Made by a program: the position numbers and the translations under genes. A DNA stretch of 64,000 nt from Granulicella mallensis MP5ACTX8 (lineage in GTDB: Bacteria; Acidobacteriota; Terriglobia; Terriglobales; Acidobacteriaceae), in NCBI RefSeq assembly GCF_000178955.2, contig NC_016631.1, forward strand, positions 558,001 to 622,000. Reading direction: 5' to 3'. This document shows positions 1 to 64,000 of the stretch, piece after piece. The notes under the pieces are model-generated. The model ran no database searches. It saw nothing but the letters and a program-made list of their open reading frames with translations, and was not told the origin of the DNA. The stretch's first letter is position 1. Each line of letters starts with the position of its first letter.

Positions 1-1205
1 ACAGGATCTACTGCAAGGATGTGAAGCTCTTCATCGAGACGAGCAAGCCAGGGAAAGATCCCCTGGAGTTCGATATCCAGAAGCTCATCCTGACGGATGT
101 CGGCGCAACTCAGCCGTTTGCGTATGAGGCAGATCTAACCAATCCCAGGCCCCTGGGGCAGATTCACGCCACCGGACACTTTGGCCCCTGGGCCAGCGCG
201 GAGCCGCGCGACAGTCCGCTGGACGGTGACTACAGCTTCAGCCACGCCGACCTGAACACGATCAAAGGCATCGGCGGAATGCTGTCGTCAACGGGGCACT
301 TCAGTGGACAGCTTGGGAACATCACGGCCGACGGAACGACGGATACGCCGGATTTTTCGCTGGATGTCAGCAATCATCCGGTGCCGCTGCATACGACGTT
401 CCATGCCTATATCGACGGCTCCACAGGCGACACGACGCTCGATCCGGTGCAGGCCCATCTCCTGCACTCGGACTTTACCGCTCGGGGTAAAGTGCAGATG
501 ATTCACGGGCAGGGGCACGACATCGCGCTCGATGTGGACATGCCCCATGCGCGCATCGAGGACATGCTGGAACTCGGGGTGAAGACCGATCCTCCACTGA
601 TGCACGGTGCCCTGACGCTGAAGACGAAGCTGCACATTCCGCCCGGGCACGTGCGTGTGGCGCAGAAGGTAGAACTGGCAGGGAACTTTGCGATTCATAG
701 CGTGGGATTCAGCAATCCCAAGGTGCAGGACCGAGTGGACTCGATGAGCATGCGCGCCCAGGGCAAGCCCCAGGAGGCCGGTGCGGCGGGCAAAGATCGT
801 CAGGCCGAGGTGCAATCGGAGATGACCGCGCACTTCAACCTGGGGCATGGCGTGATTACCGTGAACGATCTGCACTACACGATTCCGGGAGCGTTGGTGC
901 TGCTGAACGGCGTCTACTCCATGGATGGCAATCTGTTCGAGTTCAAGGGCCACGTCCGCACCGATGCGACGGCCTCGCAGATGGTGTCGGGCTGGAAGTC
1001 CTGGCTGTTGAAGGGAGTCGATCCGTTTTTGAAGAAGAATGGAGCCGGCCTGGAGTTGCCGATATCGATTAGCGGCACAAAGGGTGATGTAAATTTTGGG
1101 CTGGCACTGAATGGCACCTCGAATGAAACTCCCGAGCAGATGAAGGCGGATTTGAAGGCGAAGGCTGCAGCCCGGAAAGGTTTACCGCAACCTCCGAAGC
1201 ATTGA
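1..1205 (+). CDS. AsmA-like protein, C-terminal part (5' end outside window)
   Basis: The reading frame is already open at base 1 and continues through an internal GTG at 21, so the gene almost certainly begins upstream of the window. What remains is about 400 residues of beta-rich sequence with repeated segments of the kind seen in AsmA/DUF748 proteins, such as TNPRPLGQIHATGHFGPW near its start and a closing block around GDVNFGLALNG. AsmA-like proteins are envelope proteins, anchored in the inner membrane by an N-terminal helix, that span the periplasm and help maintain the outer membrane or move lipids. The anchor would lie in the missing part. The C-terminal 25 residues are Lys/Ala rich. 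The family call is from recognition of the pattern; the exact subfamily is uncertain. Confidence 0.7.
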   Translation, partial: RIYCKDVKLFIETSKPGKDPLEFDIQKLILTDVGATQPFAYEADLTNPRPLGQIHATGHFGPWASAEPRDSPLDGDYSFSHADLNTIKGIGGMLSSTGHFSGQLGNITADGTTDTPDFSLDVSNHPVPLHTTFHAYIDGSTGDTTLDPVQAHLLHSDFTARGKVQMIHGQGHDIALDVDMPHARIEDMLELGVKTDPPLMHGALTLKTKLHIPPGHVRVAQKVELAGNFAIHSVGFSNPKVQDRVDSMSMRAQGKPQEAGAAGKDRQAEVQSEMTAHFNLGHGVITVNDLHYTIPGALVLLNGVYSMDGNLFEFKGHVRTDATASQMVSGWKSWLLKGVDPFLKKNGAGLELPISISGTKGDVNFGLALNGTSNETPEQMKADLKAKAAARKGLPQPPKH

Positions 1206-1261
1206 GCGGTCCAAAATGAAAGACAGCGGCTGCCTTGCCCTGCTAACTTGGATGAAGAGCA

Positions 1262-1585
1262 ATGTCTTCCCAGCAGCATCTTTTTTCCGAGACCCGGCCC
1301 GTGCAACCCGCCCAGAAGAACGAAGATCCGGCGCCCGCGCCGGTGTGGCTACAGCGGTTGAGCCTCATCGTGCTGGTTATCTTCTGCTTTTATATCGGTG
1401 GAATCCTGTCGTTGCTGCCCTGGTGGCCGCGCTATTGGGACCAGAATGGCTGGCTGCTGGCGCACCCCTCGCTTGACGCGATGCTGCAACACGGCTGGGT
1501 GCGCGGGATTGTAAGCGGAATCGGCCTGCTGGACGTGTGGATTGGTGTGAGCGAACTGCTGCACTATCGCGACTACCGGCCGTAG
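1262..1585 (+). CDS. Small conserved membrane protein, unknown function
   Basis: This 107-residue protein has a Pro-rich cytoplasmic N-terminus (about 28 residues), one clear hydrophobic helix around residues 32-53, and a second moderately hydrophobic segment near residues 80-97. It starts about 56 bases after the AsmA-like gene on the same strand, so the two could be co-transcribed. It contains no catalytic motif that I recognise. An overlapping frame from 1216 is also open but lacks the hydrophobic pattern, so the 1262 frame is preferred. Confidence 0.55.
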   Translation: MSSQQHLFSETRPVQPAQKNEDPAPAPVWLQRLSLIVLVIFCFYIGGILSLLPWWPRYWDQNGWLLAHPSLDAMLQHGWVRGIVSGIGLLDVWIGVSELLHYRDYRP

Positions 1586-1595
1586 TTCCTGATCC

Positions 1596-1889
1596 CTAAG
1601 AGTCGTACACGATTCCATCCATTTTGATTTTGGAACACCAGAAACAAAAGTGAATATCTTTTCCCGGTACGAGTGTTTCAAGGTCCAACTGACGCCAGCG
1701 ATGCACTCCCACACGACAGAATTGTGCCAGTAGGATGTTGGATTCATGCTCTCTGTGCGGCCACAGTTTTGCTACCTGAGTCGCAAGCCTGGAATCGGGC
1801 AATGCTGCGGTTGAGTTTGCCATGCCCGGAATGCTCTCATTGAACCTGGGAAAGGTGCAAGCCAAAACTGCACTATCCCTAGGGATCAT
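1596..1889 (-). CDS. Possible small protein with CxxC motif
   Basis: This is a 97-codon frame on the minus strand between two plus-strand genes. The C-terminal half looks protein-like: it is rich in charged residues and has a Cys-x-x-Cys in HFCFWCSKIKMDG, resembling the short CxWC metal-binding or redox motifs found at the ends of some signalling proteins. A third Cys (CRVGVHRW) precedes it. The DNA here is visibly more AT-rich than the neighbouring genes, which suggests either a recently acquired gene or a remnant. No strong ribosome binding site precedes the ATG at 1889, and an internal ATG at about residue 23 is an alternative start. Function unknown. Confidence 0.35.
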   Translation of the reverse strand: MIPRDSAVLACTFPRFNESIPGMANSTAALPDSRLATQVAKLWPHREHESNILLAQFCRVGVHRWRQLDLETLVPGKDIHFCFWCSKIKMDGIVYDS

Positions 1890-1933
1890 ATTTATAGGAA
1901 TTCACACCCCGTTCGCGAGACAATAGCTGTCTT

Positions 1934-2935
1934 ATGCCGAACACCCTCGATCCCAAGCACTCTGCGGAAAATCCGAACCCTCTTGAATCCGCGCCTCTCG
2001 CGTATGAGAACGACGAGTTTTTGAACTCGCCGGACGGCCGCATGCTGCGCATTATGGCCGAATACTCCGAGCCGATGGCGCGGTTTCGCCGGGAGCGCAT
2101 CCAGGATACGGTCGTATTCTTCGGCTCGGCGCGGTTTCGAGCGTTTGACGAGGCCTCTCAGCAGCTCGAACTGCTGGAGAATACGGGTTCCACCAAGCTC
2201 GCTCCCCCGGAGGAGCAGCCCGCCCGCGTGGGTGAACCGGAGGAAGACACCACGGAGCTGAAGCACAAGCGCGCCGAGGCCGCGGTCGAGATGGCCCGTT
2301 ACTACGAGGATGCGCGCACGCTGGCTCGGCTGATGACGGAGTGGTCGTCGAAGCTGCCGGGGCGCAGGCATCGTTTTGTGGTCACGTCGGGCGGCGGCCC
2401 AGGCATCATGGAGGCGGCCAACCGCGGCGCGTGGGAGGCCGGCGGCAAGACCATCGGGCTCAACATCAAGCTGCCTTTTGAGCAGATGCCGAACCCCTAC
2501 ATCACGCCCGCGTTGAACCTGAACTTCCACTACTTCTTCATGCGCAAGTATTGGTTTGCCTACCTAGCGAAGGCGCTGGTGGTCTTTCCGGGAGGCTTTG
2601 GAACGCTGGACGAGATGTTCGAGCTGCTGACCCTCGCTCAGACGCATAAGCTGGCGAAGAAGATTACGGTCGTCATCTACGGATCGAGCTACTGGAAGAA
2701 CGTCATCAACCTCGAACTGCTCGCCGAAAAGGGAGCGATCGGGCTCAAGGATATGGACCTCTTCGAGTTTGCCGACACGCCGGAAGAGGCGTTCCACATT
2801 CTGCGCGATGGCCTCACGATGAACCACCTCGACGGGGAATCCTCTGGCCAGCGCGACGAGGAACCAATTCCAGCAACACCCGCTCCCAGCGCGCAGGAAC
2901 TGCTTGGGCCCGATATCGCGAAGACGCAGTCTTAG
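1934..2935 (+). CDS. LOG family protein (Rossmann-fold nucleoside-monophosphate phosphoribohydrolase-like)
   Basis: The 333-residue protein carries the two family signatures: GGGPGIMEA at residues 153-161 and PGGFGTLDE at 219-227. In studied LOG proteins these form the nucleotide pocket that cleaves the N-glycosidic bond of adenine-type 5'-monophosphates, releasing ribose 5-phosphate. The protein belongs to the larger form of the family: a roughly 150-residue N-terminal part with an acidic insert (about residues 85-110) precedes the core, and a Pro/Glu-rich tail follows it. The substrate cannot be told from sequence. It stands alone, and its stop codon is followed by the motif gcaggaagtaggaaacag, also found after rpmB and msrB. 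Confidence 0.9.
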   Translation: MPNTLDPKHSAENPNPLESAPLAYENDEFLNSPDGRMLRIMAEYSEPMARFRRERIQDTVVFFGSARFRAFDEASQQLELLENTGSTKLAPPEEQPARVGEPEEDTTELKHKRAEAAVEMARYYEDARTLARLMTEWSSKLPGRRHRFVVTSGGGPGIMEAANRGAWEAGGKTIGLNIKLPFEQMPNPYITPALNLNFHYFFMRKYWFAYLAKALVVFPGGFGTLDEMFELLTLAQTHKLAKKITVVIYGSSYWKNVINLELLAEKGAIGLKDMDLFEFADTPEEAFHILRDGLTMNHLDGESSGQRDEEPIPATPAPSAQELLGPDIAKTQS

Positions 2936-3002
2936 AAGCAGGAAGTAGGAAACAGCTGCATTTCCTGTTTGTGTGCGTCGTTTCATCGAATCATCGTGGC
3001 AG

Positions 3003-3412
3003 CATGCAAACACTTCGCTGTGGCAAGGACCGGAAGGGCCTGGCTTCAGCCAGGCCGCAAAGGGATGGCTCAAGGCTCATACCGCTCTGCCGAAGGCCGG
3101 AGTGAAGGCGCAGCCGCAACGACTGAATTGCTTTCTTTTATGCACCCAAAGACTACAGGGATGGCCTCGGTTTTTCTCACGCCGAACCTGTACTTCATCG
3201 ATGTTGGTCTTGATGGAGTGTGCCTCTCCAGACGTGCTGCAGAGACTCGTGCCGATGGCCAGACTGGTTCGCCTCCACCAAAGAAAGCAATTCAGTCGTT
3301 GCGGCTACGCCTTCACTCCGGCCTTCGGCAGAGCGGAGTAAGTCTTCAGCTTGACCTTATGAGGCAGGGTTGAAACCCTGCCCTTCCGGTTCTTGCCACA
3401 GCAGAATGCTTG
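3003..3412. repeat. Large fold-back repeat (family C, complete copy)
   Basis: The roughly 495-base gap between the LOG gene and the next gene holds no convincing gene but a large inverted repeat. The inner arms at 3082-3138 and 3280-3336 are 57 bases each and match as reverse complements with a single mismatch that I can see. They are separated by about 141 bases. Outer arms near 3020-3060 and 3360-3400 are less perfect and include the palindrome gcagggttgaaaccctgc at the right end. Related copies occur at 23551-24910 (interrupted by the IS) and 33372-33625. The short frames inside are by-products of the palindrome. Confidence 0.85.
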
Positions 3413-3431
3413 TACACCTTAGCCTGACGCC

Positions 3432-4016
3432 CTAGCTTCTCGTAAGAACCCGCAGCAGAGCTCTTGGCCCCACGAGCACAAAGTCCAGCACGACGCGGGG
3501 CATCGTGCGCAGATCGTGTGCCAGGGAGGTGCCATGAACTCCGCCGAGCATGACCCCGCGGCGCATGGCGTACCAGCTAAAGCACGATGAGATGGACGCG
3601 AAGCAGAACGAGACGATAAGGCCGGTGCCCAGGTGCGGTGTTCCAGCAGCACGGTGTATCCCGAGTTGGGCCAGAAGCATCAGCGAGGGCATGCCAAGCC
3701 AGACGACCAGCGCTGTCGCCCAGACCGGCTGTGCGGAGCGCAGGCGTTGCGAGACGGCTCCCAGCAGCCCGGCGGCGAAGATGGCGAAGACAGCTTCCAC
3801 CAGCATGGCGCGCAGAGCCTTGTGATGGCCTGATTTCAGGTTGCTCGCGAAGAAGGTGCTCGCACGGATCACCGCGCTGATCGCCGCCGCCTTCCAGCTC
3901 CACGTGGCGAAGAGCGTTGTGCGAGGGCGCAGTACGATATCCCGCAGGGCCGTTCCTAAAGCTATATCGAGATCGTCCGAATGCGCTGCCTGCGTCGAGT
4001 TCATAGCCAAGTTCAT
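3432..4016 (-). CDS. Conserved membrane protein, unknown function
   Basis: The 194-residue protein has about four hydrophobic stretches (around residues 45-60, 72-88, 100-117 and 130-150) with short polar links, so it is probably an inner-membrane protein. No family motif is recognised. The start is ambiguous because the region around it contains a tandem duplication (3992-4036) that creates ATGs at 4016, 4004 and, out of frame, 4030. None has a clear Shine-Dalgarno. The Cys/Ser-rich segment near residue 140 sits in a hydrophobic helix. It is flanked by genes on the opposite strand and is probably monocistronic. Confidence 0.55.
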   Translation of the reverse strand: MNLAMNSTQAAHSDDLDIALGTALRDIVLRPRTTLFATWSWKAAAISAVIRASTFFASNLKSGHHKALRAMLVEAVFAIFAAGLLGAVSQRLRSAQPVWATALVVWLGMPSLMLLAQLGIHRAAGTPHLGTGLIVSFCFASISSCFSWYAMRRGVMLGGVHGTSLAHDLRTMPRVVLDFVLVGPRALLRVLTRS

Positions 4017-4036
4017 AGCGTCGAGTTCATAGCCAA
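3992..4036. repeat. 19-bp tandem duplication over a start codon
   Basis: The 19 bases gcgtcgagttcatagccaa occur at 3992-4010 and again at 4018-4036, a period of 26. Each copy contains a minus-strand ATG, and a third half-copy (gttcatag) lies between them. The duplication therefore multiplies candidate start codons for the membrane-protein gene on the minus strand. Confidence 0.9.
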
Positions 4037-4239
4037 GATAGGTGCATCATAGCGGAGAGCGTGAGTCTCTATCCTCAATCCCATAACAATTGCGTATAGG
4101 AAACTCAAGGGGGAGACCTCTGTTCTGCCGAATCTCCGCGTCGTACCTGCTTGATTGACCAGGGGGAATGGGAGAGGGAAATCACTTCTATCTCCCTGCG
4201 TTTACATCATTTACTCCAAGCGCTGATAGCATGAGGGCG

Positions 4240-5394
4240 ATGCCGCTGCGGGTTGCGTACTTTCCGGACAGCTTTCATGAAGTCAATGGCGTTGCGCACA
4301 CCAGCCGCAACTTCGTCGCCTTTGCGCAAAGGCATGGGTTGCCGTTTCTGTGCGTCCGCGCAGGCCGCCGCGCCAATGCCTTTGAGCAGGAAGGCGAACT
4401 GCGCACGCTGGAACTGGGCCGCAGCGGGCTGGCGGTGAGCCTTGAGCAGGACCTCCACTTCGACACGCTGTTCTTTCGCTATCGCGACCTGATTTCGCAG
4501 ACCGTGCGCGACTTTCAGCCGGACGTGATCCATATCACGGGCCCCAGCGAACTGGGTATCTTTGGCGCGTACTTTGCCTGGAAGCTCGGCATCCCGCTGG
4601 CTGCAAGCTGGCACACGAATGTGCACGAGTACGCCGCGCGACGGATGCGCTGGCTGACGCGCCACATGGGCAATGCTGGCAAGAGTCTGGACCATGCCAC
4701 CGAGACCGCTACTCTGGATGCGACCTCGCGGTTCTATCGCCTGGCCAAGGTGCTCTATGCTCCCAACCCCGAACTCTGCGCGCTGTTGGAACGCAAGACC
4801 GATCGGCCCTGTTACCTGATGCAGCGTGGAGTTGAGACGGACCTCTTTACTCCCGCGAAACGCACGCGCGGGGAGGACGGAGAGATCGTGCTCGGCTACG
4901 TCGGAAGGCTCTCGGTAGAGAAGAACGTCGCGCTGCTGCCTCGGGTCGACGCTGAGTTACGCGCCCGAGGGGTTGCTGCGAAGTGGCTCATCATCGGCCA
5001 CGGTTCGGAGGAGGCTGTCCTGCGCCGTGAGCTGCCGGAGTCGACGACCTTTGCTGGAGTGCTGCGCGGCGACACGCTGGCCGAGGCCTACGCGAACATG
5101 GATCTGCTCGTATTTCCTTCGCACACCGACACCTTCGGCAATGTGGTACTGGAAGCCCTGGCGAGCGGGGTTCCTGCCATCGTGACGCCGGATGGCGGCC
5201 CCGCGCATATCGTGCGCGATGGACAGACTGGACGTGTGGCGACCGACGCCGCGTTTGCAGGCGTGATCGCCGAGACGCTCACGCAGCCCGAGCAATTTGC
5301 AGCGATGCGAACGGCCGCGCGGGAGTATGCGATGGGCTGCTCGTGGGACGCGGTCTTTGAGCGCGTCTATGCGGCGTATCCGACCAGCCGGTAA
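4240..5394 (+). CDS. Glycosyltransferase family 1/GT4 protein
   Basis: The 384-residue protein has the GT-B layout. The N-terminal acceptor domain starts with LRVAYFPDSFHEVNGVAHTS and contains SWHTNVHEY. The C-terminal sugar-nucleotide domain has LGYVGRLSVEKNV and FPSHTDTFGNVVLEALASG, the E-x7-E region typical of GT4 retaining enzymes. Relatives transfer a sugar from a nucleotide donor to lipid or polysaccharide acceptors at the cytoplasmic membrane face. The frame opens at 4168, but the conserved family start is at 4240 (4231 is also possible). Neither start has a good ribosome binding site. No other sugar genes are adjacent, so the product is unknown. Confidence 0.88.
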   Translation: MPLRVAYFPDSFHEVNGVAHTSRNFVAFAQRHGLPFLCVRAGRRANAFEQEGELRTLELGRSGLAVSLEQDLHFDTLFFRYRDLISQTVRDFQPDVIHITGPSELGIFGAYFAWKLGIPLAASWHTNVHEYAARRMRWLTRHMGNAGKSLDHATETATLDATSRFYRLAKVLYAPNPELCALLERKTDRPCYLMQRGVETDLFTPAKRTRGEDGEIVLGYVGRLSVEKNVALLPRVDAELRARGVAAKWLIIGHGSEEAVLRRELPESTTFAGVLRGDTLAEAYANMDLLVFPSHTDTFGNVVLEALASGVPAIVTPDGGPAHIVRDGQTGRVATDAAFAGVIAETLTQPEQFAAMRTAAREYAMGCSWDAVFERVYAAYPTSR

Positions 5395-5412
5395 GGCGTT
5401 CGTCTGGTTCGC

Positions 5413-6288
5413 TCAGGCCAGGTGGTCGGGGTGCCTGGAGTTGAAGGCGGAGCGGAATTGTCGGGGCGTCTGTCCCTTCGTCTCTTTGAACTGACGATTG
5501 AAGTTCGCCAGATTTCGATACCCGACACTATCAGCGATCAGGGAGATCGGTTTATCGGTATGGATCAGGAAGGCGCAGGCGTTGCCGATCCGCAGCCTGG
5601 TGACGTATTCGGTCGTCGTCATTCCCGTCTGCAGTTTGAACAGTCGGTGCAAAGAGCTTCTGCTCAGAGCTGCGATCTGGCTGAGTTGGTGAATAGCATT
5701 CTGCTCCCGGTAGTGCTCATGCAGGTAGGAGAGAACGCGCCCGATGCGCTCTTCCAACGCATCGGGCATGGCATGGACTGGCGCCGAGGTCAGCGGTCTC
5801 GCTTGTACGTCCCGCGACAGCAGGAGCAGGAGTTGCAGCAAAGCCGGCAATCTGTCCTCGGCGGTCTGATCCAGCATGGCGCAGATCATCGGACGGGCCC
5901 TGGCTCTTACCTCTTCGGAAAACTCGATGGCCCTGGCCGAGTTTTCAAGGAGCGCCTGTAGGGGGCGTAGCTCAACATGCGGCCGGATCAGGCTCTGTAC
6001 GAAGGCGTCACTGAACCACAAGACCAGCGCCTGGTGGGTGGGACCTCCTCCGCAGTCTCCGCTGGAGCACCAGGTGTGAGGGATCTTCGGGCCGATGAGG
6101 ACCAGATCTCCGTCATCGTAGGCGGACATGTTGTCTCCAACAAAGCGCTGCCCGCGGCTGTTCAAGGTCAGTGTCAACTCGTACTCGCTGTTGTAGTGCC
6201 ACTCGAACGGAATCGCCGGCAGGCGCCGGTCGAACAGGGTCCACGATCCTTCTTTCGAGGCCGCAATGTATTCGAGGTAGGGCTTCAT
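5413..6288 (-). CDS. AraC family transcriptional regulator
   Basis: The 291-residue protein starts at MKPYLEY; an upstream extension to 6369 is non-conserved in character. The N-terminal half is a cupin-like sensor (around FEWHYNSEYELTLTL and the PHTW segment). The C-terminal 100 residues hold two helix-turn-helix units: one around LSQIAALSRSSLHRLFK and the signature IADSVGYRNLANFNRQFKE followed by TPRQFR. Such proteins bind DNA as dimers and respond to a small ligand. It is divergent from the oxygenase gene at 6543, with a 254-base shared upstream region, so regulation of that gene is the obvious hypothesis. The ligand is unknown. Confidence 0.9.
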   Translation of the reverse strand: MKPYLEYIAASKEGSWTLFDRRLPAIPFEWHYNSEYELTLTLNSRGQRFVGDNMSAYDDGDLVLIGPKIPHTWCSSGDCGGGPTHQALVLWFSDAFVQSLIRPHVELRPLQALLENSARAIEFSEEVRARARPMICAMLDQTAEDRLPALLQLLLLLSRDVQARPLTSAPVHAMPDALEERIGRVLSYLHEHYREQNAIHQLSQIAALSRSSLHRLFKLQTGMTTTEYVTRLRIGNACAFLIHTDKPISLIADSVGYRNLANFNRQFKETKGQTPRQFRSAFNSRHPDHLA

Positions 6289-6418
6289 CGTGGGCACCGA
6301 ATGACGGAATTGTATTCGTTTCGATAGATGATGTGAGATTCCAGTACCGGTTTTTGATACAGGGCGCAAACATGGGCGAAGCCGAACTGCCTATCGTTGT
6401 CCTGTGCGCAAGAGCGCG

Positions 6419-6533
6419 TAAGCAGTTTCCCTGTAGGTGTAGAGTGGGTCACGGATCTGAACGCCGTTTTTTCCCAAGAAAAACGGCACTCGCATGCTCT
6501 ATCCACTTCTCAGTAACAGGGAAGCTGCTTTAG
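6419..6533. repeat. Hairpin repeat, family A copy 1
   Basis: This is a 115-base imperfect palindrome. The outer arms are agcagtttccctgtaggtgt and acagggaagctgct; the inner stem is gccgttttttc/gaaaaacggc. The reverse complement aligns along its whole length with the copy at 62983-63098. It fills much of the space between the AraC gene and the oxygenase gene. Its right end runs directly into the ribosome binding site aggagg (6532-6537) of the oxygenase. Confidence 0.88.
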
Positions 6534-6542
6534 GAGGCCGTG

Positions 6543-7508
6543 ATGAACCAGACAGCAGTGATGGACGAAAAGGCAGTGGGCAAGCCCGGCGACAACAAAC
6601 TCACGCCGGCAATTTCTCGGGAATCCCTTCACCTGATCCAGAAGAAGCTGCCTCTGCGGGTGCTTTCCGAGGATGACTTCGCGCACTGGCAGACCTACGG
6701 CTTCGTGGTGGTCAAACAAGCTGTGCCCAGGGCCAACGTCGAAGCCCTGAAGAAACTCCTCTGGGAGTTTCAGGAGATGGACCCGAATGACACGTCTACC
6801 TGGAACGCGGGTCAACTGCGCGATCATGCGATGAAAGAGTTGAACAACAGCGGCATGGTGGAGATCTACAACCATCAGGCCCTCTGGGATAATCGGCAGA
6901 AACAGCGCGTTTACGACGCATTTGTGGACATATGGGACGACGAAAAGCTCTGGGTCACGATCGATCGTGCCAACCTGAACACGCCCAACAGGAGTGGCCG
7001 AGCCTTCAGCGGCTTCATCCATACTGACGTCGACACGACGCTCGAACCGCTTCCCGTCAATGTGCAGGGGGTTCTCTCCCTGGTGGACGTCGATGGCGAG
7101 ACGGGAGGCTTTCAGTGTGTGCCGGAGCTCTTCCACACGTTTGAGGAGTGGAAGAAGCTCCAGCCGGAGGGACGCGACGGCTTCAGGCCTAATGTCGAGG
7201 GGTTCGAGGTGTATCCCGTGCCGATGAAGGCCGGCGACCTCATGATCTTCAACAGCCTTCTGGCCCATGGTATCCGTCCGAATACTTCGGAGGACAAGGT
7301 GAGGATGGCGCAGTACATCTCGATGACACCCGCGGCGGAGAGCAATGACGAGTTGCGCGAGCGAAGGATTCAGTCGTGGAGGGAACGCCGGGCACCGGAG
7401 GGGTTTGCCTTTCCGGGGGATCCGCGCGAGTGGGAGCGGACGAAGTACGAGACAGCTGCCCTTACTCCCCTGGGTCGTAAGCTGCTTGGGCTTGATTCGT
7501 GGAGTTGA
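6543..7508 (+). CDS. Phytanoyl-CoA dioxygenase (PhyH) family oxygenase
   Basis: The 321-residue protein has the Fe(II)/2-oxoglutarate triad: H160 and D162 in FIHTDVD, and H242 in LLAHGIRPN, with R245 placed to bind 2-oxoglutarate. PhyH-family enzymes hydroxylate or otherwise oxidise diverse small molecules in the cytoplasm, and the substrate cannot be read from sequence. A strong ribosome binding site (aggagg) ends 5 bases before the ATG at 6543, which is preferred over the GTG at 6540. The divergent AraC regulator is the likely controller. The 5' leader contains a 115-base hairpin repeat directly upstream of the ribosome binding site. Confidence 0.85.
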   Translation: MNQTAVMDEKAVGKPGDNKLTPAISRESLHLIQKKLPLRVLSEDDFAHWQTYGFVVVKQAVPRANVEALKKLLWEFQEMDPNDTSTWNAGQLRDHAMKELNNSGMVEIYNHQALWDNRQKQRVYDAFVDIWDDEKLWVTIDRANLNTPNRSGRAFSGFIHTDVDTTLEPLPVNVQGVLSLVDVDGETGGFQCVPELFHTFEEWKKLQPEGRDGFRPNVEGFEVYPVPMKAGDLMIFNSLLAHGIRPNTSEDKVRMAQYISMTPAAESNDELRERRIQSWRERRAPEGFAFPGDPREWERTKYETAALTPLGRKLLGLDSWS

Positions 7509-7512
7509 GCTG

Positions 7513-8967
7513 CTAATACGAGTGCAGCTCTCCAATGAAGACACTCCAGGGCGCGAGGGTCAGTTGCTGGGTCGTCTGGAAGCGCATGTTTGCTTTGTCG
7601 GAGACCAGCAGCATGCGCAGGCCGCCAGGACGCAGGTGCAGGCGCTCTATATCGTTCTGGAGCGAGAGTGTCGTGGTTTTCGACGAGAGGTTACAGGCAA
7701 TAATGACGGTCCCCGTCTCGCGCACACCCGGAGCTTGGCGTACCCATACCAGGGCGTTGTCGGCGTTGTGATCGAGTACGGAGAGCGAGCCCGTCTGCAG
7801 CGCCGGACTTCCGTGGTGCAACTGGCTCAGCCTGCGATAGAAGTTCAGAAGGGAATCGGGATTTAGATCCTCGATGGCTACATTCAGCGATTCATGCCCT
7901 GGGACGGAGGCCTCTGCGGGGAGCTTTCCGGAGGTGAATCCCATCAGAGAATCCGGATCGGCGCTTGGTTCGCCCGTCCTCGGATCAATGGGCCGGGGTT
8001 TGGGCTTGGTGGGAGGAGGAACATAAGGAACGAAGGCGGTGTAGACGTCTTCGCGCTGGGGTGGCGGCGTTGGCTTGGGAGCTTCCGCCACGGGCTCAGT
8101 TGGCTTTGGAAGCGTGATGTTGCCGGGAGTCCACTGCATCGTGGAAGCGCGCTCGATTCCGATCTCCTGCCCATCATGCAGCGAGGCAGGCCCATGCGAG
8201 GCAAACAGCATCGTGGCGGCGATCTTCGCCAGCGAAGCCTCTGGTGGCGTCTGTTCATCGAGCTGCAGGACAAGAGGTATGTCCGGAGAGGCTTGCACTG
8301 CGGCCAGCTCGCTGCGGTAGTTCTCCAGAGTCGCAGCCCCTTTGCCGAGGTTGAAGTCGACCAGTTCGTGAGATGCACCGCGCTGCCCATGACGGGCTGT
8401 TGCTGCGGCGGGGTCGTTATCGGTGAGCAGGATGCGGTCGCCGGGAAAGCCGTTGACCAGCTGGCGGAGAGGCTGCAGGGGGTCTGCTGTTCCGGCCGGG
8501 CCTGCAAACAGCGAACTCTTCGCATAGAGCCCTGCCGCTCCGCGCGTCAGCCAGGATCTCGCCTCGGCCAGGGCTTGTTGTGCCCCTCCTTCGTGGTGGG
8601 GTGCAAGCTCGACGACGATTCGCACATGGCGGCTGGTCGCCTCGCTGAGCAGATCGTCGAAGCCCGCATCGTCGAAGGGCGACTCGAGTACGATGGCATC
8701 GACCCCGAGGGTCTGCAGGTAGTCCAGCCGTTGCGCAACGCCGCGCAGGTCACCTGTGCCATCTCCGTCGGAGTCCTGGAAGTTTTTGGGCTGGACGCGA
8801 TAGAAGACGGCGTTCTGCCACCAGGTCTCCTGCGTAAGGCCTGAGCCCGCCCAGCCGGGGCGTGCGAGGGTCTGGGCTGCCACCGGGATAGCGGGCGGCA
8901 CGCAGAGCAGGAAGACGCTACAGAGAAGGATTGTCCGTTGGTTCAGAATCTGCATAGACAAGACCAT
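7513..8967 (-). CDS. Degenerate GH13 alpha-amylase-like secreted protein, probably inactive
   Basis: After a signal peptide (cleavage near AAQT at residues 30-33), residues 48-95 match the start of a GH13 barrel (WWQNAVFYRVQPKNFQDSDG, GDLRGVAQRLDYLQTLGVD). The end of the barrel and the C-terminal beta domain are also recognisable (FASHGPASLHDGQEIG; SLLNFYRRLSQLHHGSPAL). Between them the catalytic core is missing or altered: region I reads VRIVVELAPHH rather than an Asp/Asn-His motif, and no nucleophile Asp or acid/base Glu motif can be found. A Pro-rich segment (around residues 283-330) replaces part of the domain. I infer a binding or structural role. The start could also be at 8955. A TolC-like gene lies upstream on the same strand. 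Confidence 0.75.
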   Translation of the reverse strand: MVLSMQILNQRTILLCSVFLLCVPPAIPVAAQTLARPGWAGSGLTQETWWQNAVFYRVQPKNFQDSDGDGTGDLRGVAQRLDYLQTLGVDAIVLESPFDDAGFDDLLSEATSRHVRIVVELAPHHEGGAQQALAEARSWLTRGAAGLYAKSSLFAGPAGTADPLQPLRQLVNGFPGDRILLTDNDPAAATARHGQRGASHELVDFNLGKGAATLENYRSELAAVQASPDIPLVLQLDEQTPPEASLAKIAATMLFASHGPASLHDGQEIGIERASTMQWTPGNITLPKPTEPVAEAPKPTPPPQREDVYTAFVPYVPPPTKPKPRPIDPRTGEPSADPDSLMGFTSGKLPAEASVPGHESLNVAIEDLNPDSLLNFYRRLSQLHHGSPALQTGSLSVLDHNADNALVWVRQAPGVRETGTVIIACNLSSKTTTLSLQNDIERLHLRPGGLRMLLVSDKANMRFQTTQQLTLAPWSVFIGELHSY

Positions 8968-9033
8968 TCCTCACTTTGATGCTACGTGAGAAACGGTCCG
9001 TGGATAGGCTTGGGTTATTTGCCCAGACGTGAG

Positions 9034-10566
9034 TTACTTGCCCAGATAGGTACGGTAACGCGTCTCGACGACGCCGGTGTTACGCGCGAGCTGCAGCTTG
9101 GCCACGTTGTACTGGTAGAGCGCGCTCACAAGCTGTGCATTCGCGCCTGTCACCGTCGCTTGTGCGTCCACCACTTCAAGGTTCGTGTCGACGCCCGCGG
9201 TAAAGCGGTCGCGCACATCGGAGAGCTCCTGTTTGGCGAGTTCGACGTTGCTCTGCGCTACCTTTACCAGCTCATTCGCAGCGTTCACGTCGAGCATCGC
9301 CGAACGAATCTGGGAGTCGATGGCGACGCGCAGGTCAGCTTCGCGCTGCCGCAGATTCGTAATCTGGGCGCTTACCTGCTGCTCTTCTCCACGCTGTGCG
9401 GCTTCCCGGAAGATGGGGAACTTCAGGCTGCCCTGGGCCGTGAAGACGCCGTGGTACAGGCCTCCGGTTTCACCCAGAACGCCGTAGAAGCCGTTGAAGG
9501 CCAGGGTCGGCAGGCGTTGATACTTCACGGCGCGCAACTCGCGCCCGTAGACGTCGGCCTCCGCCTGCAGGCTCAGGAAGTCTTTGCGATGCTGGTAGGC
9601 CGTTGCTTTGGCCTGGTCGAGGTCCATATCCGCAAGCTGTTGGAACGGCGCCGTATCGGTGAGTTGAAGCTGCTGTCCGGCGGGCAGGCCCATGATGCGG
9701 TTGAGCTGGATGGTGTCTTCGGCTAACTGGGTTGCCGCCGAGATGCTGGATTGATCGCGCTGCTGATATTCCACCTGGGCGCGGAGAGCATCGAGACGGA
9801 TGCCGACGCCGGCCTTGAGGCGATCGGTGGCCTGTTCGAAGAGCGTTTTGGCCGACTCTTCTTCAGCCTGCGCATTGGTCAGCGTGGCCTGGTCGGCGAG
9901 GACCTTTAGATAAGCGGTGCTAACGGCCAGTACGAGGTTTCCGCGACCATTCAGTGTGTTCAGGTCGACGACGGCTGCTTCGCGCTTTGCGCCGCGATAG
10001 AGCTCGTAAGCCGATAGATCGAACACCGTCTGGTCGGCGTTGATCTGCGCCTGCGTGGTGTTGACTTTGACGATAGTGGGGAACTGACTGGGATCAAAGC
10101 CAAACTGGGCAATGAGCGAAGACTTAAAACCCAGGGCCGCGAGATTGATCTGTTGCGCGCTGCTTTGGGCTGTGACGCTCAACGAGGGCAGAAGCGCATT
10201 GATGACAGTGTATTGGTCGCCGCGTACGGTGCGTTGGTTCGCGCGGTCGTACTTGATGCGCAGGTTGCGCTCCAGGCCGAACGAGATCGCATCATCCAGC
10301 GAAAGCGGCAGAGGACCGTCTTTGGGAAGCTCAACAATGATGCCGCCCGGTCCCATGGTCTTGCTGGGAGCAGTAAAGATCATTCCCGACCCAGCGGGTC
10401 GCCCTTGCGTCGTGTCTTCCAGTGCCAGCACAGCGCTGGGGGCCGAAGGCAGGCTGGCCGTCGCCGAGACCGGAGTCTGCTGCGCCGGTAGGGCGTGGCC
10501 CGTGGCCAATACAGCGGCCAGCGCTACAGCTGAAGAGAATCGATGTCGTTGCAAAGTCACTGTCAT
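9034..10566 (-). CDS. TolC family outer membrane protein
   Basis: The 510-residue protein has a signal peptide (cleavage near LPAQQ), then an unusual linker of about 60 residues. Two repeated helical-hairpin and strand segments typical of the outer membrane efflux domain follow. Diagnostic stretches are LSLDDAISFGLERNLRIK (start of the first repeat), LGLDV-like ATAYQHRKDFLSLQAEAD (start of the second) and the closing YQYNVAKLQLARNTG. Trimers form a channel across outer membrane and periplasm for type I secretion or efflux. No pump or adaptor gene is adjacent, so its partner is encoded elsewhere. Confidence 0.9.
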   Translation of the reverse strand: MTVTLQRHRFSSAVALAAVLATGHALPAQQTPVSATASLPSAPSAVLALEDTTQGRPAGSGMIFTAPSKTMGPGGIIVELPKDGPLPLSLDDAISFGLERNLRIKYDRANQRTVRGDQYTVINALLPSLSVTAQSSAQQINLAALGFKSSLIAQFGFDPSQFPTIVKVNTTQAQINADQTVFDLSAYELYRGAKREAAVVDLNTLNGRGNLVLAVSTAYLKVLADQATLTNAQAEEESAKTLFEQATDRLKAGVGIRLDALRAQVEYQQRDQSSISAATQLAEDTIQLNRIMGLPAGQQLQLTDTAPFQQLADMDLDQAKATAYQHRKDFLSLQAEADVYGRELRAVKYQRLPTLAFNGFYGVLGETGGLYHGVFTAQGSLKFPIFREAAQRGEEQQVSAQITNLRQREADLRVAIDSQIRSAMLDVNAANELVKVAQSNVELAKQELSDVRDRFTAGVDTNLEVVDAQATVTGANAQLVSALYQYNVAKLQLARNTGVVETRYRTYLGK

Positions 10567-10611
10567 TAGAGTGCCACGCAGAGGAAGGAGATGCGAAATA
10601 TCGGGAGAAAA

Positions 10612-10697
10612 GTTCTCAGTTGTCCGTTACCAGTTCTCCGTTGCAGACTATCGCGGTTTCGTTGAACCGAGAACTGGCAACGGAAAACTGGCAACGC
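10612..10697. repeat. Inverted repeat in gene gap
   Basis: The arms at 10612-10645 and 10664-10697 are imperfect reverse complements built from repeats of the type cagttctccgttgcc. They lie in the 147-base gap between the TolC-like gene and the gene upstream of it on the same strand. They could form a hairpin in the message. Confidence 0.5.
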
Positions 10698-10713
10698 TGG
10701 ATATTTGGGATAT

Positions 10714-11541
10714 CTACGGATTTTTGAGCAGGCCTGCTGCCTCAGGCAGGCTATGTGCCGGTGAGGGCTTCCAGCCGGTTTTTACCTCGTCCTCCTGGGT
10801 TCCGATGGTCTTGAAGAGTGCGTGTCCCCCGATGTGGACGTGTGTTTCGGTAATCTGCCACAGACCGGGTGCGATCTCGCGGCGTTCGATATCGAAGGTG
10901 CCGCCCTGGTTTAGCTTTCCGATGAGGCCGAAGGCGATTTTGATGTCTCCGACCAGCTTGCCGCGCAGGGTGCGGATGCGATTACCGTTCTTCACGATGA
11001 CCATCTGTCCGGCCATCGTTCCCATGACATGCGATTCCATGTTCGGGGGATCGAAGGCGGGATTCGGCTGGTAGGCCAGGGTGATGGTCTCCGGGGTCTC
11101 GCTGACGATCGTCCAGAGGTAGGCTTTGGGGAGCATCTTCAGCATGGAAGAGGCCTGTTCGTCGTCGTGCGCATCTTCTTTGCGCTGTTTGGCCTGGGCG
11201 GAGCGATCGTTGGCGTACTCAGAGATACGGCTCATCTCCTCATCGCTGGCTGCACCATCCAGGGGCCGGCCCCACCGTTCCACGATGCGCTTCAACTCGC
11301 CGTCGGGTGTCTGGACAGCCTGATAGGTGACGTCTTTGCCGGGGGTCACATCGTGGCCTCGATAGATCCAGAGGCTCTTATCGGTTTGGGCGGCGGACAG
11401 TTCGGACTGCACGGCGGCTTCAACCGCCTGCTGAGCCTGAAGCTGTGAAGTCTGCGCGTGGAGGTTCTGCGGGGAATACAACGCGGCCACCAGCGTAAAA
11501 GCGACCAACGACAAATTTCCGGTGGAGCAGCGTACCAGCAT
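10714..11541 (-). CDS. Secreted protein of unknown function
   Basis: The 275-residue protein has a signal peptide ending near LHAQ (residue 29). The mature part is soluble: a helical charged region (about residues 85-125, rich in Ser/Glu/Lys/Asp) followed by a beta-rich half with NPAFDPPNMESHVMGTMAG and ALFKTIGTQEDEVKTGWKPS. It resembles periplasmic lipoprotein-carrier-like folds in general style, but I do not recognise a family. It lies upstream of the TolC-like gene on the same strand with 147 bases between, so co-transcription is possible though a repeat lies in the gap. Confidence 0.6.
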   Translation of the reverse strand: MLVRCSTGNLSLVAFTLVAALYSPQNLHAQTSQLQAQQAVEAAVQSELSAAQTDKSLWIYRGHDVTPGKDVTYQAVQTPDGELKRIVERWGRPLDGAASDEEMSRISEYANDRSAQAKQRKEDAHDDEQASSMLKMLPKAYLWTIVSETPETITLAYQPNPAFDPPNMESHVMGTMAGQMVIVKNGNRIRTLRGKLVGDIKIAFGLIGKLNQGGTFDIERREIAPGLWQITETHVHIGGHALFKTIGTQEDEVKTGWKPSPAHSLPEAAGLLKNP

Positions 11542-11585
11542 CGTTTCAGATTAGATGCTGGAGGGGCCCTTGTGGTTAAAAGGCG

Positions 11586-12299
11586 TTATTCCGGAACAAT
11601 CTTTACGAAGATGCCGTCGGGCAGGCTCGCGCTTCCGAGCAGATGCACCACCCCGTCGCGGGTAAAGCCGCGAAGCATTCCTGCCGGAGGTTTTTGCGGA
11701 GCGCTGGCTGGTGAAGCCAGACCGGGGGACTCATGTACTCCTCCAAGACTGGGGGGCTGGGACGGTGCGGTCGATTTTGAAGGGTAGGGTGTTGCACGCG
11801 GAGTTGGGGCCGTCTCACCGGCGGCGCGCGGGCGCTTCATGCCCCGGTCCATCGCTTCGTTGGCCAGGCGGTCGGCGTCCTTGTTCTTGTGGCGCAGGGC
11901 GTGGCTGATCTGGAAGCCGTCGAGCTGCGCGATACGGCGGCGGGCCTCTTCCCAGAGGGGGCGCAGGTCAGGCGAGTTCACCTTGTACTTGCCCTGGATC
12001 TGCTTGACCATCAACTCGGAGTCGGAGACGACGCGGAGATTCTTGTAGCCATTGTCCAGCGCCCATTGGAGGCAGCCAAGCAGACCGGAGTATTCGGCGT
12101 AGTTGTTGGTGCGGATGCCGAGGAACTCGCTGAGTTCGGCCAGAACCAGACCCGCCTCATCCTGGATGAGGGCTCCATAGCCGGAGGGGCCGGGATTGCC
12201 GCGGGCACCTCCGTCGCAGTGTGCAGAGATCCAGGAGGCGGTGTTCTTCCGCGGTTCAACAACGCGCGGTTCGGACGGTTCGGGGAAAAGCGAAGACAT
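11586..12299 (-). CDS. rnhA: Ribonuclease HI family protein with Pro-rich C-terminal extension
   Basis: The 237-residue protein starts at MSSLFPEPSEP; the longer frame to 12362 overlaps the next gene and is rejected. The RNase H fold carries the acidic residues in SAHCDGGARGNPGPSGYG, TNNYAEYSGLL and VVSDSELMVKQI, plus the closing HKNKDADRLANEAMD. This enzyme type cuts the RNA strand of RNA-DNA hybrids in the cytoplasm. The core ends near residue 150. The remaining 85 or so residues form a Pro/Ser/Ala-rich linker and a short conserved-looking end (LLGSASLPDGIFVKIV), longer than in minimal RNase HI. Confidence 0.9.
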   Translation of the reverse strand: MSSLFPEPSEPRVVEPRKNTASWISAHCDGGARGNPGPSGYGALIQDEAGLVLAELSEFLGIRTNNYAEYSGLLGCLQWALDNGYKNLRVVSDSELMVKQIQGKYKVNSPDLRPLWEEARRRIAQLDGFQISHALRHKNKDADRLANEAMDRGMKRPRAAGETAPTPRATPYPSKSTAPSQPPSLGGVHESPGLASPASAPQKPPAGMLRGFTRDGVVHLLGSASLPDGIFVKIVPE

Positions 12300-12351
12300 T
12301 GAGACAAGTGTAAATGGTTCGAAAAAGCGATCGATCGTAACGTAAGGCAAT

Positions 12352-12771
12352 TCAACCCACATCCACGAAAAGGGTCAGATCTTTAGGCGGATTTGCCTTC
12401 AATGAGCGAAGACGGTCCTCAAGATTCGAGACGTGAATCTCCAGTTTGTGGCCATCCGGGTCAAGGAAGTAGAACGATGCGCCGGGGCTTCGATTGTCTT
12501 GCCAGCAGATCACTTGCGCCTTTTGTAGCTGCTCAACGAGCCTTGAGAATTCCGGGGTGGAGACTGTGAAGGCGGTGTGCGTGTATTCAGGAAGACTTGC
12601 GGTACGGGCCTCAGGGTCAAGTGTCAGGCACACCCAATCGGTTCCCGCTTCCAGATAGGCCCCTTTGTACCACTTGGCGATCGGTCGTAGGCCCAGCAGT
12701 TGGCTGTAAAAGTGAAACGATCTGTCGAGATCGCTAACCGCGAAGGTGATGTGATTGATCCCGCTTATCAA
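12352..12771 (-). CDS. fosA: FosA-type fosfomycin resistance protein (VOC superfamily)
   Basis: The 139-residue protein closely follows FosA in length and order: GINHITFAVSDLDRSFHFY, then CLTLDPEA, EYTHTAFTV and GASFYFLDPDGHKLEIHV. The metal ligands of FosA correspond to H7, H65 and E111. FosA adds glutathione to the epoxide of fosfomycin using Mn(II) in the cytoplasm; related proteins use other thiols. The gene is 52 bases upstream of the RNase HI start on the same strand. Whether this soil bacterium makes glutathione, and therefore whether the enzyme gives resistance, cannot be decided here. Confidence 0.82.
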   Translation of the reverse strand: MISGINHITFAVSDLDRSFHFYSQLLGLRPIAKWYKGAYLEAGTDWVCLTLDPEARTASLPEYTHTAFTVSTPEFSRLVEQLQKAQVICWQDNRSPGASFYFLDPDGHKLEIHVSNLEDRLRSLKANPPKDLTLFVDVG

Positions 12772-12915
12772 GAAACTTGTCCTCCAAAACCAGCGTAAGC
12801 GCTTCGAGATACATCCAAAGGACAGATCACGAATTTTCAGGGGCGTTTCGCTTACCTTCCGCTAACCGGCTTCGTCTATCGAGGTGTAGTCACCTGACTC
12901 CGGAGTCAGACAAGC

Positions 12916-13686
12916 ATGAGCGTAGTAGAGGCGATCGTCCTTCCCGGCGAGACCAGCCGCCGTCGTCCCAGTCCCTTCGCCCTCGGCCTGCAGCAGGCAC
13001 CAGGTAGCGCTGCAGAGGTAAAATCAGCGGCAGGTATGCCGAAAGCCGCCGCACAACCCGGTACGCGTGCCAAACTGTCCACCGAGCAACTTGAGGCACG
13101 GCAGCAGCAGCGCGCTGAAGACGACGAATTGATCCGCGCGGCCCAGAAGGGCGATCGCGCGGCCTTCGATACGCTCGTCCGCCGTTATGACCGCAGCGTG
13201 CTTCGTCTCGCGCTGCATGTGCTTGGTAATGAACAAGATGCACAGGATGTTCACCAGGACGCGTTCATCAAGGCATACCGCCACCTGTCGAACTTCCGCT
13301 TCGAGTGCTCGTTCTATACGTGGCTGTACCGCATCGTCACGAACCTGTGTCTGGACCAGCTTCGCCGCCGCAAGAGCCGCCGCGAAGACCCGTCGACCGT
13401 TCTGGATAGCTCGGGCGACGAGATCGATCTGCTGGCCAATCTGCAGGATGGCCGTGCGATGGCCAACCCGGCTCGCGAGCTGGAGCGTAAGGGCATGAAC
13501 GAGGCCATCCAGAGCGCACTGGCGGAGTTGACGCCACGTGAGCGCACAGTCTTCGAGTTGAAGCACTACCAGGGGCTCAAGCTGCGCACCATCGGCGAGA
13601 TGCTCTCCACGACGGAAGAGACGGCGAAGAACACGCTCTTCCGGGCAACAAGAAAGTTGCGAGCACGGCTCGCGGACGTTCGATAA
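12916..13686 (+). CDS. ECF-type RNA polymerase sigma factor
   Basis: The 256-residue protein has a low-complexity N-terminal extension of about 67 residues. Sigma region 2 follows (ELIRAAQKGDRAAFDTLVRR, DAQDVHQDAFIKAYRHL, FYTWLYRIVTNLCLDQLRRR), and region 4 is at residues 195-256 (LAELTPRERTVFELKHYQG, LSTTEETAKNTLFRATRKLR). There is no region 3, as expected for ECF sigma factors. It directs RNA polymerase to a stress or envelope regulon. The next two plus-strand genes encode a zinc-finger anti-sigma protein and a PDZ protein, consistent with an envelope-stress module. The extension is longer than usual, and an internal ATG at residue 41 is an alternative start. Confidence 0.92.
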   Translation: MSVVEAIVLPGETSRRRPSPFALGLQQAPGSAAEVKSAAGMPKAAAQPGTRAKLSTEQLEARQQQRAEDDELIRAAQKGDRAAFDTLVRRYDRSVLRLALHVLGNEQDAQDVHQDAFIKAYRHLSNFRFECSFYTWLYRIVTNLCLDQLRRRKSRREDPSTVLDSSGDEIDLLANLQDGRAMANPARELERKGMNEAIQSALAELTPRERTVFELKHYQGLKLRTIGEMLSTTEETAKNTLFRATRKLRARLADVR

Positions 13687-13836
13687 GAAGTAAAAGCAGG
13701 GATTGGAAGAAGAAGTAGAGCAAGGATTGGAAGTACGGGCTCGTCGTCAGATCGTGAATTGGCAATAAATCAGTGGCCGTAGAGCCGCATGCAGCAAAGG
13801 TAATACCACTCAGAGGCTGGTTAGAGGTACGCAAAC

Positions 13837-14808
13837 ATGACGTGTGAAAACGCACAACAGAACATCATCCTCGCGCAGTATGGCGAGCTTCCGGACGAAT
13901 TGCAGTTTCCGCTGGAACAGCACATCGCAGGATGCGAAGACTGCCGCCGCGAGTGGAAGGCCCTGCTGGCTCTGAACGAGGAGCTCGCGCTGACGCCGAT
14001 GCAGGAGCCCTCGCCGAACCTTCTGGCGGCCTCGCGCATGCGGCTGGACGAGGCGCTCGATGCCATGCCGGCCCGCTCGCTCTCGCAAAGCTTCTTCGGC
14101 AGTGCCTTCCGCTGGCTGGGCTACGTGCAGGGAGCTCCCGCGCTCACCACGCTTCTGCTCGGAGCGGGCTTTCTGGGCGGCAACTTTATCGCGCGCTACC
14201 AGGTCGCCCATGCGCCCAAGCTGCCGACGCCGGTCATTCTTTCGAACTCGACCAACGGCGCGATCGCGAGCGTTTCGGGCATCGTGCAGACGCCCAACTC
14301 CGACCTGGTGCAGGTGAACTACAACCGGCTGGTGCCGGAGACCGTGCAGGGATCGCTCGATGACCCGCAGATTCGCCAGTTGCTAATGCTTGGCACCAAG
14401 CTCGCGACCAGCAACGATGTTCATGCCAATTCGGTGGCGCTGCTGGCCAGCGAGTGCGCGGCCGGCCATCGCTGCGACGCGGACGGTACAAGTGAGGGAG
14501 CCACCGGCATTCGCACGGCGTTGCTGGCTTCGCTGCGTAACGACAAGAGCCCGGAAGTCCGGCTCAAGGCATTGGCTGGATTGCAGCCCTATGTGGCCCA
14601 GGACGAACACGTTCGCGATGCCGTACTGGGAGCGCTGATGCATGACAAGAGCGCTGATGTCCGCACACAGGCCGTCTCGATGCTGGAGCCGGTGCAGGGA
14701 GACTCCAGCGTGCGGCAGGTGCTGCGCACGGTTTCGTCGCAGGATGCCAATCCGGCCATTCGCACCGCGTCGTTCCAGGCTCTACAAGGTGCGGCAGATA
14801 TCCAGTAA
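13837..14808 (+). CDS. Zinc-finger anti-sigma factor fused to HEAT-like repeats
   Basis: The N-terminal 45 residues are a zf-HC2 anti-sigma domain: C3, then HIAGCEDC (His-x3-Cys-x2-Cys). Residues near 92-118 form a transmembrane helix ([18 protein letters not shown]). The C-terminal half contains at least three HEAT-like helical repeats, seen as [35 protein letters not shown] and [17 protein letters not shown] infer that the cytoplasmic finger holds the upstream ECF sigma factor and that the HEAT part senses or binds a partner across the membrane. The gene overlaps the next one by one base (TAATG at 14806-14810). Confidence 0.88.
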
Positions 14809-15803
14809 TGCCAGAATCGCTACAACTCGAGCTTGTGCGACTGAGCCTCTCTCCACAGAATCGAGAGGGACATCCCTTTGTGTTTTCGCGGAGGGGCGGA
14901 GCGCTCTTCTGCTTGCTTGCTCTCACGCTGACCTTCACAGTCGCGCCCCGTTTGCTGGCGCTCACCTCGCAGCAACTGCGCGGTACTGTCGGGGGGCATG
15001 AACATGTCGCCGGATATCTTGGAGTCGGGTTTCATGACATCACCGACGATCAGGTTGCAGCGCTGCATCTGCAAAAGGGACGCGGTGCCGAGATCATTCT
15101 GGTCGATCACGATGGGCCTGCGGGCAAGGCGGGGTTGCAGCCGCATGACATCGTCGTGCAGATCAACGGTCAGCCTATCGAGGGAGCAGAGGTCTTGCGG
15201 CGCATCATTCGCGATGCCGGCGCGGGGACAGCGATAGGGCTATCGGTCGTGCGCGACGGACATCCCGTCTCGCTGATCGTGCAACTGGCCGATCGCGATG
15301 AGGTCGCCCGCCGCGCCTGGCAGGAGCACATGATAGCGTCCGATCCGCCGACAGACGATACGGTCGATGGCAGCGTGGATGGCAATACGGCCGATTCCGC
15401 TCCCCGGTCAGCCCATACCCAGGGCTTTATCGGCAGCATGCTGCACATTGGGCCGTACACAGGGGTTGCGCTGGAGGCGATGGAGCCGCAGCTTGCCGGA
15501 TTCTTTGGGGCTGCGCATGGCGTAGGCCTTCTGGTTCACACGGTCGAGCCCAACAGCCCGGCTGCGGTCGCAGGGCTGCGTGCGGGAGATGTCGTTTTGC
15601 GCGCGGACAGCGTTGCCATGATCTCCACAGCCGCATGGGCCAAGCACCTGCATCTGAGCAAAGGTCGCCCGATTGCGTTGACTGTGTTGCGTGATAAACG
15701 AGAGCAGACGCTGATCTTAATTCCTGACAGCAAGAAGCGGTCGGCGGTGGTGATGCCGCAGCTCTTCGATGAGCCGGTTGTGGTTGTTTCGTATCTGCAA
15801 TAA
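14808..15803 (+). CDS. Membrane-anchored protein with two PDZ domains
   Basis: An N-terminal hydrophobic segment (about residues 30-50) serves as signal or anchor. The first PDZ domain (about 65-165) contains YLGVGFHDI and [17 protein letters not shown]; the second (about 200-315) contains [19 protein letters not shown]. There is no Ser-His-Asp protease domain, so this is not a DegP-type enzyme by itself. It is translationally coupled to the anti-sigma gene (stop/start overlap TAATG). A role in presenting misfolded envelope proteins or regulating anti-sigma cleavage is inferred only from this position. Confidence 0.85.
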
Positions 15804-15835
15804 GCCTGTAGCGATAGACTCGAACTCAAACGCCA

Positions 15836-15892
15836 AAGGTGCGTTCTATGCCAACCCCGGACATGGCCCTGGGCTGGCATAGAACGCACCTT
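15836..15892. terminator. Bidirectional terminator-like hairpin
   Basis: A perfect 18-base stem (aaggtgcgttctatgcca with its complement at 15875-15892) surrounds a 21-base loop. It lies between the convergent PDZ gene and ferredoxin gene. There is no long T-run, so efficiency is uncertain. Confidence 0.65.
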
Positions 15893-15907
15893 AGCTTCGT
15901 ACGTAAG

Positions 15908-16345
15908 TTACGACTTTACGACTGCAGCGGGCTTGCCTTCCTGCACATAGTTCTTGTTCCATGCAGGGATTTCGGCAACGTAGGCACCGGGTTTTTCGAT
16001 GACGCACTGGCAGCCGAGCCGTGAGTTCAGCTGTAGGCCGGGAGCCAGGTCCAGGCGGTCGAGTTCGAGATCTTCAGCCTCGGAGACGCCCTTTTCGCCT
16101 TCCTTCAGGAAGATGTGGCAGGTCGTGCAGGCGGAGACTCCGCCGCAGGCGTGATCGAGGAAGATGCCGTAGTTTTCGGCTACGTCGAGAAAGCTCATCG
16201 GCTGGCCGTGGCCGTCGTAGGGCAGCGAGCCGAAGGGGAACTCGACGGTCTTATTTTCTGGTTGGAAGGTCACGCGGACGAGATTCTCCGCGGGTGGCTT
16301 GGAGAGGTCTACTTCAGGAAGCGGGTTTTGTGCGTGCTCGGACAT
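15908..16345 (-). CDS. fdx: 2Fe-2S ferredoxin of the ISC system
   Basis: The 145-residue protein begins at ATG 16345 behind a GGAAG ribosome binding site; the longer frame to 16459 overlaps hscA and is rejected. The cluster ligands are C67, C73, C76 (HACGGVSACTTCH) and C112 (RLGCQC), the spacing of adrenodoxin-type ferredoxins. In the isc pathway it supplies electrons for cluster assembly on IscU. It starts 13 bases after the hscA stop, so hscA-fdx is an operon, as in classic isc clusters. Compared with Fdx of about 111 residues it has an N-terminal extension and a Lys-rich end. Confidence 0.92.
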   Translation of the reverse strand: MSEHAQNPLPEVDLSKPPAENLVRVTFQPENKTVEFPFGSLPYDGHGQPMSFLDVAENYGIFLDHACGGVSACTTCHIFLKEGEKGVSEAEDLELDRLDLAPGLQLNSRLGCQCVIEKPGAYVAEIPAWNKNYVQEGKPAAVVKS

Positions 16346-16358
16346 GTCTTCCTCTATT

Positions 16359-18377
16359 TTAGTCTTCTGTCGATTCGCCCGGCGTCTCGGGATCGTTCTC
16401 GGCCGTTTCAATCTCGTTTCTGGGCTTCGAATCTTCCACTTCAGCCTTGGCGAAGGCATGCGGTGCGTTGGGTGCGGTGCCGAGGCCTTCGCCCGCGGCC
16501 TGCATGGTCTTGCCGCCGAGCGCGCCGGTGACGGCCGTGTCCATCATGATCTCGGCGAAACGGCGCGTCTTCTTATCGAGATGCTCGATCGCGTTGCGGA
16601 TGACCTTATAGTCACCGCCGGAGATGGAGGCCTTGAGTTCGAGAGCGGCGGCCTTGATCTCTTCGTGTTCAAGCGAAGTGAGTTGCTGCCACGCGGCTGA
16701 TTTCTCACCCTTTTCGACGGCGGCGAGGATCGTCTCCGCCTCGTTCTTGGCTTCGATCACCTGGCGCGCGGTGATGTCCTCTTCGGCGTTATCGAAGGAG
16801 TCGAGAATCATGGTCTCTACCTGCTCGTCGGTGAGTCCATAGGTGGGCTTTACTTCGACCTTTGCCTCTTGTCCGCTGCGCTGTTCGCGCGCGCTGACGT
16901 GGAGGATGCCGTTGGCGTCGATGAGGAATTTGACCTCGATGCGTGGCAGGCCGGCGACCATCGGGGGGATGTTCTTGAGGTCGAAGCGGGCCAGCGAGCG
17001 GCAGTCCTTCGCGAGTTCGCGCTCGCCCTGAAGCACGTGAATCGCGACGTTGGTCTGGCCGTCGACACCGGTGGTGAAGTGCTCGGTGGCACTGGCGGGG
17101 ATCGTCGAGTTGCGCTGAATGATCTTGGCGACGACACCGCCGAGGGCTTCGATGCCCAGGGAGAGCGGTGTTACATCCAGCAACAGCAGGTCGTTGGTCG
17201 CGGCGTTTTCCGAGCCGGAGAGAATCTGCGCCTGCACGGCTGCGCCGAGTGCGACCACTTCGTCAGGGTTGAGTTCGGTATGCAGTTTCTTGCCGCGGGC
17301 TTCCAGATCGAACAGCCCGGTGACCAGCGTGCGCACGGCGGGAATGCGCGTGGAACCGCCAACCATGACGACTTCGTCGATCTGGTCGGAGGTGAGACCT
17401 GCGTCCTTCAGCGCCTGCTTGCAGGGGCCGGCAGTGCGCTCGATGACGCTCGCGATAAGCTGCTCGAACTGGGTACGGGTGATCTCGCGGAGGTACTGCT
17501 GGCCGCCCGGGAGCTCGAGAATAAGGCGCGTGGAATCTGCGGATGACAACTCGATCTTCGCCTCGATGACGGCCTTGCGCAGCGCCTGGATCGCTTCGGG
17601 ATTCGTGCTGATGTCGAGCCCAAGGTCGCCCTTGATGTCGTCGAGTGCGACGGCGGTGAGCAGGTTGTCGATGTCGTCGCCGCCGAGGTGCGTATCGCCG
17701 CCGGTCGCGATGACCTCGAAGATGCCCTCGTGCAGCTTGAGGATGGAGATGTCGAAGGTGCCGCCGCCGAAGTCGTAGACGGCGATGACGCCATCGCGTT
17801 TCTTGTCGAGACCGTAGGCCAGTGCGGCGGCTGTCGGCTCGTTGACCAGACGCAGGACTTCGAGTCCGGCGATGCGGCCGGCATCCTTGGTGGCCTGGCG
17901 CTGAGCGTCGTTGAAGTATGCGGGCACGGTGATGACGGCTTTGGTCACTTCAGCGCCGAAGAAGCGTTCCGCATTCTTCTTGAGTTGCAACAGGATGTAG
18001 GCGGAGACCTCGGGCGGGGTGAGGGTGAGGCCACCGATGTTGAGCTTCAGGACCTCGCCTGCCTTGAGCCCTTCGGCAAGCTGGAAGGGGAAGAGCTTCA
18101 ACTCGGGTTCGACGTCGGCGAGGTCACGGCCCATCAGCCGTTTGACGGAGTAGATAGCGTTTGCCGAGTTGGTCAGAAGGACATTACGCGCGGCGTTGCC
18201 GACTGAAAATCCCTGGGCCGTATCCTGATCGAACGCGACGACCGAGGGAACGATCGGCGAGCCGTCTTCTCCGGGAATGACGGCCGGAGTGTCACCCTGC
18301 ATGAAGGCGATGAGCGAGTTGGTGGTGCCGAGATCTATACCGACGACGCGCTGCTGAGCTTGTTGCTGTTCTGACAC
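16359..18377 (-). CDS. hscA: Hsp70-type iron-sulfur assembly chaperone HscA
   Basis: The 672-residue Hsp70 has the ATPase motifs [15 protein letters not shown] near residue 12, [32 protein letters not shown] and [14 protein letters not shown], then a substrate-binding domain and a charged, disordered C-terminus. HscA binds the LPPVK peptide of IscU and, driven by HscB and ATP, promotes transfer of the assembled cluster. The location directly before fdx, the lack of grpE/dnaJ neighbours and the presence of iscU and hscB in the window separate it from DnaK. It is about 55 residues longer than the E. coli protein, mostly in the tail. Confidence 0.92.
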
Positions 18378-18481
18378 GAAAATCCTCTTTCATGGGCGCT
18401 GTCGCGAGACAGAAGCGCCAATGACTATTGTCTTACATCGCGGACGGAGTTTGTCCTATATCGTACTGGAGACCTGCAAAA

Positions 18482-19441
18482 TTACGGTACAAATACCAGG
18501 CGAGTGGCTTGTTCTTTTTCGTTCCAGAGAGCTTCGACTTCGCTCAGAGGCACGGTTTTGATACTGAATGCGAAGGGTTTTTGTGCAGCGGCTTGAAAGA
18601 ACTCCGCAATGGCCTGGCTGATCTGGCTGAGCGACGCACTGCCGAAGCCGCTGCCGAGAAGCTCCAGTCCGGAACTGCGCAGTGTGGCCGCAGGCAGGGA
18701 GATATTGGCTCCGGCGCTCGATCCGATCTGGACGAAACGCACACGCGTGGAGGTGGTTTTCAGCCCTTTCTTCGCGATGGCCTGAAGCGCGGCCTCGGCG
18801 GGAGCGCCCCAGAGATAATCGAGCACGACATCGATGCCTTGATCGAACTCAGCGCGGAACGCGGCTACCAGGGCCTCGGGCGCTTGCTCGAGAGAGATGA
18901 CTGCATCTGCGCCAAACTCTTTGAGCTTCGCTAAAGCTTCCGGGTTACGGCCCGCAGCGACGACGCGCCTCGCACCGAGACGCTTGGCGATCTGTATGGA
19001 AAGCTGCCCGGAGACGCCTGTCGCGCCAAGAATCAGAACGCTTTCACCGGCCACGAACTTGGCTCGCACCGTGAGTGCGGCCCAGGAGGACATGGCGGGG
19101 TTAGCGATTCCGGCAGTGGTCGCATCGTCTAATCCCTCGGGCAATGGCAGGCACATCCAGCTTGGGGCCAGAGTGCGTTCGGCGAAGGTGCCGAAAGGGC
19201 TTCGCGCCACGCCGAAGAAGACGCGTGTTCCATCTTCCAGTCGCCCGACGCCATCGACGCCGGGAATAAACGGCAGTTCGCCGGTGCTGCCATAGTGCGT
19301 ACCGTTGGCCAGCGACTTCACGATGGGGTGCAGCGCGGCTGCGGTTACTGTGACAAGTTTTTCGCCTTCAGCCTCAACTGGGTCGGCGAAGGTCGTGTAA
19401 CGGGGAGGAGCATTGAAGGCGTGGACGACGGCAGCGTTCAT
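18482..19441 (-). CDS. Zinc-type alcohol dehydrogenase / quinone oxidoreductase family protein
   Basis: The 319-residue MDR-superfamily protein starts at ATG 19441, which follows a good AGGAG site at 8 bases; the frame to 19522 is too long. The GroES-like domain includes PFIPGVDGVGRL. The nucleotide-binding domain has LILGATGVSGQLSIQIAKRLGA (A/GxxGxxG) and the NADPH-type region ARRVVAAGRNPE. No structural or catalytic Zn cysteines are evident, so it is more like a zinc-free quinone oxidoreductase. It lies 104 bases upstream of hscA on the same strand and interrupts the canonical hscB-hscA linkage. The substrate is unknown. Confidence 0.85.
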   Translation of the reverse strand: MNAAVVHAFNAPPRYTTFADPVEAEGEKLVTVTAAALHPIVKSLANGTHYGSTGELPFIPGVDGVGRLEDGTRVFFGVARSPFGTFAERTLAPSWMCLPLPEGLDDATTAGIANPAMSSWAALTVRAKFVAGESVLILGATGVSGQLSIQIAKRLGARRVVAAGRNPEALAKLKEFGADAVISLEQAPEALVAAFRAEFDQGIDVVLDYLWGAPAEAALQAIAKKGLKTTSTRVRFVQIGSSAGANISLPAATLRSSGLELLGSGFGSASLSQISQAIAEFFQAAAQKPFAFSIKTVPLSEVEALWNEKEQATRLVFVP

Positions 19442-19520
19442 TAAATTCTCTCCTGGCAATTGCTTTCCACTGTACAGATGCGCCGCGAGGGCGCGATGAT
19501 GCAGGTCAGAGGCAACGGTC

Positions 19521-19970
19521 ATGTCACTACAGCAGAATCTTACGGGATCGACGATTATTCCGAGCTTGCGGTATCGCGATGCGCATGCGGCTATCGACTG
19601 GCTGGTGCGGGTCTTCGGCTTTCACAAGCAGGCTGTCTATGAAGGCCCGGACGGCACGGTGATGCATGCGCAGCTTACGCACGGACTCGGCATGTTGATG
19701 TTGGGTTCCATTCAGAATCACGGCGAGTTCAGTCGCGTGATGGTGCAACCGGACGAGATCGGTGGCCGCGAGACGGCGGGGCTCTGCCTGATCGTTGAGG
19801 ATTGCGATGCGGTCTATGCTTCGGTCAAGAAGGCCGGTGCGGAGATTGTGCAGGAGTTGTCCTCACCCGAATACGGTGGCAGAGCCTTCGCTTGCCGTGA
19901 CCTCGAAGACCATATTTGGTGGGTGGGTAGCTACAACCCTTGGACCGATCATAGCTCGGTGCAGGCATGA
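19521..19970 (+). CDS. VOC (glyoxalase-like) family protein
   Basis: The 149-residue protein has the paired beta-alpha-beta-beta-beta modules of the VOC fold, with SLRYRDAHAAIDWLVRVFGF in the first half and CRDLEDHIWWVGSY in the second. The latter is the PhnB-like or YdfO-like end that usually reads D-P-x-G-N/H. Members act as dioxygenases, isomerases or binding proteins; no specific substrate can be assigned. It is divergent from the oxidoreductase gene and its stop overlaps the start of the DinB-like pseudogene by four bases (ATGA), so the two form a unit. Confidence 0.8.
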   Translation: MSLQQNLTGSTIIPSLRYRDAHAAIDWLVRVFGFHKQAVYEGPDGTVMHAQLTHGLGMLMLGSIQNHGEFSRVMVQPDEIGGRETAGLCLIVEDCDAVYASVKKAGAEIVQELSSPEYGGRAFACRDLEDHIWWVGSYNPWTDHSSVQA

Positions 19971-20434
19971 GCGGCCTTCCGTACGCAGAAGCACTTGGAG
20001 CACGCGATCCGCAGCAGGTCATTGCCGAGACGCCACTACGGTTGGTGCGCGTGCTGGAGGCTTTGACGCCTGAGGAGATCGAGGCACAGCCCGCGCCGGG
20101 CAAGTGGAGCGTGCGCGAGGTTGTCGCGCATCTGGCGGACTGCGAGATCGCCTAGGGTTGGCGGCTGCGTCAGGCCCAGGCCGAAGAGCATCCGGCGATT
20201 CAGCCCTTCGATCAGGAGGCCTGGTCGCGCGTTTACGCAGCGTACTCGCTGGCGCAGGCAAGGGCCTGCTTTGAGGCGTTGCGGGCCTGGAATGTGGCGT
20301 TCGTCGGGGCGTTGAACGAGGCCGATAAGCAGCGTCCTGTGACGCATCCTGAGCGCGGCGAGGAGACGCTTTGGAACATCTTGCAGATTATGGCCGGGCA
20401 CGATTTGCATCATTTGGAGAGATTGGAAAAGTAA
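19967..20434 (+). pseudogene. DinB-like protein, split by an in-frame TAG
   Basis: The frame encodes a DinB/DUF664-type four-helix protein: PGKWSVREVVAHLADCEIA, then a TAG at 20153-20155. In the same frame it continues through GWRLRQAQAEEHPAIQPFDQ and closes with TLWNILQIMAGHDLHHLERL before a TAA at 20432. The metal-binding His residues (AHLAD; GHDLHHLE) are all present, so only one codon separates it from an intact 155-residue protein. Relatives are thought to act as metal-dependent hydrolases or thiol transferases. It could be a recent nonsense mutation, a sequencing error or a suppressed codon. It is translationally coupled to the VOC gene. Confidence 0.8.
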
Positions 20435-20462
20435 TACAGACGTTTCTGGCTTTTGCTGTTGT

Positions 20463-20645
20463 TTTTCTGTTTGTCATTCCGAGCGTAGCGAGGAACCTGC
20501 TGTCTCCCGCTCTTCGTTCGTATTGCCCATAAAATATGTGAATTAGAACTGGGCATGGTTGAACTGCCGCACAACATTTATGGTGGTCCCGGCGAAAAAC
20601 GGGAGACAGCAGGTTCCTCGCTGCGCTCGGAATGACAAACAGAAA
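20463..20645. repeat. Inverted repeat, family B (cattccgagcg type)
   Basis: The arms at 20463-20509 and 20599-20645 are almost perfect reverse complements of about 46 bases, containing gtcattccgagcgtagcgag and aacctgctgtctcccg. They are separated by about 90 bases of AT-richer spacer. The same core appears inside lpxK at 46147-46190, and a shortened form at 25723-25763. No gene is seen between the DinB remnant and the beta-lactamase gene. Confidence 0.88.
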
Positions 20646-20671
20646 GGCAAAGGAAAGCAACGGTTAACGGG

Positions 20672-21565
20672 CTAAAGTCCCCCGCGCCGCTGCTTCTCCA
20701 GTTCATCCTCAAAATCCTTCTGGTGTTCTGCTACAGCACGCTTGTATCCCTCGGGATCAAGCCATACCGTAGCGCCTTCTTTGGGCAGGCGGGCTAGTTT
20801 TTCTAGGAGACCAAAGTGGCTGCCGTGATCAGCGAGGAAGAGGTCACAGGGCAGGGCGCGCAAGGTGGCGAACGTATGGGCATAGTCCTGTGCAATGCCG
20901 GGGTAGTAGCCGGGTTGAGGGGCTATTGCTGTGAGCCGGTACTGCGAGAGCACGGTGAAGCCGCCGATGATGACGACATCGCGAAGTTTGCCGGGTGGGT
21001 CGGAGGGAATGTGCACGCGGAAGGCCCATGTGGTGCAGCCGCGGGTGTGGCCGCCGGTCTTGTGCGCGGTAAGAATCACACCGCCAAGGCTGAGGGTGTC
21101 GCCGTCATGGAGAACACGATCGACGCGGGCTGGTGCGTACTGAAGGATTCCAGGCGTACCGGCGGCGAAGTCTGTGCGGCCTCCGCTACGGACGACGTCG
21201 GCGTCGCCTTCCATCACCATGTTCTTCGCATGAGTTTCGCGAAGAATCTGCGCCGATCCGCCCATGTGGTCGAAGTGGGCCTGGCCGTTGAGGAGGATCT
21301 TTGTGTCCTTCCAGCGAAAGCCGAGTTGCTCTACGCTGGCGCGAATCTGCGGAGGGGAGCTTGGGAGGTTGGCGTTAATCAGGATGTTCCCGGCAGGTGT
21401 GGTTACCAGGTAGGAGGCGAGATCGCGGCTACCAACGTAATACAGGTTGTCCGCGATGCGGAAGGGGGAGACAGGCGTGGTCCAGTCGGGGTTCATCTGC
21501 GCGTGCAGCCCGCCGAAGGAGAACAGGATGACGACAAGGCACAATAGTTTGCGGCAAGGGCTCAT
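20672..21565 (-). CDS. Subclass B3 metallo-beta-lactamase-like protein
   Basis: The 297-residue protein has a signal peptide ending near LHAQ (residue 23). The MBL fold shows NGQAHFDHMGG (Q95, H97, D99, H100), GGHTRGCTTW (H173) and FLADHGSHFGLLEK (H247 region), all in B3 style. In most B3 enzymes the first ligand is His; here it is Gln, the variant known from GOB enzymes. B3 enzymes hydrolyse beta-lactams in the periplasm with one or two Zn ions. The TTG at 21595 opens the frame, but the ATG at 21565 gives a normal signal peptide. Activity on antibiotics is inference. Confidence 0.85.
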   Translation of the reverse strand: MSPCRKLLCLVVILFSFGGLHAQMNPDWTTPVSPFRIADNLYYVGSRDLASYLVTTPAGNILINANLPSSPPQIRASVEQLGFRWKDTKILLNGQAHFDHMGGSAQILRETHAKNMVMEGDADVVRSGGRTDFAAGTPGILQYAPARVDRVLHDGDTLSLGGVILTAHKTGGHTRGCTTWAFRVHIPSDPPGKLRDVVIIGGFTVLSQYRLTAIAPQPGYYPGIAQDYAHTFATLRALPCDLFLADHGSHFGLLEKLARLPKEGATVWLDPEGYKRAVAEHQKDFEDELEKQRRGGL

Positions 21566-21649
21566 CCCTGCTTGATAGCAGAGCGAACGGTTCAAAAACC
21601 AGCGAAGAACGTGAGGGAACTTCGCTGGTAACGGTCGGAGCTCTTCAAA

Positions 21650-22060
21650 CTATTTGGTTGAAGCAGATGCCTGTGCGCTCAGGACGAATTGGGCTTCGCC
21701 ACGACCGAACGACCAGTCGTCGAGGCTATTCTCGCTCAGCACGATCATGACATCGTCCGGGGCGACGTTCGCCCGTTCCTGAAGAAGCTGCGCTGTCTTG
21801 CTGTAGAACGCCTGCTTGATCTCGGTCGAGCGGCCCTGGCGAAGCGTCACGTGCACGATGAGGAAATCGCTGGTGCGCTGCATCTTCATGAAGTGCGGAT
21901 CACCGATTAACTCATCCTGGCTGTGTGCGGTCAGGACCATGAAGCGATCCCCTTCCGGAATGTTGAGCGTTGCGCGCATGGCGTCGTAGATCGCATCGGC
22001 GATCTGTTTACGCCGATCGGTGGAGACGGTATTGGAGACGGAGATTCGTACGAGTGGCAT
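21650..22060 (-). CDS. Tautomerase superfamily protein
   Basis: The 136-residue protein begins MPLVRISVSNT, so removal of Met exposes Pro as the N-terminal catalytic base of 4-oxalocrotonate-tautomerase-type enzymes. Two tandem beta-alpha-beta units are expected from the length. The end of the second reads DDVMIVLSENSLDDWSFGRGEAQF, the pattern of the longer malonate-semialdehyde-decarboxylase-like tautomerases. The substrate is unknown. The frame upstream to 22219 overlaps hscB and is rejected. It follows hscB by 17 bases on the same strand, so it is likely in one transcript. Confidence 0.82.
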   Translation of the reverse strand: MPLVRISVSNTVSTDRRKQIADAIYDAMRATLNIPEGDRFMVLTAHSQDELIGDPHFMKMQRTSDFLIVHVTLRQGRSTEIKQAFYSKTAQLLQERANVAPDDVMIVLSENSLDDWSFGRGEAQFVLSAQASASTK

Positions 22061-22077
22061 GGTTTTTCCTGTGGTCC

Positions 22078-22707
22078 TTATGATTCCAGCGTTTCGTTGA
22101 CATCCCGCACAAGGTTGCGGATGTAGCTGCGGCGATTGAGCAGTGCGACCAGCGCTTGCTTGGCCGAATCCTTTGCGGTGGTGTCGTCCGCATCCACGGC
22201 TGCGTCCCACTTCGACCACAGGGCTTCGAGCTGCTGTTGCGACTCGCTCAACATGGCGGTGAAGTGCTGCTGTGCCTGTTCAAGATCGCGGCGAGTCTGG
22301 GGATCGTCTTCGCCCATCTTCTTGGCCATGCGCATCTCTTCGAGCTGCATGTTCAACTCGAAGGCCTCTTCGAGCAGATCGGGCGGAGCGACCTGCTTCT
22401 TCTCCGTTCCCGCAGCTTTGGCGGCATCGGTGGCGGCGCGCGACTGCTCTTCCAACTGGATGCCTTCGAGCGCGAGCAGATACTCTGTCCGGGCGATGGG
22501 ATCGCGCAGGGTGCGGTAGGCATCGTTCAGGCGCGAGGACGAGGCGAGTGCGGCGTCTTGCTCGGCCTGCGGTTTGGCGGCGAAGCGATCAGGATGCAGC
22601 TTACGCGACTGTGCGTAGAAGGCTTTTTCCAGCGTGGGGAGATCGATGTGGAGATGCTGCGGGAGTTCGAACTGGGTGAAGTAGCTATTGGAGGCTTCGT
22701 GGCTCAT
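22078..22707 (-). CDS. hscB: Iron-sulfur assembly co-chaperone HscB (J-domain protein)
   Basis: The 209-residue protein opens with a J domain: YFTQFELPQHLHIDLPTLEK, then the invariant HPD at residues 38-40 and SRLNDAYRTLRDPIARTEYL. The C-terminal helical domain binds IscU (around EAFELNMQLEEMRM). HscB delivers IscU to HscA and stimulates its ATPase. It is about 40 residues longer than E. coli HscB because of an Ala/Lys-rich insert near residues 95-110. It lies about 3.7 kb upstream of hscA instead of directly next to it. Confidence 0.92.
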   Translation of the reverse strand: MSHEASNSYFTQFELPQHLHIDLPTLEKAFYAQSRKLHPDRFAAKPQAEQDAALASSSRLNDAYRTLRDPIARTEYLLALEGIQLEEQSRAATDAAKAAGTEKKQVAPPDLLEEAFELNMQLEEMRMAKKMGEDDPQTRRDLEQAQQHFTAMLSESQQQLEALWSKWDAAVDADDTTAKDSAKQALVALLNRRSYIRNLVRDVNETLES

Positions 22708-22792
22708 CGGGGTCTTTCAAATCTCGTATTGTTTCTTTAGATTAGATGTTTTTGCAAGCCAGCGCGAAGCTGAGAATCGTAGACTGCTATTT

Positions 22793-23509
22793 ATGACCCG
22801 ATCGATTGTGTTGCTGCTTTCTCTCTCGTTGTTTGTTCCTTCCGCGCTGGCTCTTCGGAAGCCGGCAGCAGCGAAGTCCGATGCCGAACCCGCGTGGATG
22901 GCTGACCTTGCGCGGAGGCACGAAGAGTTAATCAATCGCAACGGCCCCGGAACAGACACTGAGTTGAGGGACCGGCTGCTGGCCATGCTCGATCGCGACC
23001 AGGAGGCGCGCGGCGTGAAGGACGGTCAGCCGAAGAACAAAGAGAAGCTCGAGATCGCTACCAATCTCGCGGAGATCGACGCCGGGCTGACGACGGAGTT
23101 GAAGGAGATCGTCGCTAAGCAGGGCTGGCCGACGATTGCGCTGGTGGGCATCAAGGCGTCGAATGGAGCGATGTATATCCTGACGCACTCGGCCGACCAC
23201 GCGTGGCAGCTTTCGTTGCTGCCGCAGTTGGAGCAGCTTGCGGATGCGGGCAAGATCGATGGCTCCACGCTGGCACTGGTGATCGACAAGGAGCTGGTGT
23301 CGGAGGGCAAGCTGCAGCGCTATGGGTCGCAGTTCAAGTTTGTGGATGGAGCGATGGCCATGTACGGCGTCGAAGATCCGGGGACGCTCGACGCGCGGCG
23401 GGCCAAGGTATTTCTTCCGCCGATGGCGGTTTACAAGCAGATGCTATCGGATATGTATCACCTGAAGGCAACGGACAAGATTGTGAGTGCTGCGGCACCG
23501 GCGAACTAG
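22793..23509 (+). CDS. Secreted DUF6624-type protein, unknown function
   Basis: The 238-residue protein starts at ATG 22793 with a signal peptide (cleavage near ALALRKP). The mature region has LRDRLLAMLDRDQEARG, a KQGWPTIALVGIKASNGAM segment, LTHSADHAWQLSLLPQLE and the closing LQRYGSQFKF. This order is what I associate with the DUF6624 family. No catalytic residues are established for that family. It is divergent from hscB, with 85 bases between the starts. A large palindrome and the IS lie just downstream. Confidence 0.7.
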   Translation: MTRSIVLLLSLSLFVPSALALRKPAAAKSDAEPAWMADLARRHEELINRNGPGTDTELRDRLLAMLDRDQEARGVKDGQPKNKEKLEIATNLAEIDAGLTTELKEIVAKQGWPTIALVGIKASNGAMYILTHSADHAWQLSLLPQLEQLADAGKIDGSTLALVIDKELVSEGKLQRYGSQFKFVDGAMAMYGVEDPGTLDARRAKVFLPPMAVYKQMLSDMYHLKATDKIVSAAAPAN

Positions 23510-23597
23510 AGCGTGTCATTAAAAACTGCTGGTGAGATAAAGATTGAGCCGTGCAAATCGCTTGCTGAGGCAAGGATCGGAAGGGCAGGGTTGAAAC

Positions 23598-24863
23598 TGT
23601 CTAGTCTCCAGACATCCTTTACAGATTGTCTCCAGACATCCTTTACAAGTTGAGGAAGTTTGCCGGGCATGGCTCCACGATCGTGGAGCCATGCCCGGCG
23701 AGATCGAGTTCCCGGATCAGGGTAGCTCCGTAGAAGACGAGGGCGCGGTGGTCGATGCGCTGAATTCGGACGAGTTGTCCGGCGAGCGCACCGGCCACCT
23801 GCCAGGTGGCCTTATCGAGCCGCAACGATCCATTGGAGTTCAGTGGGTAGACTTCTGCATCGGCGGGATAGACGGGGTCCAGGGGTTTTGTGAAGGGTCG
23901 CAGGCTAGCCTTCCAGCGGCTTGCCGGAGTGGCCATCTCCAGTGCCTGGTGCGGACGAATGTGGTTGTACTCATAGCGGAAGCTGTCCAGCCATGCCTGC
24001 TCCTGGCCCTTCTCTGGCTGTACACGACGTCGTCTCGCCATCTCCAGCGAGCGATGGAAGCGCTCTACCTTACCTTGCGTCTGCGGGTGGGAGTAGCCGG
24101 AGAAGTAGAGGCGGATACTTAGCCTCATCAGCCATACCGACAGTTGTGTCCAGCCCCCTGCGGACTGCATGTTCCACCACGGAGTGCCGTGATCCATCAG
24201 CATCGCATCCGGTAAACCACAATCCCTGAACGCCTGGTCCAGACGTTGCTGCACGCCGTCTGCACCGCTGGAACCCAGATGTTCCAGTGCCACTGCGTAA
24301 CGACTATGGTCGTCCAGCACAGATAACGGGCCGATATGGGTGCCCCAGCCCTTCGGACTCTTGAAATCCATCTGCCAGAGCTGGTTCGGCCGTTCCCGAC
24401 AGAAGCTCCCGGTCGCCTTCCGATGACGATCCAGCGGATGCACCAAACCGCGCCGCTTCAGTATCCGATGAACCGTTGCGACTGGAACGTTCACACCATC
24501 CTTCTCCAAGAGCCACTGCAGCTTGCGCGCGCCCCACTCCGGATACAGCCGGCGCAGATCCTCGATCCGCCCTTCTAACTCCGCAGAACTCCGCCCCGGG
24601 CTGTGCAAGGGCTTGCGGCTGCGCTCCGCAATCCCACTCAAACCACTCTCGCGATACCGCTTCACCCATAAGTAGCCGGTGGGCCGGCTAATCCCGTACT
24701 CCTCGCACAACACCGCTAGAGAACGCAGACCAGAGACTGCTTCCTGCACAAACGAAACACGCTGCGACGAGACTTCCACATGCCTCCACGACATCCAGAC
24801 ACCCCCACAAATCTGTAAAGGATGTCTGGAGACAATGTGTAAAGGATGTCATGAGTCCGTACA
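23598..24863 (-). mobile_element. IS481-family insertion sequence, complete
   Basis: The 1266-base element begins TGTCTAG and ends CGTACA, with imperfect terminal inverted repeats. Each end carries two copies of the motif gacatcctttaca, about 24 bases apart, probably transposase binding sites. It contains one transposase gene. The flanking 8 bases gttgaaac (23590-23597 and 24864-24871) are a direct target duplication. Both ends and the gene look intact, so it may be active or recently inserted. Confidence 0.9.
23643..24794 (-). CDS. IS481-family DDE transposase
   Basis: The 383-residue protein has an N-terminal helix-turn-helix (LAVLCEEYGISRPTGYLWVK), a second HTH-like region (ILKRRGLVHP) and an rve/DDE integrase core. 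The catalytic acids are visible as WQMDFKS, LDDHSRYA and GKVERFHRSLE. A C-terminal beta domain follows (LDKATWQVAGALAGQLVRI). It is a single-frame gene, unlike the two-frame IS3 transposases. No frameshift or stop interrupts it. It fills nearly the whole element. Confidence 0.95.
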   Translation of the reverse strand: MSWRHVEVSSQRVSFVQEAVSGLRSLAVLCEEYGISRPTGYLWVKRYRESGLSGIAERSRKPLHSPGRSSAELEGRIEDLRRLYPEWGARKLQWLLEKDGVNVPVATVHRILKRRGLVHPLDRHRKATGSFCRERPNQLWQMDFKSPKGWGTHIGPLSVLDDHSRYAVALEHLGSSGADGVQQRLDQAFRDCGLPDAMLMDHGTPWWNMQSAGGWTQLSVWLMRLSIRLYFSGYSHPQTQGKVERFHRSLEMARRRRVQPEKGQEQAWLDSFRYEYNHIRPHQALEMATPASRWKASLRPFTKPLDPVYPADAEVYPLNSNGSLRLDKATWQVAGALAGQLVRIQRIDHRALVFYGATLIRELDLAGHGSTIVEPCPANFLNL

Positions 24864-24962
24864 GTTGAAACCCTGCCCTTCCGAGTCGTGCCTCAGCAAG
24901 CGATTTGCACAGTTCGACTTCATTCCAAGGGCCATTGGATGGCAGGCCCTGGCAGGCAGAGC

Positions 24963-25187
24963 TTAGGATGGCTGCGTTGTGGTCGTGCGGTCGGGACGGG
25001 GCCTGCTAAACCAAAGGATGGCGACACTTGCGAGGGATGCGCCTAAACACCGTGATGCATAGTCGCCTAGGTCACTCCAGTGGGGTCCAATATGATGGAC
25101 AACTGCGCGATAGAGAGCGATGCCTACGGCGTAAGCAATTGAAGTATAGACAACGCGTTTTACGGCCAGCCGCTGAAATGCAGTCAT
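24963..25187 (-). CDS. Small membrane protein downstream of iscA
   Basis: The 74-residue protein has a basic N-terminus and two hydrophobic segments (about residues 13-30 and 47-60), then a Arg/Thr-rich cytoplasmic end. The start is supported by a GAGGA ribosome binding site 6 bases before the ATG at 25187. It begins 8 bases after the iscA stop, so it belongs to the iscU-iscA transcript. It is not a normal isc gene (it is not iscX) and its function is unknown. Confidence 0.6.
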   Translation of the reverse strand: MTAFQRLAVKRVVYTSIAYAVGIALYRAVVHHIGPHWSDLGDYASRCLGASLASVAILWFSRPRPDRTTTTQPS

Positions 25188-25195
25188 GAATTCCT

Positions 25196-25693
25196 CTATG
25201 CCGAGAAACTAGACCCACACCCGCAGCTCTTGGTGGAGTTGGGGTTGATGAAGTTGAAGCCCTGGCGCATCAGCGTCTCTTCGAAGTCCAGCACCATGCC
25301 CGCGAGATACAGATAGCTCTTCGGATCGACGAAGAGGCGAACAGGCTTTGCCCCGCTGGGGTCGTTGGGGGTTTCGATGCCTGCGCCGAAGACGAAGGTG
25401 CGGTCGCGCTCGCGGGGCTGGGTGTCGAAGCGGATGTTGTAGCTCAGACCCGAGCAGCCGCCGCCCTGAACGCCCAGGCGCAGACCGCCCTGGTCGGGCG
25501 AGATGCCTTCCTTGGCCATGGCGACACGGATGCGCTTGAGCGCGTTCTTCGTAATCTCAATGGCGGCCTTCGCACGCGAGGTCTGGCCTTCGGCGGTGAG
25601 CAGCGTCATGCCTGCGAGAGGATCTTTGGGAGCCGCAGGCGCGGGAGCGCTCATTGCCTGGCTGGTCGTCGAACTGATGGAGACAGTAGACAT
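25196..25693 (-). CDS. iscA: A-type iron-sulfur carrier IscA with N-terminal extension
   Basis: The 165-residue protein has the A-type core with C80 in GGGCSGLSYNI and C157/C159 in SCGCGSSF, the three cysteines that hold iron or a cluster. IscA receives or carries clusters from IscU to apo-enzymes. Typical IscA is about 107 residues; here about 48 extra residues rich in Ser/Ala/Pro precede the core (which begins near AAIEITKNALKRI). The start at ATG 25693 is chosen because the open frame further upstream runs through a family B repeat and then overlaps iscU. Confidence 0.92.
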   Translation of the reverse strand: MSTVSISSTTSQAMSAPAPAAPKDPLAGMTLLTAEGQTSRAKAAIEITKNALKRIRVAMAKEGISPDQGGLRLGVQGGGCSGLSYNIRFDTQPRERDRTFVFGAGIETPNDPSGAKPVRLFVDPKSYLYLAGMVLDFEETLMRQGFNFINPNSTKSCGCGSSFSA

Positions 25694-25722
25694 ACGTTTA
25701 TTGGATGAGAACGATAGTGGCA

Positions 25723-25763
25723 GGGAAGCAGGTTCCCTGCGGGAATGACAAAAGAAAAGCAAA
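25723..25763. repeat. Shortened family B repeat between iscU and iscA
   Basis: The sequence gaagcaggttccctgcggga followed by atgacaaaagaaaagc resembles the right arm of the family B repeat but lacks the middle ctcgctgcgctc. It can form a small hairpin (gcaggttccctgc). It lies in the 131-base gap between iscU and iscA. Confidence 0.6.
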
Positions 25764-25824
25764 TACGGAACGTGCGAAGGCCGGCGGTGATACTGTCCGC
25801 CGGCCCACGGGTATTGGTTTGCGC

Positions 25825-26244
25825 TTAGTGAGCCGCGACTGCGACGCCAGCTTCTTCGGCAACGCCGTTCTTTTTCTTCCAGTCGCCGATCGCGGCGCGG
25901 ATGGCGTCTTCCGCCAGAACCGAGCAGTGAATCTTGACCGGAGGAAGCGCGAGTTCCTTGACGATGTCGGTGTTCGAGATCGTCAGAGCCTCGGCAACGG
26001 TCTTGCCTTTGACCCACTCGGTAGCGAGCGAGCTGGAAGCAATCGCCGAGCCGCAGCCGAAGGTCTTGAACTTGGCATCCTCGATGACCTGGGTCTCGGG
26101 ATTCACCTTGATCTGGAGGCGCATGACGTCGCCGCACTCAGGGGCGCCGACCAGGCCGGTGCCGACTTCGGTCGAGCTCTTGTCGAGCGTGCCGACGTTG
26201 CGGGGATTTTCGTAGTGATCAACAACCTTATCGCTATATGCCAT
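25825..26244 (-). CDS. iscU: Iron-sulfur cluster scaffold IscU
   Basis: The 139-residue protein carries the scaffold residues C37 and D39 (APECGDV), C64 (FGCGSAIAS), and H106/C107 (KIHCSVLAEDAI). It also has the LPPVK peptide recognised by HscA directly before H106. IscU receives sulfur from IscS and assembles 2Fe-2S clusters in the cytoplasm. The LPPVK motif agrees with the hscA and hscB genes found downstream. The C-terminus is about 10 residues longer than in E. coli (AEEAGVAVAAH). A GAGGTAG site precedes the ATG. Confidence 0.95.
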   Translation of the reverse strand: MAYSDKVVDHYENPRNVGTLDKSSTEVGTGLVGAPECGDVMRLQIKVNPETQVIEDAKFKTFGCGSAIASSSLATEWVKGKTVAEALTISNTDIVKELALPPVKIHCSVLAEDAIRAAIGDWKKKNGVAEEAGVAVAAH

Positions 26245-26304
26245 GGGAATCTACCTCGTTTCCTTAGATGATACTCCGAAGCTGGAGGGTTCGGAAGGGC
26301 GCGA

Positions 26305-27768
26305 TTATTCCACCGGGCTGTCTGGCGTGGGAATTATGTCCTCGTTGCCCGTCCCGTAGGTGGGGTAGGGCAGCGGTTCGGTGTTGATTGGAATGGCCTT
26401 TAGGGTAATGAGGTCCTGTTGAACCGTCGCCCAGGCGGAGGGATCATTTTTTGTGGCAAAGGGGAGGCTTAGGTCGGCGTAGTAGATGAGAATGTCGGCC
26501 TTGATGCCGGGAGGAACGGCGTTGGCAGGGTGCAGCGCCAGGATGTGGAGCAGACGAGCATAGGTGGCGTCGGTCAGGGAATAGCCGCTGGGCCTGACCG
26601 GATAGCCGGTGTCCAGATCGCGATTGAGGAGCGGATGGTGTGGGTCGTGAGAGCCGCGAGGGATCTGTTGTTCTGCTCCGGGGAGGGCGGGGAGCGGCTG
26701 CGAGGGGGCGGGATCGGAGTGGGTATCCTCTGAGGCGGCGAGTGAGGCGGTCAGTTTCGTCGCAGGGGGAGGGGTGAAGCGGCGCAGTTGGGCGTCAAGC
26801 TGGTCCGCTGAACGCATAACCGAGTGGATATAGTCGGCCTCCGTCTGCTGCGTGGGCCCTTTGACCGCGACCAGTTTTAACGCTCCGACCTTGGGCAGAA
26901 TGAAGAGAAAACCGGCGAGGCAGTAGGTGCCGACTCCAGCCTTACCGCGGTAGGTGTCCCAGTGGTTTTTCTGGGAGATGGTGGTGAGTTCGCTGGTCAG
27001 GCGCTGAAAGTCGGGATCGGTGGTGAGGTCCGAGGGTTCGTGTCTGCGGTGCAGCAGGGTTACGGCGAACGCGATGCGTGGAATGAAGCCGCGCACGGCG
27101 AAGCGATAACCACGGACATTGATACGGCTGCGGCGGTGGTCGGTGAAGTCTTCGCGCAGACCGTAGGTCTGGTAGAAGGCCAGGGCGAGTTGGCGAGTGG
27201 GAACCTGAAGACCGACGTGGCGCAGGTAGGGCAGGGGGGCGAAGCGGTGGTGCGCGATCTCGTTGATGTCAAAGGCGAATTCGGTCTGCACATGCTGGTG
27301 CTCGCCCTGGGCGTAGTTCACGGATAGGCCATAACGCTGACCGAGAGCAGGGAATTCGATGGGGACAGCCCGGTTGGTGGCCTCGGAGTGGCCGATGGTG
27401 TCGCCGATATAGTGCGAGAGCGCGCCGGCGGCGAAGGCCAGTTCATCGGCATTTCCGGCGTTGCGGAAGAGGTTGACCACGAAATCTCCTGACCGGACGT
27501 AGTGGGTCAGGTTGGAGAAGTTGGCATCGCCGAAGGGGTAGTAGCCGATGTCCTGGATGACGCAGCCACCGTAGGCATAGGCGCGGGCATGCTCAATCTG
27601 CGCCGGTGTCAGCGTGGGATAGCGGCTGAGCAGCAGTGGAACGATGGAGCTGTCCCAGGTGAGGTCGATCAGTTGTTCGTGGGTCAGTACAGAGTAGGCG
27701 CCTGCGGGGCGAGCGAGGCCGAGCATGCAGAGCAGTGCGACGAGCGCGAGGCGGAGGCCCAGAGTCAT
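26305..27768 (-). CDS. Secreted zinc-dependent phospholipase C-like protein
   Basis: The 487-residue protein has a signal peptide (cleavage near PAGAYS), so the mature chain begins close to a conserved YSVLTHEQLID. Further His/Asp ligand candidates are in AAGALSHYIGDTIGHSEATN and in EHQHVQTEFAFD. These are the patterns of the Zn_dep_PLPC family (distant relatives of bacterial phospholipase C), which would act outside the cytoplasm on phospholipids. The C-terminal 150 residues are Pro/Thr-rich and probably not catalytic. It lies between iscS and iscU on the same strand and has no known link to them. Confidence 0.78.
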   Translation of the reverse strand: MTLGLRLALVALLCMLGLARPAGAYSVLTHEQLIDLTWDSSIVPLLLSRYPTLTPAQIEHARAYAYGGCVIQDIGYYPFGDANFSNLTHYVRSGDFVVNLFRNAGNADELAFAAGALSHYIGDTIGHSEATNRAVPIEFPALGQRYGLSVNYAQGEHQHVQTEFAFDINEIAHHRFAPLPYLRHVGLQVPTRQLALAFYQTYGLREDFTDHRRSRINVRGYRFAVRGFIPRIAFAVTLLHRRHEPSDLTTDPDFQRLTSELTTISQKNHWDTYRGKAGVGTYCLAGFLFILPKVGALKLVAVKGPTQQTEADYIHSVMRSADQLDAQLRRFTPPPATKLTASLAASEDTHSDPAPSQPLPALPGAEQQIPRGSHDPHHPLLNRDLDTGYPVRPSGYSLTDATYARLLHILALHPANAVPPGIKADILIYYADLSLPFATKNDPSAWATVQQDLITLKAIPINTEPLPYPTYGTGNEDIIPTPDSPVE

Positions 27769-27794
27769 GTTGTTCGGATAAGGGTATAGCAGAA

Positions 27795-27849
27795 GCCTTT
27801 ATTTTTCTTGTTGTCATTCGACTTCGATGACAACAAGAAAAACAAAGGC
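27795..27849. repeat. Palindrome upstream of the ankyrin gene
   Basis: A 55-base palindrome whose two 23-base arms differ by one base and contain tttttcttgttgtcat and its complement. The same arm sequence is used in the repeat at 28893-29039 on the other side of the ankyrin gene. Confidence 0.88.
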
Positions 27850-27957
27850 ACCCTATAAAATCAATCGCGGTATTCAAATTGAACACCGTCGCTTGCCCGG
27901 CGCAATTGCTGATCTGGGCAGAATCTCGACAAGATAATCGTTCATCAGGAGACAAGC

Positions 27958-28875
27958 ATGAAGGAAATGCGCTTCGCAGCCATCTTATGTGTCGCTCTAT
28001 CGCTAAGCGGTTTGGCTATCGGGCAATCCGGCTCCGACAAACTGAATCGGCAACTGATTCAGGCCTCGGATGACGGCAATGCCGAAGTCGTGAAGACGTT
28101 ATTGGCGCAGGGAGCCGATATCGAAGGCCGGGATGACAGCGAGCAGACTCCACTCAAGGTAGCCACCGAACACGCCAGAGTTGATGCCGTACGGGTGCTG
28201 TTGGCTAAGGGCGCTAATGTTGAAGCTAAGTCCAACTCTAAAGGGACTCCTCTCAACTGGGCCGTAGGTGGAGACGGGAAGATTCTCCGCAGTGAGTATG
28301 CGGATCGCCTTGCGATCGTGAAAATGTTGCTGGACAAAAAGGCCGATACCACTGCGAAGACGACAAGTGGCGATACAGCCCTTCACCTGGCTGCTCTGAA
28401 TTATGTAAATACCGACATTCTGCAACTGCTCTTGAGCAAAGGCGCAAACGTCGAAGCGAAAAATCGGAACGGCTTCACTGCGTTGATTTACGCAGCGCTC
28501 GAAGACCACACCGAAGCCGTGACGATGCTTCTGGCGAAAGGTGCCAAGATCGACGCTGCGGACTCAGAGGGACAAACAGCACTGATGCATGCCGTCAGTG
28601 AGGAGCGCATTGATTCGGTGGATCTGCTGATCGCTAAAGGTGCGAACCTCGAGGCCGTGGACAACGAAGGCCAGACCGCGCTATTCCGTGCAGCTATGGA
28701 TGATGATTCCAACTACGACTGGGGCGGCAACTATGTAGAAGTGACGAAGCTCCTGCTGGCCAAAGGCGCCAACGTGAATGCCAAGGACGACCACGGTCGT
28801 ACCCCACTTCAGATGGCTATCAGGAACGATAAGCACCAGGTCATCAAACTGCTGCAGGAAAAGGGCGCGCACTGA
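27958..28875 (+). CDS. Secreted ankyrin-repeat protein
   Basis: The 305-residue protein has a signal peptide (MRFAAILCVALSLSGLAIG, cleavage near GQSG), then seven to eight ankyrin repeats of 33 residues. They are visible from recurring LLAKGANVEAKSNSKGTPLNWA-like units such as LLSKGANVEAKNRNGFTALIYA (shortened here) and LLLAKGANVNAKDDHGRTPL. Ankyrin proteins bind other proteins; a periplasmic location is inferred from the signal. The gene is on the opposite strand to the isc genes around it and is bracketed by related palindromes. Confidence 0.85.
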   Translation: MKEMRFAAILCVALSLSGLAIGQSGSDKLNRQLIQASDDGNAEVVKTLLAQGADIEGRDDSEQTPLKVATEHARVDAVRVLLAKGANVEAKSNSKGTPLNWAVGGDGKILRSEYADRLAIVKMLLDKKADTTAKTTSGDTALHLAALNYVNTDILQLLLSKGANVEAKNRNGFTALIYAALEDHTEAVTMLLAKGAKIDAADSEGQTALMHAVSEERIDSVDLLIAKGANLEAVDNEGQTALFRAAMDDDSNYDWGGNYVEVTKLLLAKGANVNAKDDHGRTPLQMAIRNDKHQVIKLLQEKGAH

Positions 28876-28892
28876 TCGATAGAAGTGGTGCC

Positions 28893-29039
28893 TTTGTTTT
28901 TCTTGTTGTCATTCCCGAAGGGAATCTGCTTCATGGGGTGCTGCACTGCTAGGTCTTTTACCTTGCGAAATTTATTGACGTTTGCGGCAGTACAAACAAA
29001 CAGCAGATTCCCTTCGGGAATGACAACAAGAAAAACAAA
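28893..29039. repeat. Perfect 38-bp inverted repeat downstream of the ankyrin gene
   Basis: The arms 28893-28930 and 29002-29039 are exact reverse complements (tttgtttttcttgttgtcat then tcccgaagggaatctgct), with 71 bases between. The inner part cccgaaggg is itself palindromic. It follows the ankyrin stop by 17 bases and could terminate transcription. Confidence 0.92.
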
Positions 29040-29110
29040 AAAGCAGAAGCAGAAACAAACCCCATTCATTCGCGAGGAATGAATGGGGTTTGGATAGTTC
29101 CTAGCTGAAA

Positions 29111-29341
29111 TTACAGGCCCTTTGGCAATTTCAGTACCTGCCGCTTCAGCTTCATTGCCAAATAAAACAGAAGCAATGTGCCGCAACCTCCGAGCACGAT
29201 GGGGGCAGCCGAGACGATAAGCCAGTATCGAAACGTCGCGTGTAGGCAACGGTCGGCGATCGCTGTTGCTGCCAGCATGGCAAGCAATACAAGTGAGACT
29301 CGAAGAAAACGGCTCGTATCGCTGAGGATTCTCTTTTCCAT
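29111..29341 (-). CDS. Small membrane protein, unknown function
   Basis: The 76-residue protein starts at ATG 29341, preceded by a GGAGA ribosome binding site about 5 bases away; the frame continuing upstream to 29578 runs through a terminator and is rejected. It has two hydrophobic helices (about residues 12-27 and 37-60) and a Lys-rich end (KLKRQVLKLPKG). No family is recognised. It stands between iscS and the ankyrin gene, separated from iscS by a terminator-like hairpin. Confidence 0.55.
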   Translation of the reverse strand: MEKRILSDTSRFLRVSLVLLAMLAATAIADRCLHATFRYWLIVSAAPIVLGGCGTLLLFYLAMKLKRQVLKLPKGL

Positions 29342-29480
29342 GCGGTCTCCAGAGGATATCCACCCGATTGTACTTGTCTGGATAGAAACGCTTCCAGTGG
29401 CCTGAATCCAAAGTTTGTTGAAGAAGGGTGCCTGTTCCTTACAGCGCACTTGGCGCTCTCCGGCAGAGCACAATGAACGC

Positions 29481-29520
29481 AAAAAGAGCAGACGCTTTGT
29501 GTAACGCGCCTGCTCTTTTT
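29481..29520 (-). terminator. Terminator downstream of iscS
   Basis: The stem aaaaagagcag / ctgctcttttt (about 11 base pairs, extended by a few more near the loop) ends in a T-run on either strand. It lies 43 bases after the iscS stop and probably ends an iscR-iscS transcript. Confidence 0.75.
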
Positions 29521-29562
29521 GTGTTCGTAGCTTTTGAAAAATGCCGCGATTTCCAATACAAC

Positions 29563-30834
29563 TTAGTGAGCAGCCCACTCGATCTTGCTGAGGTCGATGC
29601 CTTCCTTGACCATCTCGTACAGCGGCGATAGCTCACGGAGCTTCGAAACAACGTCGATCAGTTTGTCGGAGACGTAGTCCACTTCCGCCTTGGTGTTGAA
29701 GCGGCCGAGGCCGAAGCGGATAGAGCTGTGGGCAACGTCGTCGCCGAGGCCGAGGGCCTTGAGAACATAGCTGGGCTCCAGCGTGGCCGAGGTGCAGGCC
29801 GAACCGGACGAGACAGCGATGTCGTTGATGCCCATCAGTAGAGATTCACCTTCGACGTAGACGAAGCTCATGTTCAGGTTGCCGGGCAGATGGTGGTCCA
29901 TGTTGCCGTTGACCTGCGTGTAGTCGAGAGCCTTCTCCAGCTTTGCGCGAAGGTAGTCGCGCAGCTCGATCTCACGGGCGGCTTCGGCTTCCATCTCGTT
30001 CTGGCAGATCTCGCAAGCAGCGCCGAGACCGACGATACCCGGAACGTTCAGCGTGCCGGAACGCATGCCGCGCTCGTGGCCGCCACCGTTGATCTGCTCG
30101 GAGATCTGTACACGAGGATTGCGGCGGCGAACATACAGCGCGCCCACACCCTTCGGGCCATAGATCTTGTGGCCGGAGAGAGAGAGCACATCGATGTTGT
30201 CGGCGATCACGTTGACGGGAATCTTGCCGACGGCTTGGACAGCGTCGGTGTGGAAGAGCACACCCTTCTCGTGGCAGAGCTTGCCGATCTCGCGGATCGG
30301 CTGGATGACGCCGATCTCGTTGTTCGCGTACATGATCGAGACGAGGATCGTCTGGTCGTCCATGGCGCGCTTCAGGTCTTCGATATCGATCAGGCCATCA
30401 GCCTGCGCGGGCAGGTAGGTGATGCGGTAGCCGGACTTCTCGAGGCGCTTGCAGGTGTCGAGAACAGCCTTGTGCTCGGTGACCTGGGTGATGATGTGGT
30501 TGCCGCGCTCGCGGTACATCTCGGCGATGCCCTTGATGGCGAGGTTGTTCGACTCGGTCGCGCCGGAGGTGAAGATGATCTCCTTGGCGGTGGCGCCGAT
30601 GAGCTTGGCGATCTGTTCGCGCGCCTTCTCGACCGCGGACTCAGCCTCCCAGCCGAAGCTGTGGTTGCGGCTGGCGGCGTTGCCGAAGATGCCGGTCAGG
30701 TAGGGCATCATGGCCTCAAGCACGCGCGGATCCAGCGGCGTGGTCGCGTGGTTATCCATATAGATGGGCAGCTTGACGCCTGCGGGCAGGGGCTCGTTCG
30801 ATTGAGTGACGTTAATTCCGATACTTTCAGCCAT
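29563..30834 (-). CDS. iscS: Cysteine desulfurase IscS
   Basis: The 423-residue class V aminotransferase-fold enzyme has the PLP lysine K223 in [13 protein letters not shown] and the persulfide cysteine C347 in [18 protein letters not shown] on the mobile loop, and [14 protein letters not shown] near the N-terminus. IscS removes sulfur from L-cysteine to give alanine and passes it to IscU, and often to tRNA thiolation. It begins about 20 residues later than the core because of a short N-terminal extension. It is 86 bases downstream of iscR on the same strand. Confidence 0.95.
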
Positions 30835-30920
30835 GATGTGCGCTCCTAAACTTGGGTGTTGCTGATTACAAATGGTTTCCGGCCAGCTTTGAACTGCGGG
30901 GGAGCTGACTACGAGTAAAA

Positions 30921-31379
30921 CTAGAGCGCGATGCTCACTAGACCGCCAGCCAGGGCCGCAGCAGGAGAGTCCTCGATCGGTTCAATCAGATCCGAGACGC
31001 GGATGCCGCTGAGCAGTTCCTTGATGCTGTCGTTAACCTTACGCAACGGTTCTTTGATGGTGCAGGTACCGTGCAGGTCGCAGGTTCCGTGGATAGTAAT
31101 GCAGCTAGTGATAAAAAGCGGGCCGTCGATGGCGCGAATCACCTCGAAGGCCGAGATGTCGTGGGCCGAGCGGGCAAGCGCGTAACCACCGTTAGTTCCG
31201 GCATGCGAAACCAGCAGGCCGGACTTGGCCAGCGTCTGCAGGATCTTGGCCAGAAGCTGCGGAGGGATGTGATAAGCCTCCGCGATATCCTTGGCGGATT
31301 GCGCACCATTGGTGGACTGCTCGGCAAGGTACTTGAGCGCCATCAGTCCATAGTCCGCTTTTTTGGTCAGTCGCAGCAT
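30921..31379 (-). CDS. iscR: Rrf2-family iron-sulfur regulator IscR
   Basis: The 152-residue protein has a winged-helix N-terminus ([39 protein letters not shown]) and three cysteines in [15 protein letters not shown], the usual ligand triad for a 2Fe-2S cluster. First in the gene series and followed by iscS, it most likely represses the isc genes when clusters are plentiful. The spacing between the first two cysteines is one residue longer than in E. coli IscR. ATG 31379 is preferred over a TTG at 31388. Confidence 0.88.
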
Positions 31380-31463
31380 GATCGGCAAAGGCGAATTGAA
31401 CGCATGTCGCGTAAATTTCGGCCATTCTCAGTGTACGGCGCGGAGGGTTCGTAAGCAAGACCA

Positions 31464-32144
31464 ATGCGGTCGGAGTTGGCAGTTGCTGAGGCAGCGCCGT
31501 CGGGAGCCGACATCTGCACGCCATCCTGCGGTAGGCTAAGATTCGTTATTCGATACAACTTTGTGAATGCTTTTCGTCAATTCCGTGCCACGCCCAACCT
31601 GCTGACTATGCTGCGGTTGTTCGTTCTGCCGTTTCTGGTCATCACGATTCTCGACGGCCACTGGCGGGCGGCGTTTGCGCTGCTGTGGCTGGCCGGAGTG
31701 AGCGATGGGCTCGACGGTCTGCTGGCGCGCTGGTTGCAGCAGCGAACCACGCTCGGGCAGTATCTCGACCCCATCGCCGACAAGCTTTTGCTGAGTACGC
31801 TCTTTGTGGTGCTGACGCATGTGGGCCTGATTCCACGCTACGTGACGGTCCTGGTCTTTAGCCGCGACCTCGGGATTCTGCTGATCGCTACGTTATTGTT
31901 CGCCACCAATACGCTACGCGACTTCCGCCCGAGCCTGTTGGGCAAAATAAACACCGTCGTGCAGATCCTTGGGGTCTTGACGGTGATGACCTGCCAGGTA
32001 ATTCCGCAGTCGGGGCTGCACGATCTGAAGATGTTGCTGCTCTGGGCTATCGCCCTGCTGGCGCCGGTTTCGGCCGCGGAGTATGCGTGGATCGTGATCC
32101 GGCGAGTACAAGAGCCGGGCGCGGTGGCTCCGCCGAAGGCATAA
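31464..32144 (+). CDS. CDP-alcohol phosphatidyltransferase family protein
   Basis: The 226-residue protein has the family signature in SDGLDGLLARWLQQRTTLG followed by QYLDPIADK, the DGxxAR...G...D...D pattern that binds CDP and metal. About five to six transmembrane helices surround it. The enzyme joins a CDP-diacylglycerol to an alcohol such as glycerol 3-phosphate or cardiolipin precursors in the inner membrane; a PgsA-like role is likely but not proven. The first 30 residues look non-conserved, so the true start may be an internal codon near RYNFVNAF. It is divergent from iscR. Confidence 0.87.
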   Translation: MRSELAVAEAAPSGADICTPSCGRLRFVIRYNFVNAFRQFRATPNLLTMLRLFVLPFLVITILDGHWRAAFALLWLAGVSDGLDGLLARWLQQRTTLGQYLDPIADKLLLSTLFVVLTHVGLIPRYVTVLVFSRDLGILLIATLLFATNTLRDFRPSLLGKINTVVQILGVLTVMTCQVIPQSGLHDLKMLLLWAIALLAPVSAAEYAWIVIRRVQEPGAVAPPKA

Positions 32145-32225
32145 AAAGATATTGAGGATGTTGCTTTCGGTGAAAACCGGGTTGCGGGCCTGACGAGTTG
32201 CGGATACACTGAATAGACGCACCAG

Positions 32226-32302
32226 AGGCGCGTAGCTCAGTTGGTTAGAGCGCTACCTTGACACGGTAGAGGTCAGCGGTTCGAATCCGCTCGTGCCTAC
32301 CA
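32226..32302 (+). tRNA. tRNA-Val (GAC)
   Basis: A 77-base cloverleaf: acceptor aggcgcg pairs with cgtgcct (one G-U), D-loop agttggtta, anticodon loop ttGACac with stem ctacc/ggtag, T-arm gcggttcgaatccgc and an encoded CCA end. The anticodon GAC reads Val codons GUC and GUU. It lies about 120 bases upstream of rpmB. Confidence 0.97.
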
Positions 32303-32424
32303 CTCCTCTCCACCCTCCGCTAGACGGGCAGGATACAACCGGAGAAATCTTCCGGAATCCAGATTGCGCGTGGGTTGTTGCTGGGAGTCTCTTCTGGGGC
32401 AAAAGATTCGTTTGGAGCAATGTC

Positions 32425-32613
32425 ATGGCACAGGTATGTGAGCTTTGCGGCAAAGGCCCGCAGTTCGGTAACAACATCTCGCACGCGCACAACGTCACCC
32501 GTCGGCGCTGGAACCCGAATCTTCAGTCGGTGAAGGCCCTTACCAACGGCGCGACCAAGCGCGTGAAGGTCTGCACCAGCTGCATCAAGACCGGCAAAGT
32601 CGTAAAAGGCTAA
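32425..32613 (+). CDS. rpmB: 50S ribosomal protein L28
   Basis: The 62-residue protein begins [20 protein letters not shown] and continues with [14 protein letters not shown], typical L28. It has two CxxC pairs (CELC and CTSC), so it is the zinc-ribbon (C+) form. It binds 23S rRNA near the L1 stalk. The open frame further upstream (to 32293) is not L28 sequence. It is followed by a strong terminator. Confidence 0.96.
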
Positions 32614-32718
32614 GAGCAGGAAACAGCAAGTAGAAAACAGCAAACAGTAGTCCTTGTGGATACTGTTTGCATTGCTGCATCTGCTGCCATATCTGAAATC
32701 CGAAATCTGAAGATCAAT

Positions 32719-32748
32719 AAAAAGCCCCGCTTGCAGGCGGGGCTTTTT
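32719..32748. terminator. Rho-independent terminator between rpmB and msrB
   Basis: The stem aaaaagccccgc / gcggggcttttt with a short loop has T-runs on both strands, so it can serve both convergent genes. It sits at the centre of a larger inverted repeat (arms about 32611-32647 and 32749-32792) whose ends coincide with the stop codons of rpmB and msrB. Confidence 0.88.
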
Positions 32749-32789
32749 GCTGTTTGCTACTTTTGTTTCCTGTTTCCTGTTTCCTGCTC

Positions 32790-33215
32790 TTAGCTCTTTT
32801 TCTCGAACGCCAGTGAGGCTGAGTTGATGCAGAAGCGTTGCCCTGTGGGTTTAGGGCCGTCGGGGAAGACGTGACCGAGGTGGGCCCCGCAGGTGGCGCA
32901 GGTGATCTCGATGCGGCGCATGCCGTAGCTGTTGTCTTCGTGGGATGTAACGGCGTCCGACGAGATGGGGGCATAGAAGCTTGGCCAGCCACAGCCGGAG
33001 TCGAACTTGGTTTCGGATGTGAAAAGGGGAGCGTCGCAGGCGCCGCAATGGTACATGCCATCGTCGTGATTATTGGTCAGTACGCCGGTAAAGGGGCGTT
33101 CGGTGCCCTTCTCGCGCATGACATGGTACTGCTCCGGGGTGAGGATGGCGCGCCACTCCGCGTCGGTCTTTTCGATCTTTGCAGGCTTCGTGCCGGTGAT
33201 GGTGGTTTCAGGCAT
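32790..33215 (-). CDS. msrB: Peptide-methionine (R)-S-oxide reductase MsrB
   Basis: The 141-residue protein starts at ATG 33215 after a strong GGAGGAG site. It has the structural zinc cysteines C57/C60 (YHCGACD) and C106/C109 (ITCATCG), and the catalytic C129 in [11 protein letters not shown], with C75 (DSGCGWPSF) as likely resolving cysteine. It reduces methionine-R-sulfoxide in proteins, using thioredoxin, in the cytoplasm. No signal peptide is present. Expression is apparently monocistronic and convergent with rpmB. Confidence 0.95.
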
Positions 33216-33371
33216 AGTTGTCTCTCCTCCGCTCTTCTTCATTAGATGCTGCCGGAGGTCGGACGGTCCAGTGGGCTGTTGACCGAAGGACAGAGGATGA
33301 CGAACCTTTCTTGAGGCTCTGGTTAGTTAGATTTAGGACTTATCATCCATTGCTTCTGGAGCGAAATCGAA

Positions 33372-33625
33372 CTGTGCAAACAGTTTGTGGAGGGTCGGAT
33401 CGGAAGGGCATGGCTTCAGCTATGCCGCAAGCTCAGCGTCGAAGCCGCATACCTCGCTGGCGCAGGCCGGAGTGGAGCCCGTAGATTGAGTTGTCTTCTT
33501 TGGTCGCAGCGAAACCAGTCGCCCTAGCCTCGGATACAGCCTTGGTGAGTCCTGCACAGTCTTGGCAGCACAGAGGAAGGCAATTCAGTCACTCCGGCTA
33601 CGCCTCCGCTCCAGCGTTACCGCCC
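33372..33625. repeat. Degenerate family C fold-back repeat
   Basis: Between msrB and the TonB receptor there are about 880 bases with no convincing gene. This part holds a diverged family C copy: cggaagggcatggcttcagc near 33410 on the left and ggcaattcagtcactccggc near 33580 on the right, in the same order as at 3003-3412, but the arms are now poorly matched. Confidence 0.65.
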
Positions 33626-33673
33626 AGGGAGTACCAGCAAAAACACGCTCGTTTTATTTTGTTCATTTTTCTC

Positions 33674-33703
33674 TTGCGCAACATCGTGAGCCGGGAGTAG
33701 TGT
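33674..33703 (+). promoter_or_regulatory. Putative promoter P1 of the TonB receptor
   Basis: TTGCGC (33674-33679), an 18-base spacer and TAGTGT (33698-33703). The same elements with the same spacing recur at 33980-34009 in a similar sequence context, which is the main support. It is not a perfect sigma-70 match. Confidence 0.4.
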
Positions 33704-33979
33704 GTTCCGAGCATTAGTCAAGCGCTTTTCTATAACGGTTGCGGCTGGATTCAGACAAACCAGCGGCATTCTGTCGCACGGAATGGCAGGGCCATTCCGT
33801 GGAGCAGCGTTGCGTGCCAATTTTTCGAGTGCGGTTTTCCGCATTCGTTACAGAAGATGTTTGTGTGGAGACAAACGTTTGACTCGGGTGCTATGGAGCA
33901 ATACCTCTTCGGCTTAGCGGTTGCGGATTGGGTCCCATACGGAACGGGATAACAAACTTTGTCCCTATAAATTTTTCAC

Positions 33980-34009
33980 TTGCGCATTGCACAAAATTCA
34001 GAGTAGTGT
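33980..34009 (+). promoter_or_regulatory. Putative promoter P2 of the TonB receptor
   Basis: TTGCGC (33980-33985), 18 bases, TAGTGT (34004-34009), about 87 bases before the receptor start. It is part of a duplicated block of about 85 bases shared with the upstream copy, which continues downstream through gtca and cgctttt. Confidence 0.45.
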
Positions 34010-34095
34010 GTTTTTCGCTTCAGTCAACCGCTTTTGTAGAGAATTACGCGGTGTCGTTGTGCCTTGTTTCATGTTTCATTTTGAGGAGACCTGCC

Positions 34096-37000
34096 ATGTC
34101 GAAGTTTGTTCGTGTTCTTGGCTGTATGTTCATGCTGTTTGCTTTTTCGCTGATGGCCTCAGCGCAGTTGTCTACGTCTACTCTGTTTGGTACGGTTACG
34201 GACTCTACCGGTGCCGCTCTTCCCAAGGCGACGGTCACGATTACCCAGACGGACACCCAGTTTGTCCGCACGGTTGTGACCAACGATGCCGGAGAGTATC
34301 GCGCCGACTTCCTTCCGGTCGGACCTTACAAGGTGACTGTTTCGGCGAGCGGATTCAAGACCCTTGATCGCGAGGGGTTGACGCTGACCGTTACTGAAGA
34401 GGCAAAGCTGGATCTTTCCATGCAGGCGGGAGGCACCTCGCAGACGGTAGAGGTCACAGCCGACATCCCGTTGCTGAACACGGGTAACTCCGTACTGGGC
34501 CGAACAGTCGACAACGTCGAGATCGACAACCTTCCCCTGGTCGACCGCAATGTCTATACGCTGCTGGATTTAACGCCGGGTGTTCAGAACAACAACGCAG
34601 CGGGCAGTGGTGGTAATGGCGGCGTGATCAACCCGCTTGGCTATCCTGAGCAGCACGTCAAGATCAACGGTTCAACAGACTCGGGCGTAGGCCAGGTTGC
34701 GTATTACCTGGATGGCGGCTCGAACATGACCGGTGTTCGCAACACGGGCAACCCGCTGCCGAACCCGGATGCGATCAGCCAGTTCCGCGTGGACACCAAT
34801 AACTTCTCTGCGCAATTTGGCCGCAACTCGGCCGGTGTAGTTTCGGTACTGACGAAGTCGGGCTCCAACGACTTCCATGGTTCGGTCTTCGAGTTCTACC
34901 GCGATCGCAACTTCAACGCTACAACGCACCTCCAGTCATCGAAGACGCCCTACAATCAGCAGCGTTTCGGCTTCGTGCTGGGTGGTCCGGTGATTAAGAA
35001 CAAGCTCTTCTTCTTCGGGTCTTACGCGGGGTTCCGCTACATCTCGGATAACATCCTGACGACCACTGTACCCAGTGCGGCGATGGATGCCGGCAACTTC
35101 TCGGAGAACATTCCCACGACCCCCGTCCTGGCAGGACAGACGAACTGCACGGTCGCGGAGCAATCTTCGACGAAGTTCTGGGCCTGCAATCCCTATCGCT
35201 CCAAGACGGGCTCTGATCCTGCTTTTTACCCTGGCAATATCGTTCCTGTCTCGGATTTCGATCCTTCCATCGCCGCCATCCTCAAGGCTGGGCTTATTCC
35301 AACGCCTAACCCCTCACAGGCCTCTGACACCATCTATACCCGCCGCGACTTCAGCCCGTTCCGCGAGAAGACAGACGAGGAGCTCTACAAAGGCGACTAT
35401 CAGATGACGCTGAGACAGCGCCTGACGATGAGCTACTTCCACGAGACTGGCGACTTTGTCGTGAACCCATCCGGTAACAACATCCTGGGCTGGGTGGTCC
35501 ACGATTACAAGTTTGCGCAGCATGATGCCAACATCGCCCATACCTGGACGATCAGCAACAACACAGTGAACCAGTTGATGTTGAATTACACTCGCCTCAT
35601 CGGAGGCCGTGTGCCGTCGCCGGCCGAAAGTCTCGCGAACTACGGATCGAAGTTCGCGGAGCAGACGCCGTCCGGTACGATCTGCGGTGTACCGGCGCAG
35701 GCTGGTTGCTCGCGGCCGCAGCTCGCTCCCAGCGCCTGGTTTACAGCGGGCAACGCCATCACAGGACCTGTGACAGGTAGCAACGTGTACGCTATTCGCG
35801 ATGTTGTCAGCAGCACGCACGGCAAGCACACGCTTTACTACGGTGGTGAGGCCAACCGCGAAAACGACGCCCAGCAGACTACCCTCAACAACTATGGCGC
35901 CTTCGGCTTCACGAACCATACCAACACGGCGAACCGTTCTTCGGCTGCCATCACGGACTTCTTCTTCGGCTCCCCGAACTCGATGGAGCAGGACGTTCCG
36001 GTGTATGCCAATGCTAACTACTTCAACTATGGCCTGTTCTTCCAGGACGACTGGCGCGCTCTGCCGAGTCTAACGATCAACCTTGGCATCCGGTACGACA
36101 TCCAGACGACGCCGACCGATACGCAGCGCATGACCATGCAATTCGTCCCAGGCAAGCAGTCCACTGTCGCGCCTTCTCTGCCTCTCGGAATTCTGCTTCC
36201 GGGCGATCCGGGAGTACCGGCGGGTGGCGTTCCAACACGATATGATCACGTCTCGCCTCGCGTTGGTTTGGCCTGGCAGCCCTATCCGGGCGGCCACACG
36301 GTGATTCACGCTGCGGCCGGTATCTTCTACGGCTCGGTGGGTGGGAATCTCTTCACCTATCCGTCCAACGGCGAGCCATTCTCTGGCCGTCCTACCTTTA
36401 ACAATGTGATTCATATTAGCGATCCATACGCCACCGATCCCAAGGATTTCTGTGGCGGCGATGCAACCTGTATCGCTGGGGGAGTAGGCCATTCGCCTTA
36501 TCCCTTTATCTACGACTCCAAGAATCCGCAGTTTGTCGTAAAGCCAGCGGCGCTGATCACACTGGATCCGAACTTCCGCTGGCCGGAGATCTATCAGATC
36601 AATTTCGGCTTCCAGCAGCAGCTCACCAACAGCTTTGCCTTCTCGGGCAGTTACGTAGCCTCTCTCTCACGTAAGCTGCCGATTGAATGGGATATCAACT
36701 ACCCCACCTTCAACTTGAACGGCGCTGGAGCCTCCGGAGCCTCGTGCACCGATACGACCCTGAACTGCTCGTACGCTAACACCACCGCCACCGTCAATAA
36801 CCGCCGTCCCTTCAACCAGAAGAGCTATGCCGGCGGCTCAGCAGCGAATCCGATCCTCTCCAGCATCTCGCAGATTCAGTCTTCGGAAGGCGCCAACTAT
36901 AACGGCCTTCAGATTACGGCTCAACAGCGCGTCACGCATGGTTTCTCTATCCAGGGCTTCTATGTCTGGTCGAAGTCGTTGCAGAGTGAAGATCTGGATA

Positions 37001-37725
37001 CCACGGGCAATACCGGCAACAGCTCGAACACTGAAACAGAGGACCCGAGAAACAAGCGCCTCGACCGTCAGCGGTCGGACTTCGATCAGCGTCATATTGT
37101 GGCCATCTCGTTTGTGTACAAGCCACAGTACGGTGTCTCCAGCAAAGTGGTTCGCCAGATTGTCAATGGCTGGACGGTCACATCGATCATCCAATTGCAG
37201 AGCGGCAATCCCATCAACATCACCACCGGCTCGGACAATAACGCCGATGGCGTGTCGAACGACCGTCCGAATCTGGCACCCGGCGTTATGCGTGCGCATG
37301 TCAAAGATAACGGCCATTCGCGCGCGGCCATGATGCAGCAGTGGGTTGATTATTCGCAGTTCTGCGTGGCCAACGCCGCGTTGAATGGGATTCCCGCCTG
37401 CCCACAGAACGGTGCTGGCCCAGCCAACTCCGATGGAACCGTTCGCCAGAACGCGTTGGACGGACCTGGACGCCGTGCTGTCGCAGCATCGCTCTTCCGT
37501 GATTTTTCGATCACGGATCGCGTGAAGTTCCAGCTACGCGGCGAGGCAGAGAACGTCTTCAATCTCACGAACCTGCCGAACCCGACCCTTACGCTGAGCT
37601 CGGGTATTCCTCCGGGTCCCGGCAATCCGACCGCTACGGGATCATTCGGCAGAATCAACGGCTCTGTCAGTGGCGGCACCTTCGGCAATCGTGTCCTTCA
37701 GGTAGGTGGTCGCATCTTGTTCTAA
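34096..37725 (+). CDS. Oar-like TonB-dependent outer membrane receptor
   Basis: The 1209-residue protein starts at ATG 34096 behind GAGGAG. It has a signal peptide (cleavage after ASAQ), then a carboxypeptidase-regulatory-like beta domain (STLFGTVTDSTGAALPKATV to about residue 105), a plug domain (YYLDGGSNMTG; SGSNDFHGSVFEFYRDRNF) and a large beta-barrel ending in an aromatic residue (VGGRILF). Acidobacteria have many of these receptors, thought to take up plant-derived or other complex compounds with TonB energy. No partner SusD exists here. The substrate is unknown. Confidence 0.93.
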   Translation: MSKFVRVLGCMFMLFAFSLMASAQLSTSTLFGTVTDSTGAALPKATVTITQTDTQFVRTVVTNDAGEYRADFLPVGPYKVTVSASGFKTLDREGLTLTVTEEAKLDLSMQAGGTSQTVEVTADIPLLNTGNSVLGRTVDNVEIDNLPLVDRNVYTLLDLTPGVQNNNAAGSGGNGGVINPLGYPEQHVKINGSTDSGVGQVAYYLDGGSNMTGVRNTGNPLPNPDAISQFRVDTNNFSAQFGRNSAGVVSVLTKSGSNDFHGSVFEFYRDRNFNATTHLQSSKTPYNQQRFGFVLGGPVIKNKLFFFGSYAGFRYISDNILTTTVPSAAMDAGNFSENIPTTPVLAGQTNCTVAEQSSTKFWACNPYRSKTGSDPAFYPGNIVPVSDFDPSIAAILKAGLIPTPNPSQASDTIYTRRDFSPFREKTDEELYKGDYQMTLRQRLTMSYFHETGDFVVNPSGNNILGWVVHDYKFAQHDANIAHTWTISNNTVNQLMLNYTRLIGGRVPSPAESLANYGSKFAEQTPSGTICGVPAQAGCSRPQLAPSAWFTAGNAITGPVTGSNVYAIRDVVSSTHGKHTLYYGGEANRENDAQQTTLNNYGAFGFTNHTNTANRSSAAITDFFFGSPNSMEQDVPVYANANYFNYGLFFQDDWRALPSLTINLGIRYDIQTTPTDTQRMTMQFVPGKQSTVAPSLPLGILLPGDPGVPAGGVPTRYDHVSPRVGLAWQPYPGGHTVIHAAAGIFYGSVGGNLFTYPSNGEPFSGRPTFNNVIHISDPYATDPKDFCGGDATCIAGGVGHSPYPFIYDSKNPQFVVKPAALITLDPNFRWPEIYQINFGFQQQLTNSFAFSGSYVASLSRKLPIEWDINYPTFNLNGAGASGASCTDTTLNCSYANTTATVNNRRPFNQKSYAGGSAANPILSSISQIQSSEGANYNGLQITAQQRVTHGFSIQGFYVWSKSLQSEDLDTTGNTGNSSNTETEDPRNKRLDRQRSDFDQRHIVAISFVYKPQYGVSSKVVRQIVNGWTVTSIIQLQSGNPINITTGSDNNADGVSNDRPNLAPGVMRAHVKDNGHSRAAMMQQWVDYSQFCVANAALNGIPACPQNGAGPANSDGTVRQNALDGPGRRAVAASLFRDFSITDRVKFQLRGEAENVFNLTNLPNPTLTLSSGIPPGPGNPTATGSFGRINGSVSGGTFGNRVLQVGGRILF

Positions 37726-37746
37726 CCCTTAACCCGCAACAAGCAG

Positions 37747-37780
37747 ACAGGCGGCGAGATTTTCTCGCCGCCTGTTGTGT
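37747..37780 (+). terminator. Terminator-like hairpin after the TonB receptor
   Basis: A 13-base-pair stem (acaggcggcgaga with its complement) with a 3-base loop, followed by ttgtgtctt. The T-run is weak, but the stem is strong and lies 21 bases after the stop codon. Confidence 0.65.
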
Positions 37781-37863
37781 CTTGGAAGAGTGCTTAGAAA
37801 GGACCACTACTTTTTAGAAATATGCAAGACAGGTATGCAATCAAACGCTTATCCTCAGGGCCT

Positions 37864-39432
37864 ATGCGTAACTACTCTCTTCGCACCGCTTTGATTCTCC
37901 CTCTGACGTTTGTCCTGTCTGCTATGGCTCCGGCGATGCTGGGCCAGACTGAGCAAGCGGCTCCGACCCCAGAATCTACGCTGCACGTCACCTCGCGGCT
38001 GGTGGTGTTGGACGTGGTGGTGATCGATTCGGCCGGACACTTTGTTCCGAATCTCGACCGCTCGCAGTTCACGGTGACCGAGGATAAGGTGCCGCAGACG
38101 ATCCGTAACTTCGATCCGCCGTCGGGGCATGAGATGCCTCCGGGATCGGCGGCGAGGCTGGTCGTGAACAGCAGTGCCGACCTGCCGAAGATCGGCAATG
38201 CCCCGGTAAACATCCTGGTGTTCGACGAGGTGAACACGCCCTTTCATCATCTCGCTTACGCGCGCCAGATGATGGAGAAGTATCTCCAGGCGCAGCCGGA
38301 GGTGCTGCCCGTGCCGACTCTGTTTGTGGCGGCTGGTTCGATGAAGATTGCTGTGCTGCACGACTACACGCAGAGCCGCGCCGACCTGCTCGAAAGCATC
38401 AAGAAACATACGAGCGACCTGGATTTTACGACCGTGATGAACAGCCTGAATGGTGGCAACGGCGGAGCGGACAACGGCATGGTAAAGACCCTTGGTGCGC
38501 TGACGCAGATTGCGGAGAGCGTGCGCGGGGTGCCAGGCAGAAAGAACATCATCTGGGTAGGCACGGGCTATGGCAAGGCCGGCGACCTGAACAATATGAG
38601 CCAGTCGGATTACGACAGGGTGCTGGCTGCTATTCAGCGCGTGACCGATCGTATGCTGGCAGCGCGCGTGACGCTATACACGATCGACCCGGAGGGTACG
38701 GCGGCGGCCGATCCGGGGAATGCGCAACAGATCGATCCCACGGCGATGGGCGGAGCGACTGGATCGTATGGCGACAATATGGCCTTCGAGAGCTTTGCTA
38801 CCGCGACCGGCGGTCGTGTGATCGGCGGACGAAACGATCTGGAGTCGCAGATCGCGCAGGTCTCGATGGAAGGCACGGAGTACTACACGCTGGCCTATGC
38901 GCCGACGAGCACGAGCGGTGCGACCCGACCTTATCGCAGGATTCGTGTGACGATGAAGGACCCTTCGCTGCGGGTGATTACGCGGGAGGGCTACTTCGGC
39001 GGCGATGCGCCGGTGGCAGCGGTTGCGCCGAACAAGGCGAAACAGTCCACCGATTTGAAGTTTGATCTGCTGAGTGCGGCAAAAACTACTCTGGTTTACA
39101 GCGGTCTGCATGTCGACGCTACGCCGGGCAAGAATGGCTACACGCTGCTAGTGAATGCCAACGATCTGCACTTTGCGGAACAGCCGGATGGCTCCCGGTT
39201 AGCCGAGGTAACAGTGATCGAGGTCTGCTATGCCGCCAAGGGCAAGGAGCTGGCCCAGCATGCCGCGGAGTTGAAGGAGCGGCTGGAGGCCAGCGACCAG
39301 ATCGGCATCGGCCCTTCCTCGCGCGTGGGGTTCTCCTTCCCATTCCTGACTCCGATGGGTACGGCGAGTATTCGATTTGTCATGCGCGATGCGGCGACAG
39401 GGACTCTGGGCTCAGCGAACGTGAAGCCGTAA
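37864..39432 (+). CDS. Secreted VWFA-related protein (acidobacterial type)
   Basis: The 522-residue protein starts at 37864 with a signal peptide (cleavage near LGQT). A beta-sandwich-like section with VVVIDSAGHFVPNLDRSQFTV is followed by a von Willebrand factor A-like domain (ILVFDEVNTPFHHLAYARQM onward; the MIDAS-type DxSxS is not intact). A tail includes EYYTLAYAPTSTSGATRPYR, typical of the family annotated as VWFA-related Acidobacterial domain. Such proteins are abundant and secreted in this phylum, but their function is not established. It follows the TonB receptor on the same strand, with a hairpin between. Confidence 0.85.
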   Translation: MRNYSLRTALILPLTFVLSAMAPAMLGQTEQAAPTPESTLHVTSRLVVLDVVVIDSAGHFVPNLDRSQFTVTEDKVPQTIRNFDPPSGHEMPPGSAARLVVNSSADLPKIGNAPVNILVFDEVNTPFHHLAYARQMMEKYLQAQPEVLPVPTLFVAAGSMKIAVLHDYTQSRADLLESIKKHTSDLDFTTVMNSLNGGNGGADNGMVKTLGALTQIAESVRGVPGRKNIIWVGTGYGKAGDLNNMSQSDYDRVLAAIQRVTDRMLAARVTLYTIDPEGTAAADPGNAQQIDPTAMGGATGSYGDNMAFESFATATGGRVIGGRNDLESQIAQVSMEGTEYYTLAYAPTSTSGATRPYRRIRVTMKDPSLRVITREGYFGGDAPVAAVAPNKAKQSTDLKFDLLSAAKTTLVYSGLHVDATPGKNGYTLLVNANDLHFAEQPDGSRLAEVTVIEVCYAAKGKELAQHAAELKERLEASDQIGIGPSSRVGFSFPFLTPMGTASIRFVMRDAATGTLGSANVKP

Positions 39433-39466
39433 TCTGGTTCGCTGAGCCCGAGCACTAGGCTGAGGC

Positions 39467-39862
39467 CTATTCTTTCGCGATGCAATCAATTTCTACGAGC
39501 GCATCTTTGGGGAGCGCGGCCACCTGTACGGTCGAACGTGCGGGGGCGACGACGCCTTCGGGGGCAAAGTAGCGCGCATAGATGGCGTTCATTGCGGCGA
39601 AGTCTTTCATGTCCTTGAGAAAGACAGTGGTCTTGATGACGTGTGTGAGGTCGATACCGGCTTCGCCGAGTACGGCCTTCAGGTTTTCGAGCACACGGGT
39701 TGTCTGCTCGGTAATGCCGCCGGAGACCAGGTCGCCCGTGGCGGGGTCGATGGGAATCTGGCCGGAGGTATAGATCGTGTCGCCCACGCGTACTGCCTGG
39801 GAGTATGGGCCGATGGCGGCGGGAGCGTCTTTCGTCGAGATGGCGGTCTTGTTCTGTGACAT
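39467..39862 (-). CDS. ridA: RidA family protein (enamine/imine deaminase)
   Basis: The 131-residue protein starts at MSQNKTAISTKDAPAAIGPY; the frame further upstream is not conserved. It has the RidA signatures GDTIYTSGQIPIDPATGDLV and AARSTVQV-like APARSTVQVAALPKDALVEI, with the substrate-binding Arg in the latter. RidA trimers hydrolyse reactive 2-aminoacrylate-type imines made by PLP enzymes such as IscS-class and dehydratases. It is convergent with the VWFA-related gene. Confidence 0.93.
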   Translation of the reverse strand: MSQNKTAISTKDAPAAIGPYSQAVRVGDTIYTSGQIPIDPATGDLVSGGITEQTTRVLENLKAVLGEAGIDLTHVIKTTVFLKDMKDFAAMNAIYARYFAPEGVVAPARSTVQVAALPKDALVEIDCIAKE

Positions 39863-39972
39863 GGTTGGATTGTGCCCTTTGGCGCAGTGTGCATGCAAGC
39901 CGATGATTTTCTCGAATTGTGACACTGGGACGGCTATGAAATCGAATAGTATTCCTGTGGGAGAAAAACCAC

Positions 39973-40380
39973 ATGGGATTGCTCGATTCATTAGAAGGTA
40001 TGGCGGCGTCTGCTATGACCAATAGCGGCAGCGATCAGGCGAAGGTAGCGGGTGGATTGATGCAGGCCCTTCAGGAGCATCCCGAAGGCGTGCAGGCGAT
40101 TCTCAACGGCTTTCAAAACAATGGCATGGCTGGGCACGTTGAGCAGTGGGCCAGCGGAGCCCTGCAGACGGCGACGCCAGAGCAGGTGCAGACCGGACTT
40201 GGCGGTACGGGTTTGATCGAGGCGACTGCGGAGAAGGCAGGCGTTTCACCGCAGATGGCGCAGACCATCCTGGCGACAGTGATGCCGATGGTGATCTCGC
40301 ACTTCGCTCCGAACGGCCAGGCGCCGGAGCAGAGCCAGTTCAGCGGACTGGCAGGGCAGTTGTTGCAGAAGTTTCTGTAA
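39973..40380 (+). CDS. YidB-like (DUF937) protein
   Basis: The 135-residue protein is Gln/Ala/Gly-rich with helices and the pattern GLLDSLEGMAAS, VEQWASGALQTATPEQVQTGLG and AEKAGVSPQMAQTILATVMP, characteristic of DUF937/YidB. No enzymatic role is known for the family. It has no signal peptide. A strong terminator follows. Confidence 0.82.
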   Translation: MGLLDSLEGMAASAMTNSGSDQAKVAGGLMQALQEHPEGVQAILNGFQNNGMAGHVEQWASGALQTATPEQVQTGLGGTGLIEATAEKAGVSPQMAQTILATVMPMVISHFAPNGQAPEQSQFSGLAGQLLQKFL

Positions 40381-40399
40381 GAGTTTTATGGAACGAGAA

Positions 40400-40426
40400 G
40401 GGCGGGGATCAGTCCCCGCCCTTTTT
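40400..40426. terminator. Rho-independent terminator
   Basis: The stem gggcgggga / tccccgccc with a 4-base loop and TTTTT follows the YidB-like gene by about 20 bases. It lies between convergent genes and could work for the plus strand mainly. Confidence 0.88.
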
Positions 40427-40443
40427 CTGTCTATCCGCGCCGA

Positions 40444-41577
40444 TCAGGTATTTGAATCGGGTTCGGGGTTCGAGTCCGGCTCCTGTGCGGGCGACGGCGG
40501 AGCTTCAGCGGGTTGAGCGGGTGGGTAATGCCCTGAATAATCTCCAGGTGGAACGCCGGGATACGCATACATCGGCGGTGGCAACAGTGGTTCGAGGTAT
40601 TGGCCGACCAGCGGATAGCGGCCCCCAAGGAAGTACAGTGCATAGGCCTGCAGGAAGGTGTGGAGATAGCCGAGTGCCATGATGACGGCCCCTACCAGCA
40701 GGACAAAGAGGATGATGCCCAGGACTACCCAGCCGGCGATCATCAGGACGTGGCCGCCGGTCCCTGCATGATGCAACACAGCCCACAGAACAACCCCGAG
40801 ACCACCCAGTGGGATGAGCGCGATCAGCAATCCGAAGAACAGGGCCATTTCAAAGATTAAGGCTCCTGCAAACGCCAATAAAACGCGCATGACAAGGTAG
40901 AGAAACATCTGGCCGGGTTCGGCGCGGACGAGGCTGACGACGCGGCGTACGGTCTCTGTGAGAGAGGTGCCCTCCAAAGCCATGAAGGGCAATCCAAAGT
41001 CGTGCAGCAGTGTATAGCCTGCGCCTATGACAATCAGGACCGCAAAGATTGCGAGGCCGAATCCAAAAATCGCGAGAAAGAAGCCGGCGAAGTTCTGCGG
41101 CTCCATGCTGGCTCCAGACCCAAAGGCATGGATGAGGTGGAGAATTATTGGGATGAGGAGCGGCGCGATACACAGCAGTGCGATGGCGAAGAAGGCCAGC
41201 TTCAACCCCATCCAGTACCAGGTGGCACGGCCATAGCGCCGCCAGATCGGTGCGACTGTGGTGTCGCGGCGCAGCACGATCTCAAAGAGTACAAACTGCA
41301 GTCGAGAGCCCAGATAGAAAAGGGCAAGTGCAATCAAGGAAGCGATGCCGCCGATGACAAGAAGCACGGCGAAGAGAGAGGCGGAGATCGCTGGTGACAG
41401 GCCGGGTAGATGGTCTCGTCCTGGGTAGGGACTTGAAAAACTGCCGCCTCCCACATTGGCGAAGAAGGCGACCGCACTGATCTTGAGCAGCAGACGCCAG
41501 CTGCGTGGCGCGATCAGCAGACGGCGTGTGTGGTTCCAGGCAGGAGCGATAGCGTCGACGGCGGAGAGTGGCCGCAT
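40444..41577 (-). CDS. Integral membrane protein, unknown function
   Basis: The 377-residue protein has about six transmembrane helices, including FYLGSRLQFVLFEIVLRR, the segment around residues 120-145, and the Leu/Gly-rich helices at residues 165-190 and 220-310. The last 40 residues are Pro/Glu/Ser-rich (GHYPPAQPAEAPPSP) and soluble. The repeated pattern of long helix pairs around short amphipathic stretches resembles glycerophosphodiester-phosphodiesterase membrane domains, but I cannot assign a family. It is upstream of no obvious operon partner. Confidence 0.6.
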   Translation of the reverse strand: MRPLSAVDAIAPAWNHTRRLLIAPRSWRLLLKISAVAFFANVGGGSFSSPYPGRDHLPGLSPAISASLFAVLLVIGGIASLIALALFYLGSRLQFVLFEIVLRRDTTVAPIWRRYGRATWYWMGLKLAFFAIALLCIAPLLIPIILHLIHAFGSGASMEPQNFAGFFLAIFGFGLAIFAVLIVIGAGYTLLHDFGLPFMALEGTSLTETVRRVVSLVRAEPGQMFLYLVMRVLLAFAGALIFEMALFFGLLIALIPLGGLGVVLWAVLHHAGTGGHVLMIAGWVVLGIILFVLLVGAVIMALGYLHTFLQAYALYFLGGRYPLVGQYLEPLLPPPMYAYPGVPPGDYSGHYPPAQPAEAPPSPAQEPDSNPEPDSNT

Positions 41578-41639
41578 GCTGCACCTCGGTGGAAAGTCTT
41601 GTAAGGAAGGCTACCGCACCGGACGGGATTTGAGCGTTA

Positions 41640-43001
41640 TTATTTTGCCAGCCACGTATCCCACGCTTCCAGCGCGCGTTCGCACTGAATGCGGTGGCGC
41701 TCTTTCTTGTCGCGAATCTTCTTGCGCAGCTCTTCTTCGAGCGGCGGCAGCAGGTCGAAGGTGATATTCGCGGGCTGGAATTTCTTATGCTCGGCGTGGG
41801 TAATGTAGTAACTCAGAGAGCCGTTTGCGGTGAGTCGCGGCGCGGGTTCGGGCTGTTCGCCACGAGCCAGTGCGGCGGCATAGCGCCCCGCGAGCAGGCC
41901 CGAGGCGATGGACTCGGTATAGCCCTCAATGCCGGAGAGTTGGCCCGCGATCAGGATTCCGGGATGGGCTTTGAGCTGGAGGGTCTCTGTGAGCAGCGAG
42001 GGTGCGTGGAGGTAGGTGTTGCGGTGGATCTGGCCGTAGCGCAGGAAGGTGGCGTGTTCAAGGCCGGGGATCATGCGCAGAACGCGCGCCTGTTCGCCGT
42101 ACTTCAGGGAATTTTGAAAACCGACGAGGTTGTAGCTGTCGGCGCGGAGGTTCTCTTGCCGCAGTTGCACGGCGGCGTAGGGCCAGCGGCCCGTCTTGGG
42201 ATTGGTAAGTCCTGCAGGCTTCATCGGACCGAAGCGAAGCGTGTCGCGGCCACGGCGGGCGGTCTCTTCGATAGGGAGACAGCCTTCGAAGTACTGCAAC
42301 TTCTCCGGCGCTGCGGTGACGCTGCCGTCCGTGGGAAGTTGCTCCCAGGCCTTCTGCTCGATTTTTTCGGCGGTGGCGAGGGCGTCCATGAAGGCTTCGT
42401 ATTCTTCTTTGGTGAAGGGGCAGTTGATGTAGTCGGCGGTGCCCTTGTCCCAGCGCGCGGCGAAGTAGACCTTGTCCATGTCGATGGTGCTGGCGTCGAC
42501 GATGGGCGAGATGCTGTCGTAGAAGGCGAGATGCTCTGCGCCGGTGAGGCGCTGGAGCTCTGCGGCGAGGGGTGAACTGGTGAGGGGGCCGCTGGCGAGG
42601 ATCGTGATCGTGTCGGCGTTGTTTTCGTCGAGGTGCGTAATCTCTTCGCGGCGGACGGTGATGCGCGGGTGCTGTTCGATCAGCTCCGCCACGCGGCGCG
42701 AGAACTCGGTGCGATCGACGGCGAGCGCGTGGCCTGCGGGCACGGCGCTGGCATCGGCGGCCTGCAGCAGGAACGAGCCTGCGCGGCGCATCTCCTGTTT
42801 GAGCAGCCAGGGCGCGGTGTTTTCGCTCTCGGACTTGAGGGAGTTGGAGCAGACGAGCTCCGCGAAATCGGAGGTCTGATGGGCTTCGGTGGAGCGCACG
42901 GGGCGCATCTCGGAGAGGGTGACGTCGCAGCCTGCGTTGGCTGCCTGGAGTGCGGCTTCGGGGCCGGCAAGGCCGCCGCCGATGATGTGGATCTTCTTCA
43001 T
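41640..43001 (-). CDS. trmFO: Methylenetetrahydrofolate-tRNA-(uracil-5-)-methyltransferase TrmFO
   Basis: The 453-residue flavoprotein begins with the FAD-binding KIHIIGGGLAGPEAALQAA and continues with EMRPVRSTEAHQTSDFAELV and CSNSLKSE, which identify TrmFO rather than the related GidA/MnmG. It makes 5-methyluridine at position 54 in the T-loop of tRNA with methylenetetrahydrofolate as carbon donor. The C-terminus ends LEAWDTWLAK as in the family. A MITE-like element lies 46 bases upstream of the start. Confidence 0.95.
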   Translation of the reverse strand: MKKIHIIGGGLAGPEAALQAANAGCDVTLSEMRPVRSTEAHQTSDFAELVCSNSLKSESENTAPWLLKQEMRRAGSFLLQAADASAVPAGHALAVDRTEFSRRVAELIEQHPRITVRREEITHLDENNADTITILASGPLTSSPLAAELQRLTGAEHLAFYDSISPIVDASTIDMDKVYFAARWDKGTADYINCPFTKEEYEAFMDALATAEKIEQKAWEQLPTDGSVTAAPEKLQYFEGCLPIEETARRGRDTLRFGPMKPAGLTNPKTGRWPYAAVQLRQENLRADSYNLVGFQNSLKYGEQARVLRMIPGLEHATFLRYGQIHRNTYLHAPSLLTETLQLKAHPGILIAGQLSGIEGYTESIASGLLAGRYAAALARGEQPEPAPRLTANGSLSYYITHAEHKKFQPANITFDLLPPLEEELRKKIRDKKERHRIQCERALEAWDTWLAK

Positions 43002-43046
43002 GTCTCTTTAGGTTACGGCAGATGGAGCCACGACGTTTTGTTCACG

Positions 43047-43293
43047 TCCCCACAGAGACGTCATCCTGAGCGAAGCGTCCCGGCCTTTGGGGACGCGGAG
43101 TCGAAGGACCCCGAAGGTTGCAATCTTACCCATGCCTTTCACACCTTTTCTACCTCAAGCGCTCGAGCCTGAACTGTTGTGGTGGAAAAGGTCCTGGCAT
43201 TATGGGGGAGATCAAATCCCTCGGGGTCCTTCGACTTCGCACCTCGCAAAAAGCGCGAGGCGCTACGCTCAGGATGACGATTCAGTGGGGGTG
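43047..43293. repeat. MITE-like element, family D copy 1
   Basis: A 247-base non-coding element with imperfect terminal inverted repeats of about 30 bases (ccccacagagacgtcatcct at the left; aggatgacgattcagtgggg at the right) and an inner pair around ggaccccgaagg / ccctcggggtcc. Its reverse complement aligns along the full length with 60864-61108. No gene is seen in the 329-base gap between trmFO and the GNAT gene. Confidence 0.9.
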
Positions 43294-43330
43294 TGAGGAA
43301 GAACTATGGACAGGTCGATCTTGGTTTGAG

Positions 43331-43810
43331 CTAAGACTGTACTGCCAATGCGTGTAGCGGCTCGCCTGCCAGCCGCATGATGCGCCACTCGGTCTGGAGG
43401 ATTGCGCCGATGCTGTGGTAGACCGCAATGGCCGATTCGTTCCAGTCGAGCACGTCCCATTCCAGGCGCGGGCAGCCCTCGTCGATCGCGATTCGTGCGA
43501 GCTTCGCCAGCAGAGCCTTGCCGATACCGCGTCCGCGCAGGGTGGGCGTTACATAAAGGTCTTCAAGCCGGATGCCGTGATGTCCGAGCCATGTGGAGTA
43601 GCTGGTGAAGTACAGCGCGAAGCCTGCGGGGGCGTCGTCGTAGGCGGCGATGAGCGCGGTGAAGCGTGGCGCCGGTCCCCATCCGTCGCGCAGCAGGTCG
43701 GCTTCGGTGGCGATCACAGCGTCGGGCTCGCGCTCGTAGAGGGCGAGTTCGCGGATGAAGCCGAGGATGGTGGAGACGTCAGCGGGCGTGGCGGGGCGGA
43801 TATTCAGCAT
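43331..43810 (-). CDS. GNAT family N-acetyltransferase
   Basis: The 159-residue protein has the acetyl-CoA-binding motif LYVTPTLRGRGIGKALLAKL and RLEWDVLDWNESAIAVYHSIGA, closest in style to diamine (spermidine/spermine) acetyltransferases. The N-terminal half contains FIRELALYEREPDAV, also typical of that subgroup. It would transfer acetyl from acetyl-CoA to an amine in the cytoplasm; the actual substrate is a prediction from resemblance. Confidence 0.88.
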   Translation of the reverse strand: MLNIRPATPADVSTILGFIRELALYEREPDAVIATEADLLRDGWGPAPRFTALIAAYDDAPAGFALYFTSYSTWLGHHGIRLEDLYVTPTLRGRGIGKALLAKLARIAIDEGCPRLEWDVLDWNESAIAVYHSIGAILQTEWRIMRLAGEPLHALAVQS

Positions 43811-43854
43811 AAGAAAATAAGAGGTTCGAGATGCGAGAGATGAGATTCGAGTCG

Positions 43855-44523
43855 TTATTTCGAGGGTTTGGGTTCTGTCGAGGGCTTTAGGGGGATATCG
43901 AAGGTGTCGAGAGGTTTGTTGGTTGCGGCGTAGCGGACCTTGCGTAGCTCGAGGTGGGAGTGTTCGAGCACGGGATCGTCGATCTCGCGAACGTCGTAAA
44001 AGAGGTAGCCGGAGACGGTGGTGTGCGGCGCAACGGTTGTGGTCTGGAAGCCGAAGTCGTCGTCATCGGCGAGAATCTGTTTGTTGATCGGCTTGTGGTG
44101 GATCGTGATCGACGGGATCGGCGCGGGCATGGGGATCTTTGTGCCGGTGACGGACTTCATCGAAAAGAGGCGGCGCTGCAGGTCATCGTCTGTGGCGGCG
44201 GGGATGACGGTGTTATCGGATGCGATGAAGTGGATGCGAGCGTCGTCGAGCGTGAGCGCCTGATCGGAGTCATTGGTGACGATGACGCGAAGGGGCATGA
44301 AGCCGTGGTGGTAGTAGTCGAGGCGCGTGTTGGGCTCGGTCTCTTTGCTGTCGCCGGGTTCGGCGGCGATGGTGACGTGCTCGCCGGGGTGGGTGTCGTG
44401 CATGGGATATTGCTGTGCGGGCTGCGCGGGTTTGGGCTTGCGGGGCTTTTCGGCATGGGCCGATGCCGTCGTCAGAGAGACGAGGATTGCGGCGAAAACA
44501 AGCGATATCCAGTGGCGGGGCAT
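43855..44523 (-). CDS. Secreted protein of unknown function
   Basis: The 222-residue protein has a signal peptide (cleavage near AHAEK), a Lys/Pro-rich linker and a beta-rich domain with PLRVIVTNDSDQALTLDDARI, reminiscent of immunoglobulin-like proteins, and GYLFYDVREIDDP. The Lys/Pro/Glu-rich C-terminus ends KPSTEPKPSK. No catalytic motif. It is divergent from waaA, with 64 bases between starts, so they share a promoter region. Confidence 0.6.
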   Translation of the reverse strand: MPRHWISLVFAAILVSLTTASAHAEKPRKPKPAQPAQQYPMHDTHPGEHVTIAAEPGDSKETEPNTRLDYYHHGFMPLRVIVTNDSDQALTLDDARIHFIASDNTVIPAATDDDLQRRLFSMKSVTGTKIPMPAPIPSITIHHKPINKQILADDDDFGFQTTTVAPHTTVSGYLFYDVREIDDPVLEHSHLELRKVRYAATNKPLDTFDIPLKPSTEPKPSK

Positions 44524-44587
44524 ACGATTCGATTATCCTCTTCGCTATGTGTGACGAGCAAAAGAGGGCGGGTCGAAGAGCGTGGTG

Positions 44588-45877
44588 ATGCTGGCCTATA
44601 GCCTGTTACTGACGTTGGGACTCCTGCTCAGTTCGCCGTGGTGGCTGCTGCGGATGGCAACGACCGAGCGTTATCGCGAGGGCCTGCGCGAGCGGCTGGG
44701 TGGCGTGCCCGCGCGTTTGTGCGAGGCGGTGCGTGGCAAGCGTGTGATCTGGGTTCACGCTGTCAGCGTCGGTGAGGTGCTTGCGGCATCGCGGCTGGTA
44801 GGGGAGCTGGAAGCAGCGCTTGGAGAAGGGTTTCGCGTGGTGGTCTCGACGACGACGCGTACCGGGCAGGCGCTGGCGCGCGAGAGATTCGGAGCGGAGC
44901 GGGTGTTCTATATGCCGCTCGACTTCGCGTGGATGGTGCGGCGGTATCTGCAAGCATTGAAGCCGGAAGTTCTTTTGCTGATGGAGAGCGAACTGTGGCC
45001 TCGGATGCTGCATGAGTGCGCACGAGCAGGCGTCCCTGTAGCTGTGGTGAATGCGCGAGTAAGTGATCGCTCGTTTGCGCGCACGATGACGGTGCGTGAC
45101 ATCTGGCAATACGTGCTGCGGAAGCCTTCGTTATGGCTCGCGCAGAGTGAAGAGGACGCGCGTCGCCTGATCGCGCTGGGTGCCTGGGGAGAGACCGTAA
45201 AGGTTATCGGCAATCTGAAGTACGATGTTCGCGCGCCGCGGCAGAGCCGTATTGCGGAACTCATTCGTGAAGCAGCGTCAGGCAGACCGGTAGTAGTGGC
45301 TGGAAGCACTGTGGGTGGCGGAACGAACAACGACCTGAGTGAAGAGGAGATGGTGATTCAGGCCTGGGAGGGCAGAGCGCGTAATGAATTCAATGCGTTG
45401 CTTGTGCTCGCACCTCGACATCCCGAGAGATTTGGTCTTGTTGAATCGGCTGTCATGGAATACAGATTTGCGCGTGCAAGTGATGGGGTTCCAACACAGG
45501 AAGGCTCATTGGAAGTGGTGCTGCTGGATACCATTGGCGACCTGGCTTCGGTCTATGGTCTCGCTGATATCGCGTTCGTCGGAGGCAGTTTGATCAAGTC
45601 CGGCGGACATAATCCCCTGGAACCGGCGCAGTTCGGAGTGCCGGTGGTGATGGGGCCTTCGTTTGAAAACTTTCGCGATGTCGTAGGGAAGATGCGCGCG
45701 TCGGATGGTATCTGCATCGTCCAGAACAAGCAGGAACTGGAGCTGGTTTTGGTGGGGATGTTGAAGGACCGCGAGGCGGCACAGGCGGTTGGTCAGCGCG
45801 GGCGGCAGGTGTTTGAAGATCAGCAAGGTGCGACAGCGCGGTCGGTTGAGGCGATCGTCGCGATGGTGAAGCTATGA
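44588..45877 (+). CDS. waaA: 3-deoxy-D-manno-octulosonic acid transferase (WaaA/KdtA)
   Basis: The 429-residue GT-B enzyme has an N-terminal membrane anchor (MLAYSLLLTLGLLLSSPWWL), then WVHAVSVGEVLAASRL, STTTRTGQALARERF and LLMESELWPRML in the acceptor half, and FVGGSLIKSGGHNPLEPA in the donor half. It transfers Kdo from CMP-Kdo to lipid IVA in lipopolysaccharide synthesis. GTG codons at 44582/44585 precede the ATG at 44588. Its stop overlaps the lpxK start (ATGA), so waaA, lpxK and the heptosyltransferase form one operon. Confidence 0.93.
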   Translation: MLAYSLLLTLGLLLSSPWWLLRMATTERYREGLRERLGGVPARLCEAVRGKRVIWVHAVSVGEVLAASRLVGELEAALGEGFRVVVSTTTRTGQALARERFGAERVFYMPLDFAWMVRRYLQALKPEVLLLMESELWPRMLHECARAGVPVAVVNARVSDRSFARTMTVRDIWQYVLRKPSLWLAQSEEDARRLIALGAWGETVKVIGNLKYDVRAPRQSRIAELIREAASGRPVVVAGSTVGGGTNNDLSEEEMVIQAWEGRARNEFNALLVLAPRHPERFGLVESAVMEYRFARASDGVPTQEGSLEVVLLDTIGDLASVYGLADIAFVGGSLIKSGGHNPLEPAQFGVPVVMGPSFENFRDVVGKMRASDGICIVQNKQELELVLVGMLKDREAAQAVGQRGRQVFEDQQGATARSVEAIVAMVKL

Positions 45878-46992
45878 GCGCGCGCAGGCCCTGGGCGAAG
45901 CCTCTGGTGCCGGTGTATGCGGCGGTGCTCGCGGCGAAGGATGCTCTGCGGCGCATGGGTGTGCCGCCTACGCGCAAGCTCTCATGGCCGGTGGTGAGTG
46001 TGGGGAGCCTGTCGGCGGGAGGTGCGGGGAAGACGCCGGTGGTGATTGCGCTGGCGACGATATTGCGTGATGCCGGGTGGAAGGTGGATGTGCTGTCGCG
46101 GGGGTATGGGCGCGAGGGACGTGGCGTGGAGAGAGTGGTCGCCAGTCCCGGGAAGCAGGTTCCTCGCTACGCTCGGAATGACAACCAGAACAGCAAAAGC
46201 AACGACAAAAGCAACGGCACAAGCAAAGGCGACAGGACAAGCGATGGCGGTGGCAAAGACTTCTCTGCTGCCAAGTTTGGAGATGAACCCGTGCTGATTG
46301 CGCGGCGTACGGATGTGCCGGTATGGGTCGGAGCGGATCGGTTTCTTGCGGGAGAGCAGGCAGAGAAGGACGCTGCGGAAGGCACGCGCGGTTTGCATCT
46401 GCTGGACGACGGGTTTCAGCATCGGCAGTTGGCGCGAGCCTTCGATGTCGTGCTGGTGACGGCGGAAGATCTAAATGACAAGTTGCTGCCTGAGGGAAAT
46501 CTACGCGAGAGTTTTGCGGCGCTGCAGCGCGCGGATGCAGTAGTGGTGCGCGCGGAAGAGATGGAGGGGATCTCCAAGCAGGTTTGGCCGCTGGTTCGCG
46601 AAGGCGCGCAGATCTGGACGGTGCAAAGGAAGTTGCGCTTTCCCGCGCCGCTCTTTGTGTTTGGCGCGGGTCTGAGGCCCGTGGCCTTCTGCGCGATTGC
46701 GCGGCCGGAGGGATTCGCCTCCATGCTCACTGAAGCCGGCTGCGGGATTGTGGAGACAGTTGCCTTTCGTGACCATCATGCGTATACGATGGCGGATATC
46801 GACCGTGTCATCGAAGTTGCGAAGGGGATGAAGGCAACTGGATTTGTGTCGACAGAGAAGGACGCCGTAAAACTGACTGCGGCGATGCGCGAACGGTTGG
46901 AGGCCTTTGGATTGCTGATGATCGTTGCCCTCGAAGCGGAGTTCGTCGATGGACAGGCGGTTCTGCGCGCGATTGAGGCGCACCTCTCGTGA
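45874..46992 (+). CDS. lpxK: Tetraacyldisaccharide 4'-kinase LpxK with an in-frame repeat insertion
   Basis: The 372-residue kinase has the P-loop VGSLSAGGAGKTP (residues 43-55), VLSRGYGREGRGV and, later, FGDEPVLIARR and LLDDGFQHRQLARAFDVVL. It phosphorylates the 4' position of the lipid A disaccharide at the inner membrane. Between residues 90 and 130 a Ser/Asn/Lys/Gly-rich stretch interrupts the usual short link between the Walker A side and FGDEP. Its DNA (46147-46190) is a family B repeat, in frame and without stops, so the protein may still work. It overlaps the next gene by four bases. Confidence 0.93.
   Translation: MSARRPWAKPLVPVYAAVLAAKDALRRMGVPPTRKLSWPVVSVGSLSAGGAGKTPVVIALATILRDAGWKVDVLSRGYGREGRGVERVVASPGKQVPRYARNDNQNSKSNDKSNGTSKGDRTSDGGGKDFSAAKFGDEPVLIARRTDVPVWVGADRFLAGEQAEKDAAEGTRGLHLLDDGFQHRQLARAFDVVLVTAEDLNDKLLPEGNLRESFAALQRADAVVVRAEEMEGISKQVWPLVREGAQIWTVQRKLRFPAPLFVFGAGLRPVAFCAIARPEGFASMLTEAGCGIVETVAFRDHHAYTMADIDRVIEVAKGMKATGFVSTEKDAVKLTAAMRERLEAFGLLMIVALEAEFVDGQAVLRAIEAHLS
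46147..46190 (+). repeat. Family B repeat inside lpxK
   Basis: The bases gaagcaggttcctcgctacg followed by ctcggaatgacaa match the right arm of the repeat at 20599-20645 and the short copy at 25723-25763. Low-complexity sequence of the type aacagcaaaagcaacgac follows, as it does next to other copies. Confidence 0.85.
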
Positions 46993-48014
46993 GAGTGCTG
47001 ATCGTGCGCGTCGGCGCGCTGGGCGATGTGCTCCATGCGTTGCCTGCCGTGGCTGCGCTGCGGAAGCAGCAGCCGGAGTGGCTCGAGTGGACGATCGACT
47101 GGGTCGTCGATCCGCGCTGGGCCCCCTTGCTGGTGGGGGACGATATCAGAGGGCCGGTGGTCGATCGCATCCATGCGGCGGAGACGAAGCTTTGGTCAAG
47201 CGCGCCGATATCTCTTGCGACGCTGCGCTCGGTTCTCGATCTGCGCTCCGTGTTGCGCGCGGAGCGGTATGACCTTGTCATCGACATGCAGGGCACGGTG
47301 CGTTCGGCGGTCATCGGCCGCATGGCAGGAGCGCGCAAGTTTGCCGGCTATAGCGATCCGCGCGAGGCCGTGGCCGTGAACCTCTACACGGAAAGACTCG
47401 CACGGCGCGGAGCGCATGTGGTGGAGCAGGGCGCAGCGCTGCTGGGAGAAGCCTGTGGCTTGAAGATTGTCCCGGTTGAGATCTCGCTGCCGCGCGTGGC
47501 GTGGGCCGAGCACTGGGCGGAGGAGGAGGCTGTGTTGTCTCGTCCGCTATGTGTGCTGGGGGCCGGGGGCGGTTGGGGTGCGAAGCATTGGCCTACTGCC
47601 AGATTTGGTGCTCTGGCGTTGGAACTTCGGGCGATGGGGTTCGATGTCGTCGTGAACGCACCGCACAAGAATGACGTTGTAGCCAACGAGGTTGTGGCCG
47701 CGAGCAGGGGAACCGCGAGGATGGTGGTCTGCAACGTTACCGGGCTGGTGGCCCTGATGCGGCGGACAGACCTATTTATTGGCGGCGATTCCGGCCCGAC
47801 GCATTTAGCCGCGGCCCTTGGTGTTCCTCTGGTAGCGCTCTTCGGCCCGACCGATCCGGCGCGTAACGGACCGTGGGGGCCGGGAGCCAAGCGTGTGTTG
47901 CGCGATGCGTCCTCGATCACAAGCTACAAGCATGTTGCGGAGGGCGATCCGGGGTTGGCGAGGATCACCGTGGAGAGCGTGCTCGAAGCTGTGCGTCAGG
48001 TGCGTGGGACGTAG
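46989..48014 (+). CDS. waaC: Lipopolysaccharide heptosyltransferase (GT9 family)
   Basis: The 341-residue protein starts at GTG 46989, overlapping the lpxK stop. It has the GT9 patterns RVLIVRVGALGDVLHALPA, VIDMQGTVRSAVI and, in the donor domain, FIGGDSGPTHLAAALGVP with LFGPTDPARNGPWG. It transfers L-glycero-D-manno-heptose to the Kdo of the inner core, in line with waaA and lpxK just upstream. Heptosyltransferase I is favoured by the gene order; the order of transfer is not proven. Confidence 0.88.
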   Translation: MRVLIVRVGALGDVLHALPAVAALRKQQPEWLEWTIDWVVDPRWAPLLVGDDIRGPVVDRIHAAETKLWSSAPISLATLRSVLDLRSVLRAERYDLVIDMQGTVRSAVIGRMAGARKFAGYSDPREAVAVNLYTERLARRGAHVVEQGAALLGEACGLKIVPVEISLPRVAWAEHWAEEEAVLSRPLCVLGAGGGWGAKHWPTARFGALALELRAMGFDVVVNAPHKNDVVANEVVAASRGTARMVVCNVTGLVALMRRTDLFIGGDSGPTHLAAALGVPLVALFGPTDPARNGPWGPGAKRVLRDASSITSYKHVAEGDPGLARITVESVLEAVRQVRGT

Positions 48015-48040
48015 TCCAGATCATTTGAGAGAATAGCCGG

Positions 48041-48640
48041 ATGGGTTCAGCAACACAGGGCAAGACACGATGGCAGAAGTTCGCACGGCGCGCGCGCGTG
48101 CCGCTGGGGTTTGTCGTGGCTGCGATCTTTCTGGTATTCGCACATTCAACTTGGCAAACGCTGGCGTGGAGCCTCGCGCTGGTGCTGCCCGGTCTCTGGC
48201 TGCGCGGCTACGCCGCAGGCTATGTCAAGAAAAACGCGGAGCTTACGCACACTGGTCCCTATGCGTACACGCGCAATCCGCTGTACCTGGGATCGATGGG
48301 AATTGCGTTCGGCTTTGCCGTGGCGGTGGATCCCGTGTCCCGATGGTGGCTTGGTTTGTTGCTGGCGGTGATGTTTCTCGCGATCTATGTGCCGACGATC
48401 CTCTCTGAGGAAATCTTTCTCCGTGCAACGTTTGCGGGCTTCGATGAGTATGCGCGGCGCGTTCCTCGGCTGCTGCCGAGGCTAACGCCTGCGCGTTTTG
48501 GCGAGTCTAATGCGGCGGGGAGCGGAAGGTTCTCTGCGGAGCGCTATCAGCATCACCGCGAGTACAATGCTCTTATGGGCGCTGCCGCCATCTATGCGGC
48601 CCTGATTTTGCGAATGGTACTGTTTCACGGGCGCTCATAA
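48041..48640 (+). CDS. Isoprenylcysteine methyltransferase-like membrane protein
   Basis: The 199-residue protein has four to five membrane helices and the ICMT/PEMT-like motif HTGPYAYTRNPLYLGSM, then EEIFLRATFAGFDEYARRVPR, the usual SAM-binding methyltransferase region. Substrates of bacterial members are unknown; lipids and thiols are candidates. It follows the heptosyltransferase by 26 bases and may be in the same transcript. Confidence 0.85.
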   Translation: MGSATQGKTRWQKFARRARVPLGFVVAAIFLVFAHSTWQTLAWSLALVLPGLWLRGYAAGYVKKNAELTHTGPYAYTRNPLYLGSMGIAFGFAVAVDPVSRWWLGLLLAVMFLAIYVPTILSEEIFLRATFAGFDEYARRVPRLLPRLTPARFGESNAAGSGRFSAERYQHHREYNALMGAAAIYAALILRMVLFHGRS

Positions 48641-48662
48641 AAACCCACAGGAGATAAACGAT

Positions 48663-49481
48663 TTGAAGGCTCGGATGTTTTCGGTCGCGTTGGCCTTCTG
48701 CACGATGGCTTGTGGACTCACCAGTTCCGTCCTCGCCCATGCGCAGCTTTTCTCTCCGCCCAAGCCTGTGGCGCAGAAGCCAATCCCTGTCCTGCAGGCC
48801 CCGCAACCGGGCTTTATGTATCCGCAGCATGAGACCCTGACCTTTACCGTGGACTGGCGTGTGTTTACCGCAGGCACGGCGGTGTTTCATCTCGACCAGG
48901 TGGGCGAAGTGCAAAAGCTCTCGGCCACGGCGGATTCTATCGGAGCGGTGAACCTGCTGTTCCCCGTAGTCGACCGTTTCCAGTCCGGCTTCGATCTGAA
49001 GACCGGCTGCTCGACCGGCTTCAATAAGCAGATCCAGGAAGGCCGCCGCAAGATCGCCAGCGAGCTCATCTTCGACAACGCTCGCGGCAAGCAGATACAG
49101 AATGAGCGCAACCTGGTGAAGGGCACAGCGACGCACCAGGAGGCAAATGTTCCGGCCTGCGTGACGGATTCACTGGCGGCGATCTTCTATACGCAGTCTC
49201 AGCCGTTGAACGTCGGCCAGATCGTCTCGTTTCCGCTGGCCGATTCCATGCGGACAGTAACCGTCGGGATGAAGGTCGAGAGCCGCGAAGAGATCAAGAC
49301 GCCCGCCGGCACGTTCCAGACTGTCAAGGTGCAGGCGACGGCCGAGGAGGGTGTCGTAAAAAACCGCGGGCACATCTGGATCTGGTACACCGACGATCCA
49401 CGGCATATTCCGGTGCAGATGCAGGCGAAGCTGTTCTGGGGTACGATCACCTTTCATCTGCAGTCGATTGATCTGAAGTAA
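48663..49481 (+). CDS. DUF3108 periplasmic protein
   Basis: The 272-residue protein starts with a TTG at 48663 supported by AGGAGA eight bases upstream; the first ATG (48675) is less well placed. A signal peptide (cleavage near AHAQ) is followed by the DUF3108 pattern ETLTFTVDWRVFTAGTAVFHL and WYTDDPRHIPVQMQAKLFWG. Relatives are periplasmic and linked to envelope or polysaccharide assembly. No enzymatic function is established. It is co-directional with the LPS genes. Confidence 0.85.
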   Translation: MKARMFSVALAFCTMACGLTSSVLAHAQLFSPPKPVAQKPIPVLQAPQPGFMYPQHETLTFTVDWRVFTAGTAVFHLDQVGEVQKLSATADSIGAVNLLFPVVDRFQSGFDLKTGCSTGFNKQIQEGRRKIASELIFDNARGKQIQNERNLVKGTATHQEANVPACVTDSLAAIFYTQSQPLNVGQIVSFPLADSMRTVTVGMKVESREEIKTPAGTFQTVKVQATAEEGVVKNRGHIWIWYTDDPRHIPVQMQAKLFWGTITFHLQSIDLK

Positions 49482-49608
49482 GCAGATTCGATGGGCGTAA
49501 GCGACCCGCAAAACATTGAGAGATGCGGTCGCCTCGAAACGCATCCTAGTTGAGAGACGCACGATTTAGAAATCCGCACGATTTAGAAATTCAGAGGCGA
49601 GCCCCCTA

Positions 49609-49884
49609 ATGAGCGAAGACACGAAATTTGTAACCATCGCAACCTTTCAAGACCCCGTCGATGCCAACCTGGCGCAGACTGCGCTGGAGTCGGCCGGCGT
49701 TGAATCGTTCCTGCAGGGTGGAAATGCGAACAGCATGATTCCCTCGGCGTTTACCGCACGGTTGCTGGTACGGTCCGAGGATGAAGCGGCTGCTCGCGCG
49801 GTCGTCGATGGAGCGGTGGACACCCCGGAGTCGATGGAGACGGTGACGGCTGCCGAAATTGCAGATGAAGGTGAAGTAAGGTGA
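49609..49884 (+). CDS. DUF2007 (putative signal-transducing) small protein
   Basis: The 91-residue protein matches the DUF2007 pattern: VTIATFQDPVDANLAQTALE, GVESFLQGGNANSMIP and LLVRSEDEAAARAVVDG. It is cytosolic and small, with a GII-like fold expected; the true role is unknown. It overlaps queC by four bases (GTGA), which implies translational coupling. Confidence 0.85.
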   Translation: MSEDTKFVTIATFQDPVDANLAQTALESAGVESFLQGGNANSMIPSAFTARLLVRSEDEAAARAVVDGAVDTPESMETVTAAEIADEGEVR

Positions 49885-50591
49885 GCCGGCCGAAGGCTGT
49901 CGTCTGTCTTTCGGGCGGCATGGATTCGACCGTTTGTGCGGCGCTGGCTGCTCGCGACTACGAGAGTTATGGCCTGCACTTCAGCTATGGCCAGCGGACC
50001 GAGGCGCGCGAGCTGGCCTCCGCTCGCGCCGTGGCGGCGGCTGTGGGTCTGCACGATCTGCTGGAGCTGAAGACAGACCTGTTTCGGCGCATCGGCGGCT
50101 CGGCCCTGACCGACAGCTCGATTGCCGTGCCGGAAGCGGGGGATGAGAATGCGGACGAGACCTCCCACCGCACCGGCAGCGAAGTTCCGGTGACGTATGT
50201 TCCCTTTCGCAATGCGCATTTTCTGAGCGCGGCGGTGAGCTGGGCGGAGGTGCTGGGCGCCACGACGGTATTCATCGGCGCGGTGGAGCAGGACAGTTCC
50301 GGGTATCCGGACTGTCGGCCAGCCTACTATGAGGCATTCAACCAGTTGATCAGAACAGGCACGAAAGAAGGCGAAATTGCAGTGGTAACGCCGCTGATTC
50401 GCCTGCGCAAGAGCGAGATCGTACGGTTGGGAGTTGAATTGGGCGCACCGTTACATGTAAGTTGGTCGTGCTACTCGGGTGAAACCGAGGCCTGCGGCGT
50501 ATGCGAGAGCTGCGTGTTGCGGTTGCGAGCGTTTGCCGAGGCTGGGGCGGTCGATCCGATTCCGTACGCAGAACCAAAACGTTCGAACTGA
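49881..50591 (+). CDS. queC: 7-cyano-7-deazaguanine synthase QueC
   Basis: The 236-residue protein starts at GTG 49881. It has the PP-loop CLSGGMDSTVCAALA and the zinc site cysteines in SWSCYSGETEACGVCESC. QueC converts 7-carboxy-7-deazaguanine with ammonia and ATP to preQ0 in queuosine or deazapurine biosynthesis. No queD, queE or queF is adjacent, so the rest of the pathway is elsewhere. No preQ1 riboswitch is visible because the start lies inside the preceding gene. Confidence 0.95.
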   Translation: MSRPKAVVCLSGGMDSTVCAALAARDYESYGLHFSYGQRTEARELASARAVAAAVGLHDLLELKTDLFRRIGGSALTDSSIAVPEAGDENADETSHRTGSEVPVTYVPFRNAHFLSAAVSWAEVLGATTVFIGAVEQDSSGYPDCRPAYYEAFNQLIRTGTKEGEIAVVTPLIRLRKSEIVRLGVELGAPLHVSWSCYSGETEACGVCESCVLRLRAFAEAGAVDPIPYAEPKRSN

Positions 50592-50690
50592 CGAAACCCA
50601 GGCTGGCAAGACAGAGACTGGCAAAACAAGATCTGCACGAGCGAATGGCGGGCAGTAATCGGCTGCAAGGCCTCGCACAAGGAAAGAAGG

Positions 50691-51896
50691 ATGCAAATGG
50701 CGAAGAGCAGAATGATGGTATTTCAGGCGGCAGTGCTCGCATCGGCGACGCTGTTTGGTACAGGCGTGGGGATCGCGCAACAGGCAGCGGCTCCGGCCAG
50801 CGTTCACGGTCATTTGAATGACCCGGCAGGTATGCCGCTCAAGAACGTGACCGTACAGTTTACGAAGGACCACAGCGGCGAGGTGAAGAACCGCAAGTGG
50901 GTCTACAAGTTCACGGGAGACGAAAACGGCGACTACAAGGGGACGGGCATCGAGCCCGGTGACTACTTCGTCGATATCGTTCAGGCGGACAAGAACCTTG
51001 ACTTCGTTGAGAGCTCGAAGTTTGTTGCCGGCGAAGACAAGACCCTGAACTTCGACCTCAGCCGCAAAGAGTACGTCGACAAGATGAGTGACGCGGACAA
51101 GGCAGCGCTGGCGGAGTACAAGAAGCATGCTGGCGAGGCGATGGAAGCGAACAAGGTCATCGGCAACCTGAATGCGACCCTGAAGACCGTGCGCGCCGAC
51201 CTGGCTGCGGCGGCTGCTTCAAAGGACGATGTGAGCAAGGACGTCACCAGCATGAAGCAGGCTGTCGACTCCAAGCCCGATGAAGGTCTGCTCTGGATCA
51301 CCTACGGCGACACATTGGTCGCACAGGGCGATCATCTTGCCAAGGACGACCGGGCTGCCGGTAAGCTGCCTACATCCGACGACGATGTCGTGAAGAACTA
51401 CACCATGGCTGCGGACTCATTCAAGAAGGGTGCCGATCTGATGGCGGCATCGAAGAAGCCGAGTCCGGCGGACCAGGCCATCGCCTACAACTCGATGGGC
51501 AACAGTCTGGCCAAGGCAGGCAAGATCCAGGATGCCCAGGCAGCCTACGAAAACGCTGTCAAGCTGGACCCCGCCAAGGCGGGCATGTACTACGGCAATG
51601 AAGCCGCTGTGCTGTTCAATACCAACCAGATGGAGCCTGCTCTGGCTGCTGCCAACAAGGCCATCGCCGCCGACCCAACCCGTCCCGATCCTTACTTCAT
51701 CAAGGGCCAGGCGCTCATCGGAAATGCAACGGTCGATCCCAAGACGCAGAAGCCTGTGGCGCCTCCGGGATGCATCGAGGCCTATCAGAAGTATCTTGAA
51801 CTGGCTCCGGATGGTAGAAGCGCTCAAACCGTCAAGGAGATTCTGGCTGGCTTCGATGTGAAGATCGACACGAAGTACAAAGCTGGTAAGAAGTAA
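50691..51896 (+). CDS. Secreted TPR protein with carboxypeptidase-regulatory-like domain
   Basis: The 401-residue protein has a signal peptide (cleavage near GIAQQ). A CarboxypepD-regulatory-like beta domain follows (residues about 38-110: VHGHLNDPAGMPLKNVTVQF, GDYKGTGIEPGDYFVDIVQ), then an Ala/Lys-rich helical part and two to three tetratricopeptide units (YNSMGNSLAKAGKIQDAQAAY; YYGNEAAVLFNTNQMEPALAA). The combination suggests a periplasmic or surface binding protein. Two ATGs (50691 and 50697) are near the ribosome binding site. A terminator follows. Confidence 0.85.
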   Translation: MQMAKSRMMVFQAAVLASATLFGTGVGIAQQAAAPASVHGHLNDPAGMPLKNVTVQFTKDHSGEVKNRKWVYKFTGDENGDYKGTGIEPGDYFVDIVQADKNLDFVESSKFVAGEDKTLNFDLSRKEYVDKMSDADKAALAEYKKHAGEAMEANKVIGNLNATLKTVRADLAAAAASKDDVSKDVTSMKQAVDSKPDEGLLWITYGDTLVAQGDHLAKDDRAAGKLPTSDDDVVKNYTMAADSFKKGADLMAASKKPSPADQAIAYNSMGNSLAKAGKIQDAQAAYENAVKLDPAKAGMYYGNEAAVLFNTNQMEPALAAANKAIAADPTRPDPYFIKGQALIGNATVDPKTQKPVAPPGCIEAYQKYLELAPDGRSAQTVKEILAGFDVKIDTKYKAGKK

Positions 51897-51917
51897 GTTC
51901 CAGTTGAGAGATGTCGT

Positions 51918-51953
51918 AAGGCCCTGGCCCTTTGTATAGGCCAGGGCCTTTTC
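51918..51953 (+). terminator. Rho-independent terminator after the TPR gene
   Basis: The stem aaggccctggcc / ggccagggcctt with a 9-base loop ends in TTTT. It separates the TPR gene from moeA. Confidence 0.88.
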
Positions 51954-51969
51954 GTCTCCGGAGGAGCCC

Positions 51970-53244
51970 GTGACTGAAAAGACGCGCGAAAGAGTGCTGC
52001 CGTTCGACGAGGCGTTATCTGCCGTACTGGCGCAGGCACGCAGCTTCGGACTGCCGGGCAAGAGGGAGTCGCTGCCTTTGCTCGAGGCTGCCGGACGAGT
52101 GCTGGCGCAGGCGATTGCTGCCGAGCGCGATCAGCCGCCGTTCGACCGCTCGACGCGGGATGGCTATGCTGTCCGCGCGGCCGATATCGCTTCTGGGCGA
52201 GCGCTGCGGGTGGCAGGCTCAATTCGCGCGGGGGAGCGTTGGCAAGGCCAGCCGCTCGCTGCGGGCGAGGCCCTCGAGATCATGACGGGGGCTCCGCTGC
52301 CGGCGGGGGCAGAGGCTGTGCTGATGGTGGAGCACACGGCCCTTGAGGGAGACGCGCTTCGTGTTGCCGAGGGGCGTACGGTGCGCGTGGGCGAGAACGT
52401 CGTTCCACGGGGCGCTGAGGCCCGTGAAGGGGACTCTCTGCTGCCTGTGGGACGCGTATTGGGCGCCGCTGAACTGGCCGTTGCCGCAAGCTGCGGGTGC
52501 GCCAGCCTGGAGGTATTTGCCAGGCCGGTGGCTGCGGTGATCTCCACCGGAGATGAGCTGGTGGAACTCAACACCGTGCCCGAGCCGTGGCAGATTCGCA
52601 ACTCGAACAGCTACGCTCTTGTTTCGCTGGTTCAGACCGAGGGCGGCGAGGCTCATCAGCTCCCGATTGCACGGGACACACTGGAGGACCTCAGGGAGCG
52701 CATTGCGCAGGGGCGGGAATCGGATCTTTTGCTGCTTTCGGGCGGGGTCTCGATGGGCAAGTATGATCTCGTGGAGCAGGTGCTCACAGAGAGTGGCGCG
52801 GAGTTTTTCTTTACCGGGGCTCTGATCCAGCCGGGCAAGCCGGTAGTCTTCGGCAGGCTGCCAAAGGGGGCAGCGAGCCAGCAAGTCAGCAAGTCAGCGA
52901 GTCAGTGGACCTATTTTCTGGGGCTGCCGGGGAATCCGGTGTCGACGCAGGTGTGTTTTCATCTGTTTGCTGCGCCACTGTTGAAGGCGTTGGCAGGACG
53001 GTCGGACCTTGTGCCGCGCTTCGTCGAAGCTCGCCTGGCCGAGGACGTGAAGGGCGGCGCTCGTGTGACGCGATTCCTGCCTGCCGAGCTGGTGAGCGCC
53101 TGGGATGGGGTGACGGTGCGTGTCATCGGCTGGCAGGGTTCGGGGGATGTGGCGGCGAATGCTCGTGGAAATTGCTATGCGGTGTTGCCGGTGGGGGCTG
53201 AGGTGTTTCGGGCAGGCGAGACGGTGCGTGTATTGCTGCGGTAG
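51970..53244 (+). CDS. moeA: Molybdopterin molybdenumtransferase MoeA
   Basis: The 424-residue protein starts at GTG 51970 after a GGAGG site. It has the MoeA order: RDQPPFDRSTRDGYAVRA, EIMTGAPLPAGAEAVLMVE, AVISTGDELVELNTVPEPWQ (shortened: AVISTGDELVELN), LLLSGGVSMGKYDLVEQ and FLGLPGNPVSTQVCF. It inserts molybdate into adenylated molybdopterin. Between VFGRLP and FLGLPGNP an 18-residue insert (KGAASQQVSKSASQW) is encoded partly by an 8-base tandem repeat at 52881-52905. moaC follows after a small gene. Confidence 0.93.
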   Translation: MTEKTRERVLPFDEALSAVLAQARSFGLPGKRESLPLLEAAGRVLAQAIAAERDQPPFDRSTRDGYAVRAADIASGRALRVAGSIRAGERWQGQPLAAGEALEIMTGAPLPAGAEAVLMVEHTALEGDALRVAEGRTVRVGENVVPRGAEAREGDSLLPVGRVLGAAELAVAASCGCASLEVFARPVAAVISTGDELVELNTVPEPWQIRNSNSYALVSLVQTEGGEAHQLPIARDTLEDLRERIAQGRESDLLLLSGGVSMGKYDLVEQVLTESGAEFFFTGALIQPGKPVVFGRLPKGAASQQVSKSASQWTYFLGLPGNPVSTQVCFHLFAAPLLKALAGRSDLVPRFVEARLAEDVKGGARVTRFLPAELVSAWDGVTVRVIGWQGSGDVAANARGNCYAVLPVGAEVFRAGETVRVLLR

Positions 53245-53253
53245 CATCATGCC

Positions 53254-53493
53254 ATGCATAAGCGTCGCGACAATCTTTTATTGAGCGGCGGTCTTTTGAT
53301 AGGCTTCGGAGCCGGCCTGTGTGTCGGTCTATTGCTGCTTATCGCCGCTATACCGATACTTCTCCATCACATGTTCATTGTGGGAATTCAATGGACGTCG
53401 CCAGGCTTCTACCTGTTCTTCATTGGCCTTCCACTCTCATTGATTAGTACAGGGCTGGTAGCTTTGCGGCGTGCTGGGCGGGTAGTTTCATGA
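53254..53493 (+). CDS. Small two-helix membrane protein
   Basis: The 79-residue protein has two hydrophobic helices (about residues 9-36 and 48-68) and basic ends. It sits between moeA and moaC; its stop overlaps the moaC start by four bases (ATGA), which supports translation of this frame. It is not a known molybdenum-cofactor gene, and function is unknown. Confidence 0.6.
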   Translation: MHKRRDNLLLSGGLLIGFGAGLCVGLLLLIAAIPILLHHMFIVGIQWTSPGFYLFFIGLPLSLISTGLVALRRAGRVVS

Positions 53494-53963
53494 GCGAAAA
53501 GTTATCGCATTTCGATGAAGCAGGCCAGGCGCATATGGTCGATGTGAGCGCGAAGGCTGCAACCCAGCGCGAGGCTGTCGCAGCCGCCTTCGTCGAACTG
53601 AACGAGGCGGTTCTCGCGGCGCTGCCGCAGAACCCCAAGGGCAATCCGCTGGAGGTTGCGCGTTTTGCCGGGATTCAGGCGGCCAAGCGTACCAGCGAGC
53701 TGATCCCGATGTGCCATCCATTGGCCTTGAGCTTTGTCGATGTGCAGGCGACGGTGGTTGCGGGTGGAGTGGAGATTCGTGCAACGGCCGCAACGGTTGC
53801 GGGCACGGGTGTCGAGATGGAAGCGATGACCGCGGCTTCGGTGGCTGCGTTGACCGTGTATGACATGACCAAGGCGCTCGATAAGGGCATCAGGATTCGC
53901 GAGATCGTGCTGCTGTCGAAGACGGGTGGCAAGAGTGGTGAGTATCGGCGCGGTAATTCCTAG
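53490..53963 (+). CDS. moaC: Cyclic pyranopterin monophosphate synthase MoaC
   Basis: The 157-residue protein begins LSHFDEAGQAHMVDVSAKAA and has SELIPMCHPLALSFVDVQA, GVEMEAMTAASVAALTVYDM and the catalytic-region Lys in TKALDKG. MoaC converts the MoaA product to cyclic pyranopterin monophosphate in molybdenum-cofactor synthesis. It is co-transcribed with moeA and the small membrane-protein gene. No moaA or moaD/E lies in the window. Confidence 0.95.
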   Translation: MSEKLSHFDEAGQAHMVDVSAKAATQREAVAAAFVELNEAVLAALPQNPKGNPLEVARFAGIQAAKRTSELIPMCHPLALSFVDVQATVVAGGVEIRATAATVAGTGVEMEAMTAASVAALTVYDMTKALDKGIRIREIVLLSKTGGKSGEYRRGNS

Positions 53964-53985
53964 AAAAATCACTTCAAAATTGCCA

Positions 53986-54010
53986 CCTCAACCGGGGCAT
54001 CCGGTTGAGG
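53986..54010. terminator. Hairpin between convergent moaC and egtD
   Basis: A perfect 10-base stem (cctcaaccgg / ccggttgagg) with a 5-base loop, without a clear T-run. It is suitable as a bidirectional terminator. Confidence 0.6.
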
Positions 54011-54072
54011 TATGACAACTCTGACATTTGTCTGCTTCGACTATCTTTCGGGCGTTCCCCAAAGACCTGCTG

Positions 54073-55038
54073 CTAAACAGCCCGTGCGAGCGTAACCGCA
54101 AAATACCGGTTGTCGTCATGCCAGATATGCACTGGTTCAAAGCCCGCGCTGGATAAGAGCTCGGTCACTGCGGCATCGGTGAACTTGTAGCTGTTCTCCG
54201 TATGGATCGTTTCGCCCTGCGCGAAGTGAATGCGCTTGCCTGCAAGGGATACCGTCTGCGCTGTGAGGCTCTCGAGGTGCATCTCGATACGGCTGGCTTT
54301 TGCATTCCACCGCGCCCGATGCGCGAAGGCATCGAGATCGAAGTTAGCATCGAGTTCGCGGTTCAGGCGCGTGAGGATGTTCTTGTTGAAGGCAGCCGTG
54401 ACACCGGCAGCGTCGTCGTAGGCGGCGAGCAACTTGGCGACTGACTTGTGCGCTCCCGGGGCCATATCCGTTCCGAGCAGCAGCGAGTCGCCGGGTTGCA
54501 GATGTTCCCGCAGGTTATGCAGAATTGCGGTCGCTTCCTTCGGCGTAAAGTTGCCGATGCTGGAACCGATGTACAGCGAGAGGATACGGGAGCCGTCGGG
54601 GCGTTCCAGTTCGAACGGTTCGGTGATGTAGTTCGCAACACGCGGCCGCACTGCGACACCGGGAATATTCGCGGCGATGGCCGTTGCAGCCTCTTCGAGA
54701 GCCGTAGGGCTTACATCGATCGGTTGATAGAGAACCTCACTTTGAAAACGCGTTGCCGCCTCAAGTAACAGGCCGGTTTTAGCCGCGGTTCCCGCACCAA
54801 GCTCCGCGATGGTTACTGCTGAGGTGCCGTCGCGAAAGATCTCATCCGCATGCGCGGCAAGGATCGAGCGTTCGACGCGAGTGAGGTAATACTCGGGCAA
54901 GGCGGTGATCTGTTCGAAGAGTCGCGACCCCAGCTCGTCATAGAAGAGCCAGGGCGAGAGCGTCTTGGGGCTGCTGGCAAGGCCGCTGAGGGCTTCGTGG
55001 AGTACGGCTTCGAGCAGAGCTTCGGGGGCTTCGGTCAT
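54073..55038 (-). CDS. egtD: L-histidine N-alpha-methyltransferase EgtD
   Basis: The 321-residue protein starts at MTEAPEALL; the frame to 55185 overlaps egtB and is rejected. It has the EgtD patterns SPWLFYDELGSRLFEQITAL, ITALPEYYLTRVERSIL, IAELGAGTAAKTGLLL (SAM binding) and LLLGTDMAPGAHKSVAKL. It trimethylates histidine to hercynine, the first step of ergothioneine synthesis. It follows egtB by 133 bases on the same strand. Confidence 0.95.
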   Translation of the reverse strand: MTEAPEALLEAVLHEALSGLASSPKTLSPWLFYDELGSRLFEQITALPEYYLTRVERSILAAHADEIFRDGTSAVTIAELGAGTAAKTGLLLEAATRFQSEVLYQPIDVSPTALEEAATAIAANIPGVAVRPRVANYITEPFELERPDGSRILSLYIGSSIGNFTPKEATAILHNLREHLQPGDSLLLGTDMAPGAHKSVAKLLAAYDDAAGVTAAFNKNILTRLNRELDANFDLDAFAHRARWNAKASRIEMHLESLTAQTVSLAGKRIHFAQGETIHTENSYKFTDAAVTELLSSAGFEPVHIWHDDNRYFAVTLARAV

Positions 55039-55171
55039 CAAGAGTCTGTGCCTTTGCTGTTTCGTTCTTGATCGTGAGTACGGTTGAAACAGAATGCCAG
55101 ATTCATTGAATCTGCGCTTGCAGGGATTGGATGCGATTTCGCTTCTGTCGTTGCTTCTGTTTTGGCAGAAG

Positions 55172-56500
55172 CTAACTCGCACCATCGCGTGCTAGCCGAA
55201 GGCCGCTGAACTGCCACCTTGTACCGGGTGAGAAGAAGTTGCGATACGTCGCGCGGATGTGGGCCTTTGGCGTCACGCATGAGCCGCCGCGCAGCACGAT
55301 CTGCGAGCTCATGAACTTGCCGTTGTACTCACCGAGTGCACCAGGCAGAGGTTTATAGCGGGGGTAGCCGGTATAGGGAGACTGGGTCCACTCCCATACA
55401 TCGCCGAAGAGCTGCTGGGGCGCATGAGGTTTTGCCGTGGTGGTGGCCGATGACGGATGGAGGCTCTCCTGCTCGAGCAGGTTGCCTTCGATCGGCTGCT
55501 GCGCGGCGACAAACTCCCACTCGAATTCGCTGGGCAGGCGATGGCCAGCCCAGCGCGCGAAGGCATCGGCCTCGAAGAAGCTGAGATGGCAGACGGGCGT
55601 CTCGGAGATCTCGTCAAGCGGACGGAAGCCGTGCAGCGTATAGACGCTCCAACCAGACTTAGTGTTGGCATCGCGCTGCCAGTAAAGCGGAGCCTGCCAG
55701 CCTTCGGCACGCATCGTGTCCCAGCCCTCGGAGAGCCAGAGTTCGGGGCGTGAGTAACCGTTCTCGTCGATGAAGGCCAGGTACTCGGCGCAGGTCGTAA
55801 GGCGCGAAGCCAGGCGAAAGGGGGCGAGGTAGACCGGATGACGCGGCGTCTCGTTATCGAAGGCGAAGCTGTCGATGGCCGTGGGGTCAGGGGTAACGCC
55901 AATCTCGACGACTCCGGGGCGAACGGGATATCCCGGAGAGAAGCTGAACCAGTCCAGCGGTGGGGCGATCTGTGCGCTATCGCCGCCGAAGTTGGCTGGG
56001 GCGGCTACGTAGGCCGGATGCAGCGGGTTGGTGAAGAGCGCGTGCTTGATGTCGGTGGCGATCAATTCAAGGTGCTGCTGCTCGTGTTCGAGGCCCAGGA
56101 CGATACGGCGCAGCGCTTCGTCTTGCGGGGCATGCTCCAGCAGGCGGGTGATGGCAGTGTCGACATGACGTCGATAGGCCAGGATCTGGTCGAGCGGCGG
56201 CCGGGAGAAGGATGCGCGCAGCTTCTTTTCCGGCATCTCGCCGAGCGACTTGTAGTAGCTGTTGAAGAGCCAGCGGAAATCGGGGTGGTACGGCTGATAG
56301 GCGGCCACGAACTCGCCGAGCACGAAAGTCTCGAAGAACCAGGAGGTGTGCGCCAGATGCCACTTCACGGGCGAGGCCTCGGGGCAGGACTGCACCATCA
56401 GGTCTTCCGGGGTAAGAGGCGCGCAGAACTGCATCGTCGCCTGGCGGACGTCAAGGAAGCGTTTGAGTAGTGAAGTGGCAATAGAGGGTTCGGTTAACAT
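55172..56500 (-). CDS. egtB: Hercynine oxygenase / sulfoxide synthase EgtB
   Basis: The 442-residue protein joins a DinB-like domain and a formylglycine-generating-enzyme-like domain. Iron-binding HX3HXE is seen as H139, H143 and E145 in GLEHEQQHLELIATD, with H48 or H51 in KWHLAHTSWFFE as third ligand. The FGE part has VCHLSFFEADAFARWAGHRLPSEFEWEF and VLRGGSCVTPKAHIR. EgtB joins sulfur from gamma-glutamylcysteine or cysteine to hercynine using oxygen. No egtC, egtA or egtE is nearby, which is common in short pathways using cysteine directly. Confidence 0.95.
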   Translation of the reverse strand: MLTEPSIATSLLKRFLDVRQATMQFCAPLTPEDLMVQSCPEASPVKWHLAHTSWFFETFVLGEFVAAYQPYHPDFRWLFNSYYKSLGEMPEKKLRASFSRPPLDQILAYRRHVDTAITRLLEHAPQDEALRRIVLGLEHEQQHLELIATDIKHALFTNPLHPAYVAAPANFGGDSAQIAPPLDWFSFSPGYPVRPGVVEIGVTPDPTAIDSFAFDNETPRHPVYLAPFRLASRLTTCAEYLAFIDENGYSRPELWLSEGWDTMRAEGWQAPLYWQRDANTKSGWSVYTLHGFRPLDEISETPVCHLSFFEADAFARWAGHRLPSEFEWEFVAAQQPIEGNLLEQESLHPSSATTTAKPHAPQQLFGDVWEWTQSPYTGYPRYKPLPGALGEYNGKFMSSQIVLRGGSCVTPKAHIRATYRNFFSPGTRWQFSGLRLARDGAS

Positions 56501-56661
56501 CGGGGCACGCTCCAGTCTTCGGCTGGGCTTCTTCGAATCAATGGCACTACTCTGCTGTTGCTTTCCATGAGTTTGCTAGCCGAGCTCACAGTACCTTACC
56601 AAACGCTACGGGATAGAAAGCGCCTGTGCAAGAAGAAGATGGTTTGAACGGGCTAAAGGTT

Positions 56662-57378
56662 TCACGCATGTGCGTTCAATAATCGAGCGAGTCCAAAGGC
56701 GGCGGCGGCCGCGGCTCCTCCGATCAGAACGGTTTGTACGGCGCTGCGCAGCCAATGCGAGCCAAGCAGCCTCCCTTTCACCCCTCCGAAGACCGCCAGG
56801 GCGATCAGGGTGATCACCACCGAGGCTCGCAATGCGGAGAAGGTGTTGGTGAGCAGCATGTAGGGAAGCAGGGGGATAAACCCTCCCGCGATGTAGGAGG
56901 CCGCGATGGTCAGCGCCGACCGCCAGGCCCTGCCGTCTACCGGTGTTTCGAGGCCCAGCTCGAAGCGCATCATGAAATCGACATAGGCCTTGGGGTTGGC
57001 CTGGAGTGCACGCAGGACGGGTTCCGCCGCTTTGCGGTCGACCGAGTAGGCGGCAAAGATCTCGTAGATCTCGTCTTCCTCGTCGCCGGGCCGTTCGACG
57101 ACCTCGTGCTCTTCGCGGCGGCGTTCGGAGGCGAAGTGTTCAGCGTCTCCCCGCGCCGCGAGATAGCCGCCCAGTCCCATCGCGATGGACCCGGCTGCGA
57201 TCTCGGCGAGTCCGGCGATGATGACGAGGTGTCCGGAGTCGACCGCCCCGGCCAGCCCCGCCGCCAGAGCAAACGGCACGGTCAGGCCATCGGCAAGCCC
57301 GATGACGATGTCGCGTACGACATCGGAGGACTCGAAGTGATGCTCATGATGCGGTGAAGAGGGGGTAGGGGATTGCAT
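56662..57378 (-). CDS. VIT1/CCC1 family iron/manganese transporter
   Basis: The 238-residue protein starts at MQSPTPSSPHHEHHF. It has five membrane helices with the family motif VVRDIVIGLADGLTVPFALAAGL and IAAGSIAMGLGGYLAARGDAEHF. Between helix 2 and 3 an acidic cytoplasmic stretch (RREEHEVVERPGDEEDEIYE) could bind metal, as in plant VIT1. It exports Fe(II) or Mn(II) from the cytosol. It carries a His-rich N-terminus (HHEHHFE). Confidence 0.9.
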   Translation of the reverse strand: MQSPTPSSPHHEHHFESSDVVRDIVIGLADGLTVPFALAAGLAGAVDSGHLVIIAGLAEIAAGSIAMGLGGYLAARGDAEHFASERRREEHEVVERPGDEEDEIYEIFAAYSVDRKAAEPVLRALQANPKAYVDFMMRFELGLETPVDGRAWRSALTIAASYIAGGFIPLLPYMLLTNTFSALRASVVITLIALAVFGGVKGRLLGSHWLRSAVQTVLIGGAAAAAAFGLARLLNAHA

Positions 57379-57465
57379 AGCTATCCAGTGTAGAGCGGGA
57401 GTTGTGGGCCAGAAAGACGTGGGGAAACAGCTATAATGTAACGAGGCGTTTCTGCGGAGATTACT

Positions 57466-57681
57466 ATGATTGCCAGCAAAAGTCCCGTAAATCGTGACCA
57501 ATTGAAAGATGCTTTTTCACTGGGCGAAGCGAATATGAAGCTCGAAGGCTTTAATCCCGCGGCGGATGAGGTGTATAGCTCATTGAAGGCCGATGTTCTT
57601 GCCGGGAAAATCGATTTTGATCAAGCTGTTGAGGCCGCTGTGCTTTCAATGACTGCTATCCGACGCGATTCTGCAGCGTGA
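57466..57681 (+). CDS. VbhA-like antitoxin of a Fic toxin
   Basis: The 71-residue protein has the VbhA-type pattern SLGEANMKLEGFNPAADEVY, then KADVLAGKIDFDQAVEAAVL. In VbhA the helix with (S/T)xxxE(G/N) blocks the Fic active site; here the matching part reads NMKLEG, with Asn in the Ser/Thr position but the inhibitory Glu kept. The stop (57679-57681) overlaps the GTG start of the Fic pseudogene, the usual arrangement for this toxin-antitoxin type. Confidence 0.78.
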   Translation: MIASKSPVNRDQLKDAFSLGEANMKLEGFNPAADEVYSSLKADVLAGKIDFDQAVEAAVLSMTAIRRDSAA

Positions 57682-58306
57682 AGCAGACGTTCTCTGATCC
57701 TTATTGCTATCCCGGAACATCCGTTCTGCGGAATCACCTCCACCCTCACAGACTCAGGATCGCTCGAACTGGCAGAGTTGCGAATTGTAGGGCTGCGCAG
57801 CGATCAGCTTTTTGCCCAACTGCCTGGCCCGCCACACGATCTCGCTAGGCTTCTTTCCATCCACCAAACGCTCTTTGGCAAACTTTATCCCTTCGTGGGA
57901 CAGCTACGTGTCCACACAGGCCGTATGACCAAAGTCCGTGCGAGTGGTTACGCCGTTGTCTATTGTGATTCGGCATTTATTCCTGAACAAATCGGCCTGG
58001 TCTTTCGGCGTCTCGCGGCGGAGGGATACCTCACAGGGATCCCTCAACAAGCTTTCATCGAGCGGGCGGCTCATTTTTATGGGGAGCTCGATGCCGTCCA
58101 TCACGTTTCGTGAAGGCAATAGCCGTACGCTTCGCCTGTTCTTTTCAGGCTTGGCTCGTACTGCAGGCTACCAACTGGACTGGCGCATCCTTGCGGCAGA
58201 AGAGCAGCTTCGCGAGCAGCTCTATGCAGCCCGTGACCGCGCGGTGATGCACGGCGATTCTGCACCGTTAGCTGCAATCTTCGCTTCTATCCTTTCGCCA
58301 CTCTGA
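57678..58306 (+). pseudogene. Fic-domain AMP-transferase toxin, broken by two frameshifts
   Basis: The original frame starts at GTG 57678 and reads SDPYCYPGTSVLRNHL, a typical Fic N-terminus. It shifts by one base near 57745 into a frame that carries LFGKLYPFVGQLRVHTGRMTKV (Fic core) to about 58100. It shifts again near 58103 into a frame giving FREGNSRTLRLFFSGLA up to the stop at 58306. The active-site motif HPFxxGNxRTxR is thus split across the second shift (catatcac for HP). An intact enzyme would transfer AMP to target proteins. Both shifts are single-base; sequencing error cannot be excluded. Confidence 0.85.
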
Positions 58307-58323
58307 AGGGAAGCATTGGCCAA

Positions 58324-58713
58324 TCATTTCGCCGCCACAACCATCTTTGGCCTGGCGTCGAACTCCCGCCGAGCCGTCTGCACGCGTTCCTGATGTGCCA
58401 TCACCCACTGCCAGACGCCGCAGAAGGCCTCCGACAGGCTGAGGCCCATATCCGTCAGCCGGTACTCCACGTGCGGTGGGATCACAGGATGCACGGTGCG
58501 CACGATCAGACCGTCGCGCTCCATCTGGCGCAGGGTCTTGGTCAGCATCTTCTGGCTTACGCCGTCGACCAGCTCTGCCAGCCGCGTAAAGCGCACCTCT
58601 CCGTGCTCCTCCAGAGCCTCCAGCACATACATCGTCCAGCGGTCGGCGACCGCGTCGATCATCTCGCGAACCATGCGTTCCAGTTCTGGGGTACGCTTCG
58701 ATTCTTCGGCCAT
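58324..58713 (-). CDS. HxlR family transcriptional regulator
   Basis: The 129-residue winged-helix protein has IDAVADRWTMYVLEALEEHG, RFTRLAELVDGVSQKMLTKT and LRQMERDGLIVRTVHPVIPPHVEYRLTD, the HxlR/DUF24 pattern. There is no Cys in the usual sensor position near the N-terminus, so a redox role is less likely. It is divergent from an SDR-family gene, with about 105 bases between the starts, and probably regulates it. Confidence 0.92.
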   Translation of the reverse strand: MAEESKRTPELERMVREMIDAVADRWTMYVLEALEEHGEVRFTRLAELVDGVSQKMLTKTLRQMERDGLIVRTVHPVIPPHVEYRLTDMGLSLSEAFCGVWQWVMAHQERVQTARREFDARPKMVVAAK

Positions 58714-58742
58714 TTTGCAGGTCTCCCTTTATGGTTTCCATC

Positions 58743-58773
58743 AGGTAAGTACAGAACGATAAAGTGCCTACTT
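58743..58773. promoter_or_regulatory. Possible HxlR operator
   Basis: The imperfect inverted repeat aggtaagtac...gtgcctactt lies between the divergent HxlR and SDR genes. Position and symmetry suggest an operator; no experimental support, and the match is weak. Confidence 0.3.
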
Positions 58774-58818
58774 CCCAAAGGAGAGTGTCAGCCCTAGAGT
58801 ATCTCAAGGAGGCAACAC

Positions 58819-59583
58819 ATGAACACCACAGGAAACACGATCTTCATCACCGGCGGCGGTTCCGGCATCGGCCGTGGGCTCGCCGAAGCCTTCCATAAGC
58901 TGGGCAACAAGGTCATTATCGGTGGACGCCGTGAGAGTGTCCTCGCTGCCACTGCTGCCGCCAACCCGGGCATGGAATTCATCGTCTTCGACGCCGCCTC
59001 GCCCGAGAGCATTACTGCAGGAGCCGCGGAGCTGACACGGCGCTTTCCCGCGTTGAACTTGGTCATCAACAACGCCGGGGTGCAATGGCAGCATAACTTC
59101 GCTACAGAAGCCACGCTCAACGAGGCCAATGTCGCTTCGGAGATCGACATCAACATCCTCGGCGTCCTGCGCGTCAGCGCGGCCTTTCTGCCCCATCTGA
59201 AGCAGCAGGCTTCGGCGACGATCATCAATGTCACCTCGGGTCTGGCCTTCACGCCGATGGCGATCTACCCGGTCTACTGCGCGACCAAGGCTTTCGTTCA
59301 CTCTTTCTCGATGTCGCTGCGCCACCAGTTGCGCGACATTCCGGTGCGCGTCGTGGAGCTCGTTCCGCCCTGGGTTGAGACCGAACTGGCCGCGGCACAG
59401 CCGGAGCAAGCCGATCATGGCGAGATGAAACCCATGCCGCTGGCGGACTTTATCGCCGGGGCGATGGAATCGCTCGCTACCGACGGAGTGGAATTGCCCA
59501 TTGCCAATGCGCACTTCCTGCACGATTCCGCCGTGGCACCACAGGCCGCCGAGGTCTTCGCGATGGTCAACGGAGCCCACTAA
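58819..59583 (+). CDS. Short-chain dehydrogenase/reductase (DltE-like)
   Basis: The 254-residue protein has the cofactor motif TGGGSGIGRGLAEAF (residues 11-25), NNAGVQW and the catalytic YPVYCATKAFVHSFSM (YxxxK). DltE-like members lack the last helices of some SDRs but keep both sites. It oxidises or reduces an alcohol or carbonyl group with NAD(P). The ribosome binding site AGGAGG precedes the ATG by 8 bases. It is divergent from, and probably controlled by, the HxlR regulator. Confidence 0.92.
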   Translation: MNTTGNTIFITGGGSGIGRGLAEAFHKLGNKVIIGGRRESVLAATAAANPGMEFIVFDAASPESITAGAAELTRRFPALNLVINNAGVQWQHNFATEATLNEANVASEIDINILGVLRVSAAFLPHLKQQASATIINVTSGLAFTPMAIYPVYCATKAFVHSFSMSLRHQLRDIPVRVVELVPPWVETELAAAQPEQADHGEMKPMPLADFIAGAMESLATDGVELPIANAHFLHDSAVAPQAAEVFAMVNGAH

Positions 59584-59650
59584 GCACTAGCAAACACAGG
59601 AAAGCTGGCCCGTTGGGTTGCGGGGATTGATACACTCATCCCTGCAACCC

Positions 59651-60811
59651 ATGAGCCTTAAAGCCAAGATCGAAGCAGTCATCTACGCGTCAGAAGAGCC
59701 CGTGACGCTCGCGCAACTCACCGGCCTGCTGGGCGAAGAAGGCCAGGCCGAACTCGATGCCCTCGAGTCGCAGCAGCAGTCGCTGGCGCTGGACGAAAAT
59801 CCCGGTGGCGAAGCTGAAACCGTTGATCAGGATGCGTTAATTGACCAGGATGCCTTGAATGCCGAGACTCTGGACGAGTCCGAAGTTTCGAGCGCTGAAA
59901 CGCCTGATGAACCGGTCGAGGAACCGGCTGTAACAGGTGAGGTTGAGAGCGTAGAGGCCCAGCCTGTTGAGCTGGAGCCTGCTCCGGAGGCGGCCCCAGC
60001 GACAGAGCTTCCGGCAGAGCCGTCCGCGGAGGTTCCAGCGGAATCTCCGGTTGAGGACAAGAAGCTTACCCGCGAACGGGAGCGCAAGCTGCGCGATTAC
60101 TTCCGTTCGCTGCTCGATCAGCTCATCTCCGACTACGTGAATAACGATCGTGGACTGGAGATTCGCGAGGTAGCGGGTGGCTTCCGCCTGGCGACCAAAC
60201 CCGAGTATCACGATGCCGTGCGCGGCTTCGTCAAATCGCTTAAACCGCCTCTCAAGTTGTCCCTGCAGGCTCTCGAGACGCTTGCCGTGGTGGCCTACAA
60301 GCAGCCGGTGACAGCGCCCGAGGTCTCCGAGATTCGTGGTGTCGACTCCGGTGGCGTGCTCGGTTCCCTGATGGCGCGCAAGCTGGTGACCACCGCCGGA
60401 CGCAAGCAGGTGATCGGCCGTCCCATCCTGTACAAGACGACCAAGGACTTCCTTGTCCGTTTCGGACTGAAGGACATCAACGAGCTCCCCAGCATCGAAG
60501 AGTTTGAGAAGATGGCCGGTGAACTCGCGGATAGCGAACCCGTGCAGGAGGAGATCCCCATGGACGATGTCAACGGTGGTACGCCTACCAGCCTGGACGA
60601 GGCCAACTCAACTCCTGAGCCGACCAGCACGCTGCATGAGAGCGTCGAGGAGCTGATCAGCGACGACTCGACGAAGCCCGAGGGGCATAACCGCGAGCAT
60701 GCCGATACGCATGAGGTCGAGCCGCTGGCCAGTGAACCTGTTCCTGAGGAGCCCGTTCATGTGCCGGAGAGCGAGCCGCAGGCCGATGGCGACAGCAGCG
60801 ACGAGGATTAG
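59651..60811 (+). CDS. scpB: Segregation and condensation protein B with acidic insertion
   Basis: The 386-residue protein starts at ATG 59651. ScpB winged-helix parts are recognisable at both ends of the core: SLKAKIEAVIYASEEPVTLA and, later, IREVAGGFRLATKPEYHD, LSLQALETLAVVAYKQPVT, EIRGVDSGGVLGSLMARKLV and GRPILYKTTKDFLVRFGL. Between residues about 40 and 138 an acidic Glu/Pro/Val-rich insert separates the first helices from the rest, and a second acidic tail follows residue 285. ScpB is normally about 190-200 residues; with SMC and ScpA it compacts DNA. No scpA is adjacent. Confidence 0.9.
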   Translation: MSLKAKIEAVIYASEEPVTLAQLTGLLGEEGQAELDALESQQQSLALDENPGGEAETVDQDALIDQDALNAETLDESEVSSAETPDEPVEEPAVTGEVESVEAQPVELEPAPEAAPATELPAEPSAEVPAESPVEDKKLTRERERKLRDYFRSLLDQLISDYVNNDRGLEIREVAGGFRLATKPEYHDAVRGFVKSLKPPLKLSLQALETLAVVAYKQPVTAPEVSEIRGVDSGGVLGSLMARKLVTTAGRKQVIGRPILYKTTKDFLVRFGLKDINELPSIEEFEKMAGELADSEPVQEEIPMDDVNGGTPTSLDEANSTPEPTSTLHESVEELISDDSTKPEGHNREHADTHEVEPLASEPVPEEPVHVPESEPQADGDSSDED

Positions 60812-60863
60812 GTTGTGTTCCCGAATCGGGAACACTGGTTGTTCGACCACATATCTTGTTTAG

Positions 60864-61108
60864 CACCCCCACAGAGGCGTCATCCTGAGCGGAGCGCCTC
60901 GCGTTTTTTGCGAGGCATGCAGCCGAAGGACCCCGAGGGATTTGACTTCGCCTATGATGCTGGGACCTTTTCCACCACGAACGTCCAGGCTCGAGCGCTT
61001 GAGGTAGAAAAGGTCCGAAGGGTATGGGCAGGATTGCAGATCTCGGGGTCCTTCGACTCCGCGTCCCCAAAGCCGGGACGCTTCGCTCAGGATGACGCCT
61101 CTGTGGTG
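60864..61108. repeat. MITE-like element, family D copy 2
   Basis: A 245-base copy of the element at 43047-43293, in the opposite orientation, with terminal repeats cacccccacagaggcgtcat and atgacgcctctgtggtg. It fills most of the roughly 430-base gap between scpB and rluB. No gene is seen in the rest of the gap. The inner part contains ctcgcgttttttgcgag. Confidence 0.9.
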
Positions 61109-61238
61109 AGATTCGGGATCAAAAACACTATGGATAGATCTCTCTAAGTTAGACACTGCCTAAACCCGGAGCTTTCTCGGACTCTCTTTAGGTTTTCTTG
61201 CGTTTCTCGCGCTTCGAAGGCGATAGACTAGTGAGTCT

Positions 61239-62162
61239 ATGAAGCCCGAGACGAAAGACGCTGCGCCGCGCGGTGATCGGTTACAAAAGATTCTTGCCCA
61301 GGCCGGCATTGCGAGCCGCCGTGCCGCCGAGACGATCATCCTGGAAGGCCGTGTGCAGGTGAACGGCCAGGTCGTTACCGAGCTCGGCACACGCGCCGAT
61401 GCAACGCGTGATCACATCCGCGTCGACGGCAAGCTGCTGCATGGCCCGGAGCCGCAGCGCTACTTTATGGTCAACAAGCCGCGTGGCTATGTCACGACAC
61501 TTGACGATCCCGAACATCGCCCCACGGTCATGCAGCTTCTCGGCCAGGATGCACAGAAGAAGAGTGTCGGTGAGCATAACAAGCTGCCACGTCTCTATCC
61601 TGTCGGACGTCTCGACTATCTGAGCGAAGGCTTGTTGCTCATGACCAACGATGGCGAGCTCGCCAATAAGCTGTCGAAGGCGGCTGCCGGTGTCGAGAAG
61701 ACCTATCTCGTCAAGGTCTCAGGCTCACCGACGGACGAGGCCATCGACCAGTTGCGTCGTGGCATCATGATCGACCGTGGCCGCCTCAACGAGGTGCGCA
61801 GCGGACGTCGCGATCGCGTGCTCACGAGTCCCGCAAAGATCGAACAGGTTCGCCGTGGTGAGAACCCGTGGTTTGAGGTCACGCTGACAGAAGGCCGCAA
61901 CCGCCAGCTTCGCAAGATGTTTGAAGAGATCGGCCATCACGTCGAAAAGATTCGCCGCATCGGCTATGGCGCGCTCGTGCTGGATATTCCTCCAGGTGGA
62001 TTTCGCGAACTGACTACGGGTGAAGTGCAGGCGCTGGGCCGTGCTGCGGCAGGCAAGAAGGTCGAGCGTAAGAAGACGCTGCCTGAAGCCGCACAGTTGA
62101 AGAAGCCCGTGCCTCCGAAGAAACGTGCTTTTAAGAAGGCAGTTCGCAAGCGCGCTTCCTAG
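61239..62162 (+). CDS. rluB: 23S rRNA pseudouridine synthase RluB-type
   Basis: The 307-residue protein has an N-terminal S4 RNA-binding domain (DRLQKILAQAGIASRRAAET) and the RsuA/RluB catalytic motif YPVGRLDYLSEGLLLMTNDG with the nucleophile Asp. A Lys/Arg-rich tail of about 35 residues (KKVERKKTLPEAAQLKKP) extends past the core. RluB-type enzymes make pseudouridine 2605 in 23S rRNA. RluB rather than RsuA is chosen from the PEHRPTV and GEHNKLPRLYPVG context. Confidence 0.9.
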   Translation: MKPETKDAAPRGDRLQKILAQAGIASRRAAETIILEGRVQVNGQVVTELGTRADATRDHIRVDGKLLHGPEPQRYFMVNKPRGYVTTLDDPEHRPTVMQLLGQDAQKKSVGEHNKLPRLYPVGRLDYLSEGLLLMTNDGELANKLSKAAAGVEKTYLVKVSGSPTDEAIDQLRRGIMIDRGRLNEVRSGRRDRVLTSPAKIEQVRRGENPWFEVTLTEGRNRQLRKMFEEIGHHVEKIRRIGYGALVLDIPPGGFRELTTGEVQALGRAAAGKKVERKKTLPEAAQLKKPVPPKKRAFKKAVRKRAS

Positions 62163-62240
62163 TTACGTGTCATCCCCAAAAACACGACATCATCACAAAG
62201 GATTTCAAGGGCAACAGTTGAATTCCATGATGGCACTGAA

Positions 62241-62440
62241 CTGAGCCCCAGAGGGGCGACACCATCAAAGCCCAGGGTGAAACCCTGGGTTCCAAAGCAA
62301 GGAAGAAGTTAAAGCCCTGAAAGGGCGTCCTATCCTGGTTGGCCCTGATAGGACGCCCTTTCAGGGCTACTGCTCTTGTCGGGCACCATAACCCAGGGTT
62401 TCACCCTGGGCTTTGATAGCGACGCCCCTTCGGGGCTTAG
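62241..62440. repeat. Nested palindromic repeats (family E)
   Basis: This 200-base block contains three levels of inverted symmetry. The outer arms carry gccccagaggggc / gccccttcggggc, then agcccagggtgaaaccctgg / ccagggtttcaccctgggct. The centre is a hairpin of agccctgaaagggcgtccta with its complement. No gene is visible in the roughly 430 bases between rluB and the next gene. Confidence 0.9.
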
Positions 62441-62592
62441 TTCGGTGCGATGTCCCACCACTTAATGATTCCCGCAATTGCATGACACGTCCTCGCTATG
62501 CAACCCCTTTATTGCTGCTGAATGAATTCATTGGCCGGTGGAAACATCGCATTCCACTGGCCCGTCTTTCTCTGTATTGGAGGCGCTTTTTT

Positions 62593-62985
62593 ATGCGTGG
62601 AATGAAGTACGTTTTTGCTGCAGTATCAGCCGCGATTTTTTTGACTGCCGCTCCGCAGTCTCATGCCCAGATCACCATCAACATCGGAGCTCCGCCAGCT
62701 TGCCCGTATGGCTACTACGACTACGCTCCCTATAACTGCGCACCCTATGGCTACTATGGGCCGGAGTGGTTCAACGGTGGCGTCTTCATCGGCGCGGGCA
62801 AGTGGTTTCATGGTCCTGCCAATTTTCACGGCAATGTGAACAACCGCCTGGATCCGCAGCATGGCTATCACGGTGCGTTGCCCTCTCATGGCCCGGCCCA
62901 GGTGCATCCCGATAAGTTCAAGAGCTTCCAGGGCAATGAGGCGCGCGATGGTCGCGGTCATGTCCAGGCTGGCGGACATCGCTAG
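62593..62985 (+). CDS. Secreted Tyr/Gly-rich small protein, paralog 1
   Basis: The 130-residue protein has a signal peptide (cleavage near SHAQ), then PACPYGYYDYAPYNCAPYGY and GPEWFNGGVFIGAGKWFHGP. The two cysteines of the mature part can form a disulfide. The C-terminal half is His/Gly/Gln rich. The second copy at 63247 keeps the same core motif. I do not recognise a named family; secreted status is the only inference. Confidence 0.7.
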   Translation: MRGMKYVFAAVSAAIFLTAAPQSHAQITINIGAPPACPYGYYDYAPYNCAPYGYYGPEWFNGGVFIGAGKWFHGPANFHGNVNNRLDPQHGYHGALPSHGPAQVHPDKFKSFQGNEARDGRGHVQAGGHR

Positions 62986-63098
62986 AGCAAATCTCCTGTT
63001 ACTGGGTAGTTGAATCGGGCGTGCAGTGCCGTTTTTCTGGGGAAAAACGGCCATAAGTGTCGTGGTTTCGCTATACACCTACAGGAGATTTGCTTTAG
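62983..63098. repeat. Hairpin repeat, family A copy 2
   Basis: This 116-base palindrome begins at the TAG stop of the first secreted-protein gene. The arms are agcaaatctcctgttactgg and tacacctacaggagatttgc; the inner stem is gccgtttttc / gaaaaacggc. It aligns with the reverse complement of 6419-6533 and may end transcription of the upstream gene. Confidence 0.88.
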
Positions 63099-63246
63099 TC
63101 GAGGGAATAAATAGCTTTCTCAAACGTTAACAAAAACAAGGCCTTTGCGTGGAGTTACGCTGCGCAAAGGCTTTTGTATATTTATCGCTGGACGTAAACG
63201 CAACTTTCTATGTTTTAACGCATTCTTATTTCAAGTGAGGTGCTTC

Positions 63247-63663
63247 ATGCGTGTACTTAAATATTTACTGATCGCTACTTTTGCATTCGTCTTCTTGGGC
63301 GCGGCCCCTGCACCGGTTACTCCGGCTTTGCACGCTCAGGTCACCATCGGCATTGGTGTAGCTCCGGAATGCCCTTACGGGTACTACGGCTACGCTCCCT
63401 ATAACTGCGCTCCCTACGGCTACTATGGGCCGGAGTGGTTCGTCGGCGGCGGCTTCGTTGGTGCGGGCCCATGGCATCATGGCGCGCCCTTCTACGGCCA
63501 CGTCAATCGCGCCTTCGATCCTCGCTTTGGCTACCACGGTGCGTTCCCCGGACGCGGCCACTACGTGGAGCATCCGGACCACTTCCATAGCTTCCACGGC
63601 AGCCACTACAGCGACGCGCGCGGCAACTATCACACGGAAGCGGAGCACGGCCACTATCGCTAA
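63247..63663 (+). CDS. Secreted Tyr/Gly-rich small protein, paralog 2
   Basis: The 138-residue protein has a signal peptide (cleavage near LHAQ), then ECPYGYYGYAPYNCAPYGYY and GPEWFVGGGFVGAGPWHHGA. The remainder is strongly His-rich (HYVEHPDHFHSFHGSHYSD), which suggests metal binding. It is a tandem paralog of the protein at 62593, with a hairpin repeat between them. Function unknown. Confidence 0.7.
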   Translation: MRVLKYLLIATFAFVFLGAAPAPVTPALHAQVTIGIGVAPECPYGYYGYAPYNCAPYGYYGPEWFVGGGFVGAGPWHHGAPFYGHVNRAFDPRFGYHGAFPGRGHYVEHPDHFHSFHGSHYSDARGNYHTEAEHGHYR

Positions 63664-64000
63664 CTAACGGTGTGCGTCTCCTGCGGGGGACGCACACGGA
63701 TCTTCCACATGGGCCTGACGGTACGGTGTACCGTCAGGCCATGTGCCCAGATACAACTGTCCCGGTGTTCCATTGCGGAAGACGACAGGTGGCGGAACAT
63801 ATCTGAAGCTGGTCGAGGGCTCGGCCGCGAGCGAATCGATCACGGCATCCAACACCTTCCAATAGCCAAAGAAGTCGAGTTGATTCAGCGACGCTGATTC
63901 CTCAAATCCACTGCGCCCTGCAATGTGTTTCGGCACCTTCGCTAAAGGTGTTGCAAGAGCGATGTCGTAGCGCGAGTCCGGTGCGCCGGGCGATCCGTGT
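63664..64000 (-). CDS. C-terminal end of an unidentified protein (truncated by window edge)
   Basis: The frame is open from the window end to a stop at 63664 and encodes at least 112 residues, including FFGYWKVLDAVIDSLAA and GTPGQLYLGTWPDGTPYRQA. The second stretch resembles the C-terminal regions of some alpha/beta-hydrolase esterases (GNTPxQxxMGxWxDGxP), but this is a guess and the catalytic part would lie outside the window. Confidence 0.45.
   Translation of the reverse strand, partial: HGSPGAPDSRYDIALATPLAKVPKHIAGRSGFEESASLNQLDFFGYWKVLDAVIDSLAAEPSTSFRYVPPPVVFRNGTPGQLYLGTWPDGTPYRQAHVEDPCASPAGDAHR

Follow-up and report, generated by a model that had tools for sequence, protein, structure and literature searches.

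The window analyzed here is a 64-kb stretch of the Granulicella mallensis MP5ACTX8 genome (6,237,577 bp), and all positions given below are those of the window. ORF calls and profile matches placed all seven isc genes on the minus strand in canonical order between positions 15908 and 31388, in agreement with the initial annotation. The proteobacterial isc operon has the order iscRSUA-hscBA-fdx. The window contains the identical seven genes in the same order and direction but differs in that they form four blocks (iscRS, iscUA, hscB, and hscA-fdx) split by nine ORFs and in that its regulator scores below the IscR equivalog cut-off. The locus is not a single uninterrupted co-directional string, being broken up by three genes on the plus strand and by gaps measuring 3.3, 3.2, and 3.7 kb. 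Since iscR–iscS, iscU–iscA, and hscA–fdx are still adjacent, there is no gene-by-gene scatter, and the earlier description of the genes as scattered applies to the split into four blocks and not to these neighboring pairs. The nine non-isc ORFs between the isc ends are orf29111, ANK, PLC, IS481, DUF6624, tautomerase, metallo-β-lactamase (MBL), VOC, and ADH; an earlier count of at least ten unrelated genes, some on the opposite strand, was thus too high in number and right as to strand (ANK, DUF6624, and VOC). orf29111 has no Pfam match, its sole support being a 70% match in the sister genome G151.

The first block consists of iscR (30921..31379, longest ORF to 31388), encoding an Rrf2-family regulator, and iscS (29563..30834; TIGR02006, 649.1 bits, cut-off 643.2). 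A possible terminator hairpin with a 16-pair perfect stem lies 3′ of iscS on the minus strand (29056..29092); it was picked up by the repeat scan and by a generic terminator scan whose overall yield resembled that of shuffled sequences (15 versus 14.9), and a generic promoter scan did not exceed shuffles (1 versus 4.6). Then come the ankyrin-repeat gene ANK (27958..28875, plus strand; PF00023), an insertion also present in G151, and the zinc-dependent phospholipase C-like gene PLC (26305..27768, minus strand; PF00882, 63.5 bits), inserted between iscS and iscU at the same place as in relatives. The second block comprises iscU (25825..26244; TIGR01999, 212.3 bits, cut-off 192.4), whose product has the LPPVK peptide that had been noted before, and iscA (25196..25693), encoding an A-type carrier. 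A conserved block 5′ of iscU, GAGTATCATCTAAGG (26262..26276, minus strand), is likely a −10 region. An IS481-family transposase gene (23643..24794, minus strand; NF033577, 235 bits, cut-off 224; PF13011) and eight listed inverted-repeat pairs in the isc region account for the insertion sequence and palindromic repeats reported by the initial annotation. The DUF6624 gene (22688..23509, plus strand; PF20329) is inserted between iscA and hscB, again at the same place as in relatives.

The third block is hscB (22078..22707; TIGR00714, 60.2 bits, cut-off 46.75), followed by an old neighbor, the tautomerase gene (21650..22060, minus strand; PF14552), and by three inserted genes: one for a subclass B3 metallo-β-lactamase-like protein (MBL; 20672..21595, minus strand; NF033105, 291.6 bits, cut-off 240), the VOC/glyoxalase-like gene (19521..19970, plus strand; PF00903), an antisense insertion between hscB and hscA whose position is shared by members of each of the three genera described below, and the zinc-binding dehydrogenase-like gene ADH (18482..19522, minus strand; PF00107). 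The last block contains hscA (16359..18377, GTG start; TIGR01991, 723.3 bits, cut-off 708.55) and fdx (15908..16345), encoding a [2Fe-2S] ferredoxin. IscS, IscU, HscB, and HscA all scored above the NCBIfam cut-offs, which identifies the set as an ISC gene set. IscA fell below the IscA equivalog cut-off (TIGR02011, 75.9 versus 150.6 bits) and passed that of the wider TIGR00049 family (98.5 versus 58.8 bits), and Fdx was below the ISC ferredoxin equivalog cut-off (TIGR02007, 76.1 versus 132.1 bits).

A second full isc cluster, which would have spoken against the initial interpretation, was not found: the genome contains one IscU match and one IscS match at E 1e-165. A second HscA-model match (628.6 bits) was under the 708.55 cut-off, as were second matches in the other listed genomes, and we take it to be DnaK. 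SufB had no match in 78 of 80 Acidobacteriaceae genomes and was matched in 0 of 53 genomes from the three genera, a sample comprising none of the 36 genomes without IscU above the cut-off. Because there is a single IscU match and SufB went undetected in nearly all of these genomes, isc is probably the sole Fe–S assembly system here. Redundancy through a second isc or a SUF system was unsupported, at the thresholds used, as a reason for the break-up of the operon.

The window iscR product scored far below the IscR equivalog model (TIGR02010, 69.4 versus 207.55 bits) and belongs to the Rrf2 superfamily (TIGR00738, 115.7 bits, cut-off 73.3). It combines the two features of a RisR-like Fe–S sensor, Rrf2 membership and three conserved cysteines, the latter spaced C-X6-C-X5-C; according to PMC9973013, those of Myxococcus xanthus RisR are at positions 92, 102, and 108. 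The same paper also reports that RisR was footprinted on a T(t/g)GAC-N7-GTCC(t/a) core, that it controls the entire isc and suf operons, and that its Rrf2 group, IS6, includes Acidobacteria. The two systems thus share a three-cysteine Rrf2 protein adjoining isc genes and a GAC-N7-GTC palindrome in the promoter, whereas the predicted sites described here precede single detached blocks, and the three genera gave no SufB match.

We built an operator profile with the core GAC-N7-GTC from 67 iscR upstream regions outside the clade formed by these genera, scoring sites at 10 or above and removing repeat entries of the same genome; its seed was picked after viewing all upstream regions, those of the clade included. 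The best matches in the 64 kb were at a predicted operator 5′ of iscR (31459..31471; scores 15.0 on the plus and 12.9 on the minus strand). A second predicted operator precedes hscA (18442..18456; GGACAAACTCCGTCC on the minus strand, GGAC-N7-GTCC), so that the GAC-N7-GTC core is present at both; this site is weak (10.6), and one further non-isc match, at position 49250, scored 10.1. No profile site was found before iscU or hscB in the window.

To place this layout in context, we compared isc loci across the family. Among 150 family genomes, 36 had no IscU above the model cut-off (four had no match at all) and were excluded from follow-up; 60 of the remaining 114, selected for long contigs, were fetched. 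Within the three genera, we mapped 23 of 28 genomes of the own genus, 17 of 19 of the second, and 40 of 60 of the third, these 60 having been sampled from a bigger set; genomes with poorer assemblies were removed by hand. Of 50 isc loci from other Acidobacteriaceae genera, 49 were compact and canonical (median span 6.1 kb), and four genomes of the sister clade were compact as well. Break-up was seen in the three related genera only, where 4 of 80 mapped genomes were fully compact, a count in which pieces on separate contigs were scored as not intact and which may partly reflect assembly. The comparison proposed by the initial annotation thus revealed conserved compact order in other genera and variable order and gaps within the three. 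VOC, DUF6624, PLC, MBL, ADH, and ANK were each found within the isc span in 0 of the 50 other-genera loci, and inserts were common to clade members at matching positions. These results support the earlier view that the ancestral isc operon was compact and was later pulled apart by insertions. In 8 of the 50 loci, the tautomerase gene likewise lay between hscB and hscA, and it is therefore not a late intruder. IS481 was absent at this position from G151 and every other locus compared, and we rejected it as the driver of the break-up because relatives such as G151 are already broken yet lack it.

Predicted operators were distributed differently inside and outside the clade. In other genera, sites were found before iscR in 67 of 70 cases (rows overlapping the training set) and before iscS in 0 of 72, iscU in 0 of 76, iscA in 0 of 70, hscB in 1 of 59, hscA in 0 of 72, and fdx in 0 of 59. 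In the clade, the corresponding values were 17 of 28 for iscR, 8 of 36 for iscU, and 7 of 33 for hscA, and 0 of 32 for hscB, although hscB is also cut off. The four compact sister-clade genomes reached 10 at iscR only, the next best scores being 9.6 (fdx) and 6.9 (hscB), both in G230. Sites at the place matching the window hscA operator occurred in six other same-genus genomes. At iscU, eight genomes of two genera matched a 29-base pattern, drawn from them, at 28–29 positions, with differing flanks where shown; the operator half-sites beside GAGTATCATCTAAGG in relatives are absent from G. mallensis. In G174, hscA sits 577 kb from iscU, 12 bases after an HhH-GPD glycosylase-like ORF, and a predicted operator scoring 15.9 lies about 67 bases upstream of that ORF. 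Background scanning gave a site in 1 of 410 non-isc upstream regions of clade loci, this lone match probably being the G174 site itself. Since the site-bearing genomes are related, Fisher values overstate independence; the iscU sites probably represent one gain, and the hscA sites within the own genus probably one or two. Together, these patterns suggest that some detached isc pieces bear their own copy of the regulator's predicted binding site. Of the 28 clade genomes for which iscR was scored, 10 had no isc piece reaching 10, not even iscR (G031, G095, G128, G148, G140, G168, G169, G172, G214, and G245); G140 has a near-perfect site (26.9) before nuoA. Lost sensor cysteines as the cause of absent operators were rejected, the cysteines being intact in the aligned clade iscR rows.

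We consider it likely that the isc operon is being converted to a regulon, with predicted operators arising at two of the three break points. One ancestral operon, iscRSUA-hscB-hscA-fdx, of about 6 kb would have been the starting point, and the window would be an intermediate stage of its break-up. Single genes, some antisense, would have entered between the blocks in ancestors of the three genera, VOC (hscB/hscA) and DUF6624 (iscA/hscB), then PLC (iscS/iscU), with MBL, ADH, and ANK also added and IS481 latest. The trees omit rows of 500 residues or fewer, and several own-genus nodes are weak (65–82). As the inserts severed downstream blocks from the iscR promoter, the iscU and hscA blocks would have acquired promoters of their own, and an operator for the Fe–S-sensing Rrf2 regulator would have appeared at each, partly replacing the single operon with a small regulon. 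What would persist in the window are the sites at iscR and hscA, with only the −10-like block retained at iscU. The gene content, the compact state in relatives, the common inserts, the relocations, and the sequence sites with their counts were observed directly; from these we infer that this regulator binds the sites, that they are repressing, and that the promoters lie at the conserved blocks. A broader account, to which we give slightly less than even chances, is that a sole, probably indispensable Fe–S operon is becoming a dispersed regulon, with sensor operators arising de novo at break points (the iscU and hscA blocks and, as a separate event, the hscA unit relocated in G174); some lineages would then have re-closed a gap (PLC being lost twice), and others would have lost the operator from all isc pieces.

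Models of operon death by insertion and of operon-to-regulon conversion were reportedly put forward by Price et al. in 2006. Titles and abstract openings of top-ranked matches in the openly licensed literature contained nothing on isc break-up in Acidobacteriaceae. Among close relatives here, a single-copy system ranges from compact through loosened and split to fully dispersed, with some loci apparently re-closed, and since these states coexist in relatives that include at least one cultured type strain, the order of insertion, promoter gain, operator gain, and relocation is directly testable; if correct, the proposal would provide a stepwise view of a shared operon becoming separately controlled genes. 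According to a review (PMC10138114), the question of how split-off operon parts keep their regulation has yet to be settled, scattered his genes are possibly co-regulated as a regulon, and the regulatory motif, once an operon has split, stays with the first unit alone. Unlike in such splits, the downstream isc units appear from their sequences to have gained the motif, and intermediates are found in living relatives.

The initial annotation attributed the retained order and direction to selection, and active maintenance, for example through co-transcription or co-localized assembly, would fit the window itself and several genomes of the genus in which order and strand are intact across wide gaps (G151, G152, G153, G156, G157, G158, and G170). 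This claim did not withstand comparison, and we regard such maintenance as very unlikely: of the 23 genomes mapped in the genus, 5 (G140, G150, G168, G169, and G064) had inverted isc pieces, with a displacement of up to 534 kb in G140, 25 of 80 genomes of the three genera had one or more pairs that were inverted or >20 kb apart on a single contig, ANK, DUF6624, and VOC lie antisense between blocks, and near relatives are expected to retain order by descent. The conserved order is best explained as inherited, not enforced.

Purely neutral decay, with pieces on unregulated promoters and the iscU and hscA sites due to chance or another regulator, is unlikely. The many pieces without a site (iscU, 28 of 36; hscA, 26 of 33; hscB, 32 of 32) and the ten genomes lacking one even at iscR would agree with it, but the near-empty background, the complete absence of iscU and hscA sites in other genera, the preservation of the iscU block across two genera, and the extra site before the relocated hscA unit in G174 all speak against it. 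Genome-wide operon collapse, for example through mobile elements, with isc as one random victim, appears quite unlikely. IS481 and hairpin repeats in the isc region and a dcw cluster loosened or broken in the clade (G177 and G174) would point that way, but G151 was broken without IS481, and dcw, likewise loosened or broken outside the clade (G117, G066, G141, G017, and G072), is a poor control because it is broken in some outgroups. For nuo, the other of the two control operons, the genes tracked (C, D, E, F, G, H, J, K, L, M, and N) were in unchanged order in all 30 loci fetched, two of which end before or within nuoN. Whereas dcw leaves room for fully genome-wide operon loss, nuo does not support it: 20 of the 30 loci came from clade genomes, and in these same 20 genomes the isc pairs were intact in 8 (iscS–iscU), 2 (iscU–hscB), and 0 (hscB–hscA) cases.

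All seven isc genes were found on the minus strand of the window at 15908-31388, in the canonical order but as four blocks: iscR-iscS, iscU-iscA, hscB with a tautomerase gene, and hscA-fdx. Distances of 3.3 kb separate iscS and iscU, 3.2 kb iscU and hscB (with iscA inside) and 3.7 kb hscB and hscA, and nine non-isc ORFs, three of them antisense, lay between the outer isc genes. The initial annotation's picture of an ordered but scattered set was sound, with small corrections. A model search of the whole G. mallensis genome (a single contig of 6,237,577 bases) returned one IscU match. Inverted repeats at 20459-20650, 27795-27849 and 28893-29039 have common TTTTTCT..TTGTCATTCC-like ends and are perhaps small mobile elements. 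A subclass B3 metallo-beta-lactamase-like gene (MBL; 20672-21595) also lies inside the span; other members of the genus have relatives of it in the corresponding position.

Among 150 family genomes searched, an IscU-model match was found in 146, above the cut-off in 114; from these 114 we fetched 60 isc loci, preferring long contigs, 50 of them from other genera. In 49 of these 50 the seven genes were ordered on a single strand within 5.7-6.8 kb; in the remaining one the contig ends before fdx. The genes inserted among the isc blocks (VOC, DUF6624, PLC, MBL, ADH and ANK) were all absent from the isc span in the 50 loci, and a tautomerase gene was inside it in eight. The isc ancestor was compact, and the proposal of a once compact operon pulled apart was right.

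Among the genomes sampled, break-up was confined to three genera, the window's (g1) and the related g32 and g35, hereafter the clade. Across 80 mapped genomes of the three genera, iscS-iscU was intact (within 0.5 kb) in 51/79, iscU-hscB (1.2 kb) in 20/77 and hscB-hscA (0.8 kb) in 10/75; four genomes were fully compact, and in 25 one or more pairs were either inverted or separated by over 20 kb within a contig. In G140, of the window's genus, 184 kb separate iscU from hscB and 47 kb hscB from hscA, the latter pair being inverted; iscS lies 534 kb from iscU, also inverted. Because these pieces were relocated and inverted, the claim that selection kept order and direction was not supported across the genus.

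Inserts common to relatives give a record of the break-up history. All three genera have members that carry VOC between hscB and hscA; DUF6624 in the iscA-hscB gap and PLC in the iscS-iscU gap are widespread in g1 and occur in the g35 genomes G098 and G034, respectively. Since G172 keeps iscS-PLC without iscU and G169 keeps PLC-iscU without iscS, the PLC insertion probably predates both moves. In an isc protein tree of 48 rows (44 in an earlier tree), support was 100 for a cluster that unites the compact G199, G201, G223 and G230 with G098 and Granulicella sp. S190; its sister is the group with G034, G130 and g1 (support 98; joint node 85). PLC-free iscS-iscU gaps of 0.1-0.25 kb occurred in two nested groups (G158 and G171; G159, G155, G160, G166, G162 and G116), most simply explained by secondary closing.

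Redundancy as a cause of the break-up was not supported, as SufB (E 1e-40) was found in 2/80 family genomes and in 0/53 genomes of the three genera, and G. mallensis has its one IscU match. Nor did the nuo control support simple general operon decay: the tracked nuo genes were ordered in 30/30 loci, 20 from the clade (two fetched stretches stop in or before nuoN), with a few gaps widened up to ~3.6 kb (G174), while in the same 20 clade genomes the isc pairs were intact in eight (iscS-iscU), two (iscU-hscB) and none (hscB-hscA). The isc operon is not unique in breaking, because the dcw cluster was also loosened or broken in several genomes within the clade and outside. In L161, L162 and L169 (loci of G117, G066 and G141), from a genus with a compact isc operon, this cell-division cluster is broken upstream of mraY.

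A palindrome, GAC-N7-GTC, is common to the iscR upstream regions of relatives. From 67 such regions outside the clade we built a 21-base operator profile (TcCGACtgAAacGGTCGtATA; 20.8 bits), with which 64/67 training regions scored above 8. The predicted core matches the palindrome footprinted for the Myxococcus xanthus Rrf2 protein RisR (PMC9973013). The regulator's three cysteines were kept in the aligned clade rows. In the window, the top matches were upstream of iscR (15.0 on one strand, 12.9 on the other), followed by one upstream of hscA (10.6; 18440-18460) and one further match of at least 10 (10.1 at 49250); none was found at iscU.

Counting sites that scored at least 10, with repeats removed, the other genera had them at iscR (67/70, rows that overlap the training set) and otherwise at hscB (1/59), with 0/72 at iscS, 0/76 at iscU, 0/70 at iscA, 0/72 at hscA and 0/59 at fdx. 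The clade had sites at iscR (17/28), iscU (8/36), hscA (7/33) and iscS (1/29), and none at iscA (0/30), hscB (0/32) or fdx (0/16). In compact sister genomes they occurred at iscR only, the best elsewhere being 9.6 (fdx) and 6.9 (hscB), both in G230. Of 410 other upstream regions in clade loci, one reached 10, and its score, 15.9, equals that of the G174 site described below. When 4.04 million positions were scanned on both strands of clade and control loci, 107 matches emerged, of which 58 lay no more than 350 bases from the end of an isc gene.

The iscU upstream pattern GCACCRAAAYAGTCCGAGTTATCATCTAA was matched at 28-29 of 29 positions in G034, G064, G116, G150, G152, G156, G162 and G165. In the g35 genomes G130, G214, G225, G227, G242 and G245 the right half-site is altered and the last part, GAGTATCATCTAA, kept; the window and its sisters retain just that part. 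The hscA site lies at a near-constant distance from a TAGGACAATAG-like block in G155, G160, G166, G170, G157, G151 and the window. In G174, 577 kb separate hscA from iscU; hscA there follows an HhH-GPD-type ORF, and the 15.9 site is ~67 bases before that ORF. Judged by conservation, the predicted sites at iscU and hscA look functional, and at two of the three break points a predicted operator for the regulator seems to have been gained by the block downstream. This apparent operator gain is the most useful point here, and was beyond the reach of the initial annotation, made from the sequence alone.

Independent gains are few because the compared sequences are related: probably one for iscU, and for hscA one or two in g1 plus one in G174. 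We infer regulator binding, repression and transcript limits. Several results count against this reading: hscB had no site in any clade genome scored, nor did iscU in the window. Of the 28 clade genomes in which iscR was scored, 10 (G031, G095, G128, G148, G140, G168, G169, G172, G214 and G245) had no scored isc piece, iscR included, that reached 10; site loss did not simply follow dispersal, because some of these genomes, such as G148, are little broken. In G140, with no site at its scored isc pieces, a near-perfect operator (26.9; locus L200:17222-17244) lies ~60 bases before nuoA, so this motif may still be recognised by the G140 regulator. Operator-like sites also lie ~160-180 bases upstream of nuoE, within a small ORF, at L184:6910 (G031) and L185:12449 (G095), where the nuoD-nuoE gap is widened. 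In G017, one of the two SufB genomes, two adjoining operator-like sites (18.9 and 14.4; L166:18527-18575) lie between divergent ORFs.
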